From: Hyaloperonospora brassicae
Taxonomy: Eukaryota > Oomycota > Peronosporomycetes > Peronosporales > Peronosporaceae
Assembly (NCBI GenBank): GCA_947650285.1
Contig: CANTFL010000272.1
Coordinates: forward strand, 186,001-250,000
Length of the DNA stretch: 64,000 nucleotides
Direction: 5' to 3'
Each line of letters starts with the position of its first letter. The stretch's first letter is position 1. Of the stretch, positions 1 through 64,000 are shown piece after piece. The position numbers and the translations under genes are program-made. A model generated the notes under the pieces. The model was not told the DNA's origin. It worked only from the letters and a program-made list of their open reading frames with translations, and did not search any database.

Positions 1-2640
1 CTTGCATCCGATCAGTAGGTCGTCCACGTACAACACTATGGATGTGGGTGACTTATTGTTTGTATGATTGCGTCGAACAAAAAGACATGTGTATCCACGA
101 CATTGTATAAAGCCCATGGCAGAAAACACAGAGCATATTTTCTGGTCCCAAACCTCAGCCGCTTGTTTTAACCCATACAAGATGCGTCGTTGTTTGCACA
201 CCATTCCAGGCGCAATCTCAATTCCAAGCGGTGGCTCCATGTGAACATCTTTGTCCAAATCGTCATTCAAAAACGCTGTTTCCACATCAAATTGCCGAAT
301 AACATATTGCGTGCTGCAACAAACCGACAAGAACACACGAATCGTGTTTGAGCACGTAGCAGGTGAATACGTGTCAAAGTTATCAAAAACATGCGTTTGC
401 AGATATCCGAGGGCAACCAAACGCGCTTTGTTACGAACAATACCACCCTTTTCATCGTACTTGTGCCCTACTACCCCCTTGTGGCCTATAAAGTTGACGC
501 CTGGAGGACGATAGACGGTGTCCCATGTGTATTTCTTCATATGGGCTTTAATTTCTGCTTTAATTGCTGCTTCCCACTGTTCCGCGTCGTTTGACCGCAG
601 CTCCTCTCGTAAATTTTATCAGTACATCAGTAGCAGAAAGCGAAATTTCGTAATCGCCAACACATTGACTTTTGGGGTCCGGCTCATCGTGTTCGCTGTC
701 CACCGGCGATCCATCAGTCAGAATTATTAAATCAATCTTCTCATCATCAAATCCGTCATTAGTGAGTAGATGAGTTGACGTACTATGAGACATTTTGTTC
801 GACACCGAGTAAATCTCCAGTCGGCCATTTTGGTAGCGAGGATTCTCACAGATTACAATAGCTTGCGACTGATTTGGAAGCCTTTGGAGCATGTGTGTGT
901 TATTATCTCCACTTACAGCGACCGTTTCGTGTGGTGTGCGACCGATCATCGAATCGTTCATGTCAATAGAATGCATATCCGTGAACTCCCCCGCAATTGG
1001 AACAGCATCTAAATCGTGTGACAGATTGAAATCTCCAGACGCATCCACGATTATGTCTTTCCAACTTTGTTGATTGTCAAAAATCTCGTCAATGTCCATA
1101 TCTTCAACCTCTTGATTCTCCTTCGTGCGAGGTACGTTCACATTTATTTTGTCGCGTTCATCATGAGAGTGCCTACAGTGAGATATAGGCTCACGTAGAA
1201 CAACAACAACATCTTTGTACTGCGAAGTAGGTCGCTCGTTCAATTGAACGGACCTGGTCATTACCAATTGTTCATTCACCAGATCCCACACTCGGTATGC
1301 CTTGGACGTTGCTGAATATCCAAGAAAGATGCACTTGTTTGCCTTGCTGTCCCATTTCGTTCGCTTACAATCCGCGTCTCGTAGATACCCGGTCGAACCA
1401 AAGACACGAAAATGGCTCAAGTCTGGCTTCGGTCCAACGTTTCGAATGGACTTATGTTAGGTCGAGCAGTGTTCGGAATTCGATTGATGGTGTGAGATGC
1501 CGCCATATCCGCCCCACCCCACCAAGAACGATTAATTTCCATGTAGTACATCATCGAACGGGCCATCTCGACAAGAGTTCGATTCATCCTCTCTGCTAAT
1601 CCGTTTTGTTGAGGGTTGTACGGCGCGCTTGTCTGGTGGATGATACCTCGATCAGAACGGTATTCGTTGAAGCGATGATTCACATACTCCCCACCATTGT
1701 CACTACGGATGCACTTAATCTTGCAATCCGTTTGCGTCTCCACCATAGCACGGAACGTATGAAAACGTTCGAAATCTTGATTCTTTGCTGCCAGCAAGTA
1801 AACGTAGACATATCGGCTCTAATCGTTGATAATTGTGAGTATGTGTAGAGCTCTTCCTTTCGATTTCGGGTTCATAGGACCCATAAGATCGTTGTGCACG
1901 ATCTCGAGTGGTCGACTCGTCTTGACTTCACTTCCTGAAGCATGACTGAACGGGCTGTTTGTCATTTTCCCGCGTGAACATCCATCACATACACCATCAT
2001 CAGGTGCAACAACTTCCGTAATACCATCGCAAGACTTCATCGCTTGCATGACCTTGTTCGAAGACACATGACCAAGGCGAGCATGCCATAGTCCACTAGT
2101 GTCATTGATCCCGACATTGCTATCAGCCTTGAATGCGTCAAATGTGATATGTTGCTTCACATTCCACGCAAACAGCTTTCCCAATCGCTCAATAACTACT
2201 ATAATTACGTTGTCCTTCATCAGGACTGCTTGATCGCGCTTAAACTTAACAAGCACGCCTCGGGCTGTCAGCGCCACTACCGACACAAGCTTCTTGTCTA
2301 GTCCAGGCACATGTAACACCTCCGTCAGCTTAATTTTCCGACCGATCTCGAGTAGAAATTGTACTGTGCCTGTTTCTTGTGCCTTCAACTGCTGTCCATT
2401 TGCCACAGTGATGTAGATAGGGGAGTCAAAAGTTCGAACTCCACGAATTCACGTTTGTCATCAGTCATATGACGACTTGCCCCACTATCCAGAAACCAAG
2501 TCGAATTCGAAATTGGTTTGTCACTGAATGCTGAGAAAACAAATTCATCACCAGGTCTCGATGGCTTCACGTTACGGCACTGCGATCTTTTGTATCCGTG
2601 CCGTCCACATCCAAAGCACTTCCCTTGAAACTCCTCATCA
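1..2640 (-). pseudogene. copia-1 pol: protease, integrase and partial reverse transcriptase
   Basis: Protease signature DSGASRH is at about 2490. The GAG-pre-integrase finger (WHARLGH...CDGC) is at about 1960-2100. Integrase shows its three acidic residues in NDLMGPM, RSDNGGEYV and QNGLAERMNR. RT motifs ILYGLKQA and YVDDLLIG follow near 160 and 15. Breaks seen: a TAG where the integrase motif D-Y-S-R-Y expects Tyr (about 1818), a frame change at about 1420, and a further frame loss below 560 in RT. It is a clear relic of a Ty1/copia polyprotein that would have supplied particle maturation, integration and cDNA synthesis. Nothing suggests residual function. Confidence 0.9.
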
Positions 2641-3064
2641 GCCTTTCCTCTTCTAGAAAGTTGGTAGCGATCTCGATTTTCTCCTTGTCCACCTTGAAAG
2701 CGTCGAGGTACATTGTGCTGAGCATGCGCCTTGAAGGAGGTTTCTTTTTGTCTCGCTTCTGAAGAGTGACGTACTCACGTCGAAGCATCTCTTTTACGTA
2801 CAGAAGCGATACGTTGTTATGTGCCTCAATTATGCGCACCATATCATCATAGTGAGATGACAAGCTTCCCAATTGTAAAACCAACTTCTCATCATCATCA
2901 ATGCTGTCACCGGCAGCCCTGAGCTTTAGACACAGCTCATCAAACTTTAGTAGATGATCCATAAGACTCGTACCAGTCTCCATCACAAATTCATGGAGTT
3001 CCTTCCGAAGTTGCACTCGATTGCGAAGATTCTTCTTCGCAAAGAACGTCTTCAATACCTCCCA
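2567..3064 (-). pseudogene. copia-1 gag, C-terminal part
   Basis: The frame from 3064 down encodes a UBN2-type copia gag segment (motifs LMDHLLKFDEL and YDDMVRIIEAH). The zinc knuckle around 2590-2630 sits in a different frame from the gag body, so a frameshift separates them. It reads CFGCGRHGYKRSQC, in which the conserved His of CX2CX4HX4C is Tyr. The upstream end stops at the Ty3 LTR border. The W-E-V-L reading there is continuous with the E-T-W at the end of the fragment at 10805-11082, which is how the two halves were matched. Confidence 0.85.
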
Positions 3065-3514
3065 TGTAATGGGGTAGCCCGTTACATGAAATTGTCAATA
3101 AAACAATCTGACAATAAAGAATATTACGTTGAATATTCTTTTAACAATATCATAGACATGGTGATAATGTTGGGATGACCGAAGAGTCTACTCATTGGTT
3201 GATATCGTGATGATATCAACTCACAAATTGCTGCTAGACGCGCGCAATGGGTGGTGAGTAGACGCCATCATACATATAGTTATATTCGCATAATTAAGTC
3301 AATACAAACAGAGATTCAAGAAGTTATAGTACTTAATTATATCAATACAGTTTTACTTTTACCAAGAGACTAGTCTGACTACTTAGTCTCCATTCCTTCC
3401 TATGTGTTCCTTAAACACCTAGCAGGGCACTGTCGACCACTGTCGACCACTGTCGTCAGTGGAAGTATACTCCGTACTGGTCAACCAGTACGTTGTCATC
3501 GGTGCCCCGTTACA
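3065..3514 (+). repeat. E1 5' LTR (subtype A)
   Basis: It starts TGTAATGGGG and ends CCCCGTTACA, giving the TG...CA ends of an LTR and a terminal inverted repeat. It is nearly identical to the LTR at 11083-11522 (opposite orientation), but clearly different from the LTR at the other end of this same element (10367-10804). It contains internal perfect inverted repeats such as GTTGATATC/GATATCAAC and GTACTGG/CCAGTAC, and a short duplicated stretch (the CCACTGTCGA repeat near 3430-3450). Confidence 0.9.
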
Positions 3515-3516
3515 CC

Positions 3517-3529
3517 TGGTAGCACTTTA
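3517..3529 (+). other. E1 primer-binding site
   Basis: TGGTAGCACTTTA begins two bases after the 5' LTR. TGG pairs with a tRNA CCA end. The same TGGTAGCAC stands at the equivalent place in E2 (about 18333-18345, minus), E3 (about 33945-33960, minus) and E4 (from 45465). Which tRNA it matches cannot be decided without the tRNA set of the genome. Confidence 0.7.
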
Positions 3530-3564
3530 TATTCCGTCCAAGGACCACACTCGCATCGCCCAAC

Positions 3565-4680
3565 ATGAACATGTTGGACGATGTAGACGGCGAAAGATTT
3601 CACGGAACCCGTGAAAGCTACTCCCATTTGAGCGACATCGATCGGAGTGCGATCGAACGAATGAGTTCGACCGTTGGCGAGGAAGCCATATGGGCCATGC
3701 TATCCTCAAGAGATAGGGACCAGCAACATGTCGTCATTAGCAAGCTCTTGCAACGAGAACTTGATAAGTCGCGAGCGCAGGTGACCTTGTTGCAACAACA
3801 AGATCACCAGCGGACCAAAGCACTGAGACAACAAAAGTCTCAGTCCGCAGAGCCGACGCGTGAGCGTCGACGTAAGTCTCTAAAACTAGAGGTTTCCAAG
3901 TATCGGGGAGTCGAGGAAGACTCCCTGTTGAGGTGGTTCGTCGAGCTGGACGATACCATCGATGCTCGTCGCATCGACGATGAGCGAATGCAAGTCTCAT
4001 TCGCTCAGTTTAACCTGGCAGGAGAAGACAGAGCTTGGGCCCTAAACCTCAAGTTGGACGACCCAAATGTGTTTGGGTCGTTGAATATCTTCAAGACCCT
4101 GCTCAGTGAGACGTTCGAGCCTCCCAGAGCAGAGCTCAGGACTCTTTAGGAGCTCCTGCATTCAAGCAGGGTAATCGTAAGGTTCACCCTTACGCCCAAC
4201 ATGTACGCTACCTTGCAAGCTGCATGATAGTGAACCCTTGAGTGAGTTTGTGTTGATCACAATATTCATTCAAGGGCTGTCCGATGGTCCCGTTAGGGAC
4301 CACCTGTTCCGCGGAGAGCTAAAGACACTCTCCGAAGCAATCTTGGCTGGGGAGCAAGAAGATTAGAGCGTGAGACAGTCTCACACTACGCTGACCCCGC
4401 ATCGTCCACAGAGACGATCAGCGGTCGGAGGTACAGATCCAATGGACCTCTGTAATGTCGAGGTCGAGAAACCTCGCCCTACGAATGACAAGCGATCGGT
4501 GAGATGCAATCGCTGTCATTAACTGGGACACTACGCATATGTTTGCAGTATCCCCCGCTCAGGGCCTCGCGGTGCTGAGCGCAGTAATATTTCACCAGTA
4601 AGAAGAACTGGAGGGCTAGGGTCCGTCGCTGTTGCAAAGCCGCAACAGCGAGGCCAACCATTAAAACATGGTCGGAGTCA
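3565..4680 (+). pseudogene. E1 gag
   Basis: The start ATG 3565 is chosen by alignment with the intact gag of E3. An N-terminal helical region rich in Gln and Arg leads to a capsid-like segment ending FEPPRAELR. A stop at 4147-4149 and later frame changes break the frame. The nucleocapsid knuckle near 4500-4545 (RCNRC...LGHYAYVC) also holds a TAA. Gag would form the particle and bind RNA. E1 and E2 gags differ more from each other than their pol regions do. Confidence 0.85.
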
Positions 4681-4835
4681 GTAGGGGCGGAGCGCCCTAC
4701 TGATCCAGCAACATCGAGAGAATTTGCAAATCTCTTGACGAAGGTTGCTCCCGATTCGCAGTCCCTGTGTGTCTCTGCACTTGGTGATGAGGTGTCTCTC
4801 ATCACCTTGATATTGGAAGTGACAAAAGACTTGTC

Positions 4836-6471
4836 ACTTCGCGCCCTAGTTGACTGTGGGGGCGTCGAACAATTTTTTTCGTCGCCAGTCGCTAGAGGCA
4901 GGAAGTTTTAACTTCGTGGAGCGGGAGATCCCTCCAACGAAGATGACGTTGCGCCTAGCGACAGGCGCATCGATCACTGTAAAGAAACGTGTAGTCGGAA
5001 TCCGCTACACGTTAAAAGGCGAACAGTACGATGATGATTTCATCGTACTCGACCTGGATGACAAGTTCGACGTCATCTTAGGGCTGCCTTGGCTCAGGAC
5101 ATACGAGCCAAGGGTGAACTGACAGTATCGATCGGTTACGATACCTGCCACTTGTTTCTCAGATAACCACCTGACGAATATCTTGGAACGCCCACACTCA
5201 CGTGGGTGTACTACGAGTGAGTGCGATGGTCTCACTCGTGGTACGGTCGTTATTACGAATGTACAAGAACACAATGTAGATGATCACTACATTGTGGAGA
5301 AAGCTCACCCAGATCCTGTGGATGTGATTTCCCAGGAAGTAATCGAGACACTGAATGTCTTGGTTAATGATGGATCAAGCGTAGGCGCTTACACGCTTGA
5401 TCTGGTTGTGCCTCCGAAACTAACTTTGTAGATAACTCAACTACCGACGCTAGAACCGAAACGATTCTTGCGTGATCTGCGCAGTGGCAAAGTCAAGCAG
5501 ATCTGTGTACTCGTCGCGGAGGACGATTACGTTACCGATATTCGATCGGCAAAGGTGTTTACTGAGACCGAGAGTGTTCTCAGCATTTCATCGATGGACG
5601 AAAGTGTCATTGATGAGAAGACTCGGATTGAGAGATATGAATCTCAATCCTGGAAGTCGCTTCAGGCAAATCCTTTGTAAAAGGATTTGATCGAATTCAA
5701 GGACGTATTCCCTGAATCCGTACCTTGCGAGTTGCTTAAGGACAAAGGCACTCGACACGAGATCGAGCCCAAACCGGGATCGATATATTGTGTCATGAAG
5801 CAGTGGCCACTGCCTCGTGAACAAGTGATAGCGTCGACAAGTTCTTTGCCGATCGCTTATCAGCGGGCCATGTGAGGGAATCGACATCCCCTCACAGCTC
5901 CCCGACCTTCTGTGTGCGAAAGGCCACAGAAGGGCGGCGGATAGTGCACGCATTCAACAAATTGAATGCTGCAACGGTACCGGCTCAGACGCCGATACCG
6001 ACGAAGGACGTAATCATAGATGGTATGTCAAAGAGTACCATCTTTTCATCCATGGATCTGATGGACGGATTCTATCAGATCCTTATGCGTGAAAGGGACA
6101 TCCCGATCACAGCAGTGAGTACCCCCAGCATGATGCTGTGGGAGTGGCTAGTGGTGCCACAGGGGCTGAGTAATGCCCCTGCAACATTCAACAGATGTGT
6201 TACAAATCAATTTGAGACCGGTGCGAGACTTCGCACCGAGTTACTTCGACGATGTGTTCGTTTACAGCCGGGCTATGGACGGAAAGACGGACGTTGATGT
6301 TCACAGTACTCACGTCCGTCAGGTTCTTCAACTTATGCGCAAGCATAAGTTGTATGCCAATCTCAAGAAGTGTATATTCCGGCAAGCAAAATATCACATC
6401 TTGGGTGCATCGTATGTAAACACGGCGTCCGCCCTGATCCCGAAAAGATCAAGGCGATCACCGAATAGCTA
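4836..6471 (+). pseudogene. E1 protease and reverse transcriptase
   Basis: The aspartic protease active site LVDCG is at about 4842-4860. A run of five G at 4858-4862, where E3 has four, shifts the frame right at the active site. The protease body continues at 4865-5122 (FIVLDLDDKFDVILG). RT begins near 5690 (EFKDVFPESVP) and continues from 5872 with SPHSSPTFCVRKA, the SSMDLMDGFYQI motif and PQGLSNAPATFN. A frameshift near 6212 separates these from the YFDDVFVYS catalytic motif (about 6238-6270). Stops are also present. The mirror copy in E2 keeps YFDD in frame with the upstream RT. Confidence 0.88.
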
Positions 6472-7326
6472 GTGCCATCCGATGTTAAGGGACTTCGTAA
6501 GTTCCTTGGACTAGCGGCGTACTTGCACAAGTACTCGCGCAACTACGCCGAAATGACGGTATATCTTTCTCGTTTACTCAAGAAAAATGTGAAGTGTTCG
6601 TGGAACGCTGAGTGCCAGCGTTCCTTTGAAAGCATCAAGAAAAGTTTGATGCGATCGACCATCTTGACGATTGCAGATCAGGACAGACCTTTTCATGTGG
6701 TCTGTGACGCCAGCGATTTTGCTATCGGCTGTGCGTTGATGCAGTATGACACAGACGGCGCAGAGCGCGTCGTCTGCTATCAATCGCGTCAGCTGCAACC
6801 ACCTGAACGCAATTACCCAGTGCATGACAAGGAACTCCTTGACATGAAGTATGCACTGGATAAGTTCCGGGTCTATCTCTTGGGAGATAGACCGTTCATC
6901 GTATATACGGACCATGCGTCACTACGCACGGCCGTAAACAGTCCACACCTCTCGCAACGAATGGCGAGGTGGATGTCCTTCTTCGCGGAGTACAACTTCT
7001 CCGTGGAGTATAAACCAGGACGACTTAACGTCGTCGCTGATGCGCTATCACGTCGGCCCGATCTCGAGCCGACAACACGCGCCAACAGTGAGGCATTACC
7101 CACTGTTGCGGCACTGTCAGTCAGTGTGCCTTCATCGCCTTTACTCGATGACGTGCGGAAGGCCTACGCAGGGAATATGATTCTCCCTCATTTGATGGGT
7201 AACCTTGCGAACCCATCCCGGAAATCCTTGTCGGATTTGCCGGCTCTATACCGTTCCTCGTTGGATCGAGTAAACGACTCGCAATGGCCTGCTGTACTAT
7301 ACAGCAGTTGCCGACGACACGCCTAG
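6472..7326 (+). pseudogene. E1 RT connection and RNase H
   Basis: This open stretch of 284 codons covers the RT thumb/connection (GLRKFLGLAAYLHKY) and a Ty3-type RNase H. RNase H residues are visible in VVCDASDFAIG, HDKELLDMKYAL, YTDHASLR and NVVADALSRRPD. Its flanks are frameshifted, so it is a fragment of the polyprotein rather than a separate gene. The E2 copy (14570-15424) differs by only one residue over the whole length. The arms GGAACGCTG (6602-6610) and CAGCGTTCC (6616-6624) are an example of the hairpin pattern in this element. Confidence 0.9.
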
Positions 7327-7351
7327 TGTCGTCGTTCCCGATCATGATGAC

Positions 7352-8617
7352 TTGCGTTTACGCATCATGTTCGAATGTCACGATGCGCCGTCTGGCGGGC
7401 ATCGTGGCCAAGAAAAGACTTACCTTACAGTAAGTCGTGACTTTTACTGGCCCCGCCAGTATCAGTTCGTGCCCAAGTACATACATTCTTGCGAAGTCAG
7501 TCAACGGGTGAAGCCTAGCCCTTCATCCCGTGCACCGTTACAACATCTGCCGGTCACGGCAGAGTGCCGGGAGTCCGTGTTCATGGACTTTGTCTTCGGG
7601 TTCCCCGAAGCCTCTCACAAGAATAATGGTATTCTTGTGTTTGTGGATCGTTTCAGCAAGATGTTACATCTTGATGCAGTCCCAGAATCGATCAACGCCC
7701 ACGGCTGTGCGCGTGTATTCATCGACACTGTGTTTCGACTCCACGGTTTACCCCGTGAACTCGTATCCGACCGTGATCCTCGGTTCATGGCGGCGTTTTG
7801 GCAATCCGTGTTCCGCACATTGGGAACACGGTTGAAGATGTCAACCTCTGACCATCCCGAAACAGATGGTCAGACAGAACGTGCGAACCGTGTCCTCGAA
7901 GAGATTCTTCGTGGATACGTCGACTCCTTTTCACATTGGAGTGAGTTCTTACCGATGGTTGAGTTTGCCATCAACAACTCCGTGCATGCGTCCACAACGC
8001 ATACACTGTTCTACGTGAATTGCTTACGCCACCCACGTATTCCCGCCCTTATACAGAGTGACTCTGAGCTAAGGGGGGGTACTCGCTCGAGCAAAAACCG
8101 TTTTGGCTCTTGCTCATCACGTATCACCGCTCACGCCGATACGTTTGATGCCGATGTCGACGTTGTCGACATCGAGGAAATCGAGTTTAGCAGTAGCGAT
8201 GACGCTGCTGCTACATCAGACAATGATGACGATGCTGGGATATTCAGCATCGTCAACGACAATGCCAGCGAGGGAGAAGACACCCTCTTTGAAGAAGAGA
8301 ACGATCTCTTAGTAGTGCGCACGAAGCGCACTGAAAAACACAACAACGAGTCAGCAGAGAACTTCCTGCTTACTCGAGAGGCGATAGTCCGCTTCGTTCA
8401 AGACTCCATCGCAAATGCGGTGGATCGTCAGAAACGAAACGCAGACAAGAATGGAAGAGCGAATGTTCTTTCATTTAAAGTTAACGACCTAGTGCTACTG
8501 TCTACGGTAAAATTACCTGGACATGTAGTCCCTAGTGTCGGCAGTAGTAAACTACTGCCGAAATACATTGGCCCCTTTCGTGTGTTGCACCGCAAGGGCA
8601 ATGCGTACACGATCTAG
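7352..8617 (+). pseudogene. E1 integrase
   Basis: This open stretch of 421 codons holds the HHCC finger, but its last ligand is Ser (CEVSQRVKP, where E3 has CEVCQRVKP). The catalytic acids are in MDFVFGFP, VSDRDPRF and TDGQTERANRVLEE. An acidic low-complexity insert (about 8130-8320) and the GPF module (KYIGPFRVLHRKG) follow. A TAG ends the frame at 8617, although the sense reading continues as LPRRMRTHSTFYVGRLR. A run of seven G near 8071-8077 corresponds to thirteen C in E2. The missing Cys is shared with E2. Confidence 0.9.
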
Positions 8618-8642
8618 TTGCCTCGCAGGATGCGCACGCATT

Positions 8643-9155
8643 CTACGTTCTATGTTGGTCGTCTCCGCCCGTACTATCAGCACGAAGCCTCTTGAGAGAA
8701 CGGAGACAGCCGGCACGCTCAAGAATCCCCAACAGATTCTTGTGATCACGGACGAAATGCTCAAGTTGGTCCTTCATCGACGCGGTCTCGCGACGAGACT
8801 CTTCTAGCTCGTCGCGCAAACGATGCTTTTTGCGTTCGCTCTCAAGCTGAGCGAACGCAAATTCTGATCGGTCCTTCTTTCGATCGGTACGGAGATGTCG
8901 TACGGTCGCCATCAAGTCGTGCCGACGATCGTATTCGTGATCTACGCCCGCCCTCATCTCGGTCAGGTAACGCTCATGGTTACCCAAAGTCTCCTGCAGA
9001 CCCGGCGGTTGAGCCGGACCTTGTCTTTTCACCGCCACCAGAACCACTGGTGGATTCTCACGGTGGTAGACGCTTTCTTGTGGAGCGTATTTTGGACCAT
9101 CGTGACGATTCAGAATCAAGGACGAGTTACCTCGTCCGGTGGCGTGGGTATCCAC
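8643..9155 (-). other. antisense ORF 2 of E1 (coiled-coil protein)
   Basis: This is a 170-codon open frame on the strand opposite pol. Its second half is highly charged and predicted by eye to be a coiled coil (heptad-like Leu in FAQLESERKKHRLRDELEES and LEHFVRDHKNLLGILERAG). It overlaps the sense linker between integrase and chromodomain and the start of the chromodomain. The same frame is open in E2 (12735-13247). A diverged form is open in E3 (up to 28497) and ends in the same way. It may be a real opposite-strand gene or a by-product of the sense sequence. No homologous family is recognised. Confidence 0.55.
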
Positions 9156-9355
9156 CTTCCTTTGACAGCTGGGAACCTCGTTCCCAGCTGAAGGCTGACG
9201 TTGAAGGTCTCGTCCACCAGTATGACGAGACTCATCCGATTGGTTCTGGGCTCCTCGGTAAACACGCGCTTTTGGCGCTTGTAGACGGGTTGAAAGTTTG
9301 CTATCGCGTCCCGCATCTCCGCCAAGATGTTTGCCCTACCCCAGGGCTAACTTAG
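9050..9355 (+). pseudogene. E1 pol C-terminal chromodomain
   Basis: The motif FLVERILDHRDD, then [10 protein letters not shown] and SWEPRSQL, is a typical chromodomain: three aromatic-cage positions and the W-x-G-Y/H-P core. In chromoviruses this domain follows integrase and steers integration to certain chromatin. Here it is separated from the integrase frame by a Pro/Ser-rich linker and stops. The opposite strand is also open across its 5' part. Confidence 0.88.
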
Positions 9356-10235
9356 GGAATACACGTCCCTATGTGCACGTTGCGAGTTGTCAACACAACA
9401 CGCACAAGGATCACCCCAAGTGAGGCAAGGAATGTCTGCCTCACTTGAAAAACGATGCAGCCGGTACCTTTCACCGGTTGGCGTTCGTTTTCGAACTTGA
9501 TGCGTATCGCCTCAAGCTTCTTAAGCCACCCTTCTCGTCCAAAATTCTTGACATTTGGGACGAACAAGTTCCCCGCCGCCAAAAGCGAGTTCTTGTCACG
9601 CTTTTGGTTGCCATTGTACCATCGATGCTTCAAGAAAGCATCGAGATAAAAGTCTTCCTCAGCGCGAAAGTTCTTCGCGCTGGAACTCAAGCCGTGAAGC
9701 TCACTCGCATCGAATAATAGAATTCGATGGTGCTGGCTTGACTCGTGAGACAGGCTATCGATGAGCTGGTCGGGCCAGTGCCACGGCTTGAGCTCATCAC
9801 GCTTCGAATTGGTACCTTTGCCGGTACCACGGCTTTCATGATTACGATGGCGAGAGCCATCGTCATTACGCTCTTGCGAGGAAGCACGAGTTGATACTGG
9901 TGAGGCATAGTATTCCTCACCACAGAATTCATCATTACTGCCGAACAGACTGTATTTCATTTCACGAGTCCGCTCGTTCGACAGTTCTCTTGACGAACGA
10001 TGAGGCACCGCCGATGACCGGGATGCCTCTGGAACGTTGCGCGAGTCATACACATCTGACTCGCCATAATGATGACCTTATTGCCAAGGTCATCATGTGC
10101 ACGTGGTGCGATAGCGCGTGCGTCTGCAGCACCTTCTGCTGCAGACGGAGAACAAGCAGCAGACGACGAAGCGTCTGCCGCAGAGGCTGGCACAGCAGTA
10201 GGCTGTGTGGTCTTCGAGTCACCTCGCATAGACAT
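9352..10235 (-). other. antisense ORF 1 of E1
   Basis: The frame starts at ATG 10235, inside the loop of a perfect hairpin (CCTCGCATAG/CTATGCGAGG), with MSMRGDS as first residues. It is Ala/Ser-rich at first. After a one-base deletion near 10065 it continues in the frame 9352-10053, which includes KRDELKPWHWPDQLI, HHRILLFDASELHGL and KNFGREGWLKKLEAI. It ends at CIP-stop, a stop shared with E2 and E3. It reads from just inside the 3' LTR towards pol, so it would need its own promoter. No known domain was recognised. E3 carries a diverged but clearly related protein. Confidence 0.6.
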
Positions 10236-10353
10236 GTTAACTATGCGAGGCAAGGTCAGGAGTGAATGGGTCTGAACAAACAAGTGCTACCTGTCCTACT
10301 GGTGTCCAACGGATGGCCATGGAGTTTTCGATAGTCACACGGTGACTATCAGT

Positions 10354-10366
10354 TAAGGGAGGGTGA
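10354..10366 (+). other. E1 polypurine tract
   Basis: AAGGGAGGGTGA lies directly in front of the 3' LTR, as expected for the plus-strand primer of an LTR element. E2 (11523-11535, minus) has the same tract in mirror position. Confidence 0.7.
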
Positions 10367-10804
10367 TGCAACGGGGTAGACCGTTACATTAAATTGTCAA
10401 TAAAACAATCTGACAATAAAGAATATTACGTTGAATATTCTTTTAACAATATCACAAGCATGGTGATAATGTTGGGATGACCGAAGAGTCTACTCATTGG
10501 TTGATATCGTGATGATATCAACCCACCAATCGCTGCTAGACGCGCGCAATGGGTGGTGAGTAGACGTCACCATACGTTTAGTTACACTACTATAATTAAG
10601 TCAGGACAAACAGAGATACAAGAGTTATAGTACTTAATTATAATAATAACATTTTTGCTTTTCCTACGACTAGAGTCTTTCACCTTAGTCGTTCTATCTT
10701 CTTCTGTGTAGTTCTACACCTAGCTGGGCACTGACTATCACTACAGTCAGTGATAGTAAACTATGTACTGGCCAACCAGTACGTAGTCGTCGGTGCCCGT
10801 TACA
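10367..10804 (+). repeat. E1 3' LTR (subtype B)
   Basis: It starts TGCAACGGGG and ends GTGCCCGTTACA. It differs from the 5' LTR of E1 over much of its U3/R part but matches the LTR at the far right end of E2 (18348-18514 plus 22281-22555), for example in the stretch read as CTAGGTGTAGAACTACACAG on the minus strand. The base T-to-C change at its third position is shared with the E2 3' LTR. The outer flank is GTTGA (10805-10809). Confidence 0.9.
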
Positions 10805-11082
10805 GTTGAGGTTTCGTTATAGGTTATGAGCCCAAGTACGTCGGGTCCCAATGAAATTCTTACGGACGACAATTACTTCATGTAGGAATTTAATGCACGC
10901 ATGTCACTTACGCGCAAGGATATTTCGAATCACGTTTTCGCTAAGCCAGAGCCGGCAATGCTGCGGAAAAATCCCGGATGGAAAGTCGCCGATAGGAAGG
11001 CTCTGGCTGTACTAATAAAATTGCTCTTTCCAACCTATCAATGTAGGGTTCGGGAATGTGAGTCCGCTAGTGAGACTTGGAA
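10805..11082 (+). pseudogene. copia-1 gag, N-terminal fragment in inverted orientation
   Basis: Start ATG 10826 (MSPSTSGPNEILTDDNYFM) is followed by a TAG where copia gags have Trp, then by FNARMSLTRKDISNH, WKVADRKALAVLIKLL and SASETW up to the LTR at 11083. This is the copia gag head. The rest of the same gag is at 2567-3064 on the other strand. The first bases GTTGA are the inverse of TCAAC found outside E2 at 22556, and the last bases TGGAA match TGGGA at the 3064 junction in the minus sense. Both fit target duplications separated by a later inversion. Confidence 0.85.
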
Positions 11083-11522
11083 TGTAACGGGGCACTGTCG
11101 ACTACGTACTGGTTGAACAGTCCGGAGTATACTTCCACTGACGACAGTGGTCGACAGTGCCCTGCTAGGTGTTTAAGGAACACATAGGAAGGAATGGAGA
11201 CTAAGTAGTCAGACTAGTCTCTTGGTAAAAGTAAAACTGTATTGATATAATTAAGTACTATAACTTCTTGAATCTCTGTTTGTATTGACTTAATTATGCG
11301 AATATAACTATATGTATGATGGCGTCTACTCACCACCCATTGCGCGCGTCTAGCAGCAATTTGTGAGTTGATATCATCACGATATCAACCAATGAGTAGA
11401 CTCTTCGGTCATCCCAACATTATCACCATGTCTATGATATTGTTAAAAGAATATTCAACGTAATATTCTTTATTGTCAGATTGTTTTATTGACAATTTCA
11501 TGTAACGGGCTACCCCGTTGCA
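11083..11522 (-). repeat. E2 3' LTR (subtype A)
   Basis: It begins TGTAACGGGG and ends ACCCCGTTGCA (plus strand). It is nearly identical to the E1 5' LTR in inverted orientation, apart from changes in the first 40 bases and one fewer copy of a short CCACTGTCGA-like repeat. The outer flank is TGGAA (11078-11082). Confidence 0.9.
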
Positions 11523-11654
11523 TCACCCCTCCCTTAACTGATAGTCACCGTGTGACTATCGAAAACTCTATGGCCATCCGTTGGACACCAGTAGGACAGG
11601 TAGCACTTGTTTGTTCAGACCCATTCACTCCTGACCTTGCCTCGCATAGTTAAC

Positions 11655-12538
11655 ATGTCTATGCGAGGTGACTCGAAGACCACACAGCCTACTGCTGTGC
11701 CAGCCTCTGCGGCAGACGCTTCGTCGTCTGCTGCTTGTTCTCCGTCTGCAGCAGAAGGTGCTGCAGACGCACGCGATATCGCACCACGTGCACATGATGA
11801 CCTTGGCAATAAGGTCATCATTATGGCGAGTCAGATGTGTATGACTCGCGCAACGTTCCAGAGGCATCCCGGTCATCGGCGGTGCCTCATCGTTCGTCAA
11901 GAGAACTGTCGAACGAGCGGACTCGTGAAATGAAATACAGTCTGTTCGGCAGTAATGATGAATTCTGTGGTGAGGAATGCTATGCCTCACCAGTATCAAC
12001 TCGTGCTTCCTCGCAAGAGCGTAATGACGATGGCTCTCGCCATCGTAATCATGAAAGCCGTGGTACCGGCAAAGGTACCAATTCGAAGCGTGATGAGCTC
12101 AAGCCGTGGCACTGGCCCGACCAGCTCATCGATAGCCTGTCTCACGAGTCAAGCCAGCACCATCGAATTCTATTATTCGATGCGAGTGAGCTTCACGGCT
12201 TGAGTTCCAGCGCGAAGAACTTTCGCGCTGAGGAAGACTTTTATCTCGATGCTTTCTTGAAGCATCGATGGTACAATGGCAACCAAAAGCGTGACAAGAA
12301 CTCGCTTTTGGCGGCGGGGAACTTGTTCGTCCCAAATGTCAAGAATTTTGGACGAGAAGGGTGGCTTAAGAAGCTTGAGGCGATACGCATCAAGTTCGAA
12401 AACGAACGCCAACCGGTGAAAGGTACCGGCTGCATCGTTTTTCAAGTGAGGCAGACATTCCTTGCCTCACTTGGGGTGATCCTTGTGCGTGTTGTGTTGA
12501 CAACTCGCAACGTGCACATAGGTACGTGTATTCCCTAA
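11655..12538 (+). other. antisense ORF 1 of E2
   Basis: This is the counterpart of 9352-10235 in E1, with the same one-base deletion (near 11822) that moves the frame from 11655-11933 to 11837-12538. It starts in the loop of the CCTCGCATAG/CTATGCGAGG hairpin. The protein is Ser/Ala-rich, then contains KPWHWPDQLIDSLSHE and the helical FRAEEDFYLDAFLKHRWYNG. The stop after GTCIP is shared by all three copies. Function unknown. Its direction, pointing inward from the 3' LTR, would suit an antisense promoter in that LTR, which is inference only. Confidence 0.6.
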
Positions 12539-12840
12539 GTTAGCCCTGGGGTAGGGCAAACATCTTGGCGGAGATGCGGGACGCGATAGCAAACTTTCAA
12601 CCCGTCTACAAGCGCCAAAAGCGCGTGTTTACCGATGGGCCCAGAACCAATCGGATGAGTCTCGTCATACTGGTGGACGAGACCTTCAACGTCAGCCTTC
12701 AGCTGGGAACGAGGTTCCCAGCTGTCAAAGGAAGGTGGATACCCACGCCACCGGACGAGGTAACTCGTCCTTGATTCTGAATCGTCACGATGGTCCAAAA
12801 TACGCTCCACAAGAAAGCGTCTACCACCGTGAGAATCCAC
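12535..12840 (-). pseudogene. E2 chromodomain
   Basis: It is the same as the E1 chromodomain ([30 protein letters not shown]), apart from small changes after the ETHPIGSG motif. It is detached from the integrase frame. The opposite strand is open through it (12735-13247). Confidence 0.88.
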
Positions 12841-13247
12841 CAGTGGTTCTGGTGGCGGTGAAAAGACAAGGTCCGGCTCAACCGCCGGGTCTGCAGGAGA
12901 CTTTGGGTAACCATGAGCGTTACCTGACCGAGATGAGGGCGGGCGTAGATCACGAATACGATCGTCGGCACGACTTGATGGCGACCGTACGACATCTCCG
13001 TACCGATCGAAAGAAGGACCGATCAGAATTTGCGTTCGCTCAGCTTGAGAGCGAACGCAAAAAGCATCGTTTGCGCGACGAGCTAGAAGAGTCTCGTCGC
13101 GAGACCGCGTCGATGAAGGACCAACTTGAGCATTTCGTCCGTGATCACAAGAATCTGTTGGGGATTCTTGAGCGTGCCGGCTGTCTCCGTTCTCTCAAGA
13201 GGCTTCGTGCTGATAGTACGGGCGGAGACGACCAACATAGAACGTAG
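12735..13247 (+). other. antisense ORF 2 of E2 (coiled-coil protein)
   Basis: This 170-codon frame is identical in residues to the one in E1. It is Pro-rich near residue 40-55, and from residue 85 on it is a charged Leu-containing helix (coiled coil by eye), ending in a basic tail. It lies opposite the integrase-chromodomain linker. E3 has an equivalent charged helix ending KNLMDVLERGGYLHRKKKAR. Confidence 0.55.
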
Positions 13248-13272
13248 AATGCGTGCGCATCCTGCGAGGCAA

Positions 13273-14544
13273 CTAGATCGTGTACGCATTGCCCTTGCGG
13301 TGCAACACACGAAAGGGGCCAATGTATTTCGGCAGTAGTTTACTACTGCCGACACTAGGGACTACATGTCCAGGTAATTTTACCGTAGACAGTAGCACTA
13401 GGTCGTTAACTTTAAATGAAAGAACATTCGCTCTTCCATTCTTGTCTGCGTTTCGTTTCTGACGATCCACCGCATTTGCGATGGAGTCTTGAACGAAGCG
13501 GACTATCGCCTCTCGAGTAAGCAGGAAGTTCTCTGCTGACTCGTTGTTGTGTTTTTCAGTGCGCTTCGTGCGCACTACTAAGAGATCGTTCTCTTCTTCA
13601 AAGAGGGTGTCTTCTCCCTCGCTGGCATTGTCGTTGACGATGCTGAATATCCCAGCATCGTCATCATTGTCTGATGTAGCAGCAGCGTCATCGCTACTGC
13701 TAAACTCGATTTCCTCGATGTCGACAACGTCGACATCGGCATCAAACGTATCGGCGTGAGCGGTGATACGTGATGAGCAAGAGCCAAAACGGTTTTTGCT
13801 CGAGCGAGTACCCCCCCCCCCCCTTAGCTCAGAGTCACTCTGTATAAGGGCGGGAATACGTGGGTGGCGTAAGCAATTCACGTAGAACAGTGTATGCGTT
13901 GTGGACGCATGCACGGAGTTGTTGATGGCAAACTCAACCATCGGTAAGAACTCACTCCAATGTGAAAAGGAGTCGACGTATCCACGAAGAATCTCTTCGA
14001 GGACACGGTTCGCACGTTCTGTCTGACCATCTGTTTCGGGATGGTCAGAGGTTGACATCTTCAACCGTGTTCCCAATGTGCGGAACACGGATTGCCAAAA
14101 CGCCGCCATGAACCGAGGATCACGGTCGGATACGAGTTCACGGGGTAAACCGTGGAGTCGAAACACAGTGTCGATGAATACACGCGCACAGCCGTGGGCG
14201 TTGATCGATTCTGGGACTGCATCAAGATGTAACATCTTGCTGAAACGATCCACAAACACAAGAATACCATTATTCTTGTGAGAGGCTTCGGGGAACCCGA
14301 AGACAAAGTCCATGAACACGGACTCCCGACACTCTGCCGTGACCGGCAGATGTTGTAACGGTGCACGGGATGAAGGGCTAGGCTTCACCCGTTGACTGAC
14401 TTCGCAAGAATGTATGTACTTGGGCACGAACTGATACTGGCGGGGCCAGTAAAAGTCACGACTTACTGTAAGGTAAGTCTTTTCTTGGCCACGATGCCCG
14501 CCAGACGGCGCATCGTGACATTCGAACATGATGCGTAAACGCAA
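13273..14544 (-). pseudogene. E2 integrase
   Basis: This 423-codon open stretch matches the E1 integrase, including the finger Cys-to-Ser change (CEVSQRV), all three catalytic acids and the GPF module. It has two extra Gly codons from a longer homopolymer (thirteen C at 13811-13823). It ends at the same TAG after the GPF module. Confidence 0.9.
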
Positions 14545-14569
14545 GTCATCATGATCGGGAACGACGACA

Positions 14570-15424
14570 CTAGGCGTGTCGTCGGCAACTGCTGTATAGT
14601 ACAGCAGGCCATTGCGAGTCGTTTACTCGATCCAACGAGGAACGGTATAGAGCCGGCAAATCCGACAAGGATTTCCGGGATGGGTTCGCAAGGTTACCCA
14701 TCAAATGAGGGAGAATCATATTCCCTGCGTAGGCCTTCCGCACGTCATCGAGTAAAGGCGATGAAGGCACACTGACTGAAAGTGCCGCAACAGTGGGTAA
14801 TGCCTCACTGTTGGCGCGTGTTGTCGGCTCGAGATCGGGCCGACGTGATAGCGCATCAGCGACGACGTTAAGTCGTCCTGGTTTATACTCCACGGAGAAG
14901 TTGTACTCCGCGAAGAAGGACATCCACCTCGCCATTCGTTGCGAGAGGTGTGGACTGTTTACGGCCGTGCGTAGTGACGCATGGTCCGTATATACGATGA
15001 ACGGTCTATCTCCCAAGAGATAGACCTGGAACTTATCCAGTGCATACTTCATGTCAAGGAGTTCCTTGTCATGCACTGGGTAATTGCGTTCAGGTGGTTG
15101 CAGCTGACGCGATTGATAGCAGACGACGCGCTCTGCGCCGTCTGTGTCATACTGCATCAACGCACAGCCGATAGCAAAATCGCTGGCGTCACAGACCACA
15201 TGAAAAGGTCTGTCCTGATCTGCAATCGTCAAGATGGTCGATCGCATCAAACTTTTCTTGATGCTTTCAAAGGAACGCTGGCACTCAGCGTTCCACGAAC
15301 ACTTCACATTTTTCTTGAGTAAACGAGAAAGATATACCGTCATTTCGGCGTAGTTGCGCGAGTACTTGTGCAAGTACGCCGCTAGTCCAAGGAACTTACG
15401 AAGTCCCTTAACATCGGATGGCAC
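14570..15424 (-). pseudogene. E2 RNase H and RT connection
   Basis: This is a 284-codon open stretch with one residue different from E1 (Gln for Arg in DKFQVYLLGD). RNase H motifs VCDASDF, HDKELLDMK, YTDHASLR and ADALSRRPD are all present. Confidence 0.9.
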
Positions 15425-17045
15425 TAGCTATTCGGTGATCGCCTTGATCTTTTCGGGATCAGGGCGGACGCCGTGTTTACATACGATGCACCCAAGATGT
15501 GATATTTTGCTTGCCGGAATATACACTTCTTGAGATTGGCATACAACTTATGCTTGCGCATAAGTTGAAGAACCTGACGGACGTGAGTACTGTGAACATC
15601 AACGTCCGTCTTTCCGTCCATAGCCCGGCTGTAAACGAACACATCGTCGAAGTAACTCGGTGCGAAGTCTCGCACCGGTCTCAATTGATTTGTAACACAT
15701 CTGTTGAATGTTGCAGGGGCATTACTCATCCCCTGTGGCATCACTAGCCACTCCCACAGCATACCGCTGGGGGTGCTCACTGCTGTGAACGGGATGTCCC
15801 TTTCACGCATAAGGATCTGATAGAATCCGTCCATCAGATCCATGGATGAAAAGATGGTACTCTTTGACATACCATCTATGATTACGTCCTTCGTCTGTAT
15901 CGGCGTCTGAGCCGGTACCGTTGCAGCATTCAATTTGTTGAATGCGTGCACTATCCGCCATCTTCCTGTGGCCTTTCGCACACAGAAGGTCGGGGAGCTG
16001 TGAGGGGATGTCGATTCCCTCACATGGCCCGCTGATAAGCGATCGGCAAAGAACTTGTCGACGCTATCACTTGTTCACGAGGCAGTGGCCACTGCTTCAT
16101 GACACAATATATCGATCCCGGTTTGAGCTCGATCTCGTGTCGAGTGCCTTTGTCCTTAGGCAACTCGCAAGGTACGGATTCAGGGAATACGTCCTTGAAT
16201 TCGATCAAATCCTTTTACAAAGGATTTGCCTGAAGCGACTTCCAGGATTGAGATTCATATCTCTCAATCCGAGTCTTCTCATCAATGACACTTTCGTCCA
16301 TCGATGAAATGCTGAGAACACTCTCGGTCTCAGTAAACACCTTTGCCGATCGAATATCGGTAACGTAATCGTCCTCCGCGACGAGTACACAGATCTGCTT
16401 GACTTTGCCACTGCGCAGATCACGCAAGAATCGTTTCGGTTCTAGCGTCGGTAGTTGAGTTATCTACAAAGTTAGTTTCGGAGGCACAACCAGATCAAGC
16501 GTGTAAGCGCCTACACTTGATCCGTCATTAACCAAGACATTCAGTGTCTCGATTACTTCCTGGGAAATCACATCCACAGGATCTGGGTGAGCTTTCTCCA
16601 CAATGTAGTGATCATCTACATTGTGTTCTTGTACATTCGTAATAACGACCGTACCACGAGTGAGACCATCGCACTCACTCGTAGTACACCCACGTGAGTG
16701 TGGGCGTTCCAAGATATTCGTCAGGTGGTTATCTGAGAAACAAGTGGCAGGTATCGTAACCGATCGATACTGTCAGTTCACCCTTGGCTCGTATGTCCTG
16801 AGCCAAGGCAGCCCTAAGATGACGTCGAACTTGTCATCCAGGTCGAGTACGATGAAATCATCATCGTACTGTTCGCCTTTTAACGTGTAGCGGATTCCGA
16901 CTACACGTTTCTTTACAGTGATCGATGCGCCTGTCGCTAGGCGCAACGTCATCTTCGTTGGAGGGATCTCCCGCTCCACGAAGTTAAAACTTCCTGCCTC
17001 TAGCGACTGGCGACGAAAAAAATTGTTCGACGCCCCCACAGTCAA
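15424..17045 (-). pseudogene. E2 protease and reverse transcriptase
   Basis: RT is open from 16023 to 15424 and includes SSMDLMDGFYQI, PQGMSNAPATFN and the catalytic YFDDVFVYS in one frame, which is better preserved than in E1. The N-terminal RT pieces (16205-16427, 16020-16208) are frameshifted. The protease body is at 16773-17045. Five C at 17033-17037 show the same extra base at the protease active site as E1. Confidence 0.88.
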
Positions 17046-17415
17046 CTAGGGCGCGAAGTGACAAGTCTTTTGTCACTTCCAATATCAAGGTGATGAGAGA
17101 CACCTCATCACCAAGTGCAGAGACACACAGGGACTGCGAATCGGGAGCAACCTTCGTCAAGAGATTTGCAAATTCTCTCGATGTTGCTGGATCAGTAGGG
17201 CGCTCCGCCCCTACTGACTCCGACCATGTTTTAATGGTTGGCCTCGCTGTTGCGGCTTTGCAACAGCGACGGACCCTAGCCCTCCAGTTCTTCTTACTGG
17301 TGAAATATTACTGCGCTCAGCACCGCGAGGTCCTGAGCGGGGGATACTGCAAACATATGCGTAGTGTCCCAGTTAATGACAGCGATTGCATCTCACCGAT
17401 CGCTTGTCATTCGTA

Positions 17416-18297
17416 GGGCGAGGTTTCTCGACCTCGACATTACAGAGGTCCATTGGATCTGTACCTCCGACCGCTGATCGTCTCTGTGGACGATGCGGGG
17501 TCAGCGTAGTGTGAGACTGTCTCACGCTCTAATCTTCTTGCTCCCCAGCCAAGATTGCTTCGGAGAGTGTCTTTAGCTCTCCGCGGAACAGGTGGTCCCT
17601 AACGGGACCATCGGACAGCCCTTGAATGAATATTGTGATCAACACAAACTCACTCACAGGGTTCAGTACCATTCATCTTGCAAGGTAGCGTACATGCTGA
17701 GCGTAAGCGTGAGCCTTACGATTACCCTGCTTGAATGCAGAAGCTCCTAAAGTGTCCTGAACGCTGGCCTGGGAGGCTTGAACGTCTCGCTGAGCAGGGT
17801 ATTGAAGATCCTCAACGACCCAAACATGTTTGGGATGTGCAACTTGAGGTTCAGGGCCCAATTCCTGGCGCCCCCTGCTAAGAACGACCAAGCGAATGCA
17901 AGTTGCATTCGCTCATCGTCGACTTCGCGAAAAATCTTAATAGGGAGTCGTCCTCGGCTCCGTGATTCTTGGATATCTCTAGCTTTAGAGACCCCGGTCG
18001 ACGCTCCCGTGTCGACTGCGCGGACTGAGACTATCTCAGTTCTTCGTTCCGCTGGTGATCTTGTTGTTGCAACAAGGTCACCTGCGCTCGCGACTTGTCA
18101 AGTTCTCGTTGCAAGAACTTGCTTATGACGGTATGCTGCTGGTCCCTATATTGTGTGGGTAGCATGGCCCATATGGCTTCTTCGCTAACGGTCGAACTCA
18201 TTCGTTCGATCGCACTCCATTCGATATCGCTCAAATGGGAGTAGCATTCACGGGCTCCGTGAAATCTTTCGCCTTCGACTTCGTCCAACATGTTCAT
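17416..18297 (-). pseudogene. E2 gag
   Basis: Starts MNMLDEVEGERFHG at 18297. The N-terminal part is open to 18031, then the frame breaks. A capsid fragment with KQGNRKAHAYAQHVRYLAR lies near 17673-17760. Compared with E1 the residues differ far more here than in pol, which matters for dating the exchange between the two copies. Confidence 0.85.
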
Positions 18298-18347
18298 GTT
18301 GGGCGATGCGAGTGTAGTCCTTGAACGGACTAAAAAGTGCTACCAGG

Positions 18348-18514
18348 TGTAACGGGGCACCGATGACTACGTACTGGTTGACCAGTACGGAGTATACTTC
18401 CACTGACGACAGTGGTCGACAGTGCCCAGCTAGGTGTAGAACTACACAGAGGAAGATATAACTACTTAGGTGAAAGACTCTAGTCGTAGGAAAAGTAAAA
18501 CTGTTATTAATATA
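18348..18514 (-). repeat. E2 5' LTR (subtype B), outer part left of the MULE
   Basis: It starts TGTAACGGGGCACCGATGAC and is broken after TTAATATA (18507-18514), the 8-bp target duplication of the MULE. The LTR continues at 22273/22281. Its sequence matches the E1 3' LTR better than the other LTR of E2. The primer-binding site lies just left of it (about 18333-18345, minus strand). Confidence 0.88.
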
Positions 18515-18568
18515 GGGCCACGACTAGGGGCACACCCCATTTGGTGCTACGGGCACACCCGCCCGCTT
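18515..18568 (+). repeat. MULE left terminal inverted repeat
   Basis: It pairs with 22220-22272 on the opposite strand. The first 15 bases and the inner GGGCACACCCGCCCGC are perfectly matched and the middle is diverged. Confidence 0.85.
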
Positions 18569-19760
18569 AAAATGATGATAAAGAGGACTTCACAATTTAT
18601 GGTGCAGAAGAAGCAAACACGTAGTCATTTAATCTGCTCGATATTTCCCTATCTTAAACAGTAATTGCACTCATGCGCGAGATCGTATCATTCCATCTTG
18701 GCCAGGGCGGTGTTTGAACGGGCTAAGCCTGATGGAGTCTCTACGGTCTCGAAGACGGTATACAATCCATAGGTACGATTCCAAGATCCAACCATTGGCA
18801 GTGGCAACGACATTCGAGTTTCTACGTGCTCACAGTCACGAGTCGTTTTAAAGATGTTATCAGCATGCATAATCTTGGCATGTGGCTGCCAATTAATCTC
18901 TTAAGGGACTCCAAACAATACATTATGTTTCACATGAATGTGAGCGTTTTGAATGACGTCAAATGACAGGTGCGCCTCTGCAGCACCCCCGCGACTCCAC
19001 AAATACAATTTGATTGAGAGCCAATTCGATGCCAATAAGAACAATAGTAACCATCCACAGCTCGTGACTGAACTCGGACGTTTTTTTCAGCTGCAGTAGA
19101 CGCTGCTTGGAAGTACCTCTGCTCATGGCTGCATCGGTCTTACTTAGTAGACGACCACCCAAGCATATATTCTTCTCCTTATTCTCATCTGCTCTGCATC
19201 TTTTTTTCTTTAACATCAACATGGCTTTACTAATTCTCGCATCCGTTCAGTGGTGAGTTGAAGCTCGAGTAAGCTTCTCCTTAGCTTCCTCAAGGCACGA
19301 ACAAGCACGTACGGCGTGCAGTATTTGTGGAATTACAGCTAACGTCTGTGACGAGGTACGTACCAATCCGTACCGTTGATCGTCCCACCCCGGTCAGATA
19401 ATTTCGGGTACGAAGATGCTAAGAACGGTTGCTTACAAGGTCATTGTGCGATTAAAAGGTATGACGACCAGGTACTATACCGGGTTCGAAAACTTGCATG
19501 GGTTGCACAGAAAGGATATATGGCTAACAATGCTTGGGGTGGGTGTACATGATTATGACTGGGTGTGCTCTAGCTTGAACGGCTATCAATCAATTTATAG
19601 TAGCAAAGGTAAATTGTTTTTACGATTTTTTTCCTTGATTCTGGTCTTGTCGGAAGTTGTGGAGCCTTGTAAGTCAATGTTACCTGCACACTCTAATCGA
19701 GCACACGGACGTGGTTGTAGTGCTGGATAATGAAGCCATCTGTAGCTCGATAATTAATCC
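18569..19760. other. MULE interior without a recognised gene
   Basis: Between the left repeat and the transposase there is about 1.2 kb. Minus-strand frames at 18688-18870 (FETVETPSGLARS) and 18959-19222 (HELWMVTIVLIGIELALNQ), and a plus-strand frame 19416-19730 (WLTMLGVGVHDYDWVCSSLN), look protein-like but match nothing I recognise. They may be captured host sequence or decayed cargo. Confidence 0.4.
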
Positions 19761-21948
19761 AAATCGAATTATAGCTTAAGCAAATTCGTCGCTGACGACG
19801 TCGCTGCATTTTGATGAATTGCGGCTGCAAACGTGGAAGGCGAGATATAATTTGGACAGCTCTTCGAGTTTTTGCGGTGACAGACGCCACCACATGCGCT
19901 ACATTTCTCCGCTTTCCTCCTCTTCTGCGATTGTACCACGTATTCAAATCCAGACAAATTTCTTTTTTGTCGAGGTGCTTGGGCGGCCCTTTGTCCTCAC
20001 AGCTTCTGGTTACTCAATCGGACAGGGCAAAAGCTGGGACAGATGGTGGAGATGCTCAATAGTTGCTCTCTGTTGGTGATCCGGTAACATAGCCACGTTG
20101 TTGGCTAATGTTCCATCACAACAGGCAAATGATCTTCGGGTCTATCAAAAGCATCAGGACAAAGAGGAATTCGTTCCACAATGTGCCAATGGGGATGAAA
20201 GTCGTTCAAGCTTTATCGCTTATCCTCGCTGATCACATTCCTGAGCTGTTGATGGCATGGCATACCCCAGACCGTCGTGAACGCATGAAAGCATATCTTT
20301 TCATCAGATTGGACAGGTCTGCATGCATATACCAGCTACAACCAGATCAAAGGTAAATAAAGATATGTTAAACTTTGCCAGCATCATCACATGTTTGTCT
20401 TGCCTTCTCGTTGACTTTGCTCAAAGCAAAATTTGAAACGCTTTTTGTGACGTTCTGAAAGATGTCTGCCTTCGGGGAAGGGTAGGCAAACAGTGGGGTC
20501 AGCATTTGATCTCTCGCGCGTTTTGCGCGGTAATCTGTCAGGAAACCTTCAATCGACACCTTGATCCTCTTGCAGCATTGCAAAAAATGAAGCATGCTCG
20601 TACTTAGATACGTTTTTAGCCGGATGTGAGCGCTTTCACCACGTAAAGTAACAGCATGGCCAAAGTGAGTAACGTTGTTGGTCCATGCCGCGACAAACCT
20701 TTTCTTGTGAGGATATATCCACGTGTCGTCCAGGTGTTTAAGCGCTTCCTGGTACATTTGGTTGCAAGTGTGGAAACTGGACCAAAGCTCATAAAATAGA
20801 GTTTCTGTCTCTGCACGCACTATCTAAAAAATGATATTAGCATGATAGATTACAAGTTTGGTGAAAATTGCAGAAATAGAACTTCTTACCGCTGCCCAGT
20901 CTTTCATGAACTGTTCGAGATTGCTGCCAAGACGTCCCTTGCAATTCTTGGAGATATTCTTCTCAATATGTCACACACACAACAAAATCGAGACCTCAGG
21001 AAATTGATACTGCAATGCCGAGATCAAGGCAAGTTCTCGATCAACTGCAAAGACTTTTGGCAGAGTATCGATGTGGAAAAGTTTGTACAAGAAACCAACA
21101 GCAGTCCTGTACAATTCTTCGTTCTCGTTCTTCATGAAAACGAAGGCTGCGACTAATGTGGTATGCAATGCGGTGGAACCGACGACGTGCAGGAGAGGCA
21201 AACGGTATTTGTTTGTCTTGTAGGTGAAATCCAAGACGGACACGTCGTGATTGAGTCTCACTAACTCCACCATTGCCGGGTGTGCAAAAAAGCGATGGGT
21301 TACGCGTCCACAATCGTCCAAAACCAGCTCAATTTCATAGGCCTCATCCCTGAAAACCTTGACCAGCACTTCGGCCGGACTCTTGCCGATAAGCTCCTTT
21401 TGCGTCAGCTGCTGAATGGTGTTGTAAATCTTTTTCATGGGAATCTTTACACCATGTGTCGCTTTCAACTGATTTTGAATGCTTCGTGGAGGCACCGTTG
21501 CGTCAAGCAGTCCCTTGATAATTGCAACCAGCTTGTGCAAGAGCTTATGGTGGGTTGAATGCCCGGCCAGATGCAACGAATGATTGTGGTAGTGCTTGGC
21601 GGTTGTGATGCAGAAGGTCCAAGTTCCGTCCGCTTTCGCATCGCCGCGCCCTTTAAATGGGCATTCCATCAACCTGCTGGATTTCCGTCGCTTCCTTTCA
21701 CCATCGCTGAGGTTATGACTGTTCTTGGACGTCCCGCCGCGATCGAACTTATAGTAGACCTGTTGAAGACCCCGCCTCGTTTTCTTTGATCTTGCGACGA
21801 CGATGGCATACCCTTGGGTAGACGCAAAACCGTTTAACTTCGTCTCCATCTCGTTCCTGGATGGAAAGCGATTATCAACGAGATCGGCAGGTGGGGGTTG
21901 GAGATGTTCCAGCGACGATTGTCTCTCTCTCGTGTCTTCGCACGCCAT
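19760..21948 (-). pseudogene. MULE/FAR1-type transposase
   Basis: The start MACEDTRERQ at 21948 is preferred. The frame is open upstream to 22056. A FAR1-like zinc-binding N-terminus (FASTQGYAIVVARSKKTRRG) leads to the MULE catalytic core with Asp in VLDFTYKTNKYRLPLL and in VFAVDRELALISAL. A TGA (20971-20973) stands where LLCVxHIEKNI expects Trp, so the core is truncated. The frame resumes to a donor GTAAG at 20889 and an acceptor TAG at 20824 (66-bp intron). The next exon runs 20823-20368. Further left are a SWIM-like stretch (GMPCHQQL near 20260) and a knuckle CSACGGVCHRKNSKSC (about 19850-19900). The exon structure of this last part is uncertain. Confidence 0.8.
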
Positions 21949-22219
21949 CTTGGTAGTCCAGCTTGTGCGTGTCAGTATTCGGTATTCTCTGTTGTATAGT
22001 ATGCTTATGAGGGAACTTAGAAGCAATTGCTCGGCTAAGATAGGTATTAGAGACATGTTCTTCTTCGATTGAAGTAGATAAAAACCATCCCCTTAACCTC
22101 CAGAGGCTGACCATTCAATCACAGTATTAGGTTTAATGGGTTTTTGTTAAACTGAACTCGACTGTATACGAACACAAATTCTGCATTATAATATGTGAGG
22201 TCCTTTTCATCATCAATTT

Positions 22220-22272
22220 AGGCGGGCGGGTGTGCCCCTAGCAAAAATGGGATTTTACCCCTAGTCGTGGCC
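22220..22272 (-). repeat. MULE right terminal inverted repeat
   Basis: GCGGGCGGGTGTGCCCCTAG at its inner side and CCCCTAGTCGTGGCC at its end mirror the left repeat. TTAATTTA follows as the target duplication. Confidence 0.85.
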
Positions 22273-22280
22273 TTAATTTA

Positions 22281-22555
22281 ATTAAGTACTATAACTCTTG
22301 TATCTCTGTTTGTACTGACTTAATTATATTAATGTCACTAAATGTATGATGACGTCCACTCAATACCCATTGCGCGCGTCTAGCAGCGATTAATGAGTTA
22401 ATATAATCACGATATCAACCAATGAGTAGACTCTTCGGTCATCCCAACAATTTCATCATGCTCTGTGATACTGTTGAAAGAATATTCAACGCAATATTAT
22501 CTATTGACAATTTCTTCATAAAAACAATTTTCATGTAACGGGCTACCCCGTTACA
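22281..22555 (-). repeat. E2 5' LTR (subtype B), inner continuation right of the MULE
   Basis: It continues the LTR broken at 18514 (ATTAAGTACTATAACTC...) and ends GGGCTACCCCGTTACA. The outer flank TCAAC (22556-22560) equals the inverse of GTTGA at 10805-10809. Confidence 0.88.
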
Positions 22556-23194
22556 TCAACTCCCTCTCTGTGCTGCAAAATGGAAAGCAGTATGAAAAGT
22601 TAAACTACTACTTAAATGAATGTATAAATCCCCTCATAAATCGATCGCTCAATCCAGATCATCCGAATACCACTGTCCTTGCAAGTTGCCCTTTCACGAC
22701 ATGCCCATCCCGTCGTCACTCGTGATCCTCTACATGGACAGGCAGAGGGCACGTGCGGTGCACGACGGGGCGGGAAGAGTTCGGTGTGTGCGCCTGCGTA
22801 GCGGCCGTTCATCGTACTCGAAGAACGGACGAAAGGGCCGCCGAGTGGGCCGAATTGGCAGCCGATGGGCGTTGGCCGACGGCAGTTTCCGCGGCGACGT
22901 CTTGGACGCTGTCGCCACGTGCACAAAAGAGTCGCAGAGTGTCAGCCGCCGTTTGGCCTCCGCGCGCTAACAAGAGCCACGCTGACGTCTGCGGCGGGTT
23001 CGATGGGGCCGTCTTGCAGCTGGTTGAAAAAACATAGCAGATGGGCCGCTGCATTGGGGCTGCGACTTCGTGCGCATCGGTGGAGAAGGCACCGGCTTTG
23101 TTCATGGACCATCGGCTTCGGGGGAACGTCTGGGGGGTCGATCTGGACGGGCTACCGACGATACAATAGTGGCGACGCTGCAACAAAGAGTGCA
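22556..23194. other. no recognised gene; probably copia-1 leader side and unique DNA
   Basis: The first bases should be the 5' leader of copia-1 if the inversion model holds (minus strand reads GGGAGTTGAGG towards the gag start). Beyond that only short overlapping frames in several phases are seen. No domain or RNA gene is recognised. Confidence 0.4.
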
Positions 23195-24006
23195 GCGATA
23201 TTGGGGGAAAGAAGACGACATCTGACGCGTTGGGAATGGGACACGGCATACTCTTGATGCGACCATGCAATCGGAGCGATCGGATGCCGGAATGCTGGAG
23301 GACGTAACGTGCTTACAGGTGTACGGTTCGAGTTCTCGATGGCTTCGGCACTCCGCCTGTGATAGTCCTGATCCGTGTCAGCATGTCCAGATGATGTGAC
23401 AAAGCCACTCGAGTACGTCGCTGGCGTCCACATGAAGGCATTCGTGGAAGGCGACTGCAGGAGTCCAGACTTGGTCACCGATTTCATCTTGCATGGCGGT
23501 AAGACGTCGCCGTGGTGTGGATGTGGTTCATTGCTTCGCGGTCGACGAGCGTGTTCGTTGCTGACTGTCTGGACGTACGGCTGGCTACAAGCACAATCGC
23601 CTGCCCGAGTCGTCGACTGACTCGGGGGACTCACGCTACGGCAAACACTCGTAGTCCACAGAGAGGCACTCCTTCCGCTACTATGCTGGCCAAAACAAAG
23701 CGTTTCGGTCGACTCGAAGCCCATCATGTCCACGTCAGTCTGAATTTGTCGCCCTTGTCACAGTCGACATATTAATGCAGTAGAGGCAACAAGGCAGCAA
23801 GGGGCTTGACCCCGCCTCGTTGGAACACGCCAAAGCTCAACCATGTGTGTATTGAAAGTTTAAACGTGCTTGGTCCACAGCAGCTGCCGCTGAGCGAACT
23901 CGGCTTCTCTACCGTTACTGCCTCCTCACGCCAAAGTCTCTACGACATCCGAGATGCAAACTACTTGAGCCGATACGAGACAATCACCACGCACCGTTCA
24001 CGTGTG
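23195..24006. other. duplicated region 3' of the effector gene, no confident gene
   Basis: Open frames exist on both strands (23375-23620 plus, 23152-23733 minus) and are the same in the second copy (42416-42661, 42304-42774). Conservation between two recent copies is no evidence for coding. The residues are Ser/Pro/Arg-rich without a recognisable domain. Confidence 0.5.
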
Positions 24007-24966
24007 CTACTCTGTTGCCAGCTTGGTGTCGACAGGGTCCTTAGCCATTGTGCGAGTTTCTTTCAAAACCTTGTCGTACTCAGCTTGTAATTCCTTGACG
24101 ACTCCTTGAAAGTTCTCGTCACGCGATAATTTTTCCCATAGACGCGTCAGGAAGTCGCCGACCGCCTTGGTATGACCATCTAACACAGGGCCACCTTTGC
24201 TTGGATTGTGCACAAACAAACGACTTGCTATCTCAGCAAGGGGAACAGCGCTGTCAGGATCCACTTGTCTGACCGCCTCATTGTACCGGATCCAGCTCAT
24301 CGCTAACATTGGCTCCGTTATTATGAATTTATGGTCGAACAGTTTGAGCGCAGCCCGGGGCTTCAGCAGGATCGCATTCAGCTTGTCAGAGTTGAGTGCA
24401 GAGGACGGTCGTCGCGAAGTGGCAGCATGCATTTCAGTAGCAACAACTGCTAGCAAATCGAGCAGTCCTATCTTTTGGCTGAGTGGTATTTTCTTCCTCA
24501 GATCCTGAAACAGCCCTTTTCCGCTGTAGTAGAAGTTCTTCGCTTCTGGCGTGTCAACATACTCCAGCCACTGTACGATGGCGCGACGAGTGACAGGTTC
24601 CTTAGGGCGAACAAACTTGTCGAAAACGGATGCAGGGGATCGTCGTGTGAGAAAAACCCACATATCGTCACGTAGACTGTGTAGTGACTTCACCGGATCA
24701 AACCCTCGCTCCTCCCTTTGCTCGTTGTCGAGGCCGGTCCCGTCCACAGCCGAGTCGGGCAAAAGCCTTGGACCGACAGACGCGGTCGTGCCCACAGCTT
24801 TGCCGTGTGACTTCAGCGGTCCTGGATCACCAGGTGCGGCATCATGGAGGCGTAGAAGAGTGCTTTGGTTGAAAGCGACAGCATGGGACCGAACATCGTC
24901 GGGGGCCACCGACGCAGCACTTCCGCAGAGAAATGAGCCGATGGCTGCGAGCACAAGAGAGCGCAT
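24007..24966 (-). CDS. secreted RXLR-like/WY effector candidate, paralog 1
   Basis: 319 residues from ATG 24966, where an N-terminal secretion signal starts directly (MRSLVLAAIGSFLCGSAAS). Earlier in-frame starts would put 40 residues in front of it. About residue 70-95 has PRLLPDS, a degenerate RXLR-like site, followed by a clear EER (NEQREERGF). Helical repeats with WY-like positions follow: VQWLEYVDTPEAKNFYYS and MSWIRYNEAVRQVDPDSA. No intron is needed. Proteins of this layout are delivered into plant cells by oomycetes. The molecular target here is unknown. The first half and both flanks match paralog 2, but the C-terminal half (24007 to about 24524) does not. Confidence 0.78.
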   Translation of the reverse strand: MRSLVLAAIGSFLCGSAASVAPDDVRSHAVAFNQSTLLRLHDAAPGDPGPLKSHGKAVGTTASVGPRLLPDSAVDGTGLDNEQREERGFDPVKSLHSLRDDMWVFLTRRSPASVFDKFVRPKEPVTRRAIVQWLEYVDTPEAKNFYYSGKGLFQDLRKKIPLSQKIGLLDLLAVVATEMHAATSRRPSSALNSDKLNAILLKPRAALKLFDHKFIITEPMLAMSWIRYNEAVRQVDPDSAVPLAEIASRLFVHNPSKGGPVLDGHTKAVGDFLTRLWEKLSRDENFQGVVKELQAEYDKVLKETRTMAKDPVDTKLATE

Positions 24967-26370
24967 GTGCAAGTTGGTGTCGAGTGGCTGCAAGCAAAAG
25001 TGAAAGTGAGAGAAACGCGTGGCACTTCTTTCGGCTGCAACGTGCGAGCCAACCGTTGGTACGGTTGCAGGAGATCCGGTCGTCATCGTACTCTGCAGAT
25101 GGTGACGGAGTATCCCATTAACACGATTAGGCCCAGTTCAATGAAGTTCGGCTGCTATTCCTGGGAAGCCTTGAAGCTCGGCTGCTATTCCTGGGAATCC
25201 TTGCACGAGCGTCATCAAGGATCACCCAGTCGGCGCCCCTCCTGAAGCTGAGCGCATCACCGTAACCTTCTGGTCGGCGGATAGCTCCAGCGTGAACAAA
25301 ATTCATACGCACGCACGGCTAAGATCCAGTGCCGGGTGAAGAAGCCTTTATCTCTACCACAAATCACACCACAGAGTCATATAGCCACACGTGGCAGAGC
25401 CGTAGACCATAGAGGCAGCTTCAGCTTGAGGACAGACGGGTTTGACACAGCCGAACTGCAGGTCGTCGAAGGCGAAAAGCAGCCACACAGATGGAGATAT
25501 GTTTGGTGCACGGACGTCTCAGTGTTGCAGAGACAGACGCTTGCGACTTTACAGAGAAAGCACAATCCTGAAGTATAGTTCCATGCAGACTCTTTCCTGA
25601 ATCCCAGCAGATGCGAATGTCTCACGAATGGTTATGGACCCACTGATGGGTACGAGCGCTGATTGTCGTCGGCAGGTGCCTCTCTCATCATAGACCGATC
25701 TTTGGTACGTTTCTGTGAGTATCCAGACATCGAAGCATGTAGTCCTTTGCCATCCTACCTGTCTGAACATGCGGAGTACAAGTAGGTCAGATCGATTACG
25801 ACTTACAAGAAAATGTCCGGCTACAACTTTGGATATGCGGCGCGTAAGGCTCATCACCATCACGTGCATCATCAGCTGATGCGTTGGCTCATAAATAGGG
25901 CCAGCACCTGAATATCGATGGGATAAATACCATCCAAGTGCGCCATAGGACCACCTTTCAAATTTGTCATCATCGAAGCGCATTCGTATGGTCGGTTGAT
26001 GCGCAATTTGCCGGCTTGTCATGCGTATGGACTTTTGGTCTTTTACGCATAAATTTCAAGCAAACTTCAGTTATATGTGGTATCTGTGGTCGACCGGCCG
26101 TTGAGAAGTAGCTGTGATGCAATAGTTAGGGTAGCGATTTTATCGGTGTGACACCCGCATACTCGCACCTGACCCCACCGAGGTCTCTTAGCATCACATT
26201 TTGATCAGTGACCATCGTGTGTACCACAAAGATGTCTATACTAAGGTCTGTGATGCAAATGTACGTCGCAACTGTAGCGGCATATTTTAGCTCATTTAAC
26301 TTCCTACCTCGCAACGCAGGTCGTCTTTTCGTAGTCGTTATATGACTTACAAGAATTGGCTGTCATTGCT
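24967..26370. other. duplicated region upstream of effector 1, no confident gene
   Basis: This presumably includes the effector promoter. A 30-bp unit is repeated twice at 25142-25201 (GCTGCTATTCCTGGGAA core) and only once in copy 2. Minus frames 25549-26022 and 26126-26314 are open in whole or part in both copies but have no recognisable domain. The second copy is split by E4 at the position equivalent to 25870. Confidence 0.5.
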
Positions 26371-26761
26371 TGTAACGGGGCACACCCTTGCGTGAATTTA
26401 ACGCAAGGGTTTCGGTGCCCCGACAGACGTACACGTGGCAAGCGAGGAAGCGTAGGTAGGGTAGAAGCAGAACTGTTGTATTAATATAATTAAGTCTTTT
26501 AACTACTGTCTCTCTGTTTGACTTAACTTGATTATGTTAATATAACTGAGTGTATGGTGACGTCTCGTCACCTTTCATTGCGCGCGTCTTGCGGCGATTG
26601 GTGGGTTGATATCATCAAGATATCAACCAATGAACAGACTCTTTGGTCGACCCTTCAATATCACCACTTTGGTGATATTGTTTAAAGAATATCCAACTTC
26701 ATATTCTTTATTGTCACTTTCAGGAAAGTGACAATATCATGTAACGGGCTGCCCCGTTACA
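26371..26761 (-). repeat. E3 3' LTR
   Basis: It begins TGTAACGGGGCACACCC and ends GCTGCCCCGTTACA. It differs from its partner at 33963-34353 by a few percent, including changes in the CCTTGCGT/ACGCAAGG stem near its start. The polypurine tract lies beside it (26762-26773, minus strand). Confidence 0.9.
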
Positions 26762-26893
26762 TCACCCACCCTTGACTGATAGTCACCGTGTGACTATCGA
26801 AAAATATGGCGGCCACCCGTTGGCCACCATTGGGACAGGGAGCACTTGTTGGGTCCGTTCCATTCACTTTCCGCTTGACCTCGCATAGTTAAC

Positions 26894-27580
26894 ATGTCTA
26901 TGCGAGGTGACTCAAGACCTACACAGCCCGGTGCTGTGTCAGCCTCTGCGGCAGACGATTCGTCGTCTGCTGCTCCTTCTTCGCCTGCAGCAACAGGTGC
27001 TGCAGGTGCACGCGGCACCTCACCGCGTGCGCATGATGACCTCGACGTAGAGGTCATCTACTCTGTCGAGTCAGACGTGTCTGACTCGGGCAATGCGCCA
27101 GAGGCGTTTCGCTCACCGGCGACGCCTCTGTGTTCGCCAAGGCCACTGCCGAACGAACGGACTCGTGAGTTGCAACACAGTCTGTTCGGCAGTGATGACG
27201 TATCGGGTTATGAGTATGTTTGCTCATCACCGCAATCAGCTCGTGCTCCTTCGCACGAGCGACTTGACGATGGTGGAACCCATCGTCATACTGACAACCG
27301 TGGTACCGACAAGGGTACCACTGTGAAGCGTGATGAGCTGAAGCCGTGGCGTTTGCCCGAACAACTCATCAATAGCCTGTCTCACGAGACAAGCCAACAC
27401 CATCGAATACCATTATTCGATGCGAGTGAGCTTCACGGCTTGAGTTCCAGCGCGAAGAACTTTCGCGCTGAAGAAGATTTTATCTCGATGTCTTTCTTAG
27501 ACATCGATGGTACAACAGCAATCAAAAGCGTGACAAAGCATCGCTTTTGGCTGCGTGGAACGCGTTCGTCCAAAACGTAA
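26894..27580 (+). other. antisense ORF 1 of E3
   Basis: 228 codons, starting MSMRGDSRPTQPGAV in the loop of a 10-bp hairpin (arms 26879-26888 and 26898-26907). The frame runs through the point where E1/E2 have a deletion, so this copy preserves an earlier form: NERTREL, KRDELKPWRLPEQLI, HHRIPLFDASELHGL, NFRAEEDF. A one-base deletion near 27480, relative to E1/E2, then changes the frame. Related sequence continues in 27587-27778 up to the shared CIP stop. No known domain was recognised. Confidence 0.6.
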
Positions 27581-27669
27581 AGAATTTTGGACGAGAAGGG
27601 TGGCTCAAGAAACTTTAGGCGACACGCCTCAGGTTCGAAAGGAGAACGCCAACCGGTGCTAGGTACCGG

Positions 27670-28497
27670 TTGCATTGTTTTTCGAGTAAGGCAGGCATTC
27701 CTTGCCTCACATGGGGAGACCCTTGTGCGAGTTGTGATGACAACTCGCAGCGTGCACATAGGGATGTGTATTCCCTAAATTCGCCCTGGGGAAGGGCACA
27801 CATCTCGGCTGAGATGCGTGACGCGATTGCAAACTTGCAATCCGTCTACAAGCGCCAAGAGCGCGTGTTTACCGATGGGCCACAGGACTCATCGGATGGG
27901 TCTCGTCATACTGGCGGACGAGACCTTCAACATCCATCAACAGCTGAGAGCGGGGCTCCCAGCTGTTCCAAGAGGGTGGATATCCCCGCCACTGGACGAG
28001 ATAGCTCGTCCTTGATCCTGAATCGTCACGGTGATTCAAGATACGCTCCATTAGAAAGCGTTGATCACCGTGAGCATCCACCAAAGGATGTGGTGGAGAA
28101 GGAAAGACCTCATCCAGATGATTCGGTTCACCATCTCGACCCTTACGAGATGGATAGCGCAATCGATGAATTTAGCGATGACTTGAAGCACGAGCGCGAC
28201 CGGCGCTACGCTTTTACCGATATCGTGCGGAAGAACCGCAAGAATCACGAGGCTGATCGGGCGAGGGATCGCGCCGATTATGCCACAGCGCAGCTTCAGG
28301 TCGAGCGGGATGTCCGCTCCCTATTCGTCGAGCTGGCGACAGCTCGCGGGGAGATATCTCGGTTGAGCTCCGAGGTATCATATCTACGCGACCAGACGGA
28401 TCGTCTGGAGCGCGAACGCAAGAACTTGATGGATGTTCTTGAACGTGGGGGCTATCTTCATCGGAAGAAGAAGGCTCGTACTGACAATACGACCTAA
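27670..28497 (+). other. antisense ORF 2 of E3 (coiled-coil protein)
   Basis: 275 codons open on the strand opposite pol. [19 protein letters not shown] and [15 protein letters not shown] match E1/E2. The C-terminal 100 residues are strongly charged with Leu and Val heptads (DRLERERKNLMDVLERGG), a probable coiled coil, and end in KKKAR. It is longer and more continuous than in E1/E2. It overlaps the chromodomain (27869-28162, minus) and the linker. Confidence 0.6.
27869..28162 (-). pseudogene. E3 chromodomain
   Basis: FLMERILNHRDD, SYLVQWRGYP and SWEPRSQL mark the domain. It is separated from integrase by the linker and frame breaks. Confidence 0.87.
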
Positions 28498-29470
28498 GCC
28501 TCCCCACGTAAAACGTAGGATGCGTGCGCATCCTACGTGGCAATTCGAGTGGGTATGTATTGTTCTTGCGATGCAACACTCGAAATGGCCCAATGTATTT
28601 CGGCAGTAGTTTACTACTGCCGACACTAGTGACTGCATGTCCAGGTAAGTTTACCGTAGACAGTAGTACTAGGTCATTAACCTTAAATGAAAGAACATTT
28701 TCTCTTCCATTCTTGTCTGCGTTCCGTTTCTGACGGTCCACCGCATTTGCGATGGAGTCCTGAACGAAACGGGCTACCGCTTCTCGAGTCAGCAGGAAGT
28801 TCTCTGCTGACTCTTTGTTTTGTCTGTCAGTGCGCTTCGTGCGCACTGCTAAGAGATTTCTCTCTTCTTCAGCGTGGTTGTCTTCTTCCTCGCTGGCATA
28901 ATCGTTGACGATGCTGAATATACCAGCATCGTCATCATCATCCGAGTCAATAATAGCGTCATCGCTATTTTATTGAGGCGATCTTCTTCATCGATGTCGA
29001 CTTGATCGACATCGGCATCATACGTGACGACGTTAGCGGCGACACCTGATGAGCAAGAACCAAAACGGTTTTTGCTCGAGCGAGTCCCTCCCCACTCTTA
29101 TCCAAGAGTTACACTCTATAAGGGTGGGCACTCGTGGATGGCGTAGGCCATTCACGTAAAACGGTGTGTGCTGTGTTGAAGCATCCACCGAATTATTGAT
29201 GGCGAATTCCACCATGGGTAGGAATTCGCTCCAACTCGGAAACGAGTGGACATATCCTCGAAGAATCTCTTCGAGGACACGGTTCGCACGTTCCGTCTGA
29301 CCATCTGTTTCTGGATGGTCAGAAGTGGACATCTTCAATCGTGTTCCGAGAGTACGGAACACGGTTTGCCAAAATGCCGCCGTGAACCGAGGGTCACGGT
29401 CGGATACGAGTTCACGGGGTAACCCGTGGAGTCTAAAGACCGTGTCTAGAAAGACACGAGCACAACCTTG
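28214..29470 (-). pseudogene. E3 integrase, core and C-terminal part
   Basis: Pieces at 29033-29362 (TDGQTERANRVLEE, the catalytic Glu) and 28214-28846 (GPF module KYIGPFRVLHRKN, then a Ser/Pro/Arg-rich tail) are in different frames. The acidic insert between them carries stops. The catalytic Asp motif SDRDPRF lies near 29390-29410. Confidence 0.85.
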
Positions 29471-29482
29471 AGCCTTGATCGA

Positions 29483-30598
29483 CTAAGGGAATGCAGCAAG
29501 ATGGACCATCTTGCTAAATCGGTCTACAAACACAAGAATACCATTATTCTTGTGAGCGTCTTCAAGAAACCCGAAGACGAAGTCCATTGAAACGGACTGC
29601 CAGCACTCTGTCGAAACAGGCAGAGGCTGCAATGGCGCACGGGATGAAGGACTAGGCTTCACCCGTTGGCAAACCTCGCAAGCACGTATGTACTTGCGAA
29701 CTAACTGATACTGGCGGGGCCAGTAAAAGTCACGACTTACCGTGATGTAAGTCTTTTCTCTACCACGATGGCCGCTTGTTGGGGCATCGTGACACTCATA
29801 CATGATGCGCAAACGCAAATCATGATGAGCGGGTACGACGACACGAGGCGTGTCGTCGGCAACAGCTGTATGGTACAGCAATCCGTTGCGTGTACTATAC
29901 CGATCCGATGAGGATCGGTACAAAGCCGGTAAATCCCTCGTGGATTTACTGGATGGATACACCAGATGATCCATCAATCGCAGAAGATCCTTATCTTCCG
30001 CGTATGCCTTTCGTACGTCGTCAAGTAAACTTGACGACGGGACACTGACTGAAAGTGTCGCAACAGTGGGCTTATCCTCACTGTTGATTTGTGCGTCCGG
30101 CTCGAAATCGGGCCGGCGTGAAAGAGCATCAGCGACGACATTGAGTCGTCCTGGTTTATACTCCACGGAGAAGTTATACTCCGCGAAGAAAGACAGCCAC
30201 CTCGCCATCCTTTGCGAGAGATGTGGGCTGTTTACGGCCGTGTGTAATGACGCATGGTCCGTATAGACGATGAACGGTCTATCTCCCAAGAGATAGACGC
30301 GAAACTTAGCCAGTGCGTACTTCATGGCAATGAGTTCCTTGTCCTGCACTGGGTAATTACGCTCAGCTGCTTGCAGCTGACGCGACTAATAACAGATGAA
30401 GCGCTCCGCGCCATCTGCATCGAACTGCATTGACGCACAGCCGATTGCGAAATCGCTGGCGTCATAGACCACATGAAATGGTCTGTCCTGATCTGCAATC
30501 ACCAAGATCGGCGATTGCATCAAGCTTTGCTTGATACCCTCAAAGGAACGCTGACAGTCAACGTTCCATGACCACTTGACATTTTTTTGAGCAAGCAA
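29483..30598 (-). pseudogene. E3 RNase H and integrase N-terminus
   Basis: The open stretch 30349-29483 holds the RNase H end (YTDHASLHTAV, VVADALSRRPD), the intact HHCC finger (ending ACEVCQRVKP) and the first integrase Asp (SMDFVFGF). Upstream piece 30386-30598 has VVYDASDFAIG. A stop separates them at about 30386. Confidence 0.87.
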
Positions 30599-31701
30599 GA
30601 AAGATGAACAGTCATCTCGGCGTAATTGCGCGAGTACATGTGCAAGTACGCCGCTAGTCCAAGGAACTTACGAAGTCCCTTGACATCGACTGGCACTGGC
30701 CAGTCGGTGATCGCCTTGATCTTTTCGGGATCAGGGCGTACGCCGTGTTTACCCACGATGCATCCAAGAAGTGGTATTTCGCTAGCCGCGAATATACACT
30801 TCTTGAGGTTGGCGTACAACTTATACTTGCGCATAAGTTGAAGAACCTGACGAACGTGAGCTTTGTGAACTTCAACGTCCGTCTTTCCGTCCATAGCCCG
30901 ACTATGGACGAACACATCGTCGAAGTAACCCGGTGCGAAGTCTCGCACCGGTCTCAACAGATTTGTGACACATCTGTTGAATGTTGCAGGGGCATTACTC
31001 ATCCCCTGTGGCATCACTAGCCACTCCCACAGCATCCCGCTGGGGGTACTTACTGCCGTGAACGGGATGTCCCGTTCACGCATCAGGATCTGATAGAATC
31101 CATCCATCAGATCCATGGACGAATAGATGGTACTCTTTGACATACCATCTATGATTACGTCCTTCCTCGGTATCGGCGTCTGAGCCGGTACCGTTGCAGC
31201 ATTCAACTTGTTGAATGCGTGCACTATCCGCCGCCCTCCTGTGGCCTTTCGCACACAGAAGGTCGGAGAGCTGTGAGGGGATGTTAATTCCCTCACATGG
31301 CCCGCTGATAAGCGATCGGCAAAGAACTTGTCGATCGCTAGTACTTGTTCACGAGGCAGTGGCCACTGCTTCATGACACAATGTATAGAGCCCGGTTTGA
31401 GCTCGATCTCGTGTCGAGTGCCTTTGTCCTTAAGCAACTCGCAAGGTACGGATTCAGGGAACACATCCTTGAATTCGATCAAATCCTTATACAAAGGATT
31501 TGCCTGAAGCGACTTCCAGGATTGAGACGTGTATCTCTCAATCCGAGTCTTCTCATCAATGACACTTTCGTCCATCGATGAACTGCTGAGAACACTCTCG
31601 GTCTCAGTAAACACCTTTGACGATCGAATATCGGTAACGTACTCGTCCTCCGCGACGAGTACACAGATCTGATTGACCTTGCCACTGCGCAGATCACGCA
31701 A
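30520..31701 (-). pseudogene. E3 reverse transcriptase
   Basis: 393 codons are open, with FKDVFPESVP, SPHSSPTFCVRKA, SSMDLMDGFYQI, PQGMSNAPATFN, catalytic YFDDVFVHS and the thumb motif GLRKFLGLAAYLH. This is the best preserved RT of the three copies. It runs out of frame at the start of the RNase H. Confidence 0.9.
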
Positions 31702-31737
31702 GAATCGTTTCGGTTCTAGCGTCGGTAGTTGAGTTAT

Positions 31738-32640
31738 CTACAAAGTTAGTTTCGGAGGCCCAACCAGATCAAGCGTATAAGCGCCTACGCTTGATCCGTC
31801 ATTCACCAAGACGTTCAACGTCTCGGTTTCTTCCTGGGAACTTTCTTCCTCAGGTTTATGAGGGCCTGATCCCTCAGCAAGTGACTCTTGAGGAATTCCT
31901 TTCGCAAGTACGTGGGGACTTATTCCCTCGACGTCTTTCGACTGTGGCTGTGCAACCACAGTCAGGCACCGATCCTCTACGGTCGACTCTCCAGTCGACC
32001 TAGGATTTCCATGTTGCCCCTTGGGGGCAACAGGTTTCTTTTTCTAAGATGCTGCCCGCTAGGCATGCATCCATGTCCCGGTCCACTCGACTTATTCGAG
32101 TGGTGGACTTTCGACGCAGCCTGTACCTCTGTACAGCCGCCGGGAGCTTGCTCCACAGTGTAGTGATCAACTACACTGTGATCTTGTGCAGTCGTGCTAA
32201 CGACCGTACCGCAAGTGAGGCCATCGCACTCACTCGCAGAACATCCACACGCTTGTGGACGCTCCATGACGTTCATCAGATGACCATCTGATGAACAAGC
32301 GGCAGGCATCTTCACGGATCGATGCTGCCAGCTCACCCTTGGCTCGTACTTTCTGAGCCAAGGTAATCCCAGGATGACATCAAATTTGTCATCCAGATCT
32401 AGTACGATGAAGTCATCATCGTACTATTCGCCCTCTAACGTGTAGTGGATTCCTACTACACGTTTCTCAACGGTTATCGATGCGCCTGTTGCAAGGCGCA
32501 CCGTCATCCTTGTGAGGGGAATGTCGCGCTCAACGAACTTGAGCCTACGACCCTCTAGTGACTGGCGTCGAACAAAGTTATCGACGCCCCACAGTCTACT
32601 AGGGCACGAAGCGACAAATCATTTGTCGCTTCCAACTTCA
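31738..32640 (-). pseudogene. E3 protease and linker to RT
   Basis: The active site reads VDCGAS in frame (four C at 32587-32590), without the extra base found in E1/E2. Stops follow inside the protease body and a variable linker continues to the RT. The linker is longer and different from that in E1/E2. Confidence 0.78.
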
Positions 32641-32763
32641 AGGTGATGAGCGAAACGTCATCACCAGGTGCAGAGACACACAATGATTGTGTATCTGGAG
32701 CAACTTTCGTCAAGAGATTTGCAAATTCTCTTGAGGTTGCTGGAACAGTAGGGCGCTCCGCCC

Positions 32764-33918
32764 CTACTGACCCCGACCATTTTTTGATGGTCCGTCTCGC
32801 TGTTGCGGCTTCGCAACAGCGCTGGACCCACGCCCATTGCCCTTTCTGGCAAATTGTCGTCCATTTCGCTCAGTACTGTTTGGTACTGGGCGTGGAGCAC
32901 TACACTCGTATGCGTAGTGCCCTAACTTCTGACAGCGATTGCACCTCTGCAATCGCTTGTTGTTTGAAAAGCGAGGTCTCTCGCTCTCAACATAGCAGAG
33001 GTCCATTGGTTCTGGACCTCCGATCTCTTGTCGTCTCGGTGGACGATAAGAGTTTGAGCTAGCATGAGCCTGTCTCATGCTTAAGTCTTCCTGTTCCGCG
33101 GCTGATATCGCATCTTCCAGCGTATTCAGCTCAAGGCGGAACAGGTGGCTCCTGACGGGCCCCTCTGCGAGCCCTTGCATGAACACCGTAATCAACGTGT
33201 GTTCATGTACTGGGTTAGCAGTTACAAGACTCGCAAGGAGTCGTATATGTTGTGCGTAAGCGTGCACATCACGCTTACCCTGCTTGAGTTTCAGGAGCTC
33301 TGAACGAGCCCTGAACTCAGCCCGTGGCGGCTCAAACGTTTGTCTGAGCCGGGACTTGAAGTCATCTAGCGACCTCAACACATTTGGGTCGCTACTCTCG
33401 AGTCCCAGGGACCAAGTTTTGGCACACCCTGCCAAGTGGGTCTGAGCAAATGTGAGTTTCATTTGCTCATCCTCGACGCGACGAGCCCTTAGGGCTCTGT
33501 CGAGTTCGATAAACCATAGTAACAGGGAGTCCTCCGGGACTCCACTGTACTTGAAGATGTCAACTTTCATGACTTCGGGACGACGCGCATGCGCCGTCCC
33601 GCCCACAGCAGCATGGAATTGCTTCTGTCTCAACAGCTCCGTCTGTTGAGCACCGAGTTCTCTCAACTTCTCGGCCTGTTGAGAGCCTTGCTGGTGAAGC
33701 AAGGCTACTTTCTCCCTCTCGATGGCAAGTTCATTTTGAATGAACTTGGCGATAGCGGCATGTTGTCGGTCTCTGTCAAGAGACTCCAACATGGTGCTAA
33801 CGACGAGTTCGCCTACATTAGAACTCATTCGTTCTACTGCACCCCATTCGATGTCACTCAAATGGGTAAACCCTTCACGCGTGGCGTGAAAGGTGTCTTC
33901 TTCATCCAACATGTTCAT
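32764..33918 (-). CDS. E3 gag (intact open frame)
   Basis: 384 codons from ATG 33918, inside the same CCAACAT/ATGTTGG hairpin as in E1. The N-terminal half is helical (Gln/Glu/Arg-rich, about residues 55-100). A capsid-like region holds LLLWFIELDRALRARR and FEPPRAEFRARSELLKLKQG. A CX2CX4HX4C knuckle CNRCQKLGHYAYEC is at about residue 330, and the C-terminus is basic. This is the only gag of the three copies without a stop, although pol of the element is broken. Confidence 0.88.
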   Translation of the reverse strand: MNMLDEEDTFHATREGFTHLSDIEWGAVERMSSNVGELVVSTMLESLDRDRQHAAIAKFIQNELAIEREKVALLHQQGSQQAEKLRELGAQQTELLRQKQFHAAVGGTAHARRPEVMKVDIFKYSGVPEDSLLLWFIELDRALRARRVEDEQMKLTFAQTHLAGCAKTWSLGLESSDPNVLRSLDDFKSRLRQTFEPPRAEFRARSELLKLKQGKRDVHAYAQHIRLLASLVTANPVHEHTLITVFMQGLAEGPVRSHLFRLELNTLEDAISAAEQEDLSMRQAHASSNSYRPPRRQEIGGPEPMDLCYVESERPRFSNNKRLQRCNRCQKLGHYAYECSAPRPVPNSTERNGRQFARKGNGRGSSAVAKPQQRDGPSKNGRGQ

Positions 33919-33962
33919 GTTGGATGTTGTGGTCCTTGGAAGGACTACAAAGTGCTACCAGG

Positions 33963-34353
33963 TGTAACGGGGCACACCCTTGCGTGAACTTAACTCAAGG
34001 CTTTCGGTGCCCCGACAGACGTACACGTGGCAAGCGAGGAAGCGTAGGTAGGGTAAAAGAAGAACTGTTGAATTAATATAATTAAGTCTTTTAACTACTG
34101 TCTCTCTGTTTGACTTAACTTGATTATGTTAATACAACTGAGTGTATGGTGACGTCTCGTCACCACTCATTGCGCGCGTCTTGCGGCGATTGGTGGGTTG
34201 ATATCATCAAGATATCAACCAATGAATAGACTCTTTGGTCGACCCTTCAATATCACCACTTTGGTGATATTGTTTAAAGAATATCCAACTTCATATTCTT
34301 TATTGTCACTTTCCTTAAAGTGACAATTCCATGTAACGGGCTGCCCCGTTACA
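33963..34353 (-). repeat. E3 5' LTR
   Basis: It has the same length and ends as 26371-26761. The primer-binding site (minus strand TGGTAGCACTTTG) lies just left of it, near 33947-33960. Confidence 0.9.
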
Positions 34354-36024
34354 GTTGTAGCTCTTGTTCTGGACAGCCGCCTTTTGTGCATGCATACATC
34401 TTACGGGTGACCACCCGATTGTAATCACTGTGACAAACCTCCTTACTGATTTGTGAAACTACACCTCGCGCGGGCTCCATCGTGCCATGGCATGAAGAGA
34501 TGGATATCCTCGCGCTAAATCGACTGAAGCGTCATCATAATCAACAAATATAAAGCGCTAGATGCCACTGTGTCCCTGAGATGGAGATGGGAGGAGCATT
34601 CGTTTACAACGAGTACAGATGCATGAAACAAGCTCTGATGTCAAATGCAGCACATTCAACTTCATTCTACCATCATCCTCTGTCGCCGACAATAAGCGGA
34701 CAACAGCTTTTGCCGCGTTCACCCCAGTGGGTAGCTTACCTCCGCATGTGTTGCGACCGTAGTCAAGTTCGTCGCGAGTCCGGCGTTACATCATCACGAA
34801 ATGGATTCTGATTTGTACCTGAGAGTCGGTCGCACAGCCGCCGTTGTCGTGTACTCCGTGGCTTCCCCTCGGACCCAACAAGTAGGTGGTGCGTGTACAT
34901 GAGGCGCATACGTTACAACAGACCGAGCTGGTACCGAATTTGCCGAGTCGAACGGACGCTTCAGAGCGAGCGAAAGTAGACCTTTTCGTCATGGTTTTTG
35001 CTTCTGCAAGTCTTGCGAGCGTCGACAGTGACATTCAATCAAGCAGCGGAGCTCCTGGAAGCGATCGGATTTGACTGCGAATGCCACGATCTCGAACGGG
35101 ACCGACCACCGTGTCCTTTTGCGCTGTGATCTGTATCGTCGTAATCTCACGAAGAGAGTGCGGTTCAATGGTAGTTGCTAAGATTGTGCTTTGCATATTG
35201 TACATATCCACTAGGCAATCTACAAGGTGTGGTAATACAAATAGAATGACCGTATCTACACGTCGCCGAGAAGAGCAGCTCATTCGTGGTAGCTTGTTGG
35301 CCTCTGAAACGCTACTTTTGCAGCATAGGTTGAAATGCAAAGATGCCCTCCGCAGAGTGCCGACGGTATTCAGCAGACTGTCTTTAGCGGCAGTAATGAG
35401 GCTAGCAGACGTCCCTGCATGGCAACGTGAAGGCTTCCTTGACTTGCAACAGCTCTTCCCACGAGATACCAGCGACTCTCCAGCAGTATCTACGCCGACA
35501 TCACCATCGCTTGGTCACCGAATCACCTGTGTACTTCGCTCGTGAAAATCTGCAAAAGCAAGGGGTAAACTTAGGACAACGTGAACGCTCCTTTCCTCGA
35601 TCATCATTGTGCAGACTTTTGTCTCCATTGATTTCAATTTTGAGGTCGGGCTTTCGTCGGAGGCAATTCACCAACATATGATTGTTAGGTGTTTGCCCGC
35701 GTAGTCGAACTTCCCAAAGCATGGACCCACGAAGGCGCGACTTCTTCGAAGATGAGACAGTGATGTCACGAAACATACACGTAGCAAGTGCATGAAGTGA
35801 ACAGCATTGCTCTCGCACTGCGTCATCACATCAGTCACTGAGATGATGCATTAAGGGAAAGGTCCCACTTTGGGTCGGCGCATGCTGGAGGTGCTGACCG
35901 TGCTGTCCACCAAGAAAAAATGTATGGGGACGGATAAGCAGCATTGAAGGATGCAGCTGATCATAATACAGCACTGATGACTGGAACTGATCGTACTGCG
36001 GAAGCGACGCATGCCTCAGTGTTG
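34354..36024. other. end of duplication copy 1, no confident gene
   Basis: 34354-35830 is repeated at 55068-56544. Frames such as 35081-35545 (plus) and 35501-35818 (minus) are present in both. A Cys-rich minus frame (GTSSVCCNVCASC, about 34930) and the cysteine pair in the longer minus frame of copy 2 (VCRVCDD) hint at a decayed zinc-binding protein, but I cannot place it. 35831-36024 is unique up to the copia-2 LTR. Confidence 0.45.
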
Positions 36025-36364
36025 TGTTGAGAACCCGCTTCCGCCCTTAACGTAGTTTTTGGAGCTGAACGTTCATTATCGTTATATGAAACTACTACCT
36101 TCCTACTACATGTATATGGTGTCGTCTCCCAGAGTACTAACTGCAGCAACCTCCCTCTGGGACTTCACAGTCTGTTTACATCAACACCTCCTTCCCATAC
36201 AGGGACTTCACTGTGTGTTTACATCAACACCTTCTTCCCATACTAGGACTTCACTCTCTGCCGAAGTCATCCATCGAATCCTTCTGTAGTACGCGAAGGG
36301 TACTCACCCTTCAACTCAACCGTCGGGAAAGTCTTCTTACCACACTGATATACTTTTCACAACA
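36025..36364 (-). repeat. copia-2 3' LTR
   Basis: It starts TGTTGAGAACC and ends TTTTCACAACA on the plus strand. Its partner is 41225-41564. Inside it the motif ACTTCACAGTCTGTTTACATC is followed by a partial second copy (CTTCACTGTGTGTTTACATC). Confidence 0.92.
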
Positions 36365-36378
36365 TGCCCCCCTCGAGG

Positions 36379-39300
36379 CTAGCCTCGCACACCGATCGAG
36401 TAGGATAGACGCGCAAGTCGGCGTTTGTCGAGTGCCTTCGTAAATGCATCTGCTGGATTCGACTCACCGGGCACCTTTTCAAACAATACCGTTTTCAGTT
36501 TGACTTGCTCTCGGACGAAATGCCACCGCAATTCGATGTGTCTTGTGCGCTTTGAGTAGGTTGGGTTCACGGCCAATACGTAAGCCCTTTGACTATCGAT
36601 CCCAATTCTGACCTCCATGTTTATTGTCGGTAAGACCTCACTGATCACATTTCGCTCGCTGACTGCTTCCATAGTTGCTTCACAGGCGGCAACATATTCG
36701 GCTTCAGCTGTGGAAAGTGCTACGATAGGCTGTTTCTTGCTTGACCAAGCAATTGCACCTCCTGCCAGCGTAAAAACAAATCCACCAGTACTCTTTCGGT
36801 CTTCAGTATCCGAGGCCCAATCGCTGTCGCAATACCCTTGGATGTTGATCTGCGGTGGATCGATGTAAGCGTCACGCTTGTATTCGATACCATGATCTAC
36901 TGTACCAGCTAAATACCGAAGCACGCGCTTGAGACAACCAACATGTTGCTTTGATGGCTGAGCAACAAATCGGCTTAACTGACCCACAGTATACGCAAGA
37001 TCAGGTCGGGTGCATGTCGCAAGGTACATCAGCATACCCAAGGCCCCGCGATAATCAAAACTTTTGTCCATTTCTGTCTTGTCATCCATTGTTGCCGCTA
37101 ATAGCTTTTGTCGGGTCTCGAGAGGATTGCCAACTGCGTGTGCATTGTTAAACCCAAACTTGTCCGATATCTTCCTAGCATATATGCCTTGCGAGATCTT
37201 AATCTTGCTGTTATCATCCTTCACTTGAACGCCCAGATATTCGGACAACACCCCTTGATCCTTAATGCCATAACTCACATTGAGCTTCGTGAACAGATCC
37301 GTTTTCGCTGCTTCTATATTCGTGGCACAAAGTATGTCGTCGACATACACGAGGACCAATGTTATTTCCCCATCCTTGCTTGTTCTGTAGTAAATACACG
37401 GCTCCGATGAACATCGATCGTATCCGTTTGTGGTCATCCAGTGATCAAGATCCGAGTTCCATTCACGACTAGCCTGGCGTAGACCGTACAATGCCTTCCG
37501 TACCACATAGATGTTGCCATTTTGGCAGGGAAAGCCTTCGATGTCGTGCACATACTGCGGGATCTGCAACTTGGCATTCAAGTAGGCGGTATTGACATCC
37601 GCACCAAAAATCTTTAAATTAAGTGTAGCAGACAGCGCTAGCACTAGTCGAAAACTGGACATCCGTGCAACCGGTGCAAATGTCTCCATAAAGTCAATTC
37701 CTGGTCGCTGCCAGTTTCCAAGCGCAACCAATCGGGCCTTAAACCTAGTGACAGACCCATATTGGTCCGTCTTCAAGCACCAAACCCACATGGTTCGGAC
37801 CGCTTTTGCGTCTGACGGCTTATCATCAATTTGGATCTCTTCCAGTACTTCTTTATCTTGTAAAGCGTTAATTTCGTCACGTTGAGCGGCATACCAATGG
37901 TCACCATGCTTTGAGCGCCGTGCTTCTCTTCCATTCTTCGGCATATTGACATCCGAAGCTTTAATTATTTTTCCTGTGCTGTCAAACACTCGTGCACACG
38001 TAGCATATGCTATATAGTCATCAAAACGCTTTGGCTTTTGCTGCAAAGAACGGTTCCTGAGGCCCGTGCGCTTTAATCGCTTCTCTGGGGCGCCTTCAGC
38101 TTCTGCTGACGGTTTTTCTTCCCGATCGGGACGCGTTCGAGCGGCCAATACGGCTTGTTCGACTTCCTGTCGCTGCTCTTGTACTCGAAGTGTCGATGCA
38201 TCGTCAATGACCCCCGGTATACCTTCACAATCATCACGCAACAGATCACCTACAGATGATAGACTTATTCCGTCAGGCGTATCCACACTGTGTCTTTCAT
38301 GTCCTTCGTCGTCGGAGTCAATTGACAAACAAGTGTCAGTGTCATTTCCGGTGATTGATGCGCGTTCCACGTCGTCTTCGTCTGCGGTCTCATGAATTCT
38401 CTGCTCGGCGGTAAAATGATCTTCGTTATCGTCGTCTTCGTCTGCAGTCTCATAAATTCTCTGCTCGGCAGTAAACTGATCCTCGTAATCGTCGTATTGC
38501 TTTTCTACTCCAATGCTGATTATGTCATGTAGCGTATCGCCCATGACTGTCGCCTCAATAGCCGTAGATAAATCATCTTCGCGCAAGGGTGGAATTCCGT
38601 GTTCTGCCGTGATTTCCGAGTCTTCTACTGGGATGTCCGAAAAATCAACTTCTCCCAAGCGATAGTCGTGAAAACGATTGCGGTCACCATAAAGGAGGGA
38701 GTCATCAAAATCCACATTTGGTGCCCACTTGCGTGTGTTTTCTGCTGGAATAAAAACCTTGTATCCAACATGATCCTCTTTAGGACCAAGAAGAAATCCA
38801 AATTTAGCATTTTCGAAATGTCTTGGTCGGTCAGGGTCCTTCGGCACATGAACATATGCTAGAGATCCAAATGTACGCACGTGGTGAATGTCGAATTTCG
38901 TTCCAAACATTTTCTCGAATGGTGTGCATCCGACAATCCTGTTGTAGATTCTGTTCTTTAAGTATACTGCATACTCCATTGCATCTGGCCAGAACATCTT
39001 TGGTAGAGCTGCGTGTCGAAGCATCGTTTTCGCCATGTTTCCCAATGACTGGTGTTGACGCTCGACAGGATTCATGTGTGAGCTCTTTGGGCCGACTTTA
39101 ATGTGCTCAATCCCTTGTGCTTGGTACCACGAGTCAATTTCACCATTGACAAACTCTCCACCCTTATCAGTAAGGATTGAATGTACCTTGAGATGTGGCA
39201 CTCCTGCCCTGAGCTTCTATTGTCTTTCCACAATCTTCATGACTGAACGACCCGCCTGTCGCTCCGCCCAATGGACGTAAGCCTTCATGAGTGGGTTAAC

Positions 39301-41214
39301 AGTCGACGCGTCTTTACGCTTCAAAAGATGGACCGTCAAGTAACCTGAGAATCCATCCATTATCACAAGTATCGCAGTAAAGTGAGTGCCGTTGTTCTTC
39401 GCTGGAAACATCAAGTCTGCATAGACAACTTGATTTACTGCTGTTGTTTTGCGATCCTTTTGCTTATTTCTTCGTTTGCGTCGCTGTTTGCCGATGTGGC
39501 ACGCGTCGCAAGTCGTCGTGTGACGTGCTGTTACAACCATACCATCTACGTGCCCCTGGTCTGCCATAATCTTTAGGTATTGATCGCACGTGTGACCCAA
39601 TCTCTCATGCCACTGTTTCATAGGTGCTTGCCCAGCAGCCATTGTAAAATTAACAAGTCCAAACTGAGCCGGCGTGTGCACATCCACATCACCAGCTGTA
39701 ACATCATGATGCGAGCTTGATATTTCCTCTTTAATCGTTTTTGTCGCTTGCATGTTCGATGATAAAAAAACCCACATTCCATCAGAAAAGACTGCTTTGG
39801 CAAGCGCAGTCCCTCGACGAGATACCACGAACTCCATGTTCGTTGATAAGCTAATGTCCAGCCCGTGCTCGATAGCCTTGCCCGGGGGAAATAGACCATG
39901 CTTTGCATCTGGAACATGAAGCACATCATCTAACATCAAGCAATGCTCTTGATCGTCCACCTTAGTGCCTATTACCACTGTTCCAACTCCAGCAACCATA
40001 GAGTTAAGCCCCGCCGATATACCTGACAAACTTGCTTTCGAATCGGGTGGAGCGGGGTCATATGTCACAAATGCTTCGCGAACACTGGTAACGTGAACAT
40101 TTGCTCCAGTATCGAAACACCAGTGATAGTCGATCGGTAATGTCGTTTGTGGTTCCTTGTCCTGAATATGCTCCCCAACGGTATTGAACGTAGTTTCAAT
40201 TTCCATATGATCCTCCAACGACTTAACATTGTCCTCAATCAAATGAGCCTTAGGTTCTTCAGCATTTCCGGCACTTGGTGTCATAGATGGGGCTTGAACA
40301 TTAAACATGGCACGCGATCTTTTTCCTTTGTTATCTTCCGACTCAACTGCATTCGGGCAGTCTCGCTTAAGATGACCAATCTTGCCACATCCATGACATG
40401 TTCGAGTCTCTGTCCGATGTGCACCTGCACCATTGTTCTTCATCTTGCTGTACCTTTGCCGGTTTTGCTTCTTGTCGCAATGGGCCTTCGTCTTGTAACC
40501 ACATGTATCTCTTTCATCACTTTTGTAAGATGAGCGTCTAATTTGGTAGCGCGAACTCGCCGTTCGTATTTGCTCTTCCAGCTCGTCAATGTCAGAAGCG
40601 GGGGAGTTTCCACACCAGTTTTGCGTTTGTATTAGTGCAAATTCATCAATCTTGGCCGGTAAGCTTTGAAGCACGTACATCATCATCGTTGTAAACGATA
40701 CCGTATGACCCAAGTCGGCCAATTCAAGCTGCTTGCTTCTCATCCGTCGCAGATGCACTTCAATATCCTCAGTGACGTTGTATCTGCAGTGTCGTAATTC
40801 TTCCTCTAATCGCTGCACTTTGTGGAACACAGCCACTGTCGACGATCGGTTGGCATATCGTCTCGTCAAAGCAGCCAACATCTTGCTTCCTGTTGGTTCC
40901 GTCCTGTAGAGCTCTGCCAGTTCCGCTGAAAGTGACATTAAGATCGTTTTACGAATCTTACGCTCTATCTTGGCCAACTTCTGCTTTCCTTCATCAGTCA
41001 CAAGATATTCTGCCTTGATGCGTCCGCATGCCACATCCCAAATCTCGTCATCATCATCCATATCCTGGAACGTCATCTTCATCATTTCGAAGTACGTGTG
41101 CCAGAACTTTCCATTCCAGTTCACTGGGATACCATCCTTGGTGTAGAGCTTCATATCCGTCGTATTGGAGCTCACGCCCGAAGCGTGCTCGCAGTGGATA
41201 GTACTTGGGCTCAT
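36379..41214 (-). pseudogene. copia-2 gag-pol polyprotein with one in-frame stop
   Basis: From ATG 41214 (MSPSTIHCEH) a single frame of about 1,610 codons. Gag ends in the knuckle CHGCGKIGHLKRDC. Then come protease CFDTGANVHVT, integrase finger HERLGH...CDAC, integrase acids in YADLMFP, LTDKGGEFV and NPVERQHQS, an acidic repeat region (FTAEQRIHETADEDD, twice), RT with YVDDILC, and RNase H with YCDSDWASD and STAEAEYVAA. One TAG at 39217-39219 lies inside integrase, and the frame continues unchanged after it. Without it the polyprotein would be whole. Position and context argue for a nonsense mutation, not programmed readthrough, which would sit between gag and pol. Confidence 0.9.
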
Positions 41215-41224
41215 AACCCTGTTG
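41207..41224 (-). other. copia-2 primer-binding site overlapping the gag start
   Basis: Directly inside the 5' LTR the minus strand reads CAACAGGGTTATGAGCCC. Its complement contains GGGCTCATAACCC, the anticodon arm of initiator Met tRNA. This matches the half-tRNA priming known for Drosophila copia and yeast Ty5. The gag ATG (41214-41212) is the triplet that pairs with the CAT anticodon. Confidence 0.8.
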
Positions 41225-41564
41225 TGTTGAGAACCCGCTTCCGCCCTTAACGTAGTTTTTGGAACTGAACGCTCATTATCTTTATATGAAACTACTACCT
41301 TCCTACTACATGTATATGGTGTCGTCTCCCAGAGTACTAACTGCAGCAACCTCCCTCTGGGACTTCACAGTCTGTTTACATCAACATTTCCTTCCCATAC
41401 AGGGACTTCACTGTGTGTTTACATCAACACCTTCTTCCCATACTAGGACTTCACTCTCTGCCGAAGTCATCCATCGAATCCTTCTGTAGTACGCGAAGGG
41501 TACTCACCCTTCAACTCAACCGTCGGGAAAGTCTTCTTACCACACTGATATACTTTTCACAACA
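41225..41564 (-). repeat. copia-2 5' LTR
   Basis: 340 bp with the same ends as 36025-36364. It differs from its partner at scattered single sites (for example ACTGAACGCTCATTATC versus GCTGAACGTTCATTATC). Confidence 0.92.
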
Positions 41565-42235
41565 CACTGGCCGTACTGCTGCAATGAAAGTTGCGACTGT
41601 TCATACAGCAGCTGAGGCTGCATCGCCGAATAGCGGAATTGCTGAAATGGCGGCGGCTGAGATTGAGGTGGTCCAAAATGCTACGGCTGATGAAACTGCT
41701 GGGACGAACCCTCTTGGTAAAAGTCTGGTTGGGGCGGCACAAACTCAGAATCTTCACTTGGGGTCGTCAGCACCGAACGTCTTGCAAGCTCCGCAGCTTC
41801 TCTTGCAGCAGCTGTTTCGGGTTTTTTTGTGGAACACGTTTTACTGTTATGTTTGACATACTTTCTGCAACCATGACACATTTTTAAGTATCGTCGCTGC
41901 CGCAAAGGTTTGGGCCAGAGCGTTCAACTTGTGAAGGCGCACCGTTATCCTCAGGGAAAGAGCCATCAACGTCTTATTGTTCATCATCTGGCCGTTTAGA
42001 GCTCAAGTACCTTTCACTTGCACTGGCCATGATAGCGATACAAAGTGAAAAGTACTGTGCGAAATGCTCACACGCGTTGAAAAACTCAGATCAGATTCAG
42101 TCCGGACTCGTTCGTCGTTATCTTACCCAAAAAAAGGAAAACTTCACCCTATTAGGATCAAATGAGCGATGGGTGCGGGTTAATTTTTCCGTGGGTGCGG
42201 GTTAAATTTTCCGTGGGTGCGGGTTAGACCCGCCC
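41565..42235 (-). pseudogene. MULE remnant with C-terminal zinc knuckle
   Basis: The minus frame 41905-41681 contains KMCHGCRKYVKHNSKTC, the knuckle seen at the end of FAR1/MULE transposases and related to CSACGGVCHRKNSKSC in the MULE at 18515-22272. A Pro/Gln-rich tail follows. The right end GACCCGCCCGC (42227-42237) resembles the inner part of the terminal repeat of that MULE. The catalytic part is missing. Confidence 0.55.
42171..42227 (+). repeat. short tandem repeat, three units
   Basis: GGGTGCGGGTTAATTTTTCCG is present three times (the last one incomplete), about 22-23 bp each, right at the left edge of duplication copy 2. It is probably the subterminal region of a transposon. Confidence 0.75.
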
Positions 42236-43041
42236 GCGATATTGGGGGAAAGAAGACGACATCTGACGCGTTGGGAATGGGACACGGCATACTCTTGATG
42301 CGACTATGCAATCGGAGCGATCGGATGCCGGAATGCTGGAGGACGTAACGTGCTTACAGGTGTACGGTTCGAGTTCTCGATGGCTTCGGCACTCCGCCTG
42401 TGATAGTCCTGATCTGTGTCAGCATGTCCAGATGATGTGACAAAGCCACTCGAGTACGTCGCTGGCGTCCACATGAAGGCATTCGTGGAAGGCGACTGCA
42501 GGAGTCCAGACTTGGTCACCGATTTCATCTTACATGGCGGTAAGACGTCGCCGTGGTGTGGATGTGGTTCATTGCTTCGCGGTCGACGAGCGTGTTCGTT
42601 GCTGACTGTCTGGACGTACGGCTGGCTACAAGCACAATCGCCTGCCCGAGTCGTCGACTGACTCGGGGGACTCACGCTACGGCAAACACTCGTAGTCCAC
42701 AGAGAGGCACTCCTTCCGCTACTATGCTGGCCAAAACAAAGCGTTTCGGTCGACTCGAAGCCCATCATGTCCACGTCAGTCTGAGTTTGTCGTCCTTGTC
42801 ACAGTCGACATATTAATGCAGTAGAGGCAACAAGGCAGCAAGGGGCTTGACCCCGCCTCGTTGGAACACGCCAAAGCTCAACCATGTGTGTATTGAAAGT
42901 TTAAACGCGCTTGGTCCACAGCAGCTGCCGCTGAGCGAACTCGGCTTCTCTACCTATACTGCCTCCTCACGCCAAAGTCTCTACGACATCCGAGATGCAA
43001 ACTACTTGAGCCGATACGAGACAATCACCACGCACCGTTTA

Positions 43042-44058
43042 CTATTTCGTAATGGACAAAATCCCCGGAGACGGTTTATACTGATACGACCGCTCCCTAG
43101 ACATGCCAGTAAAAACATTGTACTGCTTTTGCAGATCATTGGCGAAATTGTCCAAGTCGTCTCGCCCTTCGACGTGAGTCCCCCTTAGCTTCTTGAGTAA
43201 GTTGTTGACATCGTCTTGCTGTGCTGCCGCCGGGAGCTCGAAGATTGTCTTAAAAGCCTTATTGGCTGCATGATTGGGTCCCAAAAACAAAAGCTGAGCT
43301 ACCTCATCAACACGAAGAGCCTTGGTTGGCTCAACCCGTCTGAGTCCCTCATTGTACCTGATCCACTGGACTGCAGTGTTCGGCTTCGTTGCAATCGATT
43401 CGATCTCGAGCGTCTGAAGCACATTGAAGGGACCCAGCTCCGACTGCTTCCACACGTTGACCAACACGTCAGATTCGGGCGGAAGCGATTCAGCGAACGC
43501 ATGCTGCAAACGGTCAAAATGTTTGCTGGCAGCGACGTGTCCGAGCGAAAGGGCTAGTCTCTCCTTCTGGTCCGATGAGAGCTTCAGCGCTAAAAAAGCT
43601 AACGGCTCTTTTTCGCTGTGGTAGAAGTTCTTCGCTTCTGGCGTGTCAACATACTCCAGCCACTGTACGATGGCGCGAATAGTGACAGGTTCCTTAGGGC
43701 GAACAAACTTGTCGAAAACGGATGCAGGGGATCGTCGTGTGAGAAAAACCCACATATCGTCACGTAGACTGTGTAGTGACTTCACCGGATCAAACCCTCG
43801 CTCCTCCCTTTGCTCGTTGTCGAGGCCGGTCCCGTCCACAGCCGAGTCGGGCAAAAGCCTTGGACCGACAGACGCGGTCGTGCCCACAGCTTTGCCGTGT
43901 GACTTCAGCGGTCCTGGATCACCAGGTGCGGCATCATGGAGGCGTAGAAGAGTGCTTTGGTTGAAAGCGACAGCATGGGACCGAACATCGTCGGGGGCCA
44001 CCGACGCAGCACTTCCGCAGAGAAATGAGCCGATGGCTGCGAGCACAAGAGAGCGCAT
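43042..44058 (-). CDS. secreted RXLR-like/WY effector candidate, paralog 2
   Basis: 338 residues from ATG 44058, with the same signal peptide, PRLLPDS and EER as paralog 1, and near-identical sequence to about residue 146 (VDTPEAKNFYHS). After this point it diverges completely: LAFLALKLSSDQKERLALSL, a WY-like VQWIRYNEGLRRVEPTKAL, and a basic, Tyr-containing tail ending SPGILSITK. Both C-terminal halves keep the pattern W-I-R-Y-N-E, so they are probably distant members of one helical fold. Expected to be secreted and to act in the host plant. Target unknown. Confidence 0.78.
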   Translation of the reverse strand: MRSLVLAAIGSFLCGSAASVAPDDVRSHAVAFNQSTLLRLHDAAPGDPGPLKSHGKAVGTTASVGPRLLPDSAVDGTGLDNEQREERGFDPVKSLHSLRDDMWVFLTRRSPASVFDKFVRPKEPVTIRAIVQWLEYVDTPEAKNFYHSEKEPLAFLALKLSSDQKERLALSLGHVAASKHFDRLQHAFAESLPPESDVLVNVWKQSELGPFNVLQTLEIESIATKPNTAVQWIRYNEGLRRVEPTKALRVDEVAQLLFLGPNHAANKAFKTIFELPAAAQQDDVNNLLKKLRGTHVEGRDDLDNFANDLQKQYNVFTGMSRERSYQYKPSPGILSITK

Positions 44059-44931
44059 GTGCAAGTTGGTGTCGAGTGGCTGCAAGTAAAAGCGAAAGTG
44101 AGAGAAACGCGTGGCACTTCTTTCGGCTGCAACGTGCGAGCCAACCGTTGGTACGGTTGCAGGAGATCTGGTCGTCGTCGTACTCTGCAGATGATGACGG
44201 AGTATCCCATAAACATGATTAGGCCCAGTTCAATGAAGTTCGGTTGCTATTCCTGGGAATCCTTGCACGAGCGTCATCAAGGATCACCCAGTCGGCGCCC
44301 CTCCTGAAGCTGAGCGCATCACCGTAACCTTCTGGTCGGCGGATAGCTCCAGCGTGAACAAAATCCATACGCACGCACGGCTAAGATCCAGTGCCGGGTG
44401 AAGAAGCCTTTATCTCTACCACAAATCACACCACAGAGTCATATAGCCACACGTGGCAGAGCCGTAGACCATAGAGGCAGCTTCAGCTTGAGGACAGACG
44501 GGTTTGACACAGCCGAACTGCAGGTCGTCGAAGGCGAAAAGCAGCCACACAGATGGAGATATGTTTGGTGCACGGACGTCTCAGTGTTGCAGAGACAGAC
44601 GCTTGCGACTTTACAGAGAAAGCACAATCCTGAAGTATAGTTCCATGCAGACTCTTTCCTGAATCCCAGCAGAAGCGAATGTCTCACGAATGGTTATGGA
44701 CCCACTGATGGGTACGAGCGCTGATTGTCGTCGGCAGGTGCCTCTCTCATCATAGACCGATCTTTGGTACGTTTCTGTGAGTATCCAGACATCGAAGCAT
44801 GTAGTCCTTTGCCATCCTACCTGTCTGAACATGCGGAGCACAAGTAGGTCAGATCGATTACGACTTACAAGAAAATGTCCGGCTACAACTTTGGATATGC
44901 GGCGCGTAAGGCTCATCACCATCATGTGCAC
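44059..44931. other. upstream region of effector 2 in copy 2
   Basis: Nearly identical to the equivalent part of 24967-25870. It has a single copy of the 30-bp unit that is doubled in copy 1. No gene is recognised. Ends TGCAC (44927-44931), one side of the E4 target duplication. Confidence 0.5.
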
Positions 44932-45463
44932 TGTAACGGGGTTACACGTCGACTGGTAGTCGACAATAGGTGTGGTACACACAAGGGTTGGGATCCTTTT
45001 AAAGTAAGATTAGAACACAGTATCAATTGTTGAAGACTGATGTCTGTCAACCATTGATTACGAGATCTTGTAATAGGTTTATTTAGGACATAAGTGGGCA
45101 GGTTATTTACTTTGTCATACGGTGTTCTTTTAGGTTAAAAGAAGAAATACAATTCAGTTCCCATTTTGATCAACAAAAGACACGTGCCTCTCTGAGGCGT
45201 CTTGCGATCGTAAGGAAGTAGCAACGCCTTGCTAAGGCAGCTACTCCTTGTGCACTTAGTGCGATTGATTCTTTGAATCGTTTGGTCCCCCTGGAACAGG
45301 GACCGTAAGCTCTTTGAGCTTGTTGACTCTTTGAGTCGGGTTCTTTGAACCAACGTTTTGCTCTCGGAGCTGTTGACTCTTTGAGTCGGGTTCGTAGAAC
45401 CAAAGTTGTTCGTAAGAGCGTTAAGTCTTCCTCTGACTTAAGGAGCCGTGTAGCTCCGCCCCA
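44932..45463 (+). repeat. E4 5' LTR with hairpin array
   Basis: It starts TGTAACGGGGTTACA, itself a stem with a 3-nt loop. From about 45186 on it is a chain of small perfect stems, for example GCCTC/GAGGC, GCCTT/AAGGC, GGTCCC/GGGACC, AAGCTC/GAGCTT, GACTC/GAGTC and GGTTC/GAACC. PBS TGGTAGCACTCG follows at 45466. Confidence 0.9.
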
Positions 45464-45522
45464 CTTGGTAGCACTCGTAGTCAATCTACGCCTGAGTCGG
45501 TAACGACTGATCCTCTGTGAGG

Positions 45523-46557
45523 ATGGAGCAATCCACACCCCTCTCTGAGGCTCAAAAGGTCGCGCTTGAGAAGCTGACCGCAGCCGTAGGCCCTGAGTAT
45601 GTGGAGTTTCTAGCTGCACAAGGTCCCGATGTGCTCAATGCACGAGTCGAGGCCTTCACGAAGTATGAAACGGCCCTGTTAGGGCAGGTTCAAAACCAAG
45701 TAGCGTCGGCTATGCCAACACGCTACGTGGTGATGCCAACTGAAGAGGCTAAGCCTCGTCCCCTTAGGGTGGACGTTAAACATTACTCCGGGAAGGAGGG
45801 GGGAAACCTGACCCTCTGGATCCGTGAGATTGAGATGGCCATGAGCTCTGGTCTTATCTCACTGGAGTATAAGCGGGTCTCGCTGGCCATCTCCAAGCTC
45901 GATGGAAGAGCTAGAGAGTGGGCTCTGACGTGTGGCACGTCGGTCGACTTGGCGTTTCCCACATGGGATTCGCTCAAGTTAGACCTTTTGCGAGTTTTCT
46001 CGCCGCCTAACCAGGCCTATCGCGTGCGCTCACGCTTCTTGTCTACCCGTCAGGGTAAGAATGAGTTAACGGAATATGTCCAGGAGTTGAGAACTATGAT
46101 GGCTGCTATGCAGTCTGACCCTCTCCCTGAGACAGTCTATGTGACTGTCTTCATAGAAGGTCTTCGCAATGGCGTTGCCAGGACCGAGGTGTTTCGGGTC
46201 CATCCATCTACTTTTGAAGAGGCGGTGAGCATCGCTCAAAATGCTGAACACAACTTCAAGTCGGCCAGACTTATTTGGAATGGGTACAGCCTAAGCTTTG
46301 CGAAGGCAGCCTCTGCGAGAACCTCGGCTTACTGTAAGCCAGAACCGATGGATCTCAGCTATGCTGAAGATGAAGTTGAAGCGGAGCTTCATGTTGCAGA
46401 GCAACGACAGGATGTGAAACGCTGTTATATGTGCGGAAGCACTAAACACTTGCGTCCCACTTGTCCTTTGCGTAAGCAACAACCGACTCATATGGGTCGA
46501 AACCCCAGCCACAACCAGAAACCTGGTATGGCACGGGGAAACGTCGACACCCAGTAG
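45523..46557 (+). CDS. E4 gag
   Basis: 344 codons from ATG 45523 (MEQSTPLSEAQKVALEKL). The capsid part includes LTLWIREIEMAMSSG and LLRVFSPPNQAYRVRSRFLS. A CX2CX4HX4C knuckle CYMCGSTKHLRPTC is near residue 305. The open frame is complete, while pol behind it is broken. The pre-gag leader between 45464 and 45522 is short. Confidence 0.87.
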   Translation: MEQSTPLSEAQKVALEKLTAAVGPEYVEFLAAQGPDVLNARVEAFTKYETALLGQVQNQVASAMPTRYVVMPTEEAKPRPLRVDVKHYSGKEGGNLTLWIREIEMAMSSGLISLEYKRVSLAISKLDGRAREWALTCGTSVDLAFPTWDSLKLDLLRVFSPPNQAYRVRSRFLSTRQGKNELTEYVQELRTMMAAMQSDPLPETVYVTVFIEGLRNGVARTEVFRVHPSTFEEAVSIAQNAEHNFKSARLIWNGYSLSFAKAASARTSAYCKPEPMDLSYAEDEVEAELHVAEQRQDVKRCYMCGSTKHLRPTCPLRKQQPTHMGRNPSHNQKPGMARGNVDTQ

Positions 46558-46613
46558 GCGCGGGGCGCCCTACTGGGGTAGAACTGAGTTCTGTTGCTTC
46601 TCTACGAGGTAGA

Positions 46614-48620
46614 GTGAAACATGGCTTAGCCCCACCGAGCTATGTGCCCACCAGCACAGATCGTGGATACAAGCCTGGCTTGTTAGTCGCCGAGGTGAAG
46701 ATTAAAGGCTTTGAGAAGCATCGGTCGATCCTAATCGACTCCGGAGCATCATGCAATTATGCTCGACGTCGTTCCCTTGAGGGAAGTCAGCGATACGCTG
46801 AAGCGCTCAAAGCGCACGAGGGTGATTCAATGACCGTTCGTTTAACGACTGGAAGTCGCGTCACGGTGCCCAAAATTCCGTTGAACTTAGGTGTGAAGTT
46901 TTTGGACTTTGACAACATTGAACGCTGTCTTGTCCTCGATTTGGATTCGAGATAAGATCTCATCCTAGGCATGGCCTGGCTTGAACGCCATGAGCCATGG
47001 ATCAATTGGAGGTCTAATACCTTAGGCGCCACGCGCAATGTTCCTAGCGAATTTTTGGAGAGTCATGAATCCACCCTTGCTAGGCAACAAAAGCGCTATT
47101 GGCGCGAGCCATTGACGGAAGATGTCAATGTGCTGGACATTGGTATATCAGAGTTAATTAACTCCAATGTCAATGACATCAATCTTGAGTGGAGCTCTTT
47201 CACCGTATGTGAGGGGAGTTATACTCTGTTGAGTGATACTCGTTGTGATACTGAGTCACTGCATGCTGCAGGCATGGTTTTCCTAGGGCCGAGACATCAA
47301 GAATGTAATTCCCCTAATGTGAGTGGGGTGGCGCGTGAAATCCCACCGAGTGAGGGCGGCCGAGGTGGCACCCCACTGAATGTCGGTAATGACATTGTTG
47401 GCGAGTAGACAGAGTGTTCAGGGCTAGGACCGATGGCTGTATTGAAGTGGTACGTCTATATTTACTGGGTGAAGCGTTCGAGTTGCGTAAAACTTCACCA
47501 GATGTCGTTCAAGACATGAGCTCTCGTATAGAGCGTGCTAAGATGAATAGCAACCAAGGGGACCCTACTTTCCCGGCCTCTACTAGGCGTAAGGTTTCTT
47601 TGAGGAAACAATCTCAGCGTAGGGTGGCAACTGTTAAGAGCCCCACGTCTAAGAAGTCACGAAGTGATAATAGTAATTATACACTATATACACTTGTCAA
47701 TGGGTTGACTGGCCATGTTGATGGCAACATTAGCCTTGAGACTCTTCCATCTTTGGATACTCTCTTTGAACTAGACGAAATTTCTGGCGGCGAATTTAGC
47801 CAAGCCTTACAGGCAGGAGAATTATCCGAGTTAGTGGTCATTCGACCGGATATTGAGTTGAACTCATCCTCGTTATTGGACGAGTCTGTCCTTGAGGACA
47901 CAAAGGCGGCATTGGATGCCCGTAGTGGATCGTCGATCCTTAAGGATCCTCTTGATCCTTTCTATCCTTTGGTAAAGGAATTTCCGGACGTGGTGTGTCA
48001 CAACCCACCCTCCGTTTTGCCTCCCGATAGAGGTGTACGTCATGAAATTGACTTGGTTCCTGGAACTAAATACTGCTTCACACGGCAGTGGCCTTTACCG
48101 AAGGAACGGTGTGACGTCATTGACGACTTCTTTCGTACAAAGCACGCGGCAGGAATGGTGCGTGAGAGAAAATCTCCCCATTCCACACCGATCTTCTGTG
48201 TCAAAAATCCCAATGGGAAGTGGCGCATTGTTCATGCTTACAATAAGCTTAATGCAGCCACCATCCCGGCTCAGACACCAATTCCGAGGAAGGATGTTCT
48301 TCAGAACAATATGGTGGGATGTACAATGTACAGTGCGCTCGACTTAGTCAATGGTTATTACCAACTTCTCATGCGAGAAAGCGATATTCCGCTGACAGCG
48401 GTCAGCACTCCAAGCGGTGTGCTCTGAGAGTGGCTTGTTATGCCGCAAGGGGTATCAAATGCCTGGGATACATTCAATCGTCTTGTGACACAATTGTTCA
48501 GACCTCACCGAGGATATGTACAGACGTACTTTGATTACATTTTTGTCCATATTCGTGCTATGAACGGTCGGTCAGATGTGGATAATCACATTGACCATTT
48601 ACGAGCGGTGCTCGAGTGAA
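46614..48620 (+). pseudogene. E4 protease and reverse transcriptase
   Basis: Protease active site LIDSGASCNY (about 46732-46760) is in a frame that ends with a TAA at 46953-46955, in the middle of the domain. RT runs 47414-48427 ([47 protein letters not shown]) and stops at a TGA where LWEWL expects Trp. The catalytic motif downstream reads YFDYIFVH instead of YFDD, so one of the two adjacent metal-binding Asp is lost. Another TGA follows at 48617-48619. Confidence 0.87.
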
Positions 48621-49225
48621 TGCGCACGAATAAGTTGTACGCCAACGCGTCTAAGTGCATCTTTAGTTCAGAAGAGATTCCCTTTTTAGGGTGCTTTATT
48701 GGTAAGCGAGGCCTTAGAGCGGATCCCGCTAAGGTAAAAGCCATAGTTGATTGGCCGGTATCAAAGAACCAAAACGAATTACGTAAGTGGCTTGGCCTTG
48801 CCAATTACTTGCACAAGTGCATAGCGAATTACGCAGATATGGCTCGGCCATTATCCAATATCCTTAAAAAGGATGTGGAATGGTGCTGGACTAGCACCGA
48901 GCATGATGTTTTTCAAGCAGTAAAGGAGAGTCTCCTTTATGCGCCAATCTTGGCTTTGCCTGATCCTGATCGATCTTTCAGTGTCGTCTGTGACGCATCT
49001 GACTTTGACATAGGCAGCGCCTTGTTACAGACAGATTCTGATGGACGGAAAAGCGTCATTGCGTTTGAGTCTCGGCAGCTGAAGTCTGCAGAAAAGAACT
49101 ATCCTGTTCATGACAAAGAGCTACTTGCAATGAAGTGTGCTCTCGTCAAATTCAGAGTTCATCTTCTTGGCTCTAAGTCGTTTGTGATCGATACAGATCA
49201 TGCGTCACTACGCACTGCGACCTAG
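48620..49225 (+). pseudogene. E4 RT thumb and RNase H, first part
   Basis: LRKWLGLANYLHKC, VVCDASDFDIGSALLQ, HDKELLAMKCALVKF and DTDHASLRTAT are visible. A TAG at 49223-49225 interrupts the RNase H. Confidence 0.87.
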
Positions 49226-49246
49226 TCGCCTCACCTCTCTCAGAGA

Positions 49247-50722
49247 ATGGCTCGTTGGCTTTCCTTCTTTGCCGAGTACAACTTCGAGGTGAAGTATAAG
49301 CCGGGCAAGCAGAATGCTTTGGCTGATGCGTTGTCACGCAGGCCTGACTATGAGCTTGCTCATGTTACCGCTCTGTCGTCGTCAGTCACTGACCTAATCC
49401 GTACGGCATATGCCAAGGATGAACATTGTGTAGCTCTGCTACGTGCTCTAGAGAGCGAGAAGTTAAAGTACTCGGACGTAGAATTGTCGGTACGGTTACG
49501 TGCGAGGCTACATCGATATTCCATCGATCAGGGCCTGTTGTGCTATAGCACGGATGTGGAGGATACCCCTCGCATCATTGTCCCTCATGATGAGGAGTTG
49601 AAGTATCGGATCCTCTATGAGGCACATGATACTGCGTTGAGTGGTCATCTCGGTCGTGAGAAGACCTACGGCTCAGTTAGCCAATGCTACTGGTGGCCCA
49701 AACTATACAAATGGGTGAGCACATATGTGCGTACGTGTGAAATGTGTCAACGGGTGAAACCATCACCTCACGCGGCCGCGCCGCTGGCTAGTTTGTCTAT
49801 ACCCAAAGGGTGTTGGGAGTCCATCAGTATGGATTTTCTGTTCGGATTACCGAAGGATTCGCATGGAAATACGGGTATTGTGGTCTTTGTTGACCGTTTG
49901 AGCAAGATGGCTCATTTAGAGGCAGTGCCGGATACCATTGATGGTGAAGGTACAGCTACGATGTTTATCAATCGCGTGTTTCGACAACACGGTTTGCCGT
50001 TGGCAATTGTCTCTGATAGAGATCCTCGCTTCGCTGGGAAGTTTTGGAAGTCTGTGAATAGGCGCTCGGCACAAGTTTGGGCATGTCCACAGCGGATCAT
50101 CCGCAGACTGATGGTCAAACCGAGCTAGTGAATCGCATCATCGGTGACATCTTGCGCAGTGTTTGCGCTGAAACGCCAAAGCATTAAGGTTCGATGCTAC
50201 TTGTCGTTGAGTTTTGCGTTGAATAACGCCGTGCATGCCTCACCCAGCTACACACCGTTTTATGTGAATGGTCTCACACACCCTCGCGTTCCGTTAACGC
50301 TACCACTGCGTGGTTCAGGGCTTGGTGGGGGAGGAGTTGTCGATCGGCTTGCTGATATCAGCCCTGCTACTGTTCAAAAACAGGTAAGCGAGTTTCTCGC
50401 AACGCGATTGAATGTCTTACGACATGTGCGTGACGCACTGGCTGATAGCCAAGACAAGCAGAAGGAACAAGTTGATGCTAAAGTCAGAGGTTGTATTGAG
50501 CGTTATGAGGTCGGAGACCAAGTTCTACTCAATGCTAAAAACCTACCTACAAATGTAGTGTCTGCTATCTTCAAGACAAAGTTGCGCCCGCGCTTCATTG
50601 GACCATTCACGGTCGTCGCCAAGAAGGGACTTGCGTATACGCTCAACCTTCCACGCAAATTGCGCACACACCCTGTGTTCTACGTGGGCTTATTAAGCCT
50701 TATCGGAATCCGTCCCACGTGA
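49247..50722 (+). pseudogene. E4 RNase H end and integrase
   Basis: NALADALSRRPDY ends RNase H. The integrase finger (H...H...CEMCQRVKP) is intact. Catalytic motifs SMDFLFGLP and VSDRDPRFAGKF are in frame, and a frameshift near 50065 moves the rest (TDGQTELVNRIIGD) out. A second open part at 50144-50722 holds the C-terminal segment with GPF module RFIGPFTVVAKKG and HPVFYVGLL. Confidence 0.87.
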
Positions 50723-51174
50723 ACTTGAAGGCGCTTGAGCCGGGTAGGTTGGCCTTGCCATCGGTTGCTAAATCCGTATCGGAAGGCCAAAATGAGCCTC
50801 CATCCGGGCTTGGCCCAACTCCAGCTCCTGGACACGTACTCGCATCGCGTCAAACGCACTCTGGGTCTTACTCAATGTCTCACGGAGACCACTCAGCTCG
50901 AGAAGCATCTTCTCATGCTCCTCCTTCGGTATACCGACCACCTCCGACGCTGCTCGATGAGCAAGGGAACCGCCAGTTCCATGTGGAGCGACTCCTGAAA
51001 CGACGTCATCGTCAGGGTCAATACCAGTATCTGGTGAAGTGGAGAGGGTACCCGGAGTCGGAGAGCTCGTTAGAGTATGAGACACCCCTTCGGCAGGATT
51101 GCCCATACGCCGTTGATGTTTTTAAACATCGTGGCAGGGGTCATCCCTCGACCGAGAGCGCTTCTCACCAATAG
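50719..51174 (+). pseudogene. E4 linker and chromodomain
   Basis: A Ser/Pro/His-rich linker (about 50720-50960) leads into a chromodomain: FHVERLLKRRHRQ, QYLVKWRGYPES. The opposite strand is open across the whole linker and the domain start (50768-51106). Confidence 0.85.
50768..51106 (-). other. antisense ORF 2 of E4 (coiled-coil protein)
   Basis: 112 codons opposite the linker and chromodomain. It ends in a charged Leu-rich helix (KMLLELSGLRETLSKTQSAF, VRVQELELGQARMEA), which looks like a coiled coil. Position and kind match the antisense ORF 2 of E1-E3, although the sequence is not similar by eye. Confidence 0.5.
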
Positions 51175-51454
51175 TGGTGGAGGCAGGTGGGTAGTTGGGT
51201 ACCGCTTGACCTACAACCACATCAATCGGCACAGCCAGAGCATTGAGTGTGCGAGTTCGCAACTGGTCTCTGGACTTAATCTTGGCGTAATCATACCAAA
51301 TCTTTCGTTCTAGACGAACATCTGCCACACCGGCACTTGCTCTGAGTGCTAACACGCTGCTGATGTGTCGTTTCGTATGCACCCAGTAAACGAAAGCGTT
51401 GTCTTCTTCCTCCTGTGATTCCCCTGAGAATAGATGGATGGGTATACCCTTCAT
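51122..51454 (-). other. antisense ORF 1 of E4
   Basis: 110 codons on the strand opposite pol (MKGIPIHLFSGESQEEEDNA, YWVHTKRHISSVLALRAS, RLERKIWYDYAKIKSRDQ). Upstream on the same strand (51460-51850) other coding-like pieces are seen in shifted frames with stops (RMQLAATLDGRRGYLITPLG). Together they suggest a decayed opposite-strand gene between the chromodomain and the 3' LTR. The FSGES..EE..YW pattern is faintly gag-like, but I would not claim homology. Confidence 0.5.
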
Positions 51455-52090
51455 CGATGGAACCGGTGCAACCCGTGCTTGCGTGTCAAGTCACAACGAG
51501 TATTGACTCTGAGTCGTCAAGTGAGGTTTCAGTTACCTCTCGCGAAGTACCTGTCGACTCGCCACCTCATCAGAAGATGTTGGCTCAGCGCCAATGGCCC
51601 ACGGTGCCAAGGAATGACCTGTCGTTCTTCGTATACGCTCTTCCACACCGAGTGGGGTGATCAGATATCCACGACGACCATCAAGGGTTGCAGCAAGCTG
51701 CATTCGGCGCAGAGCGCTTCCCTATCATTGTATAGCCAACTGTTGTTGCTCATCGAGCGGATTGGTGATGATTGCATCGCCCACGATGGGTGTTTGATGC
51801 GGCGCCCGATGGCGCGTTGGCTTCTCCACGCTCGGCAAATGGGTTCGGTGTAGTATGAGGCGGTGCCTCTAGCACTGTTGAGTCGGACATTGTCCTCTAT
51901 TCACCATGGATATCGGTATCGCTACCATAATTCACCTCCACATCAATGACGAGGTAGGAAGAGGGAGTCGAGGACTCATGGGGTGGCGATGCCATGGTGA
52001 TTTGTGTTTTGCCAACCGTAAGGATAAAGCGCACACACACCGTCCTCTTCGAGAAAAAAGTCGATTGACGTTTTGTTGTAAAGTCAGTCA

Positions 52091-52101
52091 GTGGGGGAGG
52101 G
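52091..52101 (+). other. E4 polypurine tract
   Basis: GTGGGGGAGGG lies directly before the 3' LTR. Confidence 0.75.
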
Positions 52102-52637
52102 TGTAACGGGGTTACATGTCAACTGGTAGTCGACAGTAGGTGTGGTACACACAAGGGTTGGGATCCTTTTAAAGTAAGGTTAGAACACAGTATCAATTGT
52201 TGAAGACTGATGTCTGTCAACGATTGATTACGAGATCTTTTGAGAGGTTTATTTAGGACATAAGTGAATAGGTAATTTACTTTGTTCTACGGTGTTATTA
52301 TAGGTTAAAAGAAGAAATAAAATTCAGTTCCCATTTTGATCAACAAAAGACACGTGCCTCTATGAGGCGTCTTGCGATCGTTAAGGAAGCAGCAACGCCT
52401 TGCTAAGGCAGCTACTCCTTGTGCACTTAGTGCGATTGATTCTTTGAATCGTTTGGTCGCCGCCCTGGAAGAGGGACCGTAAGCTCTCTGAGCTTGTTGA
52501 CTCTTTGAGTCGGGTTCTTTCAACCAAACCTTAGCTCTCTGATCTGTTGACTCTTTAAGTTGTTTTCTCTGAACCTTGAGTTGCTCATTGAGCGATAAGT
52601 CTTCCTCTGACTTAAGGAGCTGTATAGCTCCGCTACA
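52102..52637 (+). repeat. E4 3' LTR
   Basis: It starts TGTAACGGGGTTACA and ends AGCTCCGCTACA. The hairpin chain is present but several stems are damaged compared with the 5' LTR (for example GGTTC with CAACC), so the LTRs have diverged since insertion. Confidence 0.9.
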
Positions 52638-53120
52638 TGCGCCATCAGCTGATGCGTTGGATCATAAATAGGGCCAACACCTGAATTTCGATGGAATAAA
52701 TACCATCCAAGTGCGCCATAGGACCACCTTTCAAATTTGTCATCATCGAAGCGCAATTTGCCGGCTTGTCATGCGTATGGACTTTTGGTCTTTTATGCAT
52801 AAATTTCAAGCAAACTTCAGATATATGTGGTATCTGTGGTCGACCGGCCGTTGAGAAGTAGCTGTGATGCAATAGTTAGGGTAGCGATTTTATCGGTGTG
52901 ACACCCGCATACTCGCACCTGACCCCACCGAGGTCTCTTAGCATCACATTTTGATCAGTGACCATCGTGTGTACCACAAAGATGTCTATACTAACGTCTG
53001 TGATGCAAATGTACGTCGCAACTGTAGCGGCATATTTTAGCTCATTTAACTTCCTACCTCGCAACGCAGGTCGTCTTTTCGTAGTTGTTATATGACTTAC
53101 AAGAATTGGCTGTCATTGCT
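52638..53120. other. duplicated region right of E4, no confident gene
   Basis: Matches 25871-26370. The minus frame 52876-53064 (62 codons) is also open in copy 1. No domain is recognised. Confidence 0.5.
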
Positions 53121-55067
53121 TCTCTCGTGCTCGCACTCGTGCTGTTTGTTGCCTCGTCACATGTGTTGAACTAGTTTGGCGTGTCGCTCTGTGAGCGTTT
53201 CTCAACAAAATGAAGCATCGACCTGAACGCGGGGCAATCTTTCAAATGAGCTCGCTGCACCGGGTACTACTAGGCCCTTTATGTTTCTTACCCACGCAAC
53301 AACCACATATCAAATTTTAATCGAGATCATGGTTTCTAGATAGAACTACTATGAGCGGTTCAAGACCTATCTTGCGATTTACAGGCAATCTCCTCAGTTT
53401 TGAAGGCAACCTTTCAAGGTTCTGCTTGGATCAACTGAGCTGGTATGTGGGTAAGTCACGAGTCTGATTGAACGGCTTGCTGTACCCGTGGAGGCAAAAG
53501 CAAGCCGGAAAAACTTCCTCCTCTTTTACGAGCAAGCGAAGGTGGAGATGGACCTGGCTTTCGATATAAATCGCCAGCTCCAGACAAACCATTGTACGTT
53601 CCTTCATCCCTTGGATATTTGCGTAATGTTTCGCCGCTGAGCGAGAGTCCAGCCATTTGTTCGATGCACGTTCCATTTGCTGGTAAGACTGCAGTGCTGG
53701 ACAGAAGTTCGCTCTGCTTCCGCCTAAAAAGTACATTGGGATTGTGAAAACAACGTGCGGCTCGAATACAGCGCTTGACTTGCGCAGATCAGTTTTGTGG
53801 TCGCAGACGCTTCGATGATCAAGTTGAAGATGTTATTCAAATCCGAAATGTTTGATTTATTTCAGTAACATCGAGAAGGCTCAATATATATTCTGTTGTG
53901 TTGTATTCTTGTCCAAAGGCAATAAAATATGACTGTCATGTTCAGGGCTACCTCCGGCGAGCTGATCTCCATAACGCTGTAACCTCCTCCATATTGTCGA
54001 AACGGGCGGCAAATCCACCCCGTTCTATGGCCACTTCGTATCAAGTTAAGACCAGAACAAGGACTTAGTATCGCGAACGGCAATGCGTATAGATTTGGCT
54101 CGTTTCATCATGATAAGAAACGTGTGAAGCACTATCGTCGACAACGTTCTGTCAAATTGAAAACCTTATGTCTACGATTCAATGTAGTATTGGGTGCTGT
54201 CCGCGTTGCGAAGACCAGGATTTTGACCGTCGCGAACAAATGTACAGGACTAAATACTCCACTGATTGTCCACCTCTTCCAGAACGTTGTCTTGTTCAGC
54301 CCAGCTCAGCACTTTGATCGTCTTCGTGTGACGAACAAGCTATAAATCGACATCGGAGTCCGGCGCGCTATGTAAGCTTGGCTCCCGGATCTTGCTTCAG
54401 ACGACCGTGGAGGTAAATCGCCTCATCAGCAGGGTGAAGTACGGTAGTCTCGAGACCGGTTTCCTGTGTTGTTCTAGGTACTTTTGGATCGGCAGAGTGG
54501 TGATATCTCTTTTGGCTGCTTCGCTCCACTTTCCAATCGCTTCAATTGATTGGCCTCTTAACTATTAAACAGCCATCCGGTAAGTTTTGGTCTTCGCGAT
54601 GCCATTGAAATCTCTGTCCACTGACTCAAGAAATAGCTTATTATTGACTTTCGATCCACATCATGTAAAAATTGCGCTTGAAGCATGCCACCCGGGCGCT
54701 GTTGGTGTTGTGAAGTTCGATGCTGGACTGCTATTGTCAAGCTACTACGGACCTCAACTGGCTTTTTGCATGTGGTATGCTGCTCGCTACCAATTAATCC
54801 TCTGTGGCGCGCGTCTCGGAAAATGCAGATGTTGGTTGTGTTTCGCTAAAGCGCGTGCACGCGCGTTCCCTGTGATTGTCATATGAGAGTCATGCTCTCC
54901 GTGCACGGACTCAGCAGGCGGTGCCGGTTTGTTGGATCCCTGCACGTGCAGATTGGTACTTGTTGGACCATTTGCAGCAATAAAAACAATCCACATATCA
55001 GTTGATCAAGTCTCAATCACACCTCGGCAAATATCGACAAGAACAAAGACGATTGCGGCTTCATAGC
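53121..55067. other. copy-2-specific 1.95-kb stretch, unrecognised
   Basis: Absent from copy 1, where E3 stands between the same flanks. The minus frame 53431-53736 (ANIQGMKERTMVCLELAIYI) and several short minus-strand pieces further right (FLSQWTEISMASRRPKLTGW) look protein-like but are broken by stops. No terminal repeats or target duplication were found at its borders, so it is more likely ancestral sequence lost from copy 1 than an insertion. Confidence 0.45.
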
Positions 55068-57339
55068 GTTGTAGCTCTTGTTCTGGACAGCCGCCTTTTG
55101 TGCATGCATACATCTTACGGGTGACCACCCGATTGTAATCACTGTGACAAACCTCCTTACTGATTTGTGAAACTACACCTCGCGCGGGCTCCATCGTGCC
55201 ATGGCATGAAGAGATGGATATCCTCGCGCTAAATCGACTGAAGCGTCATCATAATCAACAAATATAAAGCGCTAGATGCCACTGTGTCCCTGAGATGGAG
55301 ATGGGAGGAGCATTCGTTTACAACGAGTACAGATGCATGAAACAAGCTCTGATGTCAAATGCAGCACATTCAACTTCATTCTACCATCATCCTCTGTCGC
55401 CGACAATAAGCGGACAACAGCTTTTGCCGCGTTCACCCCAGTGGGTAGCTTACCTCCGCATGTGTTGCGACCGTAGTCAAGTTCGTCGCGAGTCCGGCGT
55501 TACATCATCACGAAATGGATTCTGATTTGTACCTGAGAGTCGGTCGCACAGCCGCCGTTGTCGTGTACTCCGTGGCTTCCCCTCGGACCCAACAAGTAGG
55601 TGGTGCGTGTACATGAGGCGCATACGTTACAACAGACCGAGCTGGTACCGAATTTGCCGAGTCGAACGGACGCTTCAGAGCGAGCGAAAGTAGACCTTTT
55701 CGTCATGGTTTTTGCTTCTGCAAGTCTTGCGAGCGTCGACAGTGACATTCAATCAAGCAGCGGAGCTCCTGGAAGCGATCGGATTTGACTGCGAATGCCA
55801 CGATCTCGAACGGGACCGACCACCGTGTCCTTTTGCGCTGTGATCTGTATCGTCGTAATCTCACGAAGAGAGTGCGGTTCAATGGTAGTTGCTAAGATTG
55901 TGCTTTGCATATTGTACATATCCACTAGGCAATCTACAAGGTGTGGTAATACAAATAGAATGACCGTATCTACACGTCGCCGAGAAGAGCAGCTCATTCG
56001 TGGTAGCTTGTTGGCCTCTGAAACGCTACTTTTGCAGCATAGGTTGAAATGCAAAGATGCCCTCCGCAGAGTGCCGACGGTATTCAGCAGACTGTCTTTA
56101 GCGGCAGTAATGAGGCTAGCAGACGTCCCTGCATGGCAACGTGAAGGCTTCCTTGACTTGCAACAGCTCTTCCCACGAGATACCAGCGACTCTCCAGCAG
56201 TATCTACGCCGACATCACCATCGCTTGGTCACCGAATCACCTGTGTACTTCGCTCGTGAAAATCTGCAAAAGCAAGGGGTAAACTTAGGACAACGTGAAC
56301 GCTCCTTTCCTCGATCATCATTGTGCAGACTTTTGTCTCCATTGATTTCAATTTTGAGGTCGGGCTTTCGTCGGAGGCAATTCACCAACATATGATTGTT
56401 AGGTGTTTGCCCGCGTAGTCGAACTTCCCAAAGCATGGACCCACGAAGGCGCGACTTCTTCGAAGATGAGACAGTGATGTCACGAAACATACACGTAGCA
56501 AGTGCATGAAGTGAACCGCATTGCTCTCGCACTACGTCATCACAGACTCGACAAACAGCATTTTGCTTTCTTTGGCATTGACTTTGGTGGCTCCGTCCAT
56601 GCGCCTTGGTCGTCGTGGAATAGTGCGAGCGAACAAAACGTGAAACAGTGACTTCTGTTGACATGACTTCCAAATTTCGATTCAGAAGCGCGCTCAGGCG
56701 ATATCACGAAGTTTTCATTTTCACGATAAATTGCCTATGGTTTGTTGTCCAGTAGTTAGTAACACCTACTGTGTATGAACCCATACAACGCCATTCATCA
56801 GGGGACACGCAGCGGGCAATCGATCTGCATTAAGATTGTTTTTCTGCATGACCGCAGATGGTTGGATGGATACTGAAGTTGAAGCGTAACCTTAGACAAA
56901 CACGTATGGTGCCGATGGATGCCCCCGCAACATCGATATTGTAGGTGCTATGCAGCCCCATGGCAGCAGTAGCATGACCGACCACTGAATTTTCCGCAAT
57001 GAGCTTGATGATCAGGAACTCGTGACCCGACCTATCGCATTTTTTATTTAAAGCAACGACTCTGGAAGCCTTCTTGCCGGCGCAGACAACAAGGATACAT
57101 CCGCAACAACGTGTGGTCCAGGGCTTCAGATGTTCATGACCACCGTAACGAGGCATCCTAGGCCGCAGACGTGGACGGTGAAGAGGCGCGTTGCATGACT
57201 AAGAAATATTAGACGTTAAAGCAAATGCGCTAGGAGCCAAGCTAACTTAACCACTTCCCAGGCCCGGCATGTCCTCGGTCGTCATCTCCTGCAGGAGGCT
57301 CGCTGTCTCTTCCTGGCAAAGTTAGCTCGTGAAACTCCT
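55068..57339. other. end of duplication copy 2 and intergenic region before the gene-dense part
   Basis: 55068-56544 is the same as 34354-35830. Past it a minus frame running to 56673 adds QRKQNAVCRVCDD, a Cys-containing stretch that may be a relic of a transposase. The minus frame 56830-57156 has no recognisable domain. 57157-57339 is the 3' flank of the dehydrogenase gene. Confidence 0.45.
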
Positions 57340-58608
57340 TTACGACTTGGCGCGCATCTCGTGGGGCGCCACAAATACTTTCAAGAAACCACTGTCCTTC
57401 TTTGCGATACGCGAGTACGCTTCCGGCAACTCTTCAAGAGCCAAGCGGTGCGAGATCAGGACCGATGGATCCAATTCGCCGCTTTCGATCGCGCCGAACA
57501 CCTGGGGATAGTACTTCTGCGCCGGCGCACGTCCAGCGTGGACAGTCACACCCTTCATTGCGACGGGGCCAATCGGGAACGAGCCAACAGAGCGCATGTA
57601 GTCAGACACGATCGAAACGTGGCCACACTTCCGCACGATCATCAGCAACTCTTTGAGCGTATCCGTAGGTTCTGGCTGTTTCTCCATCCCAATCGACTTC
57701 TCCAGCTTGGCCAAAAACCCGCTGGATGTCGAGCTTCCACTTGCATCAATCACCGCATCGGCACCAGCGGGTGGAAGCATTTGCTGCACTTTCGCCACTA
57801 CCTGGGCGCTGCTCAGGTCTCGGCGGTCGACCACATCCAAATTCATGTGATCATGAGCAAACTTGAGTCGCTCGGGGCACTGCTCAATGCCCACCACCTT
57901 CTTCGCACCACGCAGCTTGCACCAGTGAGCCGCTTGGAGCCCAATGGGACCGAGGCCCCAAATGACCACATGGTCTCCTTCTCCCACTGCGGCTGTGTCC
58001 ACAGCGTGGAGTGCCGTTGCTGTCGTCTCCACTCCCAAAACCGCCTTGTCGTCGCTGACACCCGATGGCAGCTTAAAGCAGTTGACGTCGCCAAAGGGCA
58101 CACGGACATACTCAGCCTGCACGCCTGGCACGTTGCCCAGCATACGGGTGCTACCGAGCACAGCAGCTGGAGCCCAGCCACCGTAGGTCTGCTTAAACTC
58201 CTGCGATGCGTTCGTGCAGTTGCACGCCGCGTACTCCTGTCGACGGCAATGCTTACACTTGCCACAGGCAAGCACAAAGCTGATGGCAACACGGTCTCCC
58301 TCCTTCACTTTGTGCACCTCTGCGCCTACGCTGTCGACAATGCCAACCGCTTCACTGCCCAGCACCTGATCCTTCTCTAGCCCAGCAGCGTTCCCGCACA
58401 CATCTGTCGCAAAGTCTGGGCTCACAGAGCAAGCAGTGACCTTCACCACCACATCGGATGCTTCCATGATCTTGGGCTTGGAAATATGTTCCAGCTTCAC
58501 CGACTTGCCCGTCCACACAACAGCACGCATGCAGCCAGCCGGGTCCTTCGAGCACGAATCCTTGCCGTGCGTGTGAGCGCTCGACATCATCTTGTTCACA
58601 GTGTCCAT
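57340..58608 (-). CDS. medium-chain (zinc-type) alcohol dehydrogenase-like protein
   Basis: 422 residues, no intron, start 58608 (a second possible start is the Met-Met eight residues in). GroES-like N-terminal domain about residues 28-190, then a Rossmann domain with VVIWGLGPIGLQAAHW (GxGxxG). The structural zinc lobe is complete (CGKCKHCRRQEYAAC). The catalytic zinc site appears changed: CSVSPDF where the family has CGxxxSD with a Cys ligand, and GSEAVG instead of GHExxG. It therefore probably binds NAD(P) but may not use catalytic zinc. Family members oxidise alcohols, threonine or formaldehyde adducts, and the substrate here cannot be told. It is the first gene of the gene-dense part. Confidence 0.87.
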   Translation of the reverse strand: MDTVNKMMSSAHTHGKDSCSKDPAGCMRAVVWTGKSVKLEHISKPKIMEASDVVVKVTACSVSPDFATDVCGNAAGLEKDQVLGSEAVGIVDSVGAEVHKVKEGDRVAISFVLACGKCKHCRRQEYAACNCTNASQEFKQTYGGWAPAAVLGSTRMLGNVPGVQAEYVRVPFGDVNCFKLPSGVSDDKAVLGVETTATALHAVDTAAVGEGDHVVIWGLGPIGLQAAHWCKLRGAKKVVGIEQCPERLKFAHDHMNLDVVDRRDLSSAQVVAKVQQMLPPAGADAVIDASGSSTSSGFLAKLEKSIGMEKQPEPTDTLKELLMIVRKCGHVSIVSDYMRSVGSFPIGPVAMKGVTVHAGRAPAQKYYPQVFGAIESGELDPSVLISHRLALEELPEAYSRIAKKDSGFLKVFVAPHEMRAKS

Positions 58609-59631
58609 TGCAGTGTGAGTTCCCCACTCGATCGAATGTCTTTGCTTGTGTTACTGAGCCGGCAAAACGAGATATGACAATCTCGTGGGCCTTTTTGTTG
58701 CTCCCCAAACCAGTTGAACCGTTTGCAGCAGTCGCGCGAGCGACATGTCAACTTTGTGCCAGCCAACTTCGAAGCTATTGAGCGGGTCAAGACTTTGCTC
58801 CTGCCGTTGAAGAAGGAGGTGGCGTTGACGTCTCTTCGCAGTCCATCAATCCAAATTGGCCTCTGTACTCGTTCTTGAGCAGTGCCTTCCAACGGCTTCA
58901 ACTTGAGGAACCCGTCCGGCGCGAGCTGCTGCGAGACTGCGCTTCTCCACACGGCAAACGGCGCTGCGTTGTTACCTTTTGCATTCCCTATCACGTAAGT
59001 GACTGCACAGTGCTCAACTCGGAGCCGTAAGTGCTACTAACGTACGAGGGCGTATCACTGACGAACAGCGAAAGTCGGCCAGAAAATGAGATGCGATTGC
59101 CACTACACTTTTAATGCATTTCATTCCCACTTCACGTAGAAGTGGAACAGCTCATTTGTTGGCCCAAGTGGACACGACAACAGCGTCGACAGCAGTAGCA
59201 ATCGACGACTCGCATGTCCGCCGCTCTTTGGTCTCTGTTGTCTGTCCTGACGACAATGTCCCAAGCCCCCAAGCCGAGCGAATGACTAGTGCCGAACTTC
59301 CTTCCCACTAGCAGCCGCCTTCCTCCTATGGGCACTGGATGCAGTCGATTCCATTGACGTGCGACATGGCTAACGTGGCAACGGAACAGTCACATATCGG
59401 TCGACGTCTCGGGGTCCTGCATTGTCGTGCGTTTATCCGACACCACTTGACGTTATTTCAGTGCTTTTTGCGACACGTCGTCACCCTCTGCGACGTGGTG
59501 TGGTACACACCACTGCCCCAACTGCTGGTCGCCGACGCCGCTGCGTCCCCACTCTGTGGCCGCCAACGTCGCAGATCCCCTCGTGCCGCCTCTCTCTCTC
59601 TCTCTCTCTCTCGCTCCCCCGACGCTCTGCG
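58609..59631. other. intergenic region between divergent genes
   Basis: About 1 kb between the starts of the dehydrogenase (minus) and PDH E1 beta (plus), so it should hold both promoters. Short frames are present, such as 58596-58994 minus, but none has a recognisable domain. Confidence 0.6.
59591..59612 (+). repeat. CT dinucleotide repeat in the 5' leader
   Basis: Eleven TC units lie 20 bp upstream of the PDH E1 beta start codon. Pyrimidine-rich stretches are common near transcription starts in oomycetes, so it may mark the promoter or leader. Confidence 0.85.
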
Positions 59632-60825
59632 ATGGCGCTCCGTCGCGTCCTGCCCCCCCGCCGCGTCTGGACGGCCGCCGCTGCCCATCGTCGCTCGATG
59701 GCCACTGTGGCCCACGAGATGACAGTGCGCGACGCGCTGAACACAGCGCTGGACGAAGAGCTCGCGCGCGACGGCGCAGTGTTTCTCATGGGCGAAGAAG
59801 TGGCCGAGTACAACGGCGCGTACAAAGTGTCGAAGGGCCTCTGGGAGAAGTACGGCGACCAGCGCGTGATCGACACGCCCATCACGGAACAGGGCTTCAC
59901 GGGACTGGCCGTGGGCGCGGCCTACCACGGCACGAAGCCCATTGTCGAGTTCATGACGTTCAACTTTGCCATGCAGGCCATTGACCAGATCATCAACTCG
60001 GCCGCCAAGCAGTTTTACATGTCGAACGGCGACATTAGTGTGCCCATTGTGTTTCGAGGCTCGAACGGACCGGCGGCGGGAGTCGGTACGTTTTGGCCAC
60101 CTGGCGCGCGTCTTGCGTGTTGACTGGCTGCTGCTGTTGCTTGTTGTGGTTTGATTGCAAAGCTGACTATGTTCCTGTGCCTTGTGTACGGAATGTCGGT
60201 AGCTGCGCAGCACTCGCAGTGCTATGCGGCGTGGTACGGCAGCGTGCCCGGTCTCAAGGTCGTCTGTCCGTACGACTCGGAGGACGCTCGCGGCTTGCTC
60301 AAGGCCGCTATCCGCGACCCCAATCCCGTGGTCGTGCTCGAGAACGAGCTGCTGTACGGCGTCACGTTCCCCGTGTCGAAAGAGGCCCAAGACAAGGACT
60401 TTACCATTGAGATTGGAAAGGCCAAGATCATGAAGCAGGGCAAGGACGTGACGCTCGTGGCCTTTTCCCGCATGGTGGGCGAAGCGCTTGAGGCTGCTGC
60501 TGTTTTGGCCAAGGAGGGCATTGACGCCGAAGTGATCAACCTCCGCTCGATCCGTCCGTTCGACCGCCAGGCTATCATTGACTCGGTGAAGAAGACCAAC
60601 CGCATGGTGTCTATCGAAGAAGGATGGGGACAGCACGGCATTGGCGCCGAGATCGCCGGTATCGTCATGGAGACGGAGGCTTTCGACTACCTGGACGCAC
60701 CCCTGGAGCGCGTGACGGGAACGGACGTGCCCATGCCGTACGCTGACAACTTGGAAAAGTTGTGCCTGCCCCAAGTCGATGACATTGTGGCCGCGGCCAA
60801 GCGCACGGTTGCTCGCAAGCTGTAA
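59632..60825 (+). CDS. PDHB: pyruvate dehydrogenase E1 component beta subunit, mitochondrial
   Basis: Two exons, 59632-60085 and 60203-60825. The intron starts GTACG, ends GTAG and is 117 bp. Joined they give 358 residues, the usual size. The first about 24 residues are Arg/Ala-rich ([20 protein letters not shown]), a mitochondrial targeting sequence. Then come [72 protein letters not shown] and, after the intron, [19 protein letters not shown] and [14 protein letters not shown]. It pairs with E1 alpha in the pyruvate dehydrogenase complex in the mitochondrial matrix, decarboxylating pyruvate with thiamine diphosphate. The intron splits the codon of the Ala in GVAAQHS. Confidence 0.95.
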
Positions 60826-61418
60826 GCACAATTTGCCTGACGTGGGAGATGACGAATGGGAACGCCAGCATCGATGTCGCTCGATCTAATGTCTAGGACC
60901 TCGCGCGGTCACGGGTAACACGGTGAAGGCTTGGCTCTCGTTTGTCACGATCACGCGCAGCGAACAGCGTTGTGTGCTAGAGCAGATGAAGTGGAACGTG
61001 GCTGACGGTAGGAAGGGTGTAACCAATCGATCCCGATAGATAACGACAGACGTCCATTCAATTCGCTTTCCTTTGTCTTTGCGCCGTAGCAACGATGAAC
61101 GGAGAATCAGTTGCCATAGCTTCTTTGGTGGTACGAAGCAGAGCAATGGAGCTACTTGCTGCGCATCCCCGTCACACAAAGAAGCGACCAGCATAAACCA
61201 GCCCAACAGCAGATCACTGGTAGCAGCAGCTTTTGTTGACCGCAGCCAAGTAAGTACACGAAACCCGTTCTCGACTATCTGATCAGGTCCAAAACAAAAG
61301 GCAGTGGACATGACAGCGATGGACGAACAAGCACAATACAACACGTTGATCTCACGGCGCCTACGAATTGCGTACTCGCGAAATCTGTAAACCTGCTTCT
61401 TCCGCATCCCTCTCGGAC
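60826..61418. other. intergenic region between convergent genes
   Basis: It lies between the stop codons of PDHB (plus) and the ArfGAP gene (minus). The minus frame 60886-61407 (173 codons) has no recognisable domain and is probably chance. Both 3' ends and their polyadenylation signals should be here. Confidence 0.6.
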
Positions 61419-62816
61419 CTAAAAGCCAAACTCGCCAAAGAAATCGACGTCCTTCTTCGGTTTTGGCTCCTTTGCAACCGGAGCTGGAGGTAAAACAGCG
61501 ACAACAGGAGCAGCAGTCGATCCATTGCTGCTTGAAACCGAAGCTATGGACATCGACGAGAGCCCAAGCAGGTCGTGGCTGTCGCTGTTTGTACTGAGCG
61601 ATGACGACCCGAGCGAGCTTGACGTCTGCAAAGCGTTTGCCTGCTGCATTGTTGTGTGGGAACTGCCACTCCTGCTGTCAAAGTCGCTGCTGCTGCTGAG
61701 CTGCGAGTCCAGCCACGAGTCGTTGTCGTGATCGCGGCTTGACGAACTTATACCGCTGCTGCTGCTGCCAACACCTGCATACTTGCTGGAGGTCGGCAGA
61801 TCAGTGTTGGTGCGAGGAAACGCGCTGCTCATTCCAGCTGCGTTGTTATTGGCATAACCGTTCCCGTTGACTGCAGTCTGGGCGGTCTGTATTAGTGCAG
61901 AAGCACCGCTGGACAGCACGGACCAGCCGGACGAGGCAGACGACTTGACGTTTTCGGTGAGTGCCGGATCGTGGGTCGCGTGCTGCATGAACGACCATCC
62001 GGACGACACCTTTGACCCCAAGTCTTGGTCCTTCATGAGACTGGCAGCCGAACTGGCGACTGTCGTGACTGTGCTAGTCAAGTAACTAAACGCGCCCGAG
62101 AGATCGCCCAGACCGGCAGATGGAGCTTGAGGCACACGCGTTTCACCGCCACTTCCAATGCCCTGCATCCCGTTGCTGCCAAACTTGGCAGCCATGCGGG
62201 CGCGAGCCTCTTCCCGCAGCTTGATCTGACGAGCAACGTAGTCCTGCTCCGACTCGCCTTTGAGCGCTTCAACACCACGTGTATCGCCTCCAGCCTGACC
62301 TCCACCAGCGTACGAAGCAGACGAAAACGAGGACGAGGACGGCTGGCGCGTGCTCGGATCCCACTGGGGTAGCGACGGCGGGGCCCGTCCCTCGACAATC
62401 GCCGTGAGACGTTGACGGTAGACTTCGGCTTGTGGCGTGTTGTACTTTTCACTGATAGAGAGGTCCGTGGGCACGCCAGCAGCAGCGAACGCCACGCGGA
62501 ACGACTCATTGCCGCCTCTCTGCATCTGCATCACCTGTTTGTCCGTCCACGAGTCCATCGTCACTGACCGCACGAACGACAGGTGCACCCCTAGTCCACG
62601 ATGGCGGCCCGAGCACTCGAGACACATGAACGTCCCGTACGAGACAGTGGCCCATTGGGGGTAGGGGGCGTCGCAGTCTACACATCGCTACAGAGACAGA
62701 CGAGTTAGCCACAAAGGCAAAACCTTAGGGCTTCGCACGGGCGGCGCAAGACGTACGTTGTTGCCGGGCAGACGTCGCAGCTCCTGCTGCGTTTCCACAG
62801 CCATTTGGTGCGCCAT
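61419..62816 (-). CDS. ArfGAP domain protein (ARFGAP1-like)
   Basis: Exon 1 is 62816-62757 (MAHQMAVETQQELRRLPGNN), the intron is 62756-62688 (GTACGT...CTGTAG, 69 bp), and exon 2 is 62687-61419, giving 442 residues. The zinc finger is CVDC-x16-CLEC, followed by SGRHRGLGVHLSFVRSVTMD with the catalytic Arg, and the ArfGAP1-like MQRGGNESFRVAF. After about residue 125 it is Ser/Gly/Ala-rich, with two Ser/Thr-rich amphipathic stretches (FSYLTSTVTTVASSAASL and WSVLSSGASALIQTAQTAV) that resemble lipid-packing sensors. It ends in FFGEFGF. It should activate GTP hydrolysis on Arf at the Golgi and so drive COPI coat turnover. Confidence 0.93.
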
Positions 62817-63102
62817 TCTGTATGCCGATCGGTTCTGCAGCAGCAACGACAGCAGCAGAGCGAGTGAGTGCGCAGTCGCGTGGCGAGAGGAGCGCCAGAC
62901 AGAGCGCCAACGTACAGGAGGAAGAGGAGCTGCACAGGTCGAGTGTACGTCGCGGCTGAGGACTGAACACTCGGGCCACGCGAGTGGACAAAAGTAGTCG
63001 ACCGAGTAGCCAATCAGAGGCTGCCAAGAGGGCACAATGCACCACTCAAGAAACGAGCGAGCAAACGAATGACGAAACGTCGCGATGGATACATTTGGTC
63101 CC

Positions 63103-64000
63103 TCACTGGCGGCGATGAAACGTCACAACGTGCGGGCGCTTGAGCACGTGGTAGAAGAGGACGTTGAGCCCTACGAAGCTGCCAGCGACTAGCGCCACGT
63201 ACGTCGCAAAGTTGTTGTAGCCGCGTCCGCAGATCATATACGACGGCCCCTCGTGGAGCAGCTGCGTCATGGGGACGTTGCACAGCGTAAAGTCCTCGTC
63301 AAAGTCGTATGCGCAGAGGTACTTCCTGCGGTGGTGGCGCATACCAATGAGACTGTAGTACGACTGGCGCTCGAGGCAGTGGCCCAGTGGCTGGTGGTGG
63401 CCCATCGACACGATCTCCGTCGGGTTGATGAACAGCACGAGCAGCAACAGGACAAAGTAGAGCAGGAACACCATCTGGTTCACCGCGTGGTCGATGCACG
63501 AATACAGCCAGTCACTGTCGTAGACGGCCACAGGGTCTAACGAGTCTTGCACGCCCGGGAGGCCTGCGAACGAACAGCACAGCATCGTAGTTAGTAGAGT
63601 ACGGGGGATGTGTAGGTAGCGAGCGATCGCTATCGCGAGGTCACACGATGTACCTCTCTCGCGATCAGCGATCCAGCAGAGTAGCAAGCTCAGCCCGATC
63701 AACATGAAGAGAGACACCTGGACAGCAACACACACACACAGTGTCAGTCGCCGTCTTTTTACCAGTCTTTCTCATGTCAGTCGCAACAGCACGTCGTCAC
63801 CTGTGCTTGAATCCCCAGGAGGCGAACAGGGCAATAGTAGCCCAAAATGAGGAGACCAGCAGCGAGTAGAGTCGTAAGGAACGGCATCAACAAGACGTAG
63901 GCCCGCTCGGACGCCCACTGGTCCTCTTTGCAGTAGTCGCCCGTGAGCCAATTCCTGTTGCAGACACTACACCGCCAATCAGTTTCCCCAACGCCATCCC
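63103..64000 (-). CDS. multi-pass membrane protein, partial (5' end outside the window)
   Basis: Three exons can be read: from the window edge to 63801 (CSVCNRNWLTGDYCKEDQWA, then a hydrophobic helix MPFLTTLLAAGLLILGYY), 63717-63654 (SLFMLIGLSLLLCWIADRER), and 63563-63103. Introns are 63800-63718 (GTGACG...CCAG) and 63653-63564 (GTACAT...GCAG). The last exon holds a long hydrophobic segment (MVFLLYFVLLLLVLFI), a His/Cys-containing loop (MGHHQPLGHCLE, KYLCAYDFDEDFTLC) and a final helix (YVALVAGSFVGLNVLFYHVL). At least four membrane segments. I do not recognise the family. The cysteine pattern is not a DHHC palmitoyltransferase motif. Confidence 0.7.

Follow-up and report, generated by a model that had tools for sequence, protein, structure and literature searches.

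The Ty3 retrotransposons of this 64,000-nucleotide stretch of DNA (the window) are filled with short perfect hairpins, far in excess of chance, and in all the sequence that we sampled this excess is confined to Ty3 families. It is probable, judging from the sequence, that selection has tiled whole elements, LTRs as well as genes, with local hairpins whose stability is set. We also lean, with slightly less assurance, towards a wider reading, in which a clade of oomycete Ty3 elements is under a structural set-point: selection would write the synonymous sites so that the whole element folds into a row of distinct hairpins, each minimal and all of similar stability, whose stem length would be read by a family-specific partner. 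If true, the element carries over its whole length a second code on top of the protein code, and hairpin density, not position, is what is selected.

Ty3 elements of the window

E1 (3065..10804, + strand) has LTR-like ends at about 3065-3514 and 10367-10804 and belongs to a family with 8-10 bp hairpins, of which it carries about 60 that are perfect with arms of at least 8. E2 (11083..18514, - strand), of the same family, matches E1 at 97% identity along most of its sequence; it is seemingly interrupted by a MULE-bearing stretch, and an LTR piece lies at about 22296-22460. E3 (26371..34353, - strand) represents a separate subfamily, whose identity to E1 is 82-86% in much of pol and in the 3' part, and 76% further 5'. 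Its two LTRs, at 26371-26761 and at 33963-34353, share 96% identity, and 91 hairpins with arms of at least 8 are found in 26504-34260. The initial annotation had named these three elements as hairpin-rich, which stands, but the window's other Ty3 element, E4 (44932..52381, or about 44.9-52.4 kb, + strand), is also rich, with stems of 5-6 bp. E4 belongs to a related family, with 64-67% nucleotide identity over part of pol; its ends were set by the repeat pair 44932-45211 / 52102-52381, and its hairpin count covers 45200-52000.

The domain content is that of Ty3/Gypsy LTR retrotransposons of the chromovirus type. Retrotrans_gag and Ty3_capsid are above cut-off in the gag open frame of E3 (32764..33918, - strand) and in L023, a copy elsewhere in the genome; zinc knuckle matches are below the Pfam cut-off in both, yet a CCHC motif is present in L023. 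(A link between zinc knuckle presence and stem length across families, hinted at by Pfam, was overturned by a motif scan.) In E3, RVT_1 (reverse transcriptase frame at 30520..31701, - strand) is followed by RT_RNaseH and Integrase_H2C2, and E1 has RT_RNaseH, then Integrase_H2C2 and rve, the last below cut-off. The third frame of L023 adds SH3_Tf2-1 and Chromo, both above cut-off, that is, a chromodomain after the integrase. Paired LTRs were found, and by eye L023 has a TGGT-type site after the LTR, the putative primer binding site (PBS), as well as a run of purines preceding the 3' LTR.

Hairpin density compared with shuffled sequences

Hairpins were counted as perfect arms of at least 8 with a loop of 2-15, and each stretch was compared with 20 dinucleotide shuffles. 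E1 contains 59 against 1.3 in the shuffles, E2 (part 11266-18000) 50 against 1.1, and E3 91 against 1.7. Elsewhere in the window, counts at this arm length come close to chance: 1 against 0.9 in 1-3064, 6 against 1.1 in 18001-26503 (which includes the E2 tail), 5 against 3.2 in 34354-55367, and 2 against 1.6 in 55368-64000. With shorter arms, E4 has 151 hairpins against 56 at arm 5, and 37 against 15 at arm 6.

Open frames taken from the window were further compared with 100 synonymous-codon shuffles each. At arms of at least 8, the gag, RT and RNase H frames of E3 have 12, 14 and 8 hairpins against 0.5 (maximum 3), 0.4 (maximum 3) and 0.3 (maximum 2), and the IN and RNase H frames of E1 have 7 and 4 against 0.5 (maximum 4) and 0.2 (maximum 3). 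Two copia frames, at arms of at least 5, stay within their shuffles (27 against 32.2 and 27 against 24.6), as do the host ADH (24 against 16.3, maximum 26) and ArfGap (17 against 15.0) frames; one copia frame has no hairpin with arms of at least 8, against 0.4. The copia element at 36379..41349 (- strand), our negative control inside the window, gave counts near those of its shuffles, and the copia, MULE and host stretches sampled were without the tiling. Eight background flank stretches were chosen by hand from the loci retrieved.

The initial annotation had listed 12 arm pairs, all of which are exact reverse complements at the positions given. Its claim that E1-E3 are saturated with hairpins proved an understatement, and the count that it proposed, against both codon-preserving and dinucleotide shuffles, places the stem density of these elements outside the shuffle range; its impression that copia elements and host genes lack such density also holds. 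Chance or composition could in principle produce hairpins, and we found no point in support of this. Against it stand ratios of 45-54 over dinucleotide shuffles at arms of at least 8, and Ty3 frames that exceed the maxima of their synonymous-codon shuffles, with the short E4 RNase H frame as the exception (13, maximum 14). In the pol of a further element, E5, the count is far out of range at arms of at least 8 (35, maximum 4), and within it only at arm 5 (73, maximum 84). The two kinds of shuffle leave this explanation practically no probability, and we rule it out.

Copies and families elsewhere in the genome

Seven further copies of the E3 subfamily have 91-116 hairpins each, and the excess is present in every kilobase of the element. 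Tiling with stems of a different length marks two more Ty3 families, that of E4 (5-6 bp) and another (8-9 bp), so that the mode by family is 5-6, 8-9 or 8-10 bp. In L023, arms of 7 to 13 (loops 2-12) number 23, 34, 34, 31, 8, 4 and 1, with a mode at 8-10 bp, a dip at 7 and a steep drop beyond 10. E4 hairpins are typically 5+3+5 nt, the preference for 3-nt loops having been measured in two further copies of that family, L032 and L033.

Decay alone was considered for the differences in number. It fits inside the E3 subfamily, where copies with 116, 115, 113, 113 and 98 hairpins have LTR identities of 100, 99.2, 99.7, 100 and 97.7%, but L004 and L006, whose LTR pairs are more than 99% identical, have only 65 and 69 hairpins; the number is therefore not set by age alone. 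Nor are individual hairpins retained between distant elements: only 2 of 44 pol hairpin positions are common to E3 and E5, against 0-2 in shifted controls. What persists is thus hairpin density, while single hairpins turn over.

Stem energies and folding

Longer stems in L023 are poorer in GC (0.60, 0.54, 0.49 and 0.42 at arms 8, 9, 10 and 11), and the standard deviation of its stem energy is 2.58 against 3.61 in the null, with 0 of 300 nulls as low. The same narrowing is seen in L030 and L006 (0 of 300 nulls each), in E5 (0.010) and in E4 (0.007). Mean stem energies are -13.7 to -14.4 kcal/mol in L023, L030, L006 and E5, -12.7 in L004 and -5.8 in E4. In the E1-E3 family stem energies are narrowed by trading length for GC content. 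Over the nine copies tested, this trade is significant in four (L023, L030, L006 and L032), negative but non-significant in four others, and absent in E5 (rho 0.01).

Loops are AT-rich in five sets, but not in L035; asymmetry of A/T between the strands reaches significance in L023 alone, and its sign is reversed in E4. No motif stood out as common to the most frequent 3-5 nt loops of the four copies tabulated. RNA folding of the element was computed in 300-nt pieces; the folding excess is the same on the sense and antisense strands. For 120-nt windows of L023 the median folding z is about -5 and the mean folding energy -48.4, of which -16.8, or about 50%, goes beyond shuffles. Stems pair third codon positions with each other in 7 of 51 cases in L023 pol. 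The stems of L023 overlap neither its presumed PBS (0 of 18 nt) nor its presumed PPT (0 of 14 nt), a weak sign as much of the sequence is stem-free.

Changes within stems

The initial annotation reported that the arms of E2 and E3 stems change together, and its three examples are indeed in register, at an offset of 15239-15240. The E3 stems at 27035..27058 and 27101..27128 (both - strand) show a joint change of both arms relative to E2 (11796-11819 and 11861-11888), and at 27486..27506 (- strand; E2 counterpart 12247-12267) two neighbouring pairs differ, both compensated. Covariation is seen as well in copies elsewhere in the genome, in a comparison that omitted hairpins with gaps or unaligned ends. 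Fixed changes in E1-group stems comprise 16 doubles, 13 of them Watson-Crick, against 4-7 doubles of any kind in slid controls, for copy pairs that are non-independent, the E1-group copies having a common history. A group's shared state was taken to be its commonest one, carried by at least 60-70% of the copies, so that minor states may be hidden. The covariation tally dropped 68 cells without data and 46 that were polymorphic, of 1071 in all; for E1-group stems it dropped 27 polymorphic cells of 595. The tally of fixed changes and polymorphism dropped 62 + 14 polymorphic of 845.

Stems are also less polymorphic than their surroundings, with synonymous variation down by almost half: over five copies, 26 of 460 synonymous sites vary inside stems and 142 of 1388 outside (p 0.0026), and beyond the counted frames the figures are 8 of 320 and 70 of 1295 (p 0.029).

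The question is then by which process the stems were made. The initial annotation offered two causes, selected structure and copying of one arm onto the other by template switching; narrow energies, fewer stem polymorphisms and transition-rich two-sided changes argue for the former, and the latter is disfavoured. Quasipalindrome or template-switch mutation yields perfect inverted repeats and paired changes, and a reverse transcriptase folding back on its product could make or mend stems without selection. Such a process would fit stems that are perfectly Watson-Crick, that show little preference for wobble, that have a length specific to each family and that are restricted to Ty3. Its signs were sought in both near and distant copy pairs; hairpins with gaps or unaligned ends were omitted, which for each L023 comparison removed 3-80 of 116. 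Nine comparisons were between more distant copies: of 110 hairpins with at least four broken pairs, 7 had all their changes in one arm, four of these at one site, but this is not above chance, which for four changes is about 1 in 8. Among alignable hairpins at 3-6% divergence, at least four differing pairs were seen in 0 of 113 and 0 of 111, and in a third close comparison (110 hairpins) the single six-pair case consists of three changes per arm. Even-handed conversion predicts that about half of the missing single changes become doubles, and the doubles are too few: L023 compared with L030, L031 and L019 gives 2, 4 and 6 Watson-Crick doubles, while single-sided changes number 27, 58 and 48, and E1-group stems give 0-3 per comparison in 13 comparisons. 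Moreover, compensated doubles have 18 transitions to 6 transversions, instead of the roughly 1:1 expected from copying; such a bias is predicted by two independent steps, and it departs from single-sided stem changes (44:54) and non-stem changes (418:375). Since copying would also give no reason for narrowed stem energies, we consider it improbable.

If pairing were selected in one RNA strand, G-U should be favoured over A-C, and in the E1-E3 family it is not clearly so, a point that an account in terms of RNA alone has to explain. G-T:A-C ratios in one-mismatch stems are 10:12, 8:11, 17:14 and 14:15 in E1, E2, E3 and L023, those in fixed states 24:20 and 4:5, with 8:10 on an overlapping stem set; the ratio is 115:78 for E3 against L019, and, in sliding windows, 56:38 in L030 and 45:71 in L004. 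E5 leans towards G-T inside stems (8:2 and 3:1) but not at their ends (7:11 and 7:7). In E4, G-T is at background (14 against 12.8) and A-C beneath it (7 against 12.3).

The near equality of G-T and A-C, like the strand symmetry of the signal, would also suit selection at the DNA level, on hairpins or cruciforms formed by cDNA, whether single- or double-stranded, or by integrated DNA. However, energies are narrower under RNA than DNA parameters in four of five sets, although the contrast is weak (standard deviation relative to the null 0.70, 0.68, 0.85 and 0.80 against 0.80, 0.78, 0.90 and 0.91; E4 0.857 against 0.854), and cruciform extrusion is poor for short arms. We give this possibility little weight.

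The trait under selection would rather be the folded transcript, that is, the genomic RNA and perhaps an antisense transcript too. One purpose could be to evade RNA silencing: hairpins too short for Dicer would shield genomic and antisense RNA, and small RNAs derived from them, from intermolecular pairing. A need on two strands fits the symmetry between strands, and also fits G-U not being clearly preferred in E1-E3, and an antisense open frame of 538 aa with third-position bias in L023 suggests an antisense transcript. Phytophthora has 25-nt small RNAs, described as mostly derived from transposable elements (PMC3804510), beside which 107 of 116 L023 hairpins span 20-29 nt. This match in length fails in E4, whose hairpins are off small-RNA length; besides, families that share a host differ in stem length, and tiling is absent from the tested copia, MULE and host stretches. 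Silencing escape appears unlikely, if still a serious candidate. Because stem design varies by family within one host, and the copia element tested is without tiling, we tentatively place ahead of it a purpose in which the element's own Gag/nucleocapsid condenses or packages its genomic RNA, and hold this purpose with less confidence than selection on structure itself.

Comparison with known systems

Genome-scale ordered RNA structure, an excess of local folding throughout the genome, coding regions included, has been linked to escape from host sensing (PMC3950689). The Ty3 folding excess likewise spans the whole element and goes beyond composition and coding, but it is found in an LTR retrotransposon, as separate perfect hairpins of narrow, family-specific stem length, and equally on both strands. 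Typical folding values in that class are probably smaller than those of L023. The folding proposed here would thus resemble that of some RNA viruses, in a stronger form made of separate hairpins.

The genomic RNA of yeast Ty3, likewise of Ty3 type, has stable motifs and binds Gag; the sections consulted present its structure as complex, built on a stable core and including named cis elements, and no whole-length array of perfect 8-10 bp hairpins (PMC11381356). Dispersed packaging signals of RNA viruses are numerous stem-loops, redundant with one another and spread over the genome, which the coat protein reads (PMC6281560). They share a recognition motif, whereas no shared loop motif stood out in the four Ty3 copies tabulated. 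Template-switch products differ as well, in that no one-step, multi-base births of one arm were seen above chance and doubles depart from the spectrum of single changes.

We found no earlier description of such an element in the titles and abstract openings of the open-access literature, subscription papers lying outside this search, and we know of no other retroelement in which structure drives codon choice to this extreme. Several families do so at once in a genome that offers natural controls (copia, MULE, host genes and hairpin turnover between families), which makes it testable why some RNA genomes fold over their whole length. Synonymous-site clocks and measures of codon usage may mislead in such elements.

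Searches of viral_contigs and genome_contigs with an RT piece or alignment found no relatives in other species, and the feature was therefore examined in one genome only. At the protein level, named relatives among the 120 matches listed of 1752 come from Pythium, Peronospora, Phytophthora, Globisporangium and Peronosclerospora; one match among these 120 belongs to an assembly labelled bacterial.

Hairpin density in the Ty3 elements

Counting perfect stems with an arm of at least 8 and a loop of 2-15, we found 59 hairpins in E1, 50 in E2 (11266-18000) and 91 in E3, three Ty3 elements of one family, against 1.3, 1.1 and 1.7 in dinucleotide shuffles. All 12 arm pairs quoted in the initial annotation are exact at their positions, and the stem density to which it drew attention is far above chance. 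Beyond the elements in the window, counts per kilobase are 0-2, and the flanks of the loci fetched elsewhere in the genome have 0.19 hairpins per kb (8 stretches, 25.7 kb, chosen by us as outside elements). Synonymous-codon shuffles, which preserve protein and codon usage, leave almost no stems, so that the stems in genes are made by codon choice: in L023, a copy of the E3 subfamily, pol contains 57 hairpins against 1.4 (max 4, 40 shuffles) and gag 16 against 0.5 (max 3), and the window's own Ty3 frames give the same picture. The impression that copia lacks this density also stands, as the copia and host stretches tested are close to shuffles at every arm length. A MULE stretch has a slight excess at 5 and 6 bp (41 vs 30.8; 14 vs 8.7) and none above 6 bp. 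The MULE transposase frame (20971-22056, minus strand), with a MULE domain and a weak FAR1 match, lies between the E2 body and the E2 distal LTR piece and has no long-hairpin excess.

Copies and families

Seven copies of the E1 group fetched nearly whole (L003-L009) carry 45-69 hairpins each; the remaining 13 loci of the same fetch, which are partial, nested or E3-like copies, carry 4-96. Counts in the E3-subfamily copies L023 to L027 are 116, 98, 115, 113 and 113, with 104 in L030, 91 in L031, 52 in the more distant L028 and 10 in a 5 kb locus with an old fragment (L029). In L023, arm lengths peak at 8-10 with a steep drop beyond 10, and hairpins span 18-33 nt, together covering 35% of the element. 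Tiling is present in all parts (per kb: gag 13.8, pol 13.9, third frame 9.2, 3' region 18.1, LTR 17.9).

Stem lengths differ among the three Ty3 families examined, all of which are tiled. In the family of E4 (window copy, L032 and L033) long stems are nearly absent, but 5-bp stems number 151-168 where 56-58 are expected, and 6-bp stems 37-48 where 13-15 are expected; its pol gives 149 against 57 in codon shuffles (sd 7.4, max 71, 40 shuffles), and 3-nt loops are strongly preferred (54 vs 5.2 in L032). A third family was located through a search with a Globisporangium RT; in its sampled copies, L034 and L036, hairpins are most numerous at arm 8 (33-34 vs 1.4-1.6), followed by 17 and 4; its variant L035 is weaker (17, 13 and 7 for arms 8-10).

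Some copies show signs of a complex history. Among L003-L009, copies whose LTR pairs are 97-99% identical are about 10% apart from one another in the body and have broken frames, which suggests that mobilisation has included damaged copies. The E1 LTRs (3065-3514 and 10367-10804) are just 83% identical to each other, the 5' LTR sharing 96% identity with the one at the 3' end of the inverted neighbour E2 (11083-11522); the pair looks like a mosaic. Identity to other subfamilies changes abruptly around 3698 in L028 and around 4362 and 8094 in L018, a pattern that recombination or nested insertion would give.

Evolution of stem pairs

The arms had been said to change together at aligned sites, and this is borne out in 338 ordered copy pairs, which are not independent. 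In three divergence classes, double changes number 400, 439 and 897 against 177, 173 and 260 under independence and 199, 226 and 427 in a register-slid control with slightly fewer cells; most are Watson-Crick (275, 307 and 608). Scoring fixed changes from states common to group members, we counted, in the 67 E1-group stems (595 pair cells), 13 compensated changes, 2 further doubles and 15 single-sided changes. The reverse comparison, on L023 hairpins (1071 cells), gives 24, 4 and 98, the last because many L023 hairpins are missing or imperfect in the E1 group. Stems therefore come and go.

Could template-switch copying of one arm onto the other, which makes perfect stems, be the cause? This hypothesis is disfavoured. 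At 3-6% divergence no hairpin has a one-arm change of at least 4 bases, and in nine more distant comparisons only 7 of 110 hairpins with at least 4 broken pairs have their changes confined to one arm, 4 of these 7 at a single site; 4 random changes would all fall in one arm with a chance of 1/8. Among close copies, Watson-Crick doubles number just 2, 4 and 6 beside 27, 58 and 48 single-sided changes in the L023 comparisons, and 0-3 in each of 13 E1-group comparisons. Compensated doubles are transition-rich, as two-step change predicts. Of the two causes initially proposed, selected structure is favoured, by narrow stem energies and fewer synonymous polymorphisms in stems, and copying is not, given the one-arm changes and doubles.

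With stems defined from the E1 group only, synonymous sites in L023, L025-L027 and L030 are polymorphic at 0.057 in stems and 0.102 outside (p 0.0026), and sites outside counted frames at 0.025 and 0.054 (p 0.029); in these five copies, polymorphism at codon positions 1 and 2 shows no difference between stems and other sequence. Between the pol genes of E3 and of E5, the third Ty3 family, a common centre is seen for only 2 of 44 hairpins, with 0-2 in shifted controls; tiling thus persists while individual hairpins turn over. First codon positions are less alike in stems (0.550) than outside (0.655), hinting that stems may carry a small protein cost.

Stem energy

The spread of stem energies in L023, L030 and L006 is below every one of 300 nulls, and as narrow a spread occurs in 0.010 (E5) and 0.007 (E4) of nulls. 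Stem GC content in L023 is 0.60 in 8-bp stems and drops to 0.42 in those of 11 bp. GC content correlates negatively with length in L023, L030, L006 and L032, where the correlation is significant, and in L028, L004, L005 and L035, where it is not; E5 shows no correlation. Mean energies lie between -13.7 and -14.4 kcal/mol in L023, L030, L006 and E5, the latter reaching a similar value with shorter, GC-richer stems; in L004 the mean is -12.7. We read these sequence-based energies as pointing to selection that would hold stem stability to a set level, most clearly in the E1-E3 family.

Strand and possible purpose

If the genomic RNA alone mattered, stems should admit G-U more readily than A-C. 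The two are about equal overall in the E1-E3 family, single comparisons leaning either way; E5 may favour G-U within its stems (8:2 and 3:1), and in E4 A-C is under background. The folding excess is the same on sense and antisense strands, which perfect stems give for free, and loops have no steady strand bias.

An antisense open frame of 538 aa lies opposite the 3' third of L023 (element coordinates 5859-7475), and in two pieces each in E3 (26879-28497, plus strand) and E1 (8643-10077, minus strand). In the region that lacks a sense frame, the positions at which most E1-group copies depart from L023 fall mostly on antisense third codon positions (35, 32 and 72 of about 331 each). The predicted product has weak coiled-coil-like Pfam matches only.

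As to purpose, we place packaging or condensation of the hairpin-tiled RNA slightly ahead of silencing escape, with low confidence in either. Packaging would be performed by the element's own proteins, which would explain why stem design varies by family inside one host and why copia is without tiling. Silencing escape would explain the two-strand character, and agrees with the antisense open frame and with the 25-nt small RNAs from transposons described in Phytophthora (PMC3804510).

Known systems and relatives

The closest known kind is the genome-scale ordered RNA structure of viruses (PMC3950689). The structure of yeast Ty3 RNA has been probed, and passages of that study (PMC11381356) on the structure describe no such hairpin array; nor did we find, judging by titles and abstract openings in the open-access literature, a report of an LTR retrotransposon built in this way. 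We therefore call the hairpin-tiled Ty3 a new, extreme form of a known phenomenon.

The window's host alcohol dehydrogenase has 91% identity to that of Hyaloperonospora arabidopsidis. Among the matches listed, the E3 RT (30520-31701, minus strand) has 81% identity to a Pythium oligandrum protein and 85% to a protein from Peronospora matthiolae, with 75-88% for Peronospora (some partial) and about 56-71% for Phytophthora RTs. The dehydrogenase and RT identities point to a downy-mildew-like oomycete, near H. arabidopsidis though probably distinct from it. The E3 RT thus appears nearer to Pythium oligandrum and Peronospora than to the Phytophthora listed, which would be uneven for vertical descent. 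In the L023 locus, the C-terminal part of integrase (SH3_Tf2-1 and chromodomain) occupies a separate frame (5355-6587) that overlaps the end of the pol frame (1591-5607) by about 250 nt, which suggests that frameshifting or splicing may join the two.
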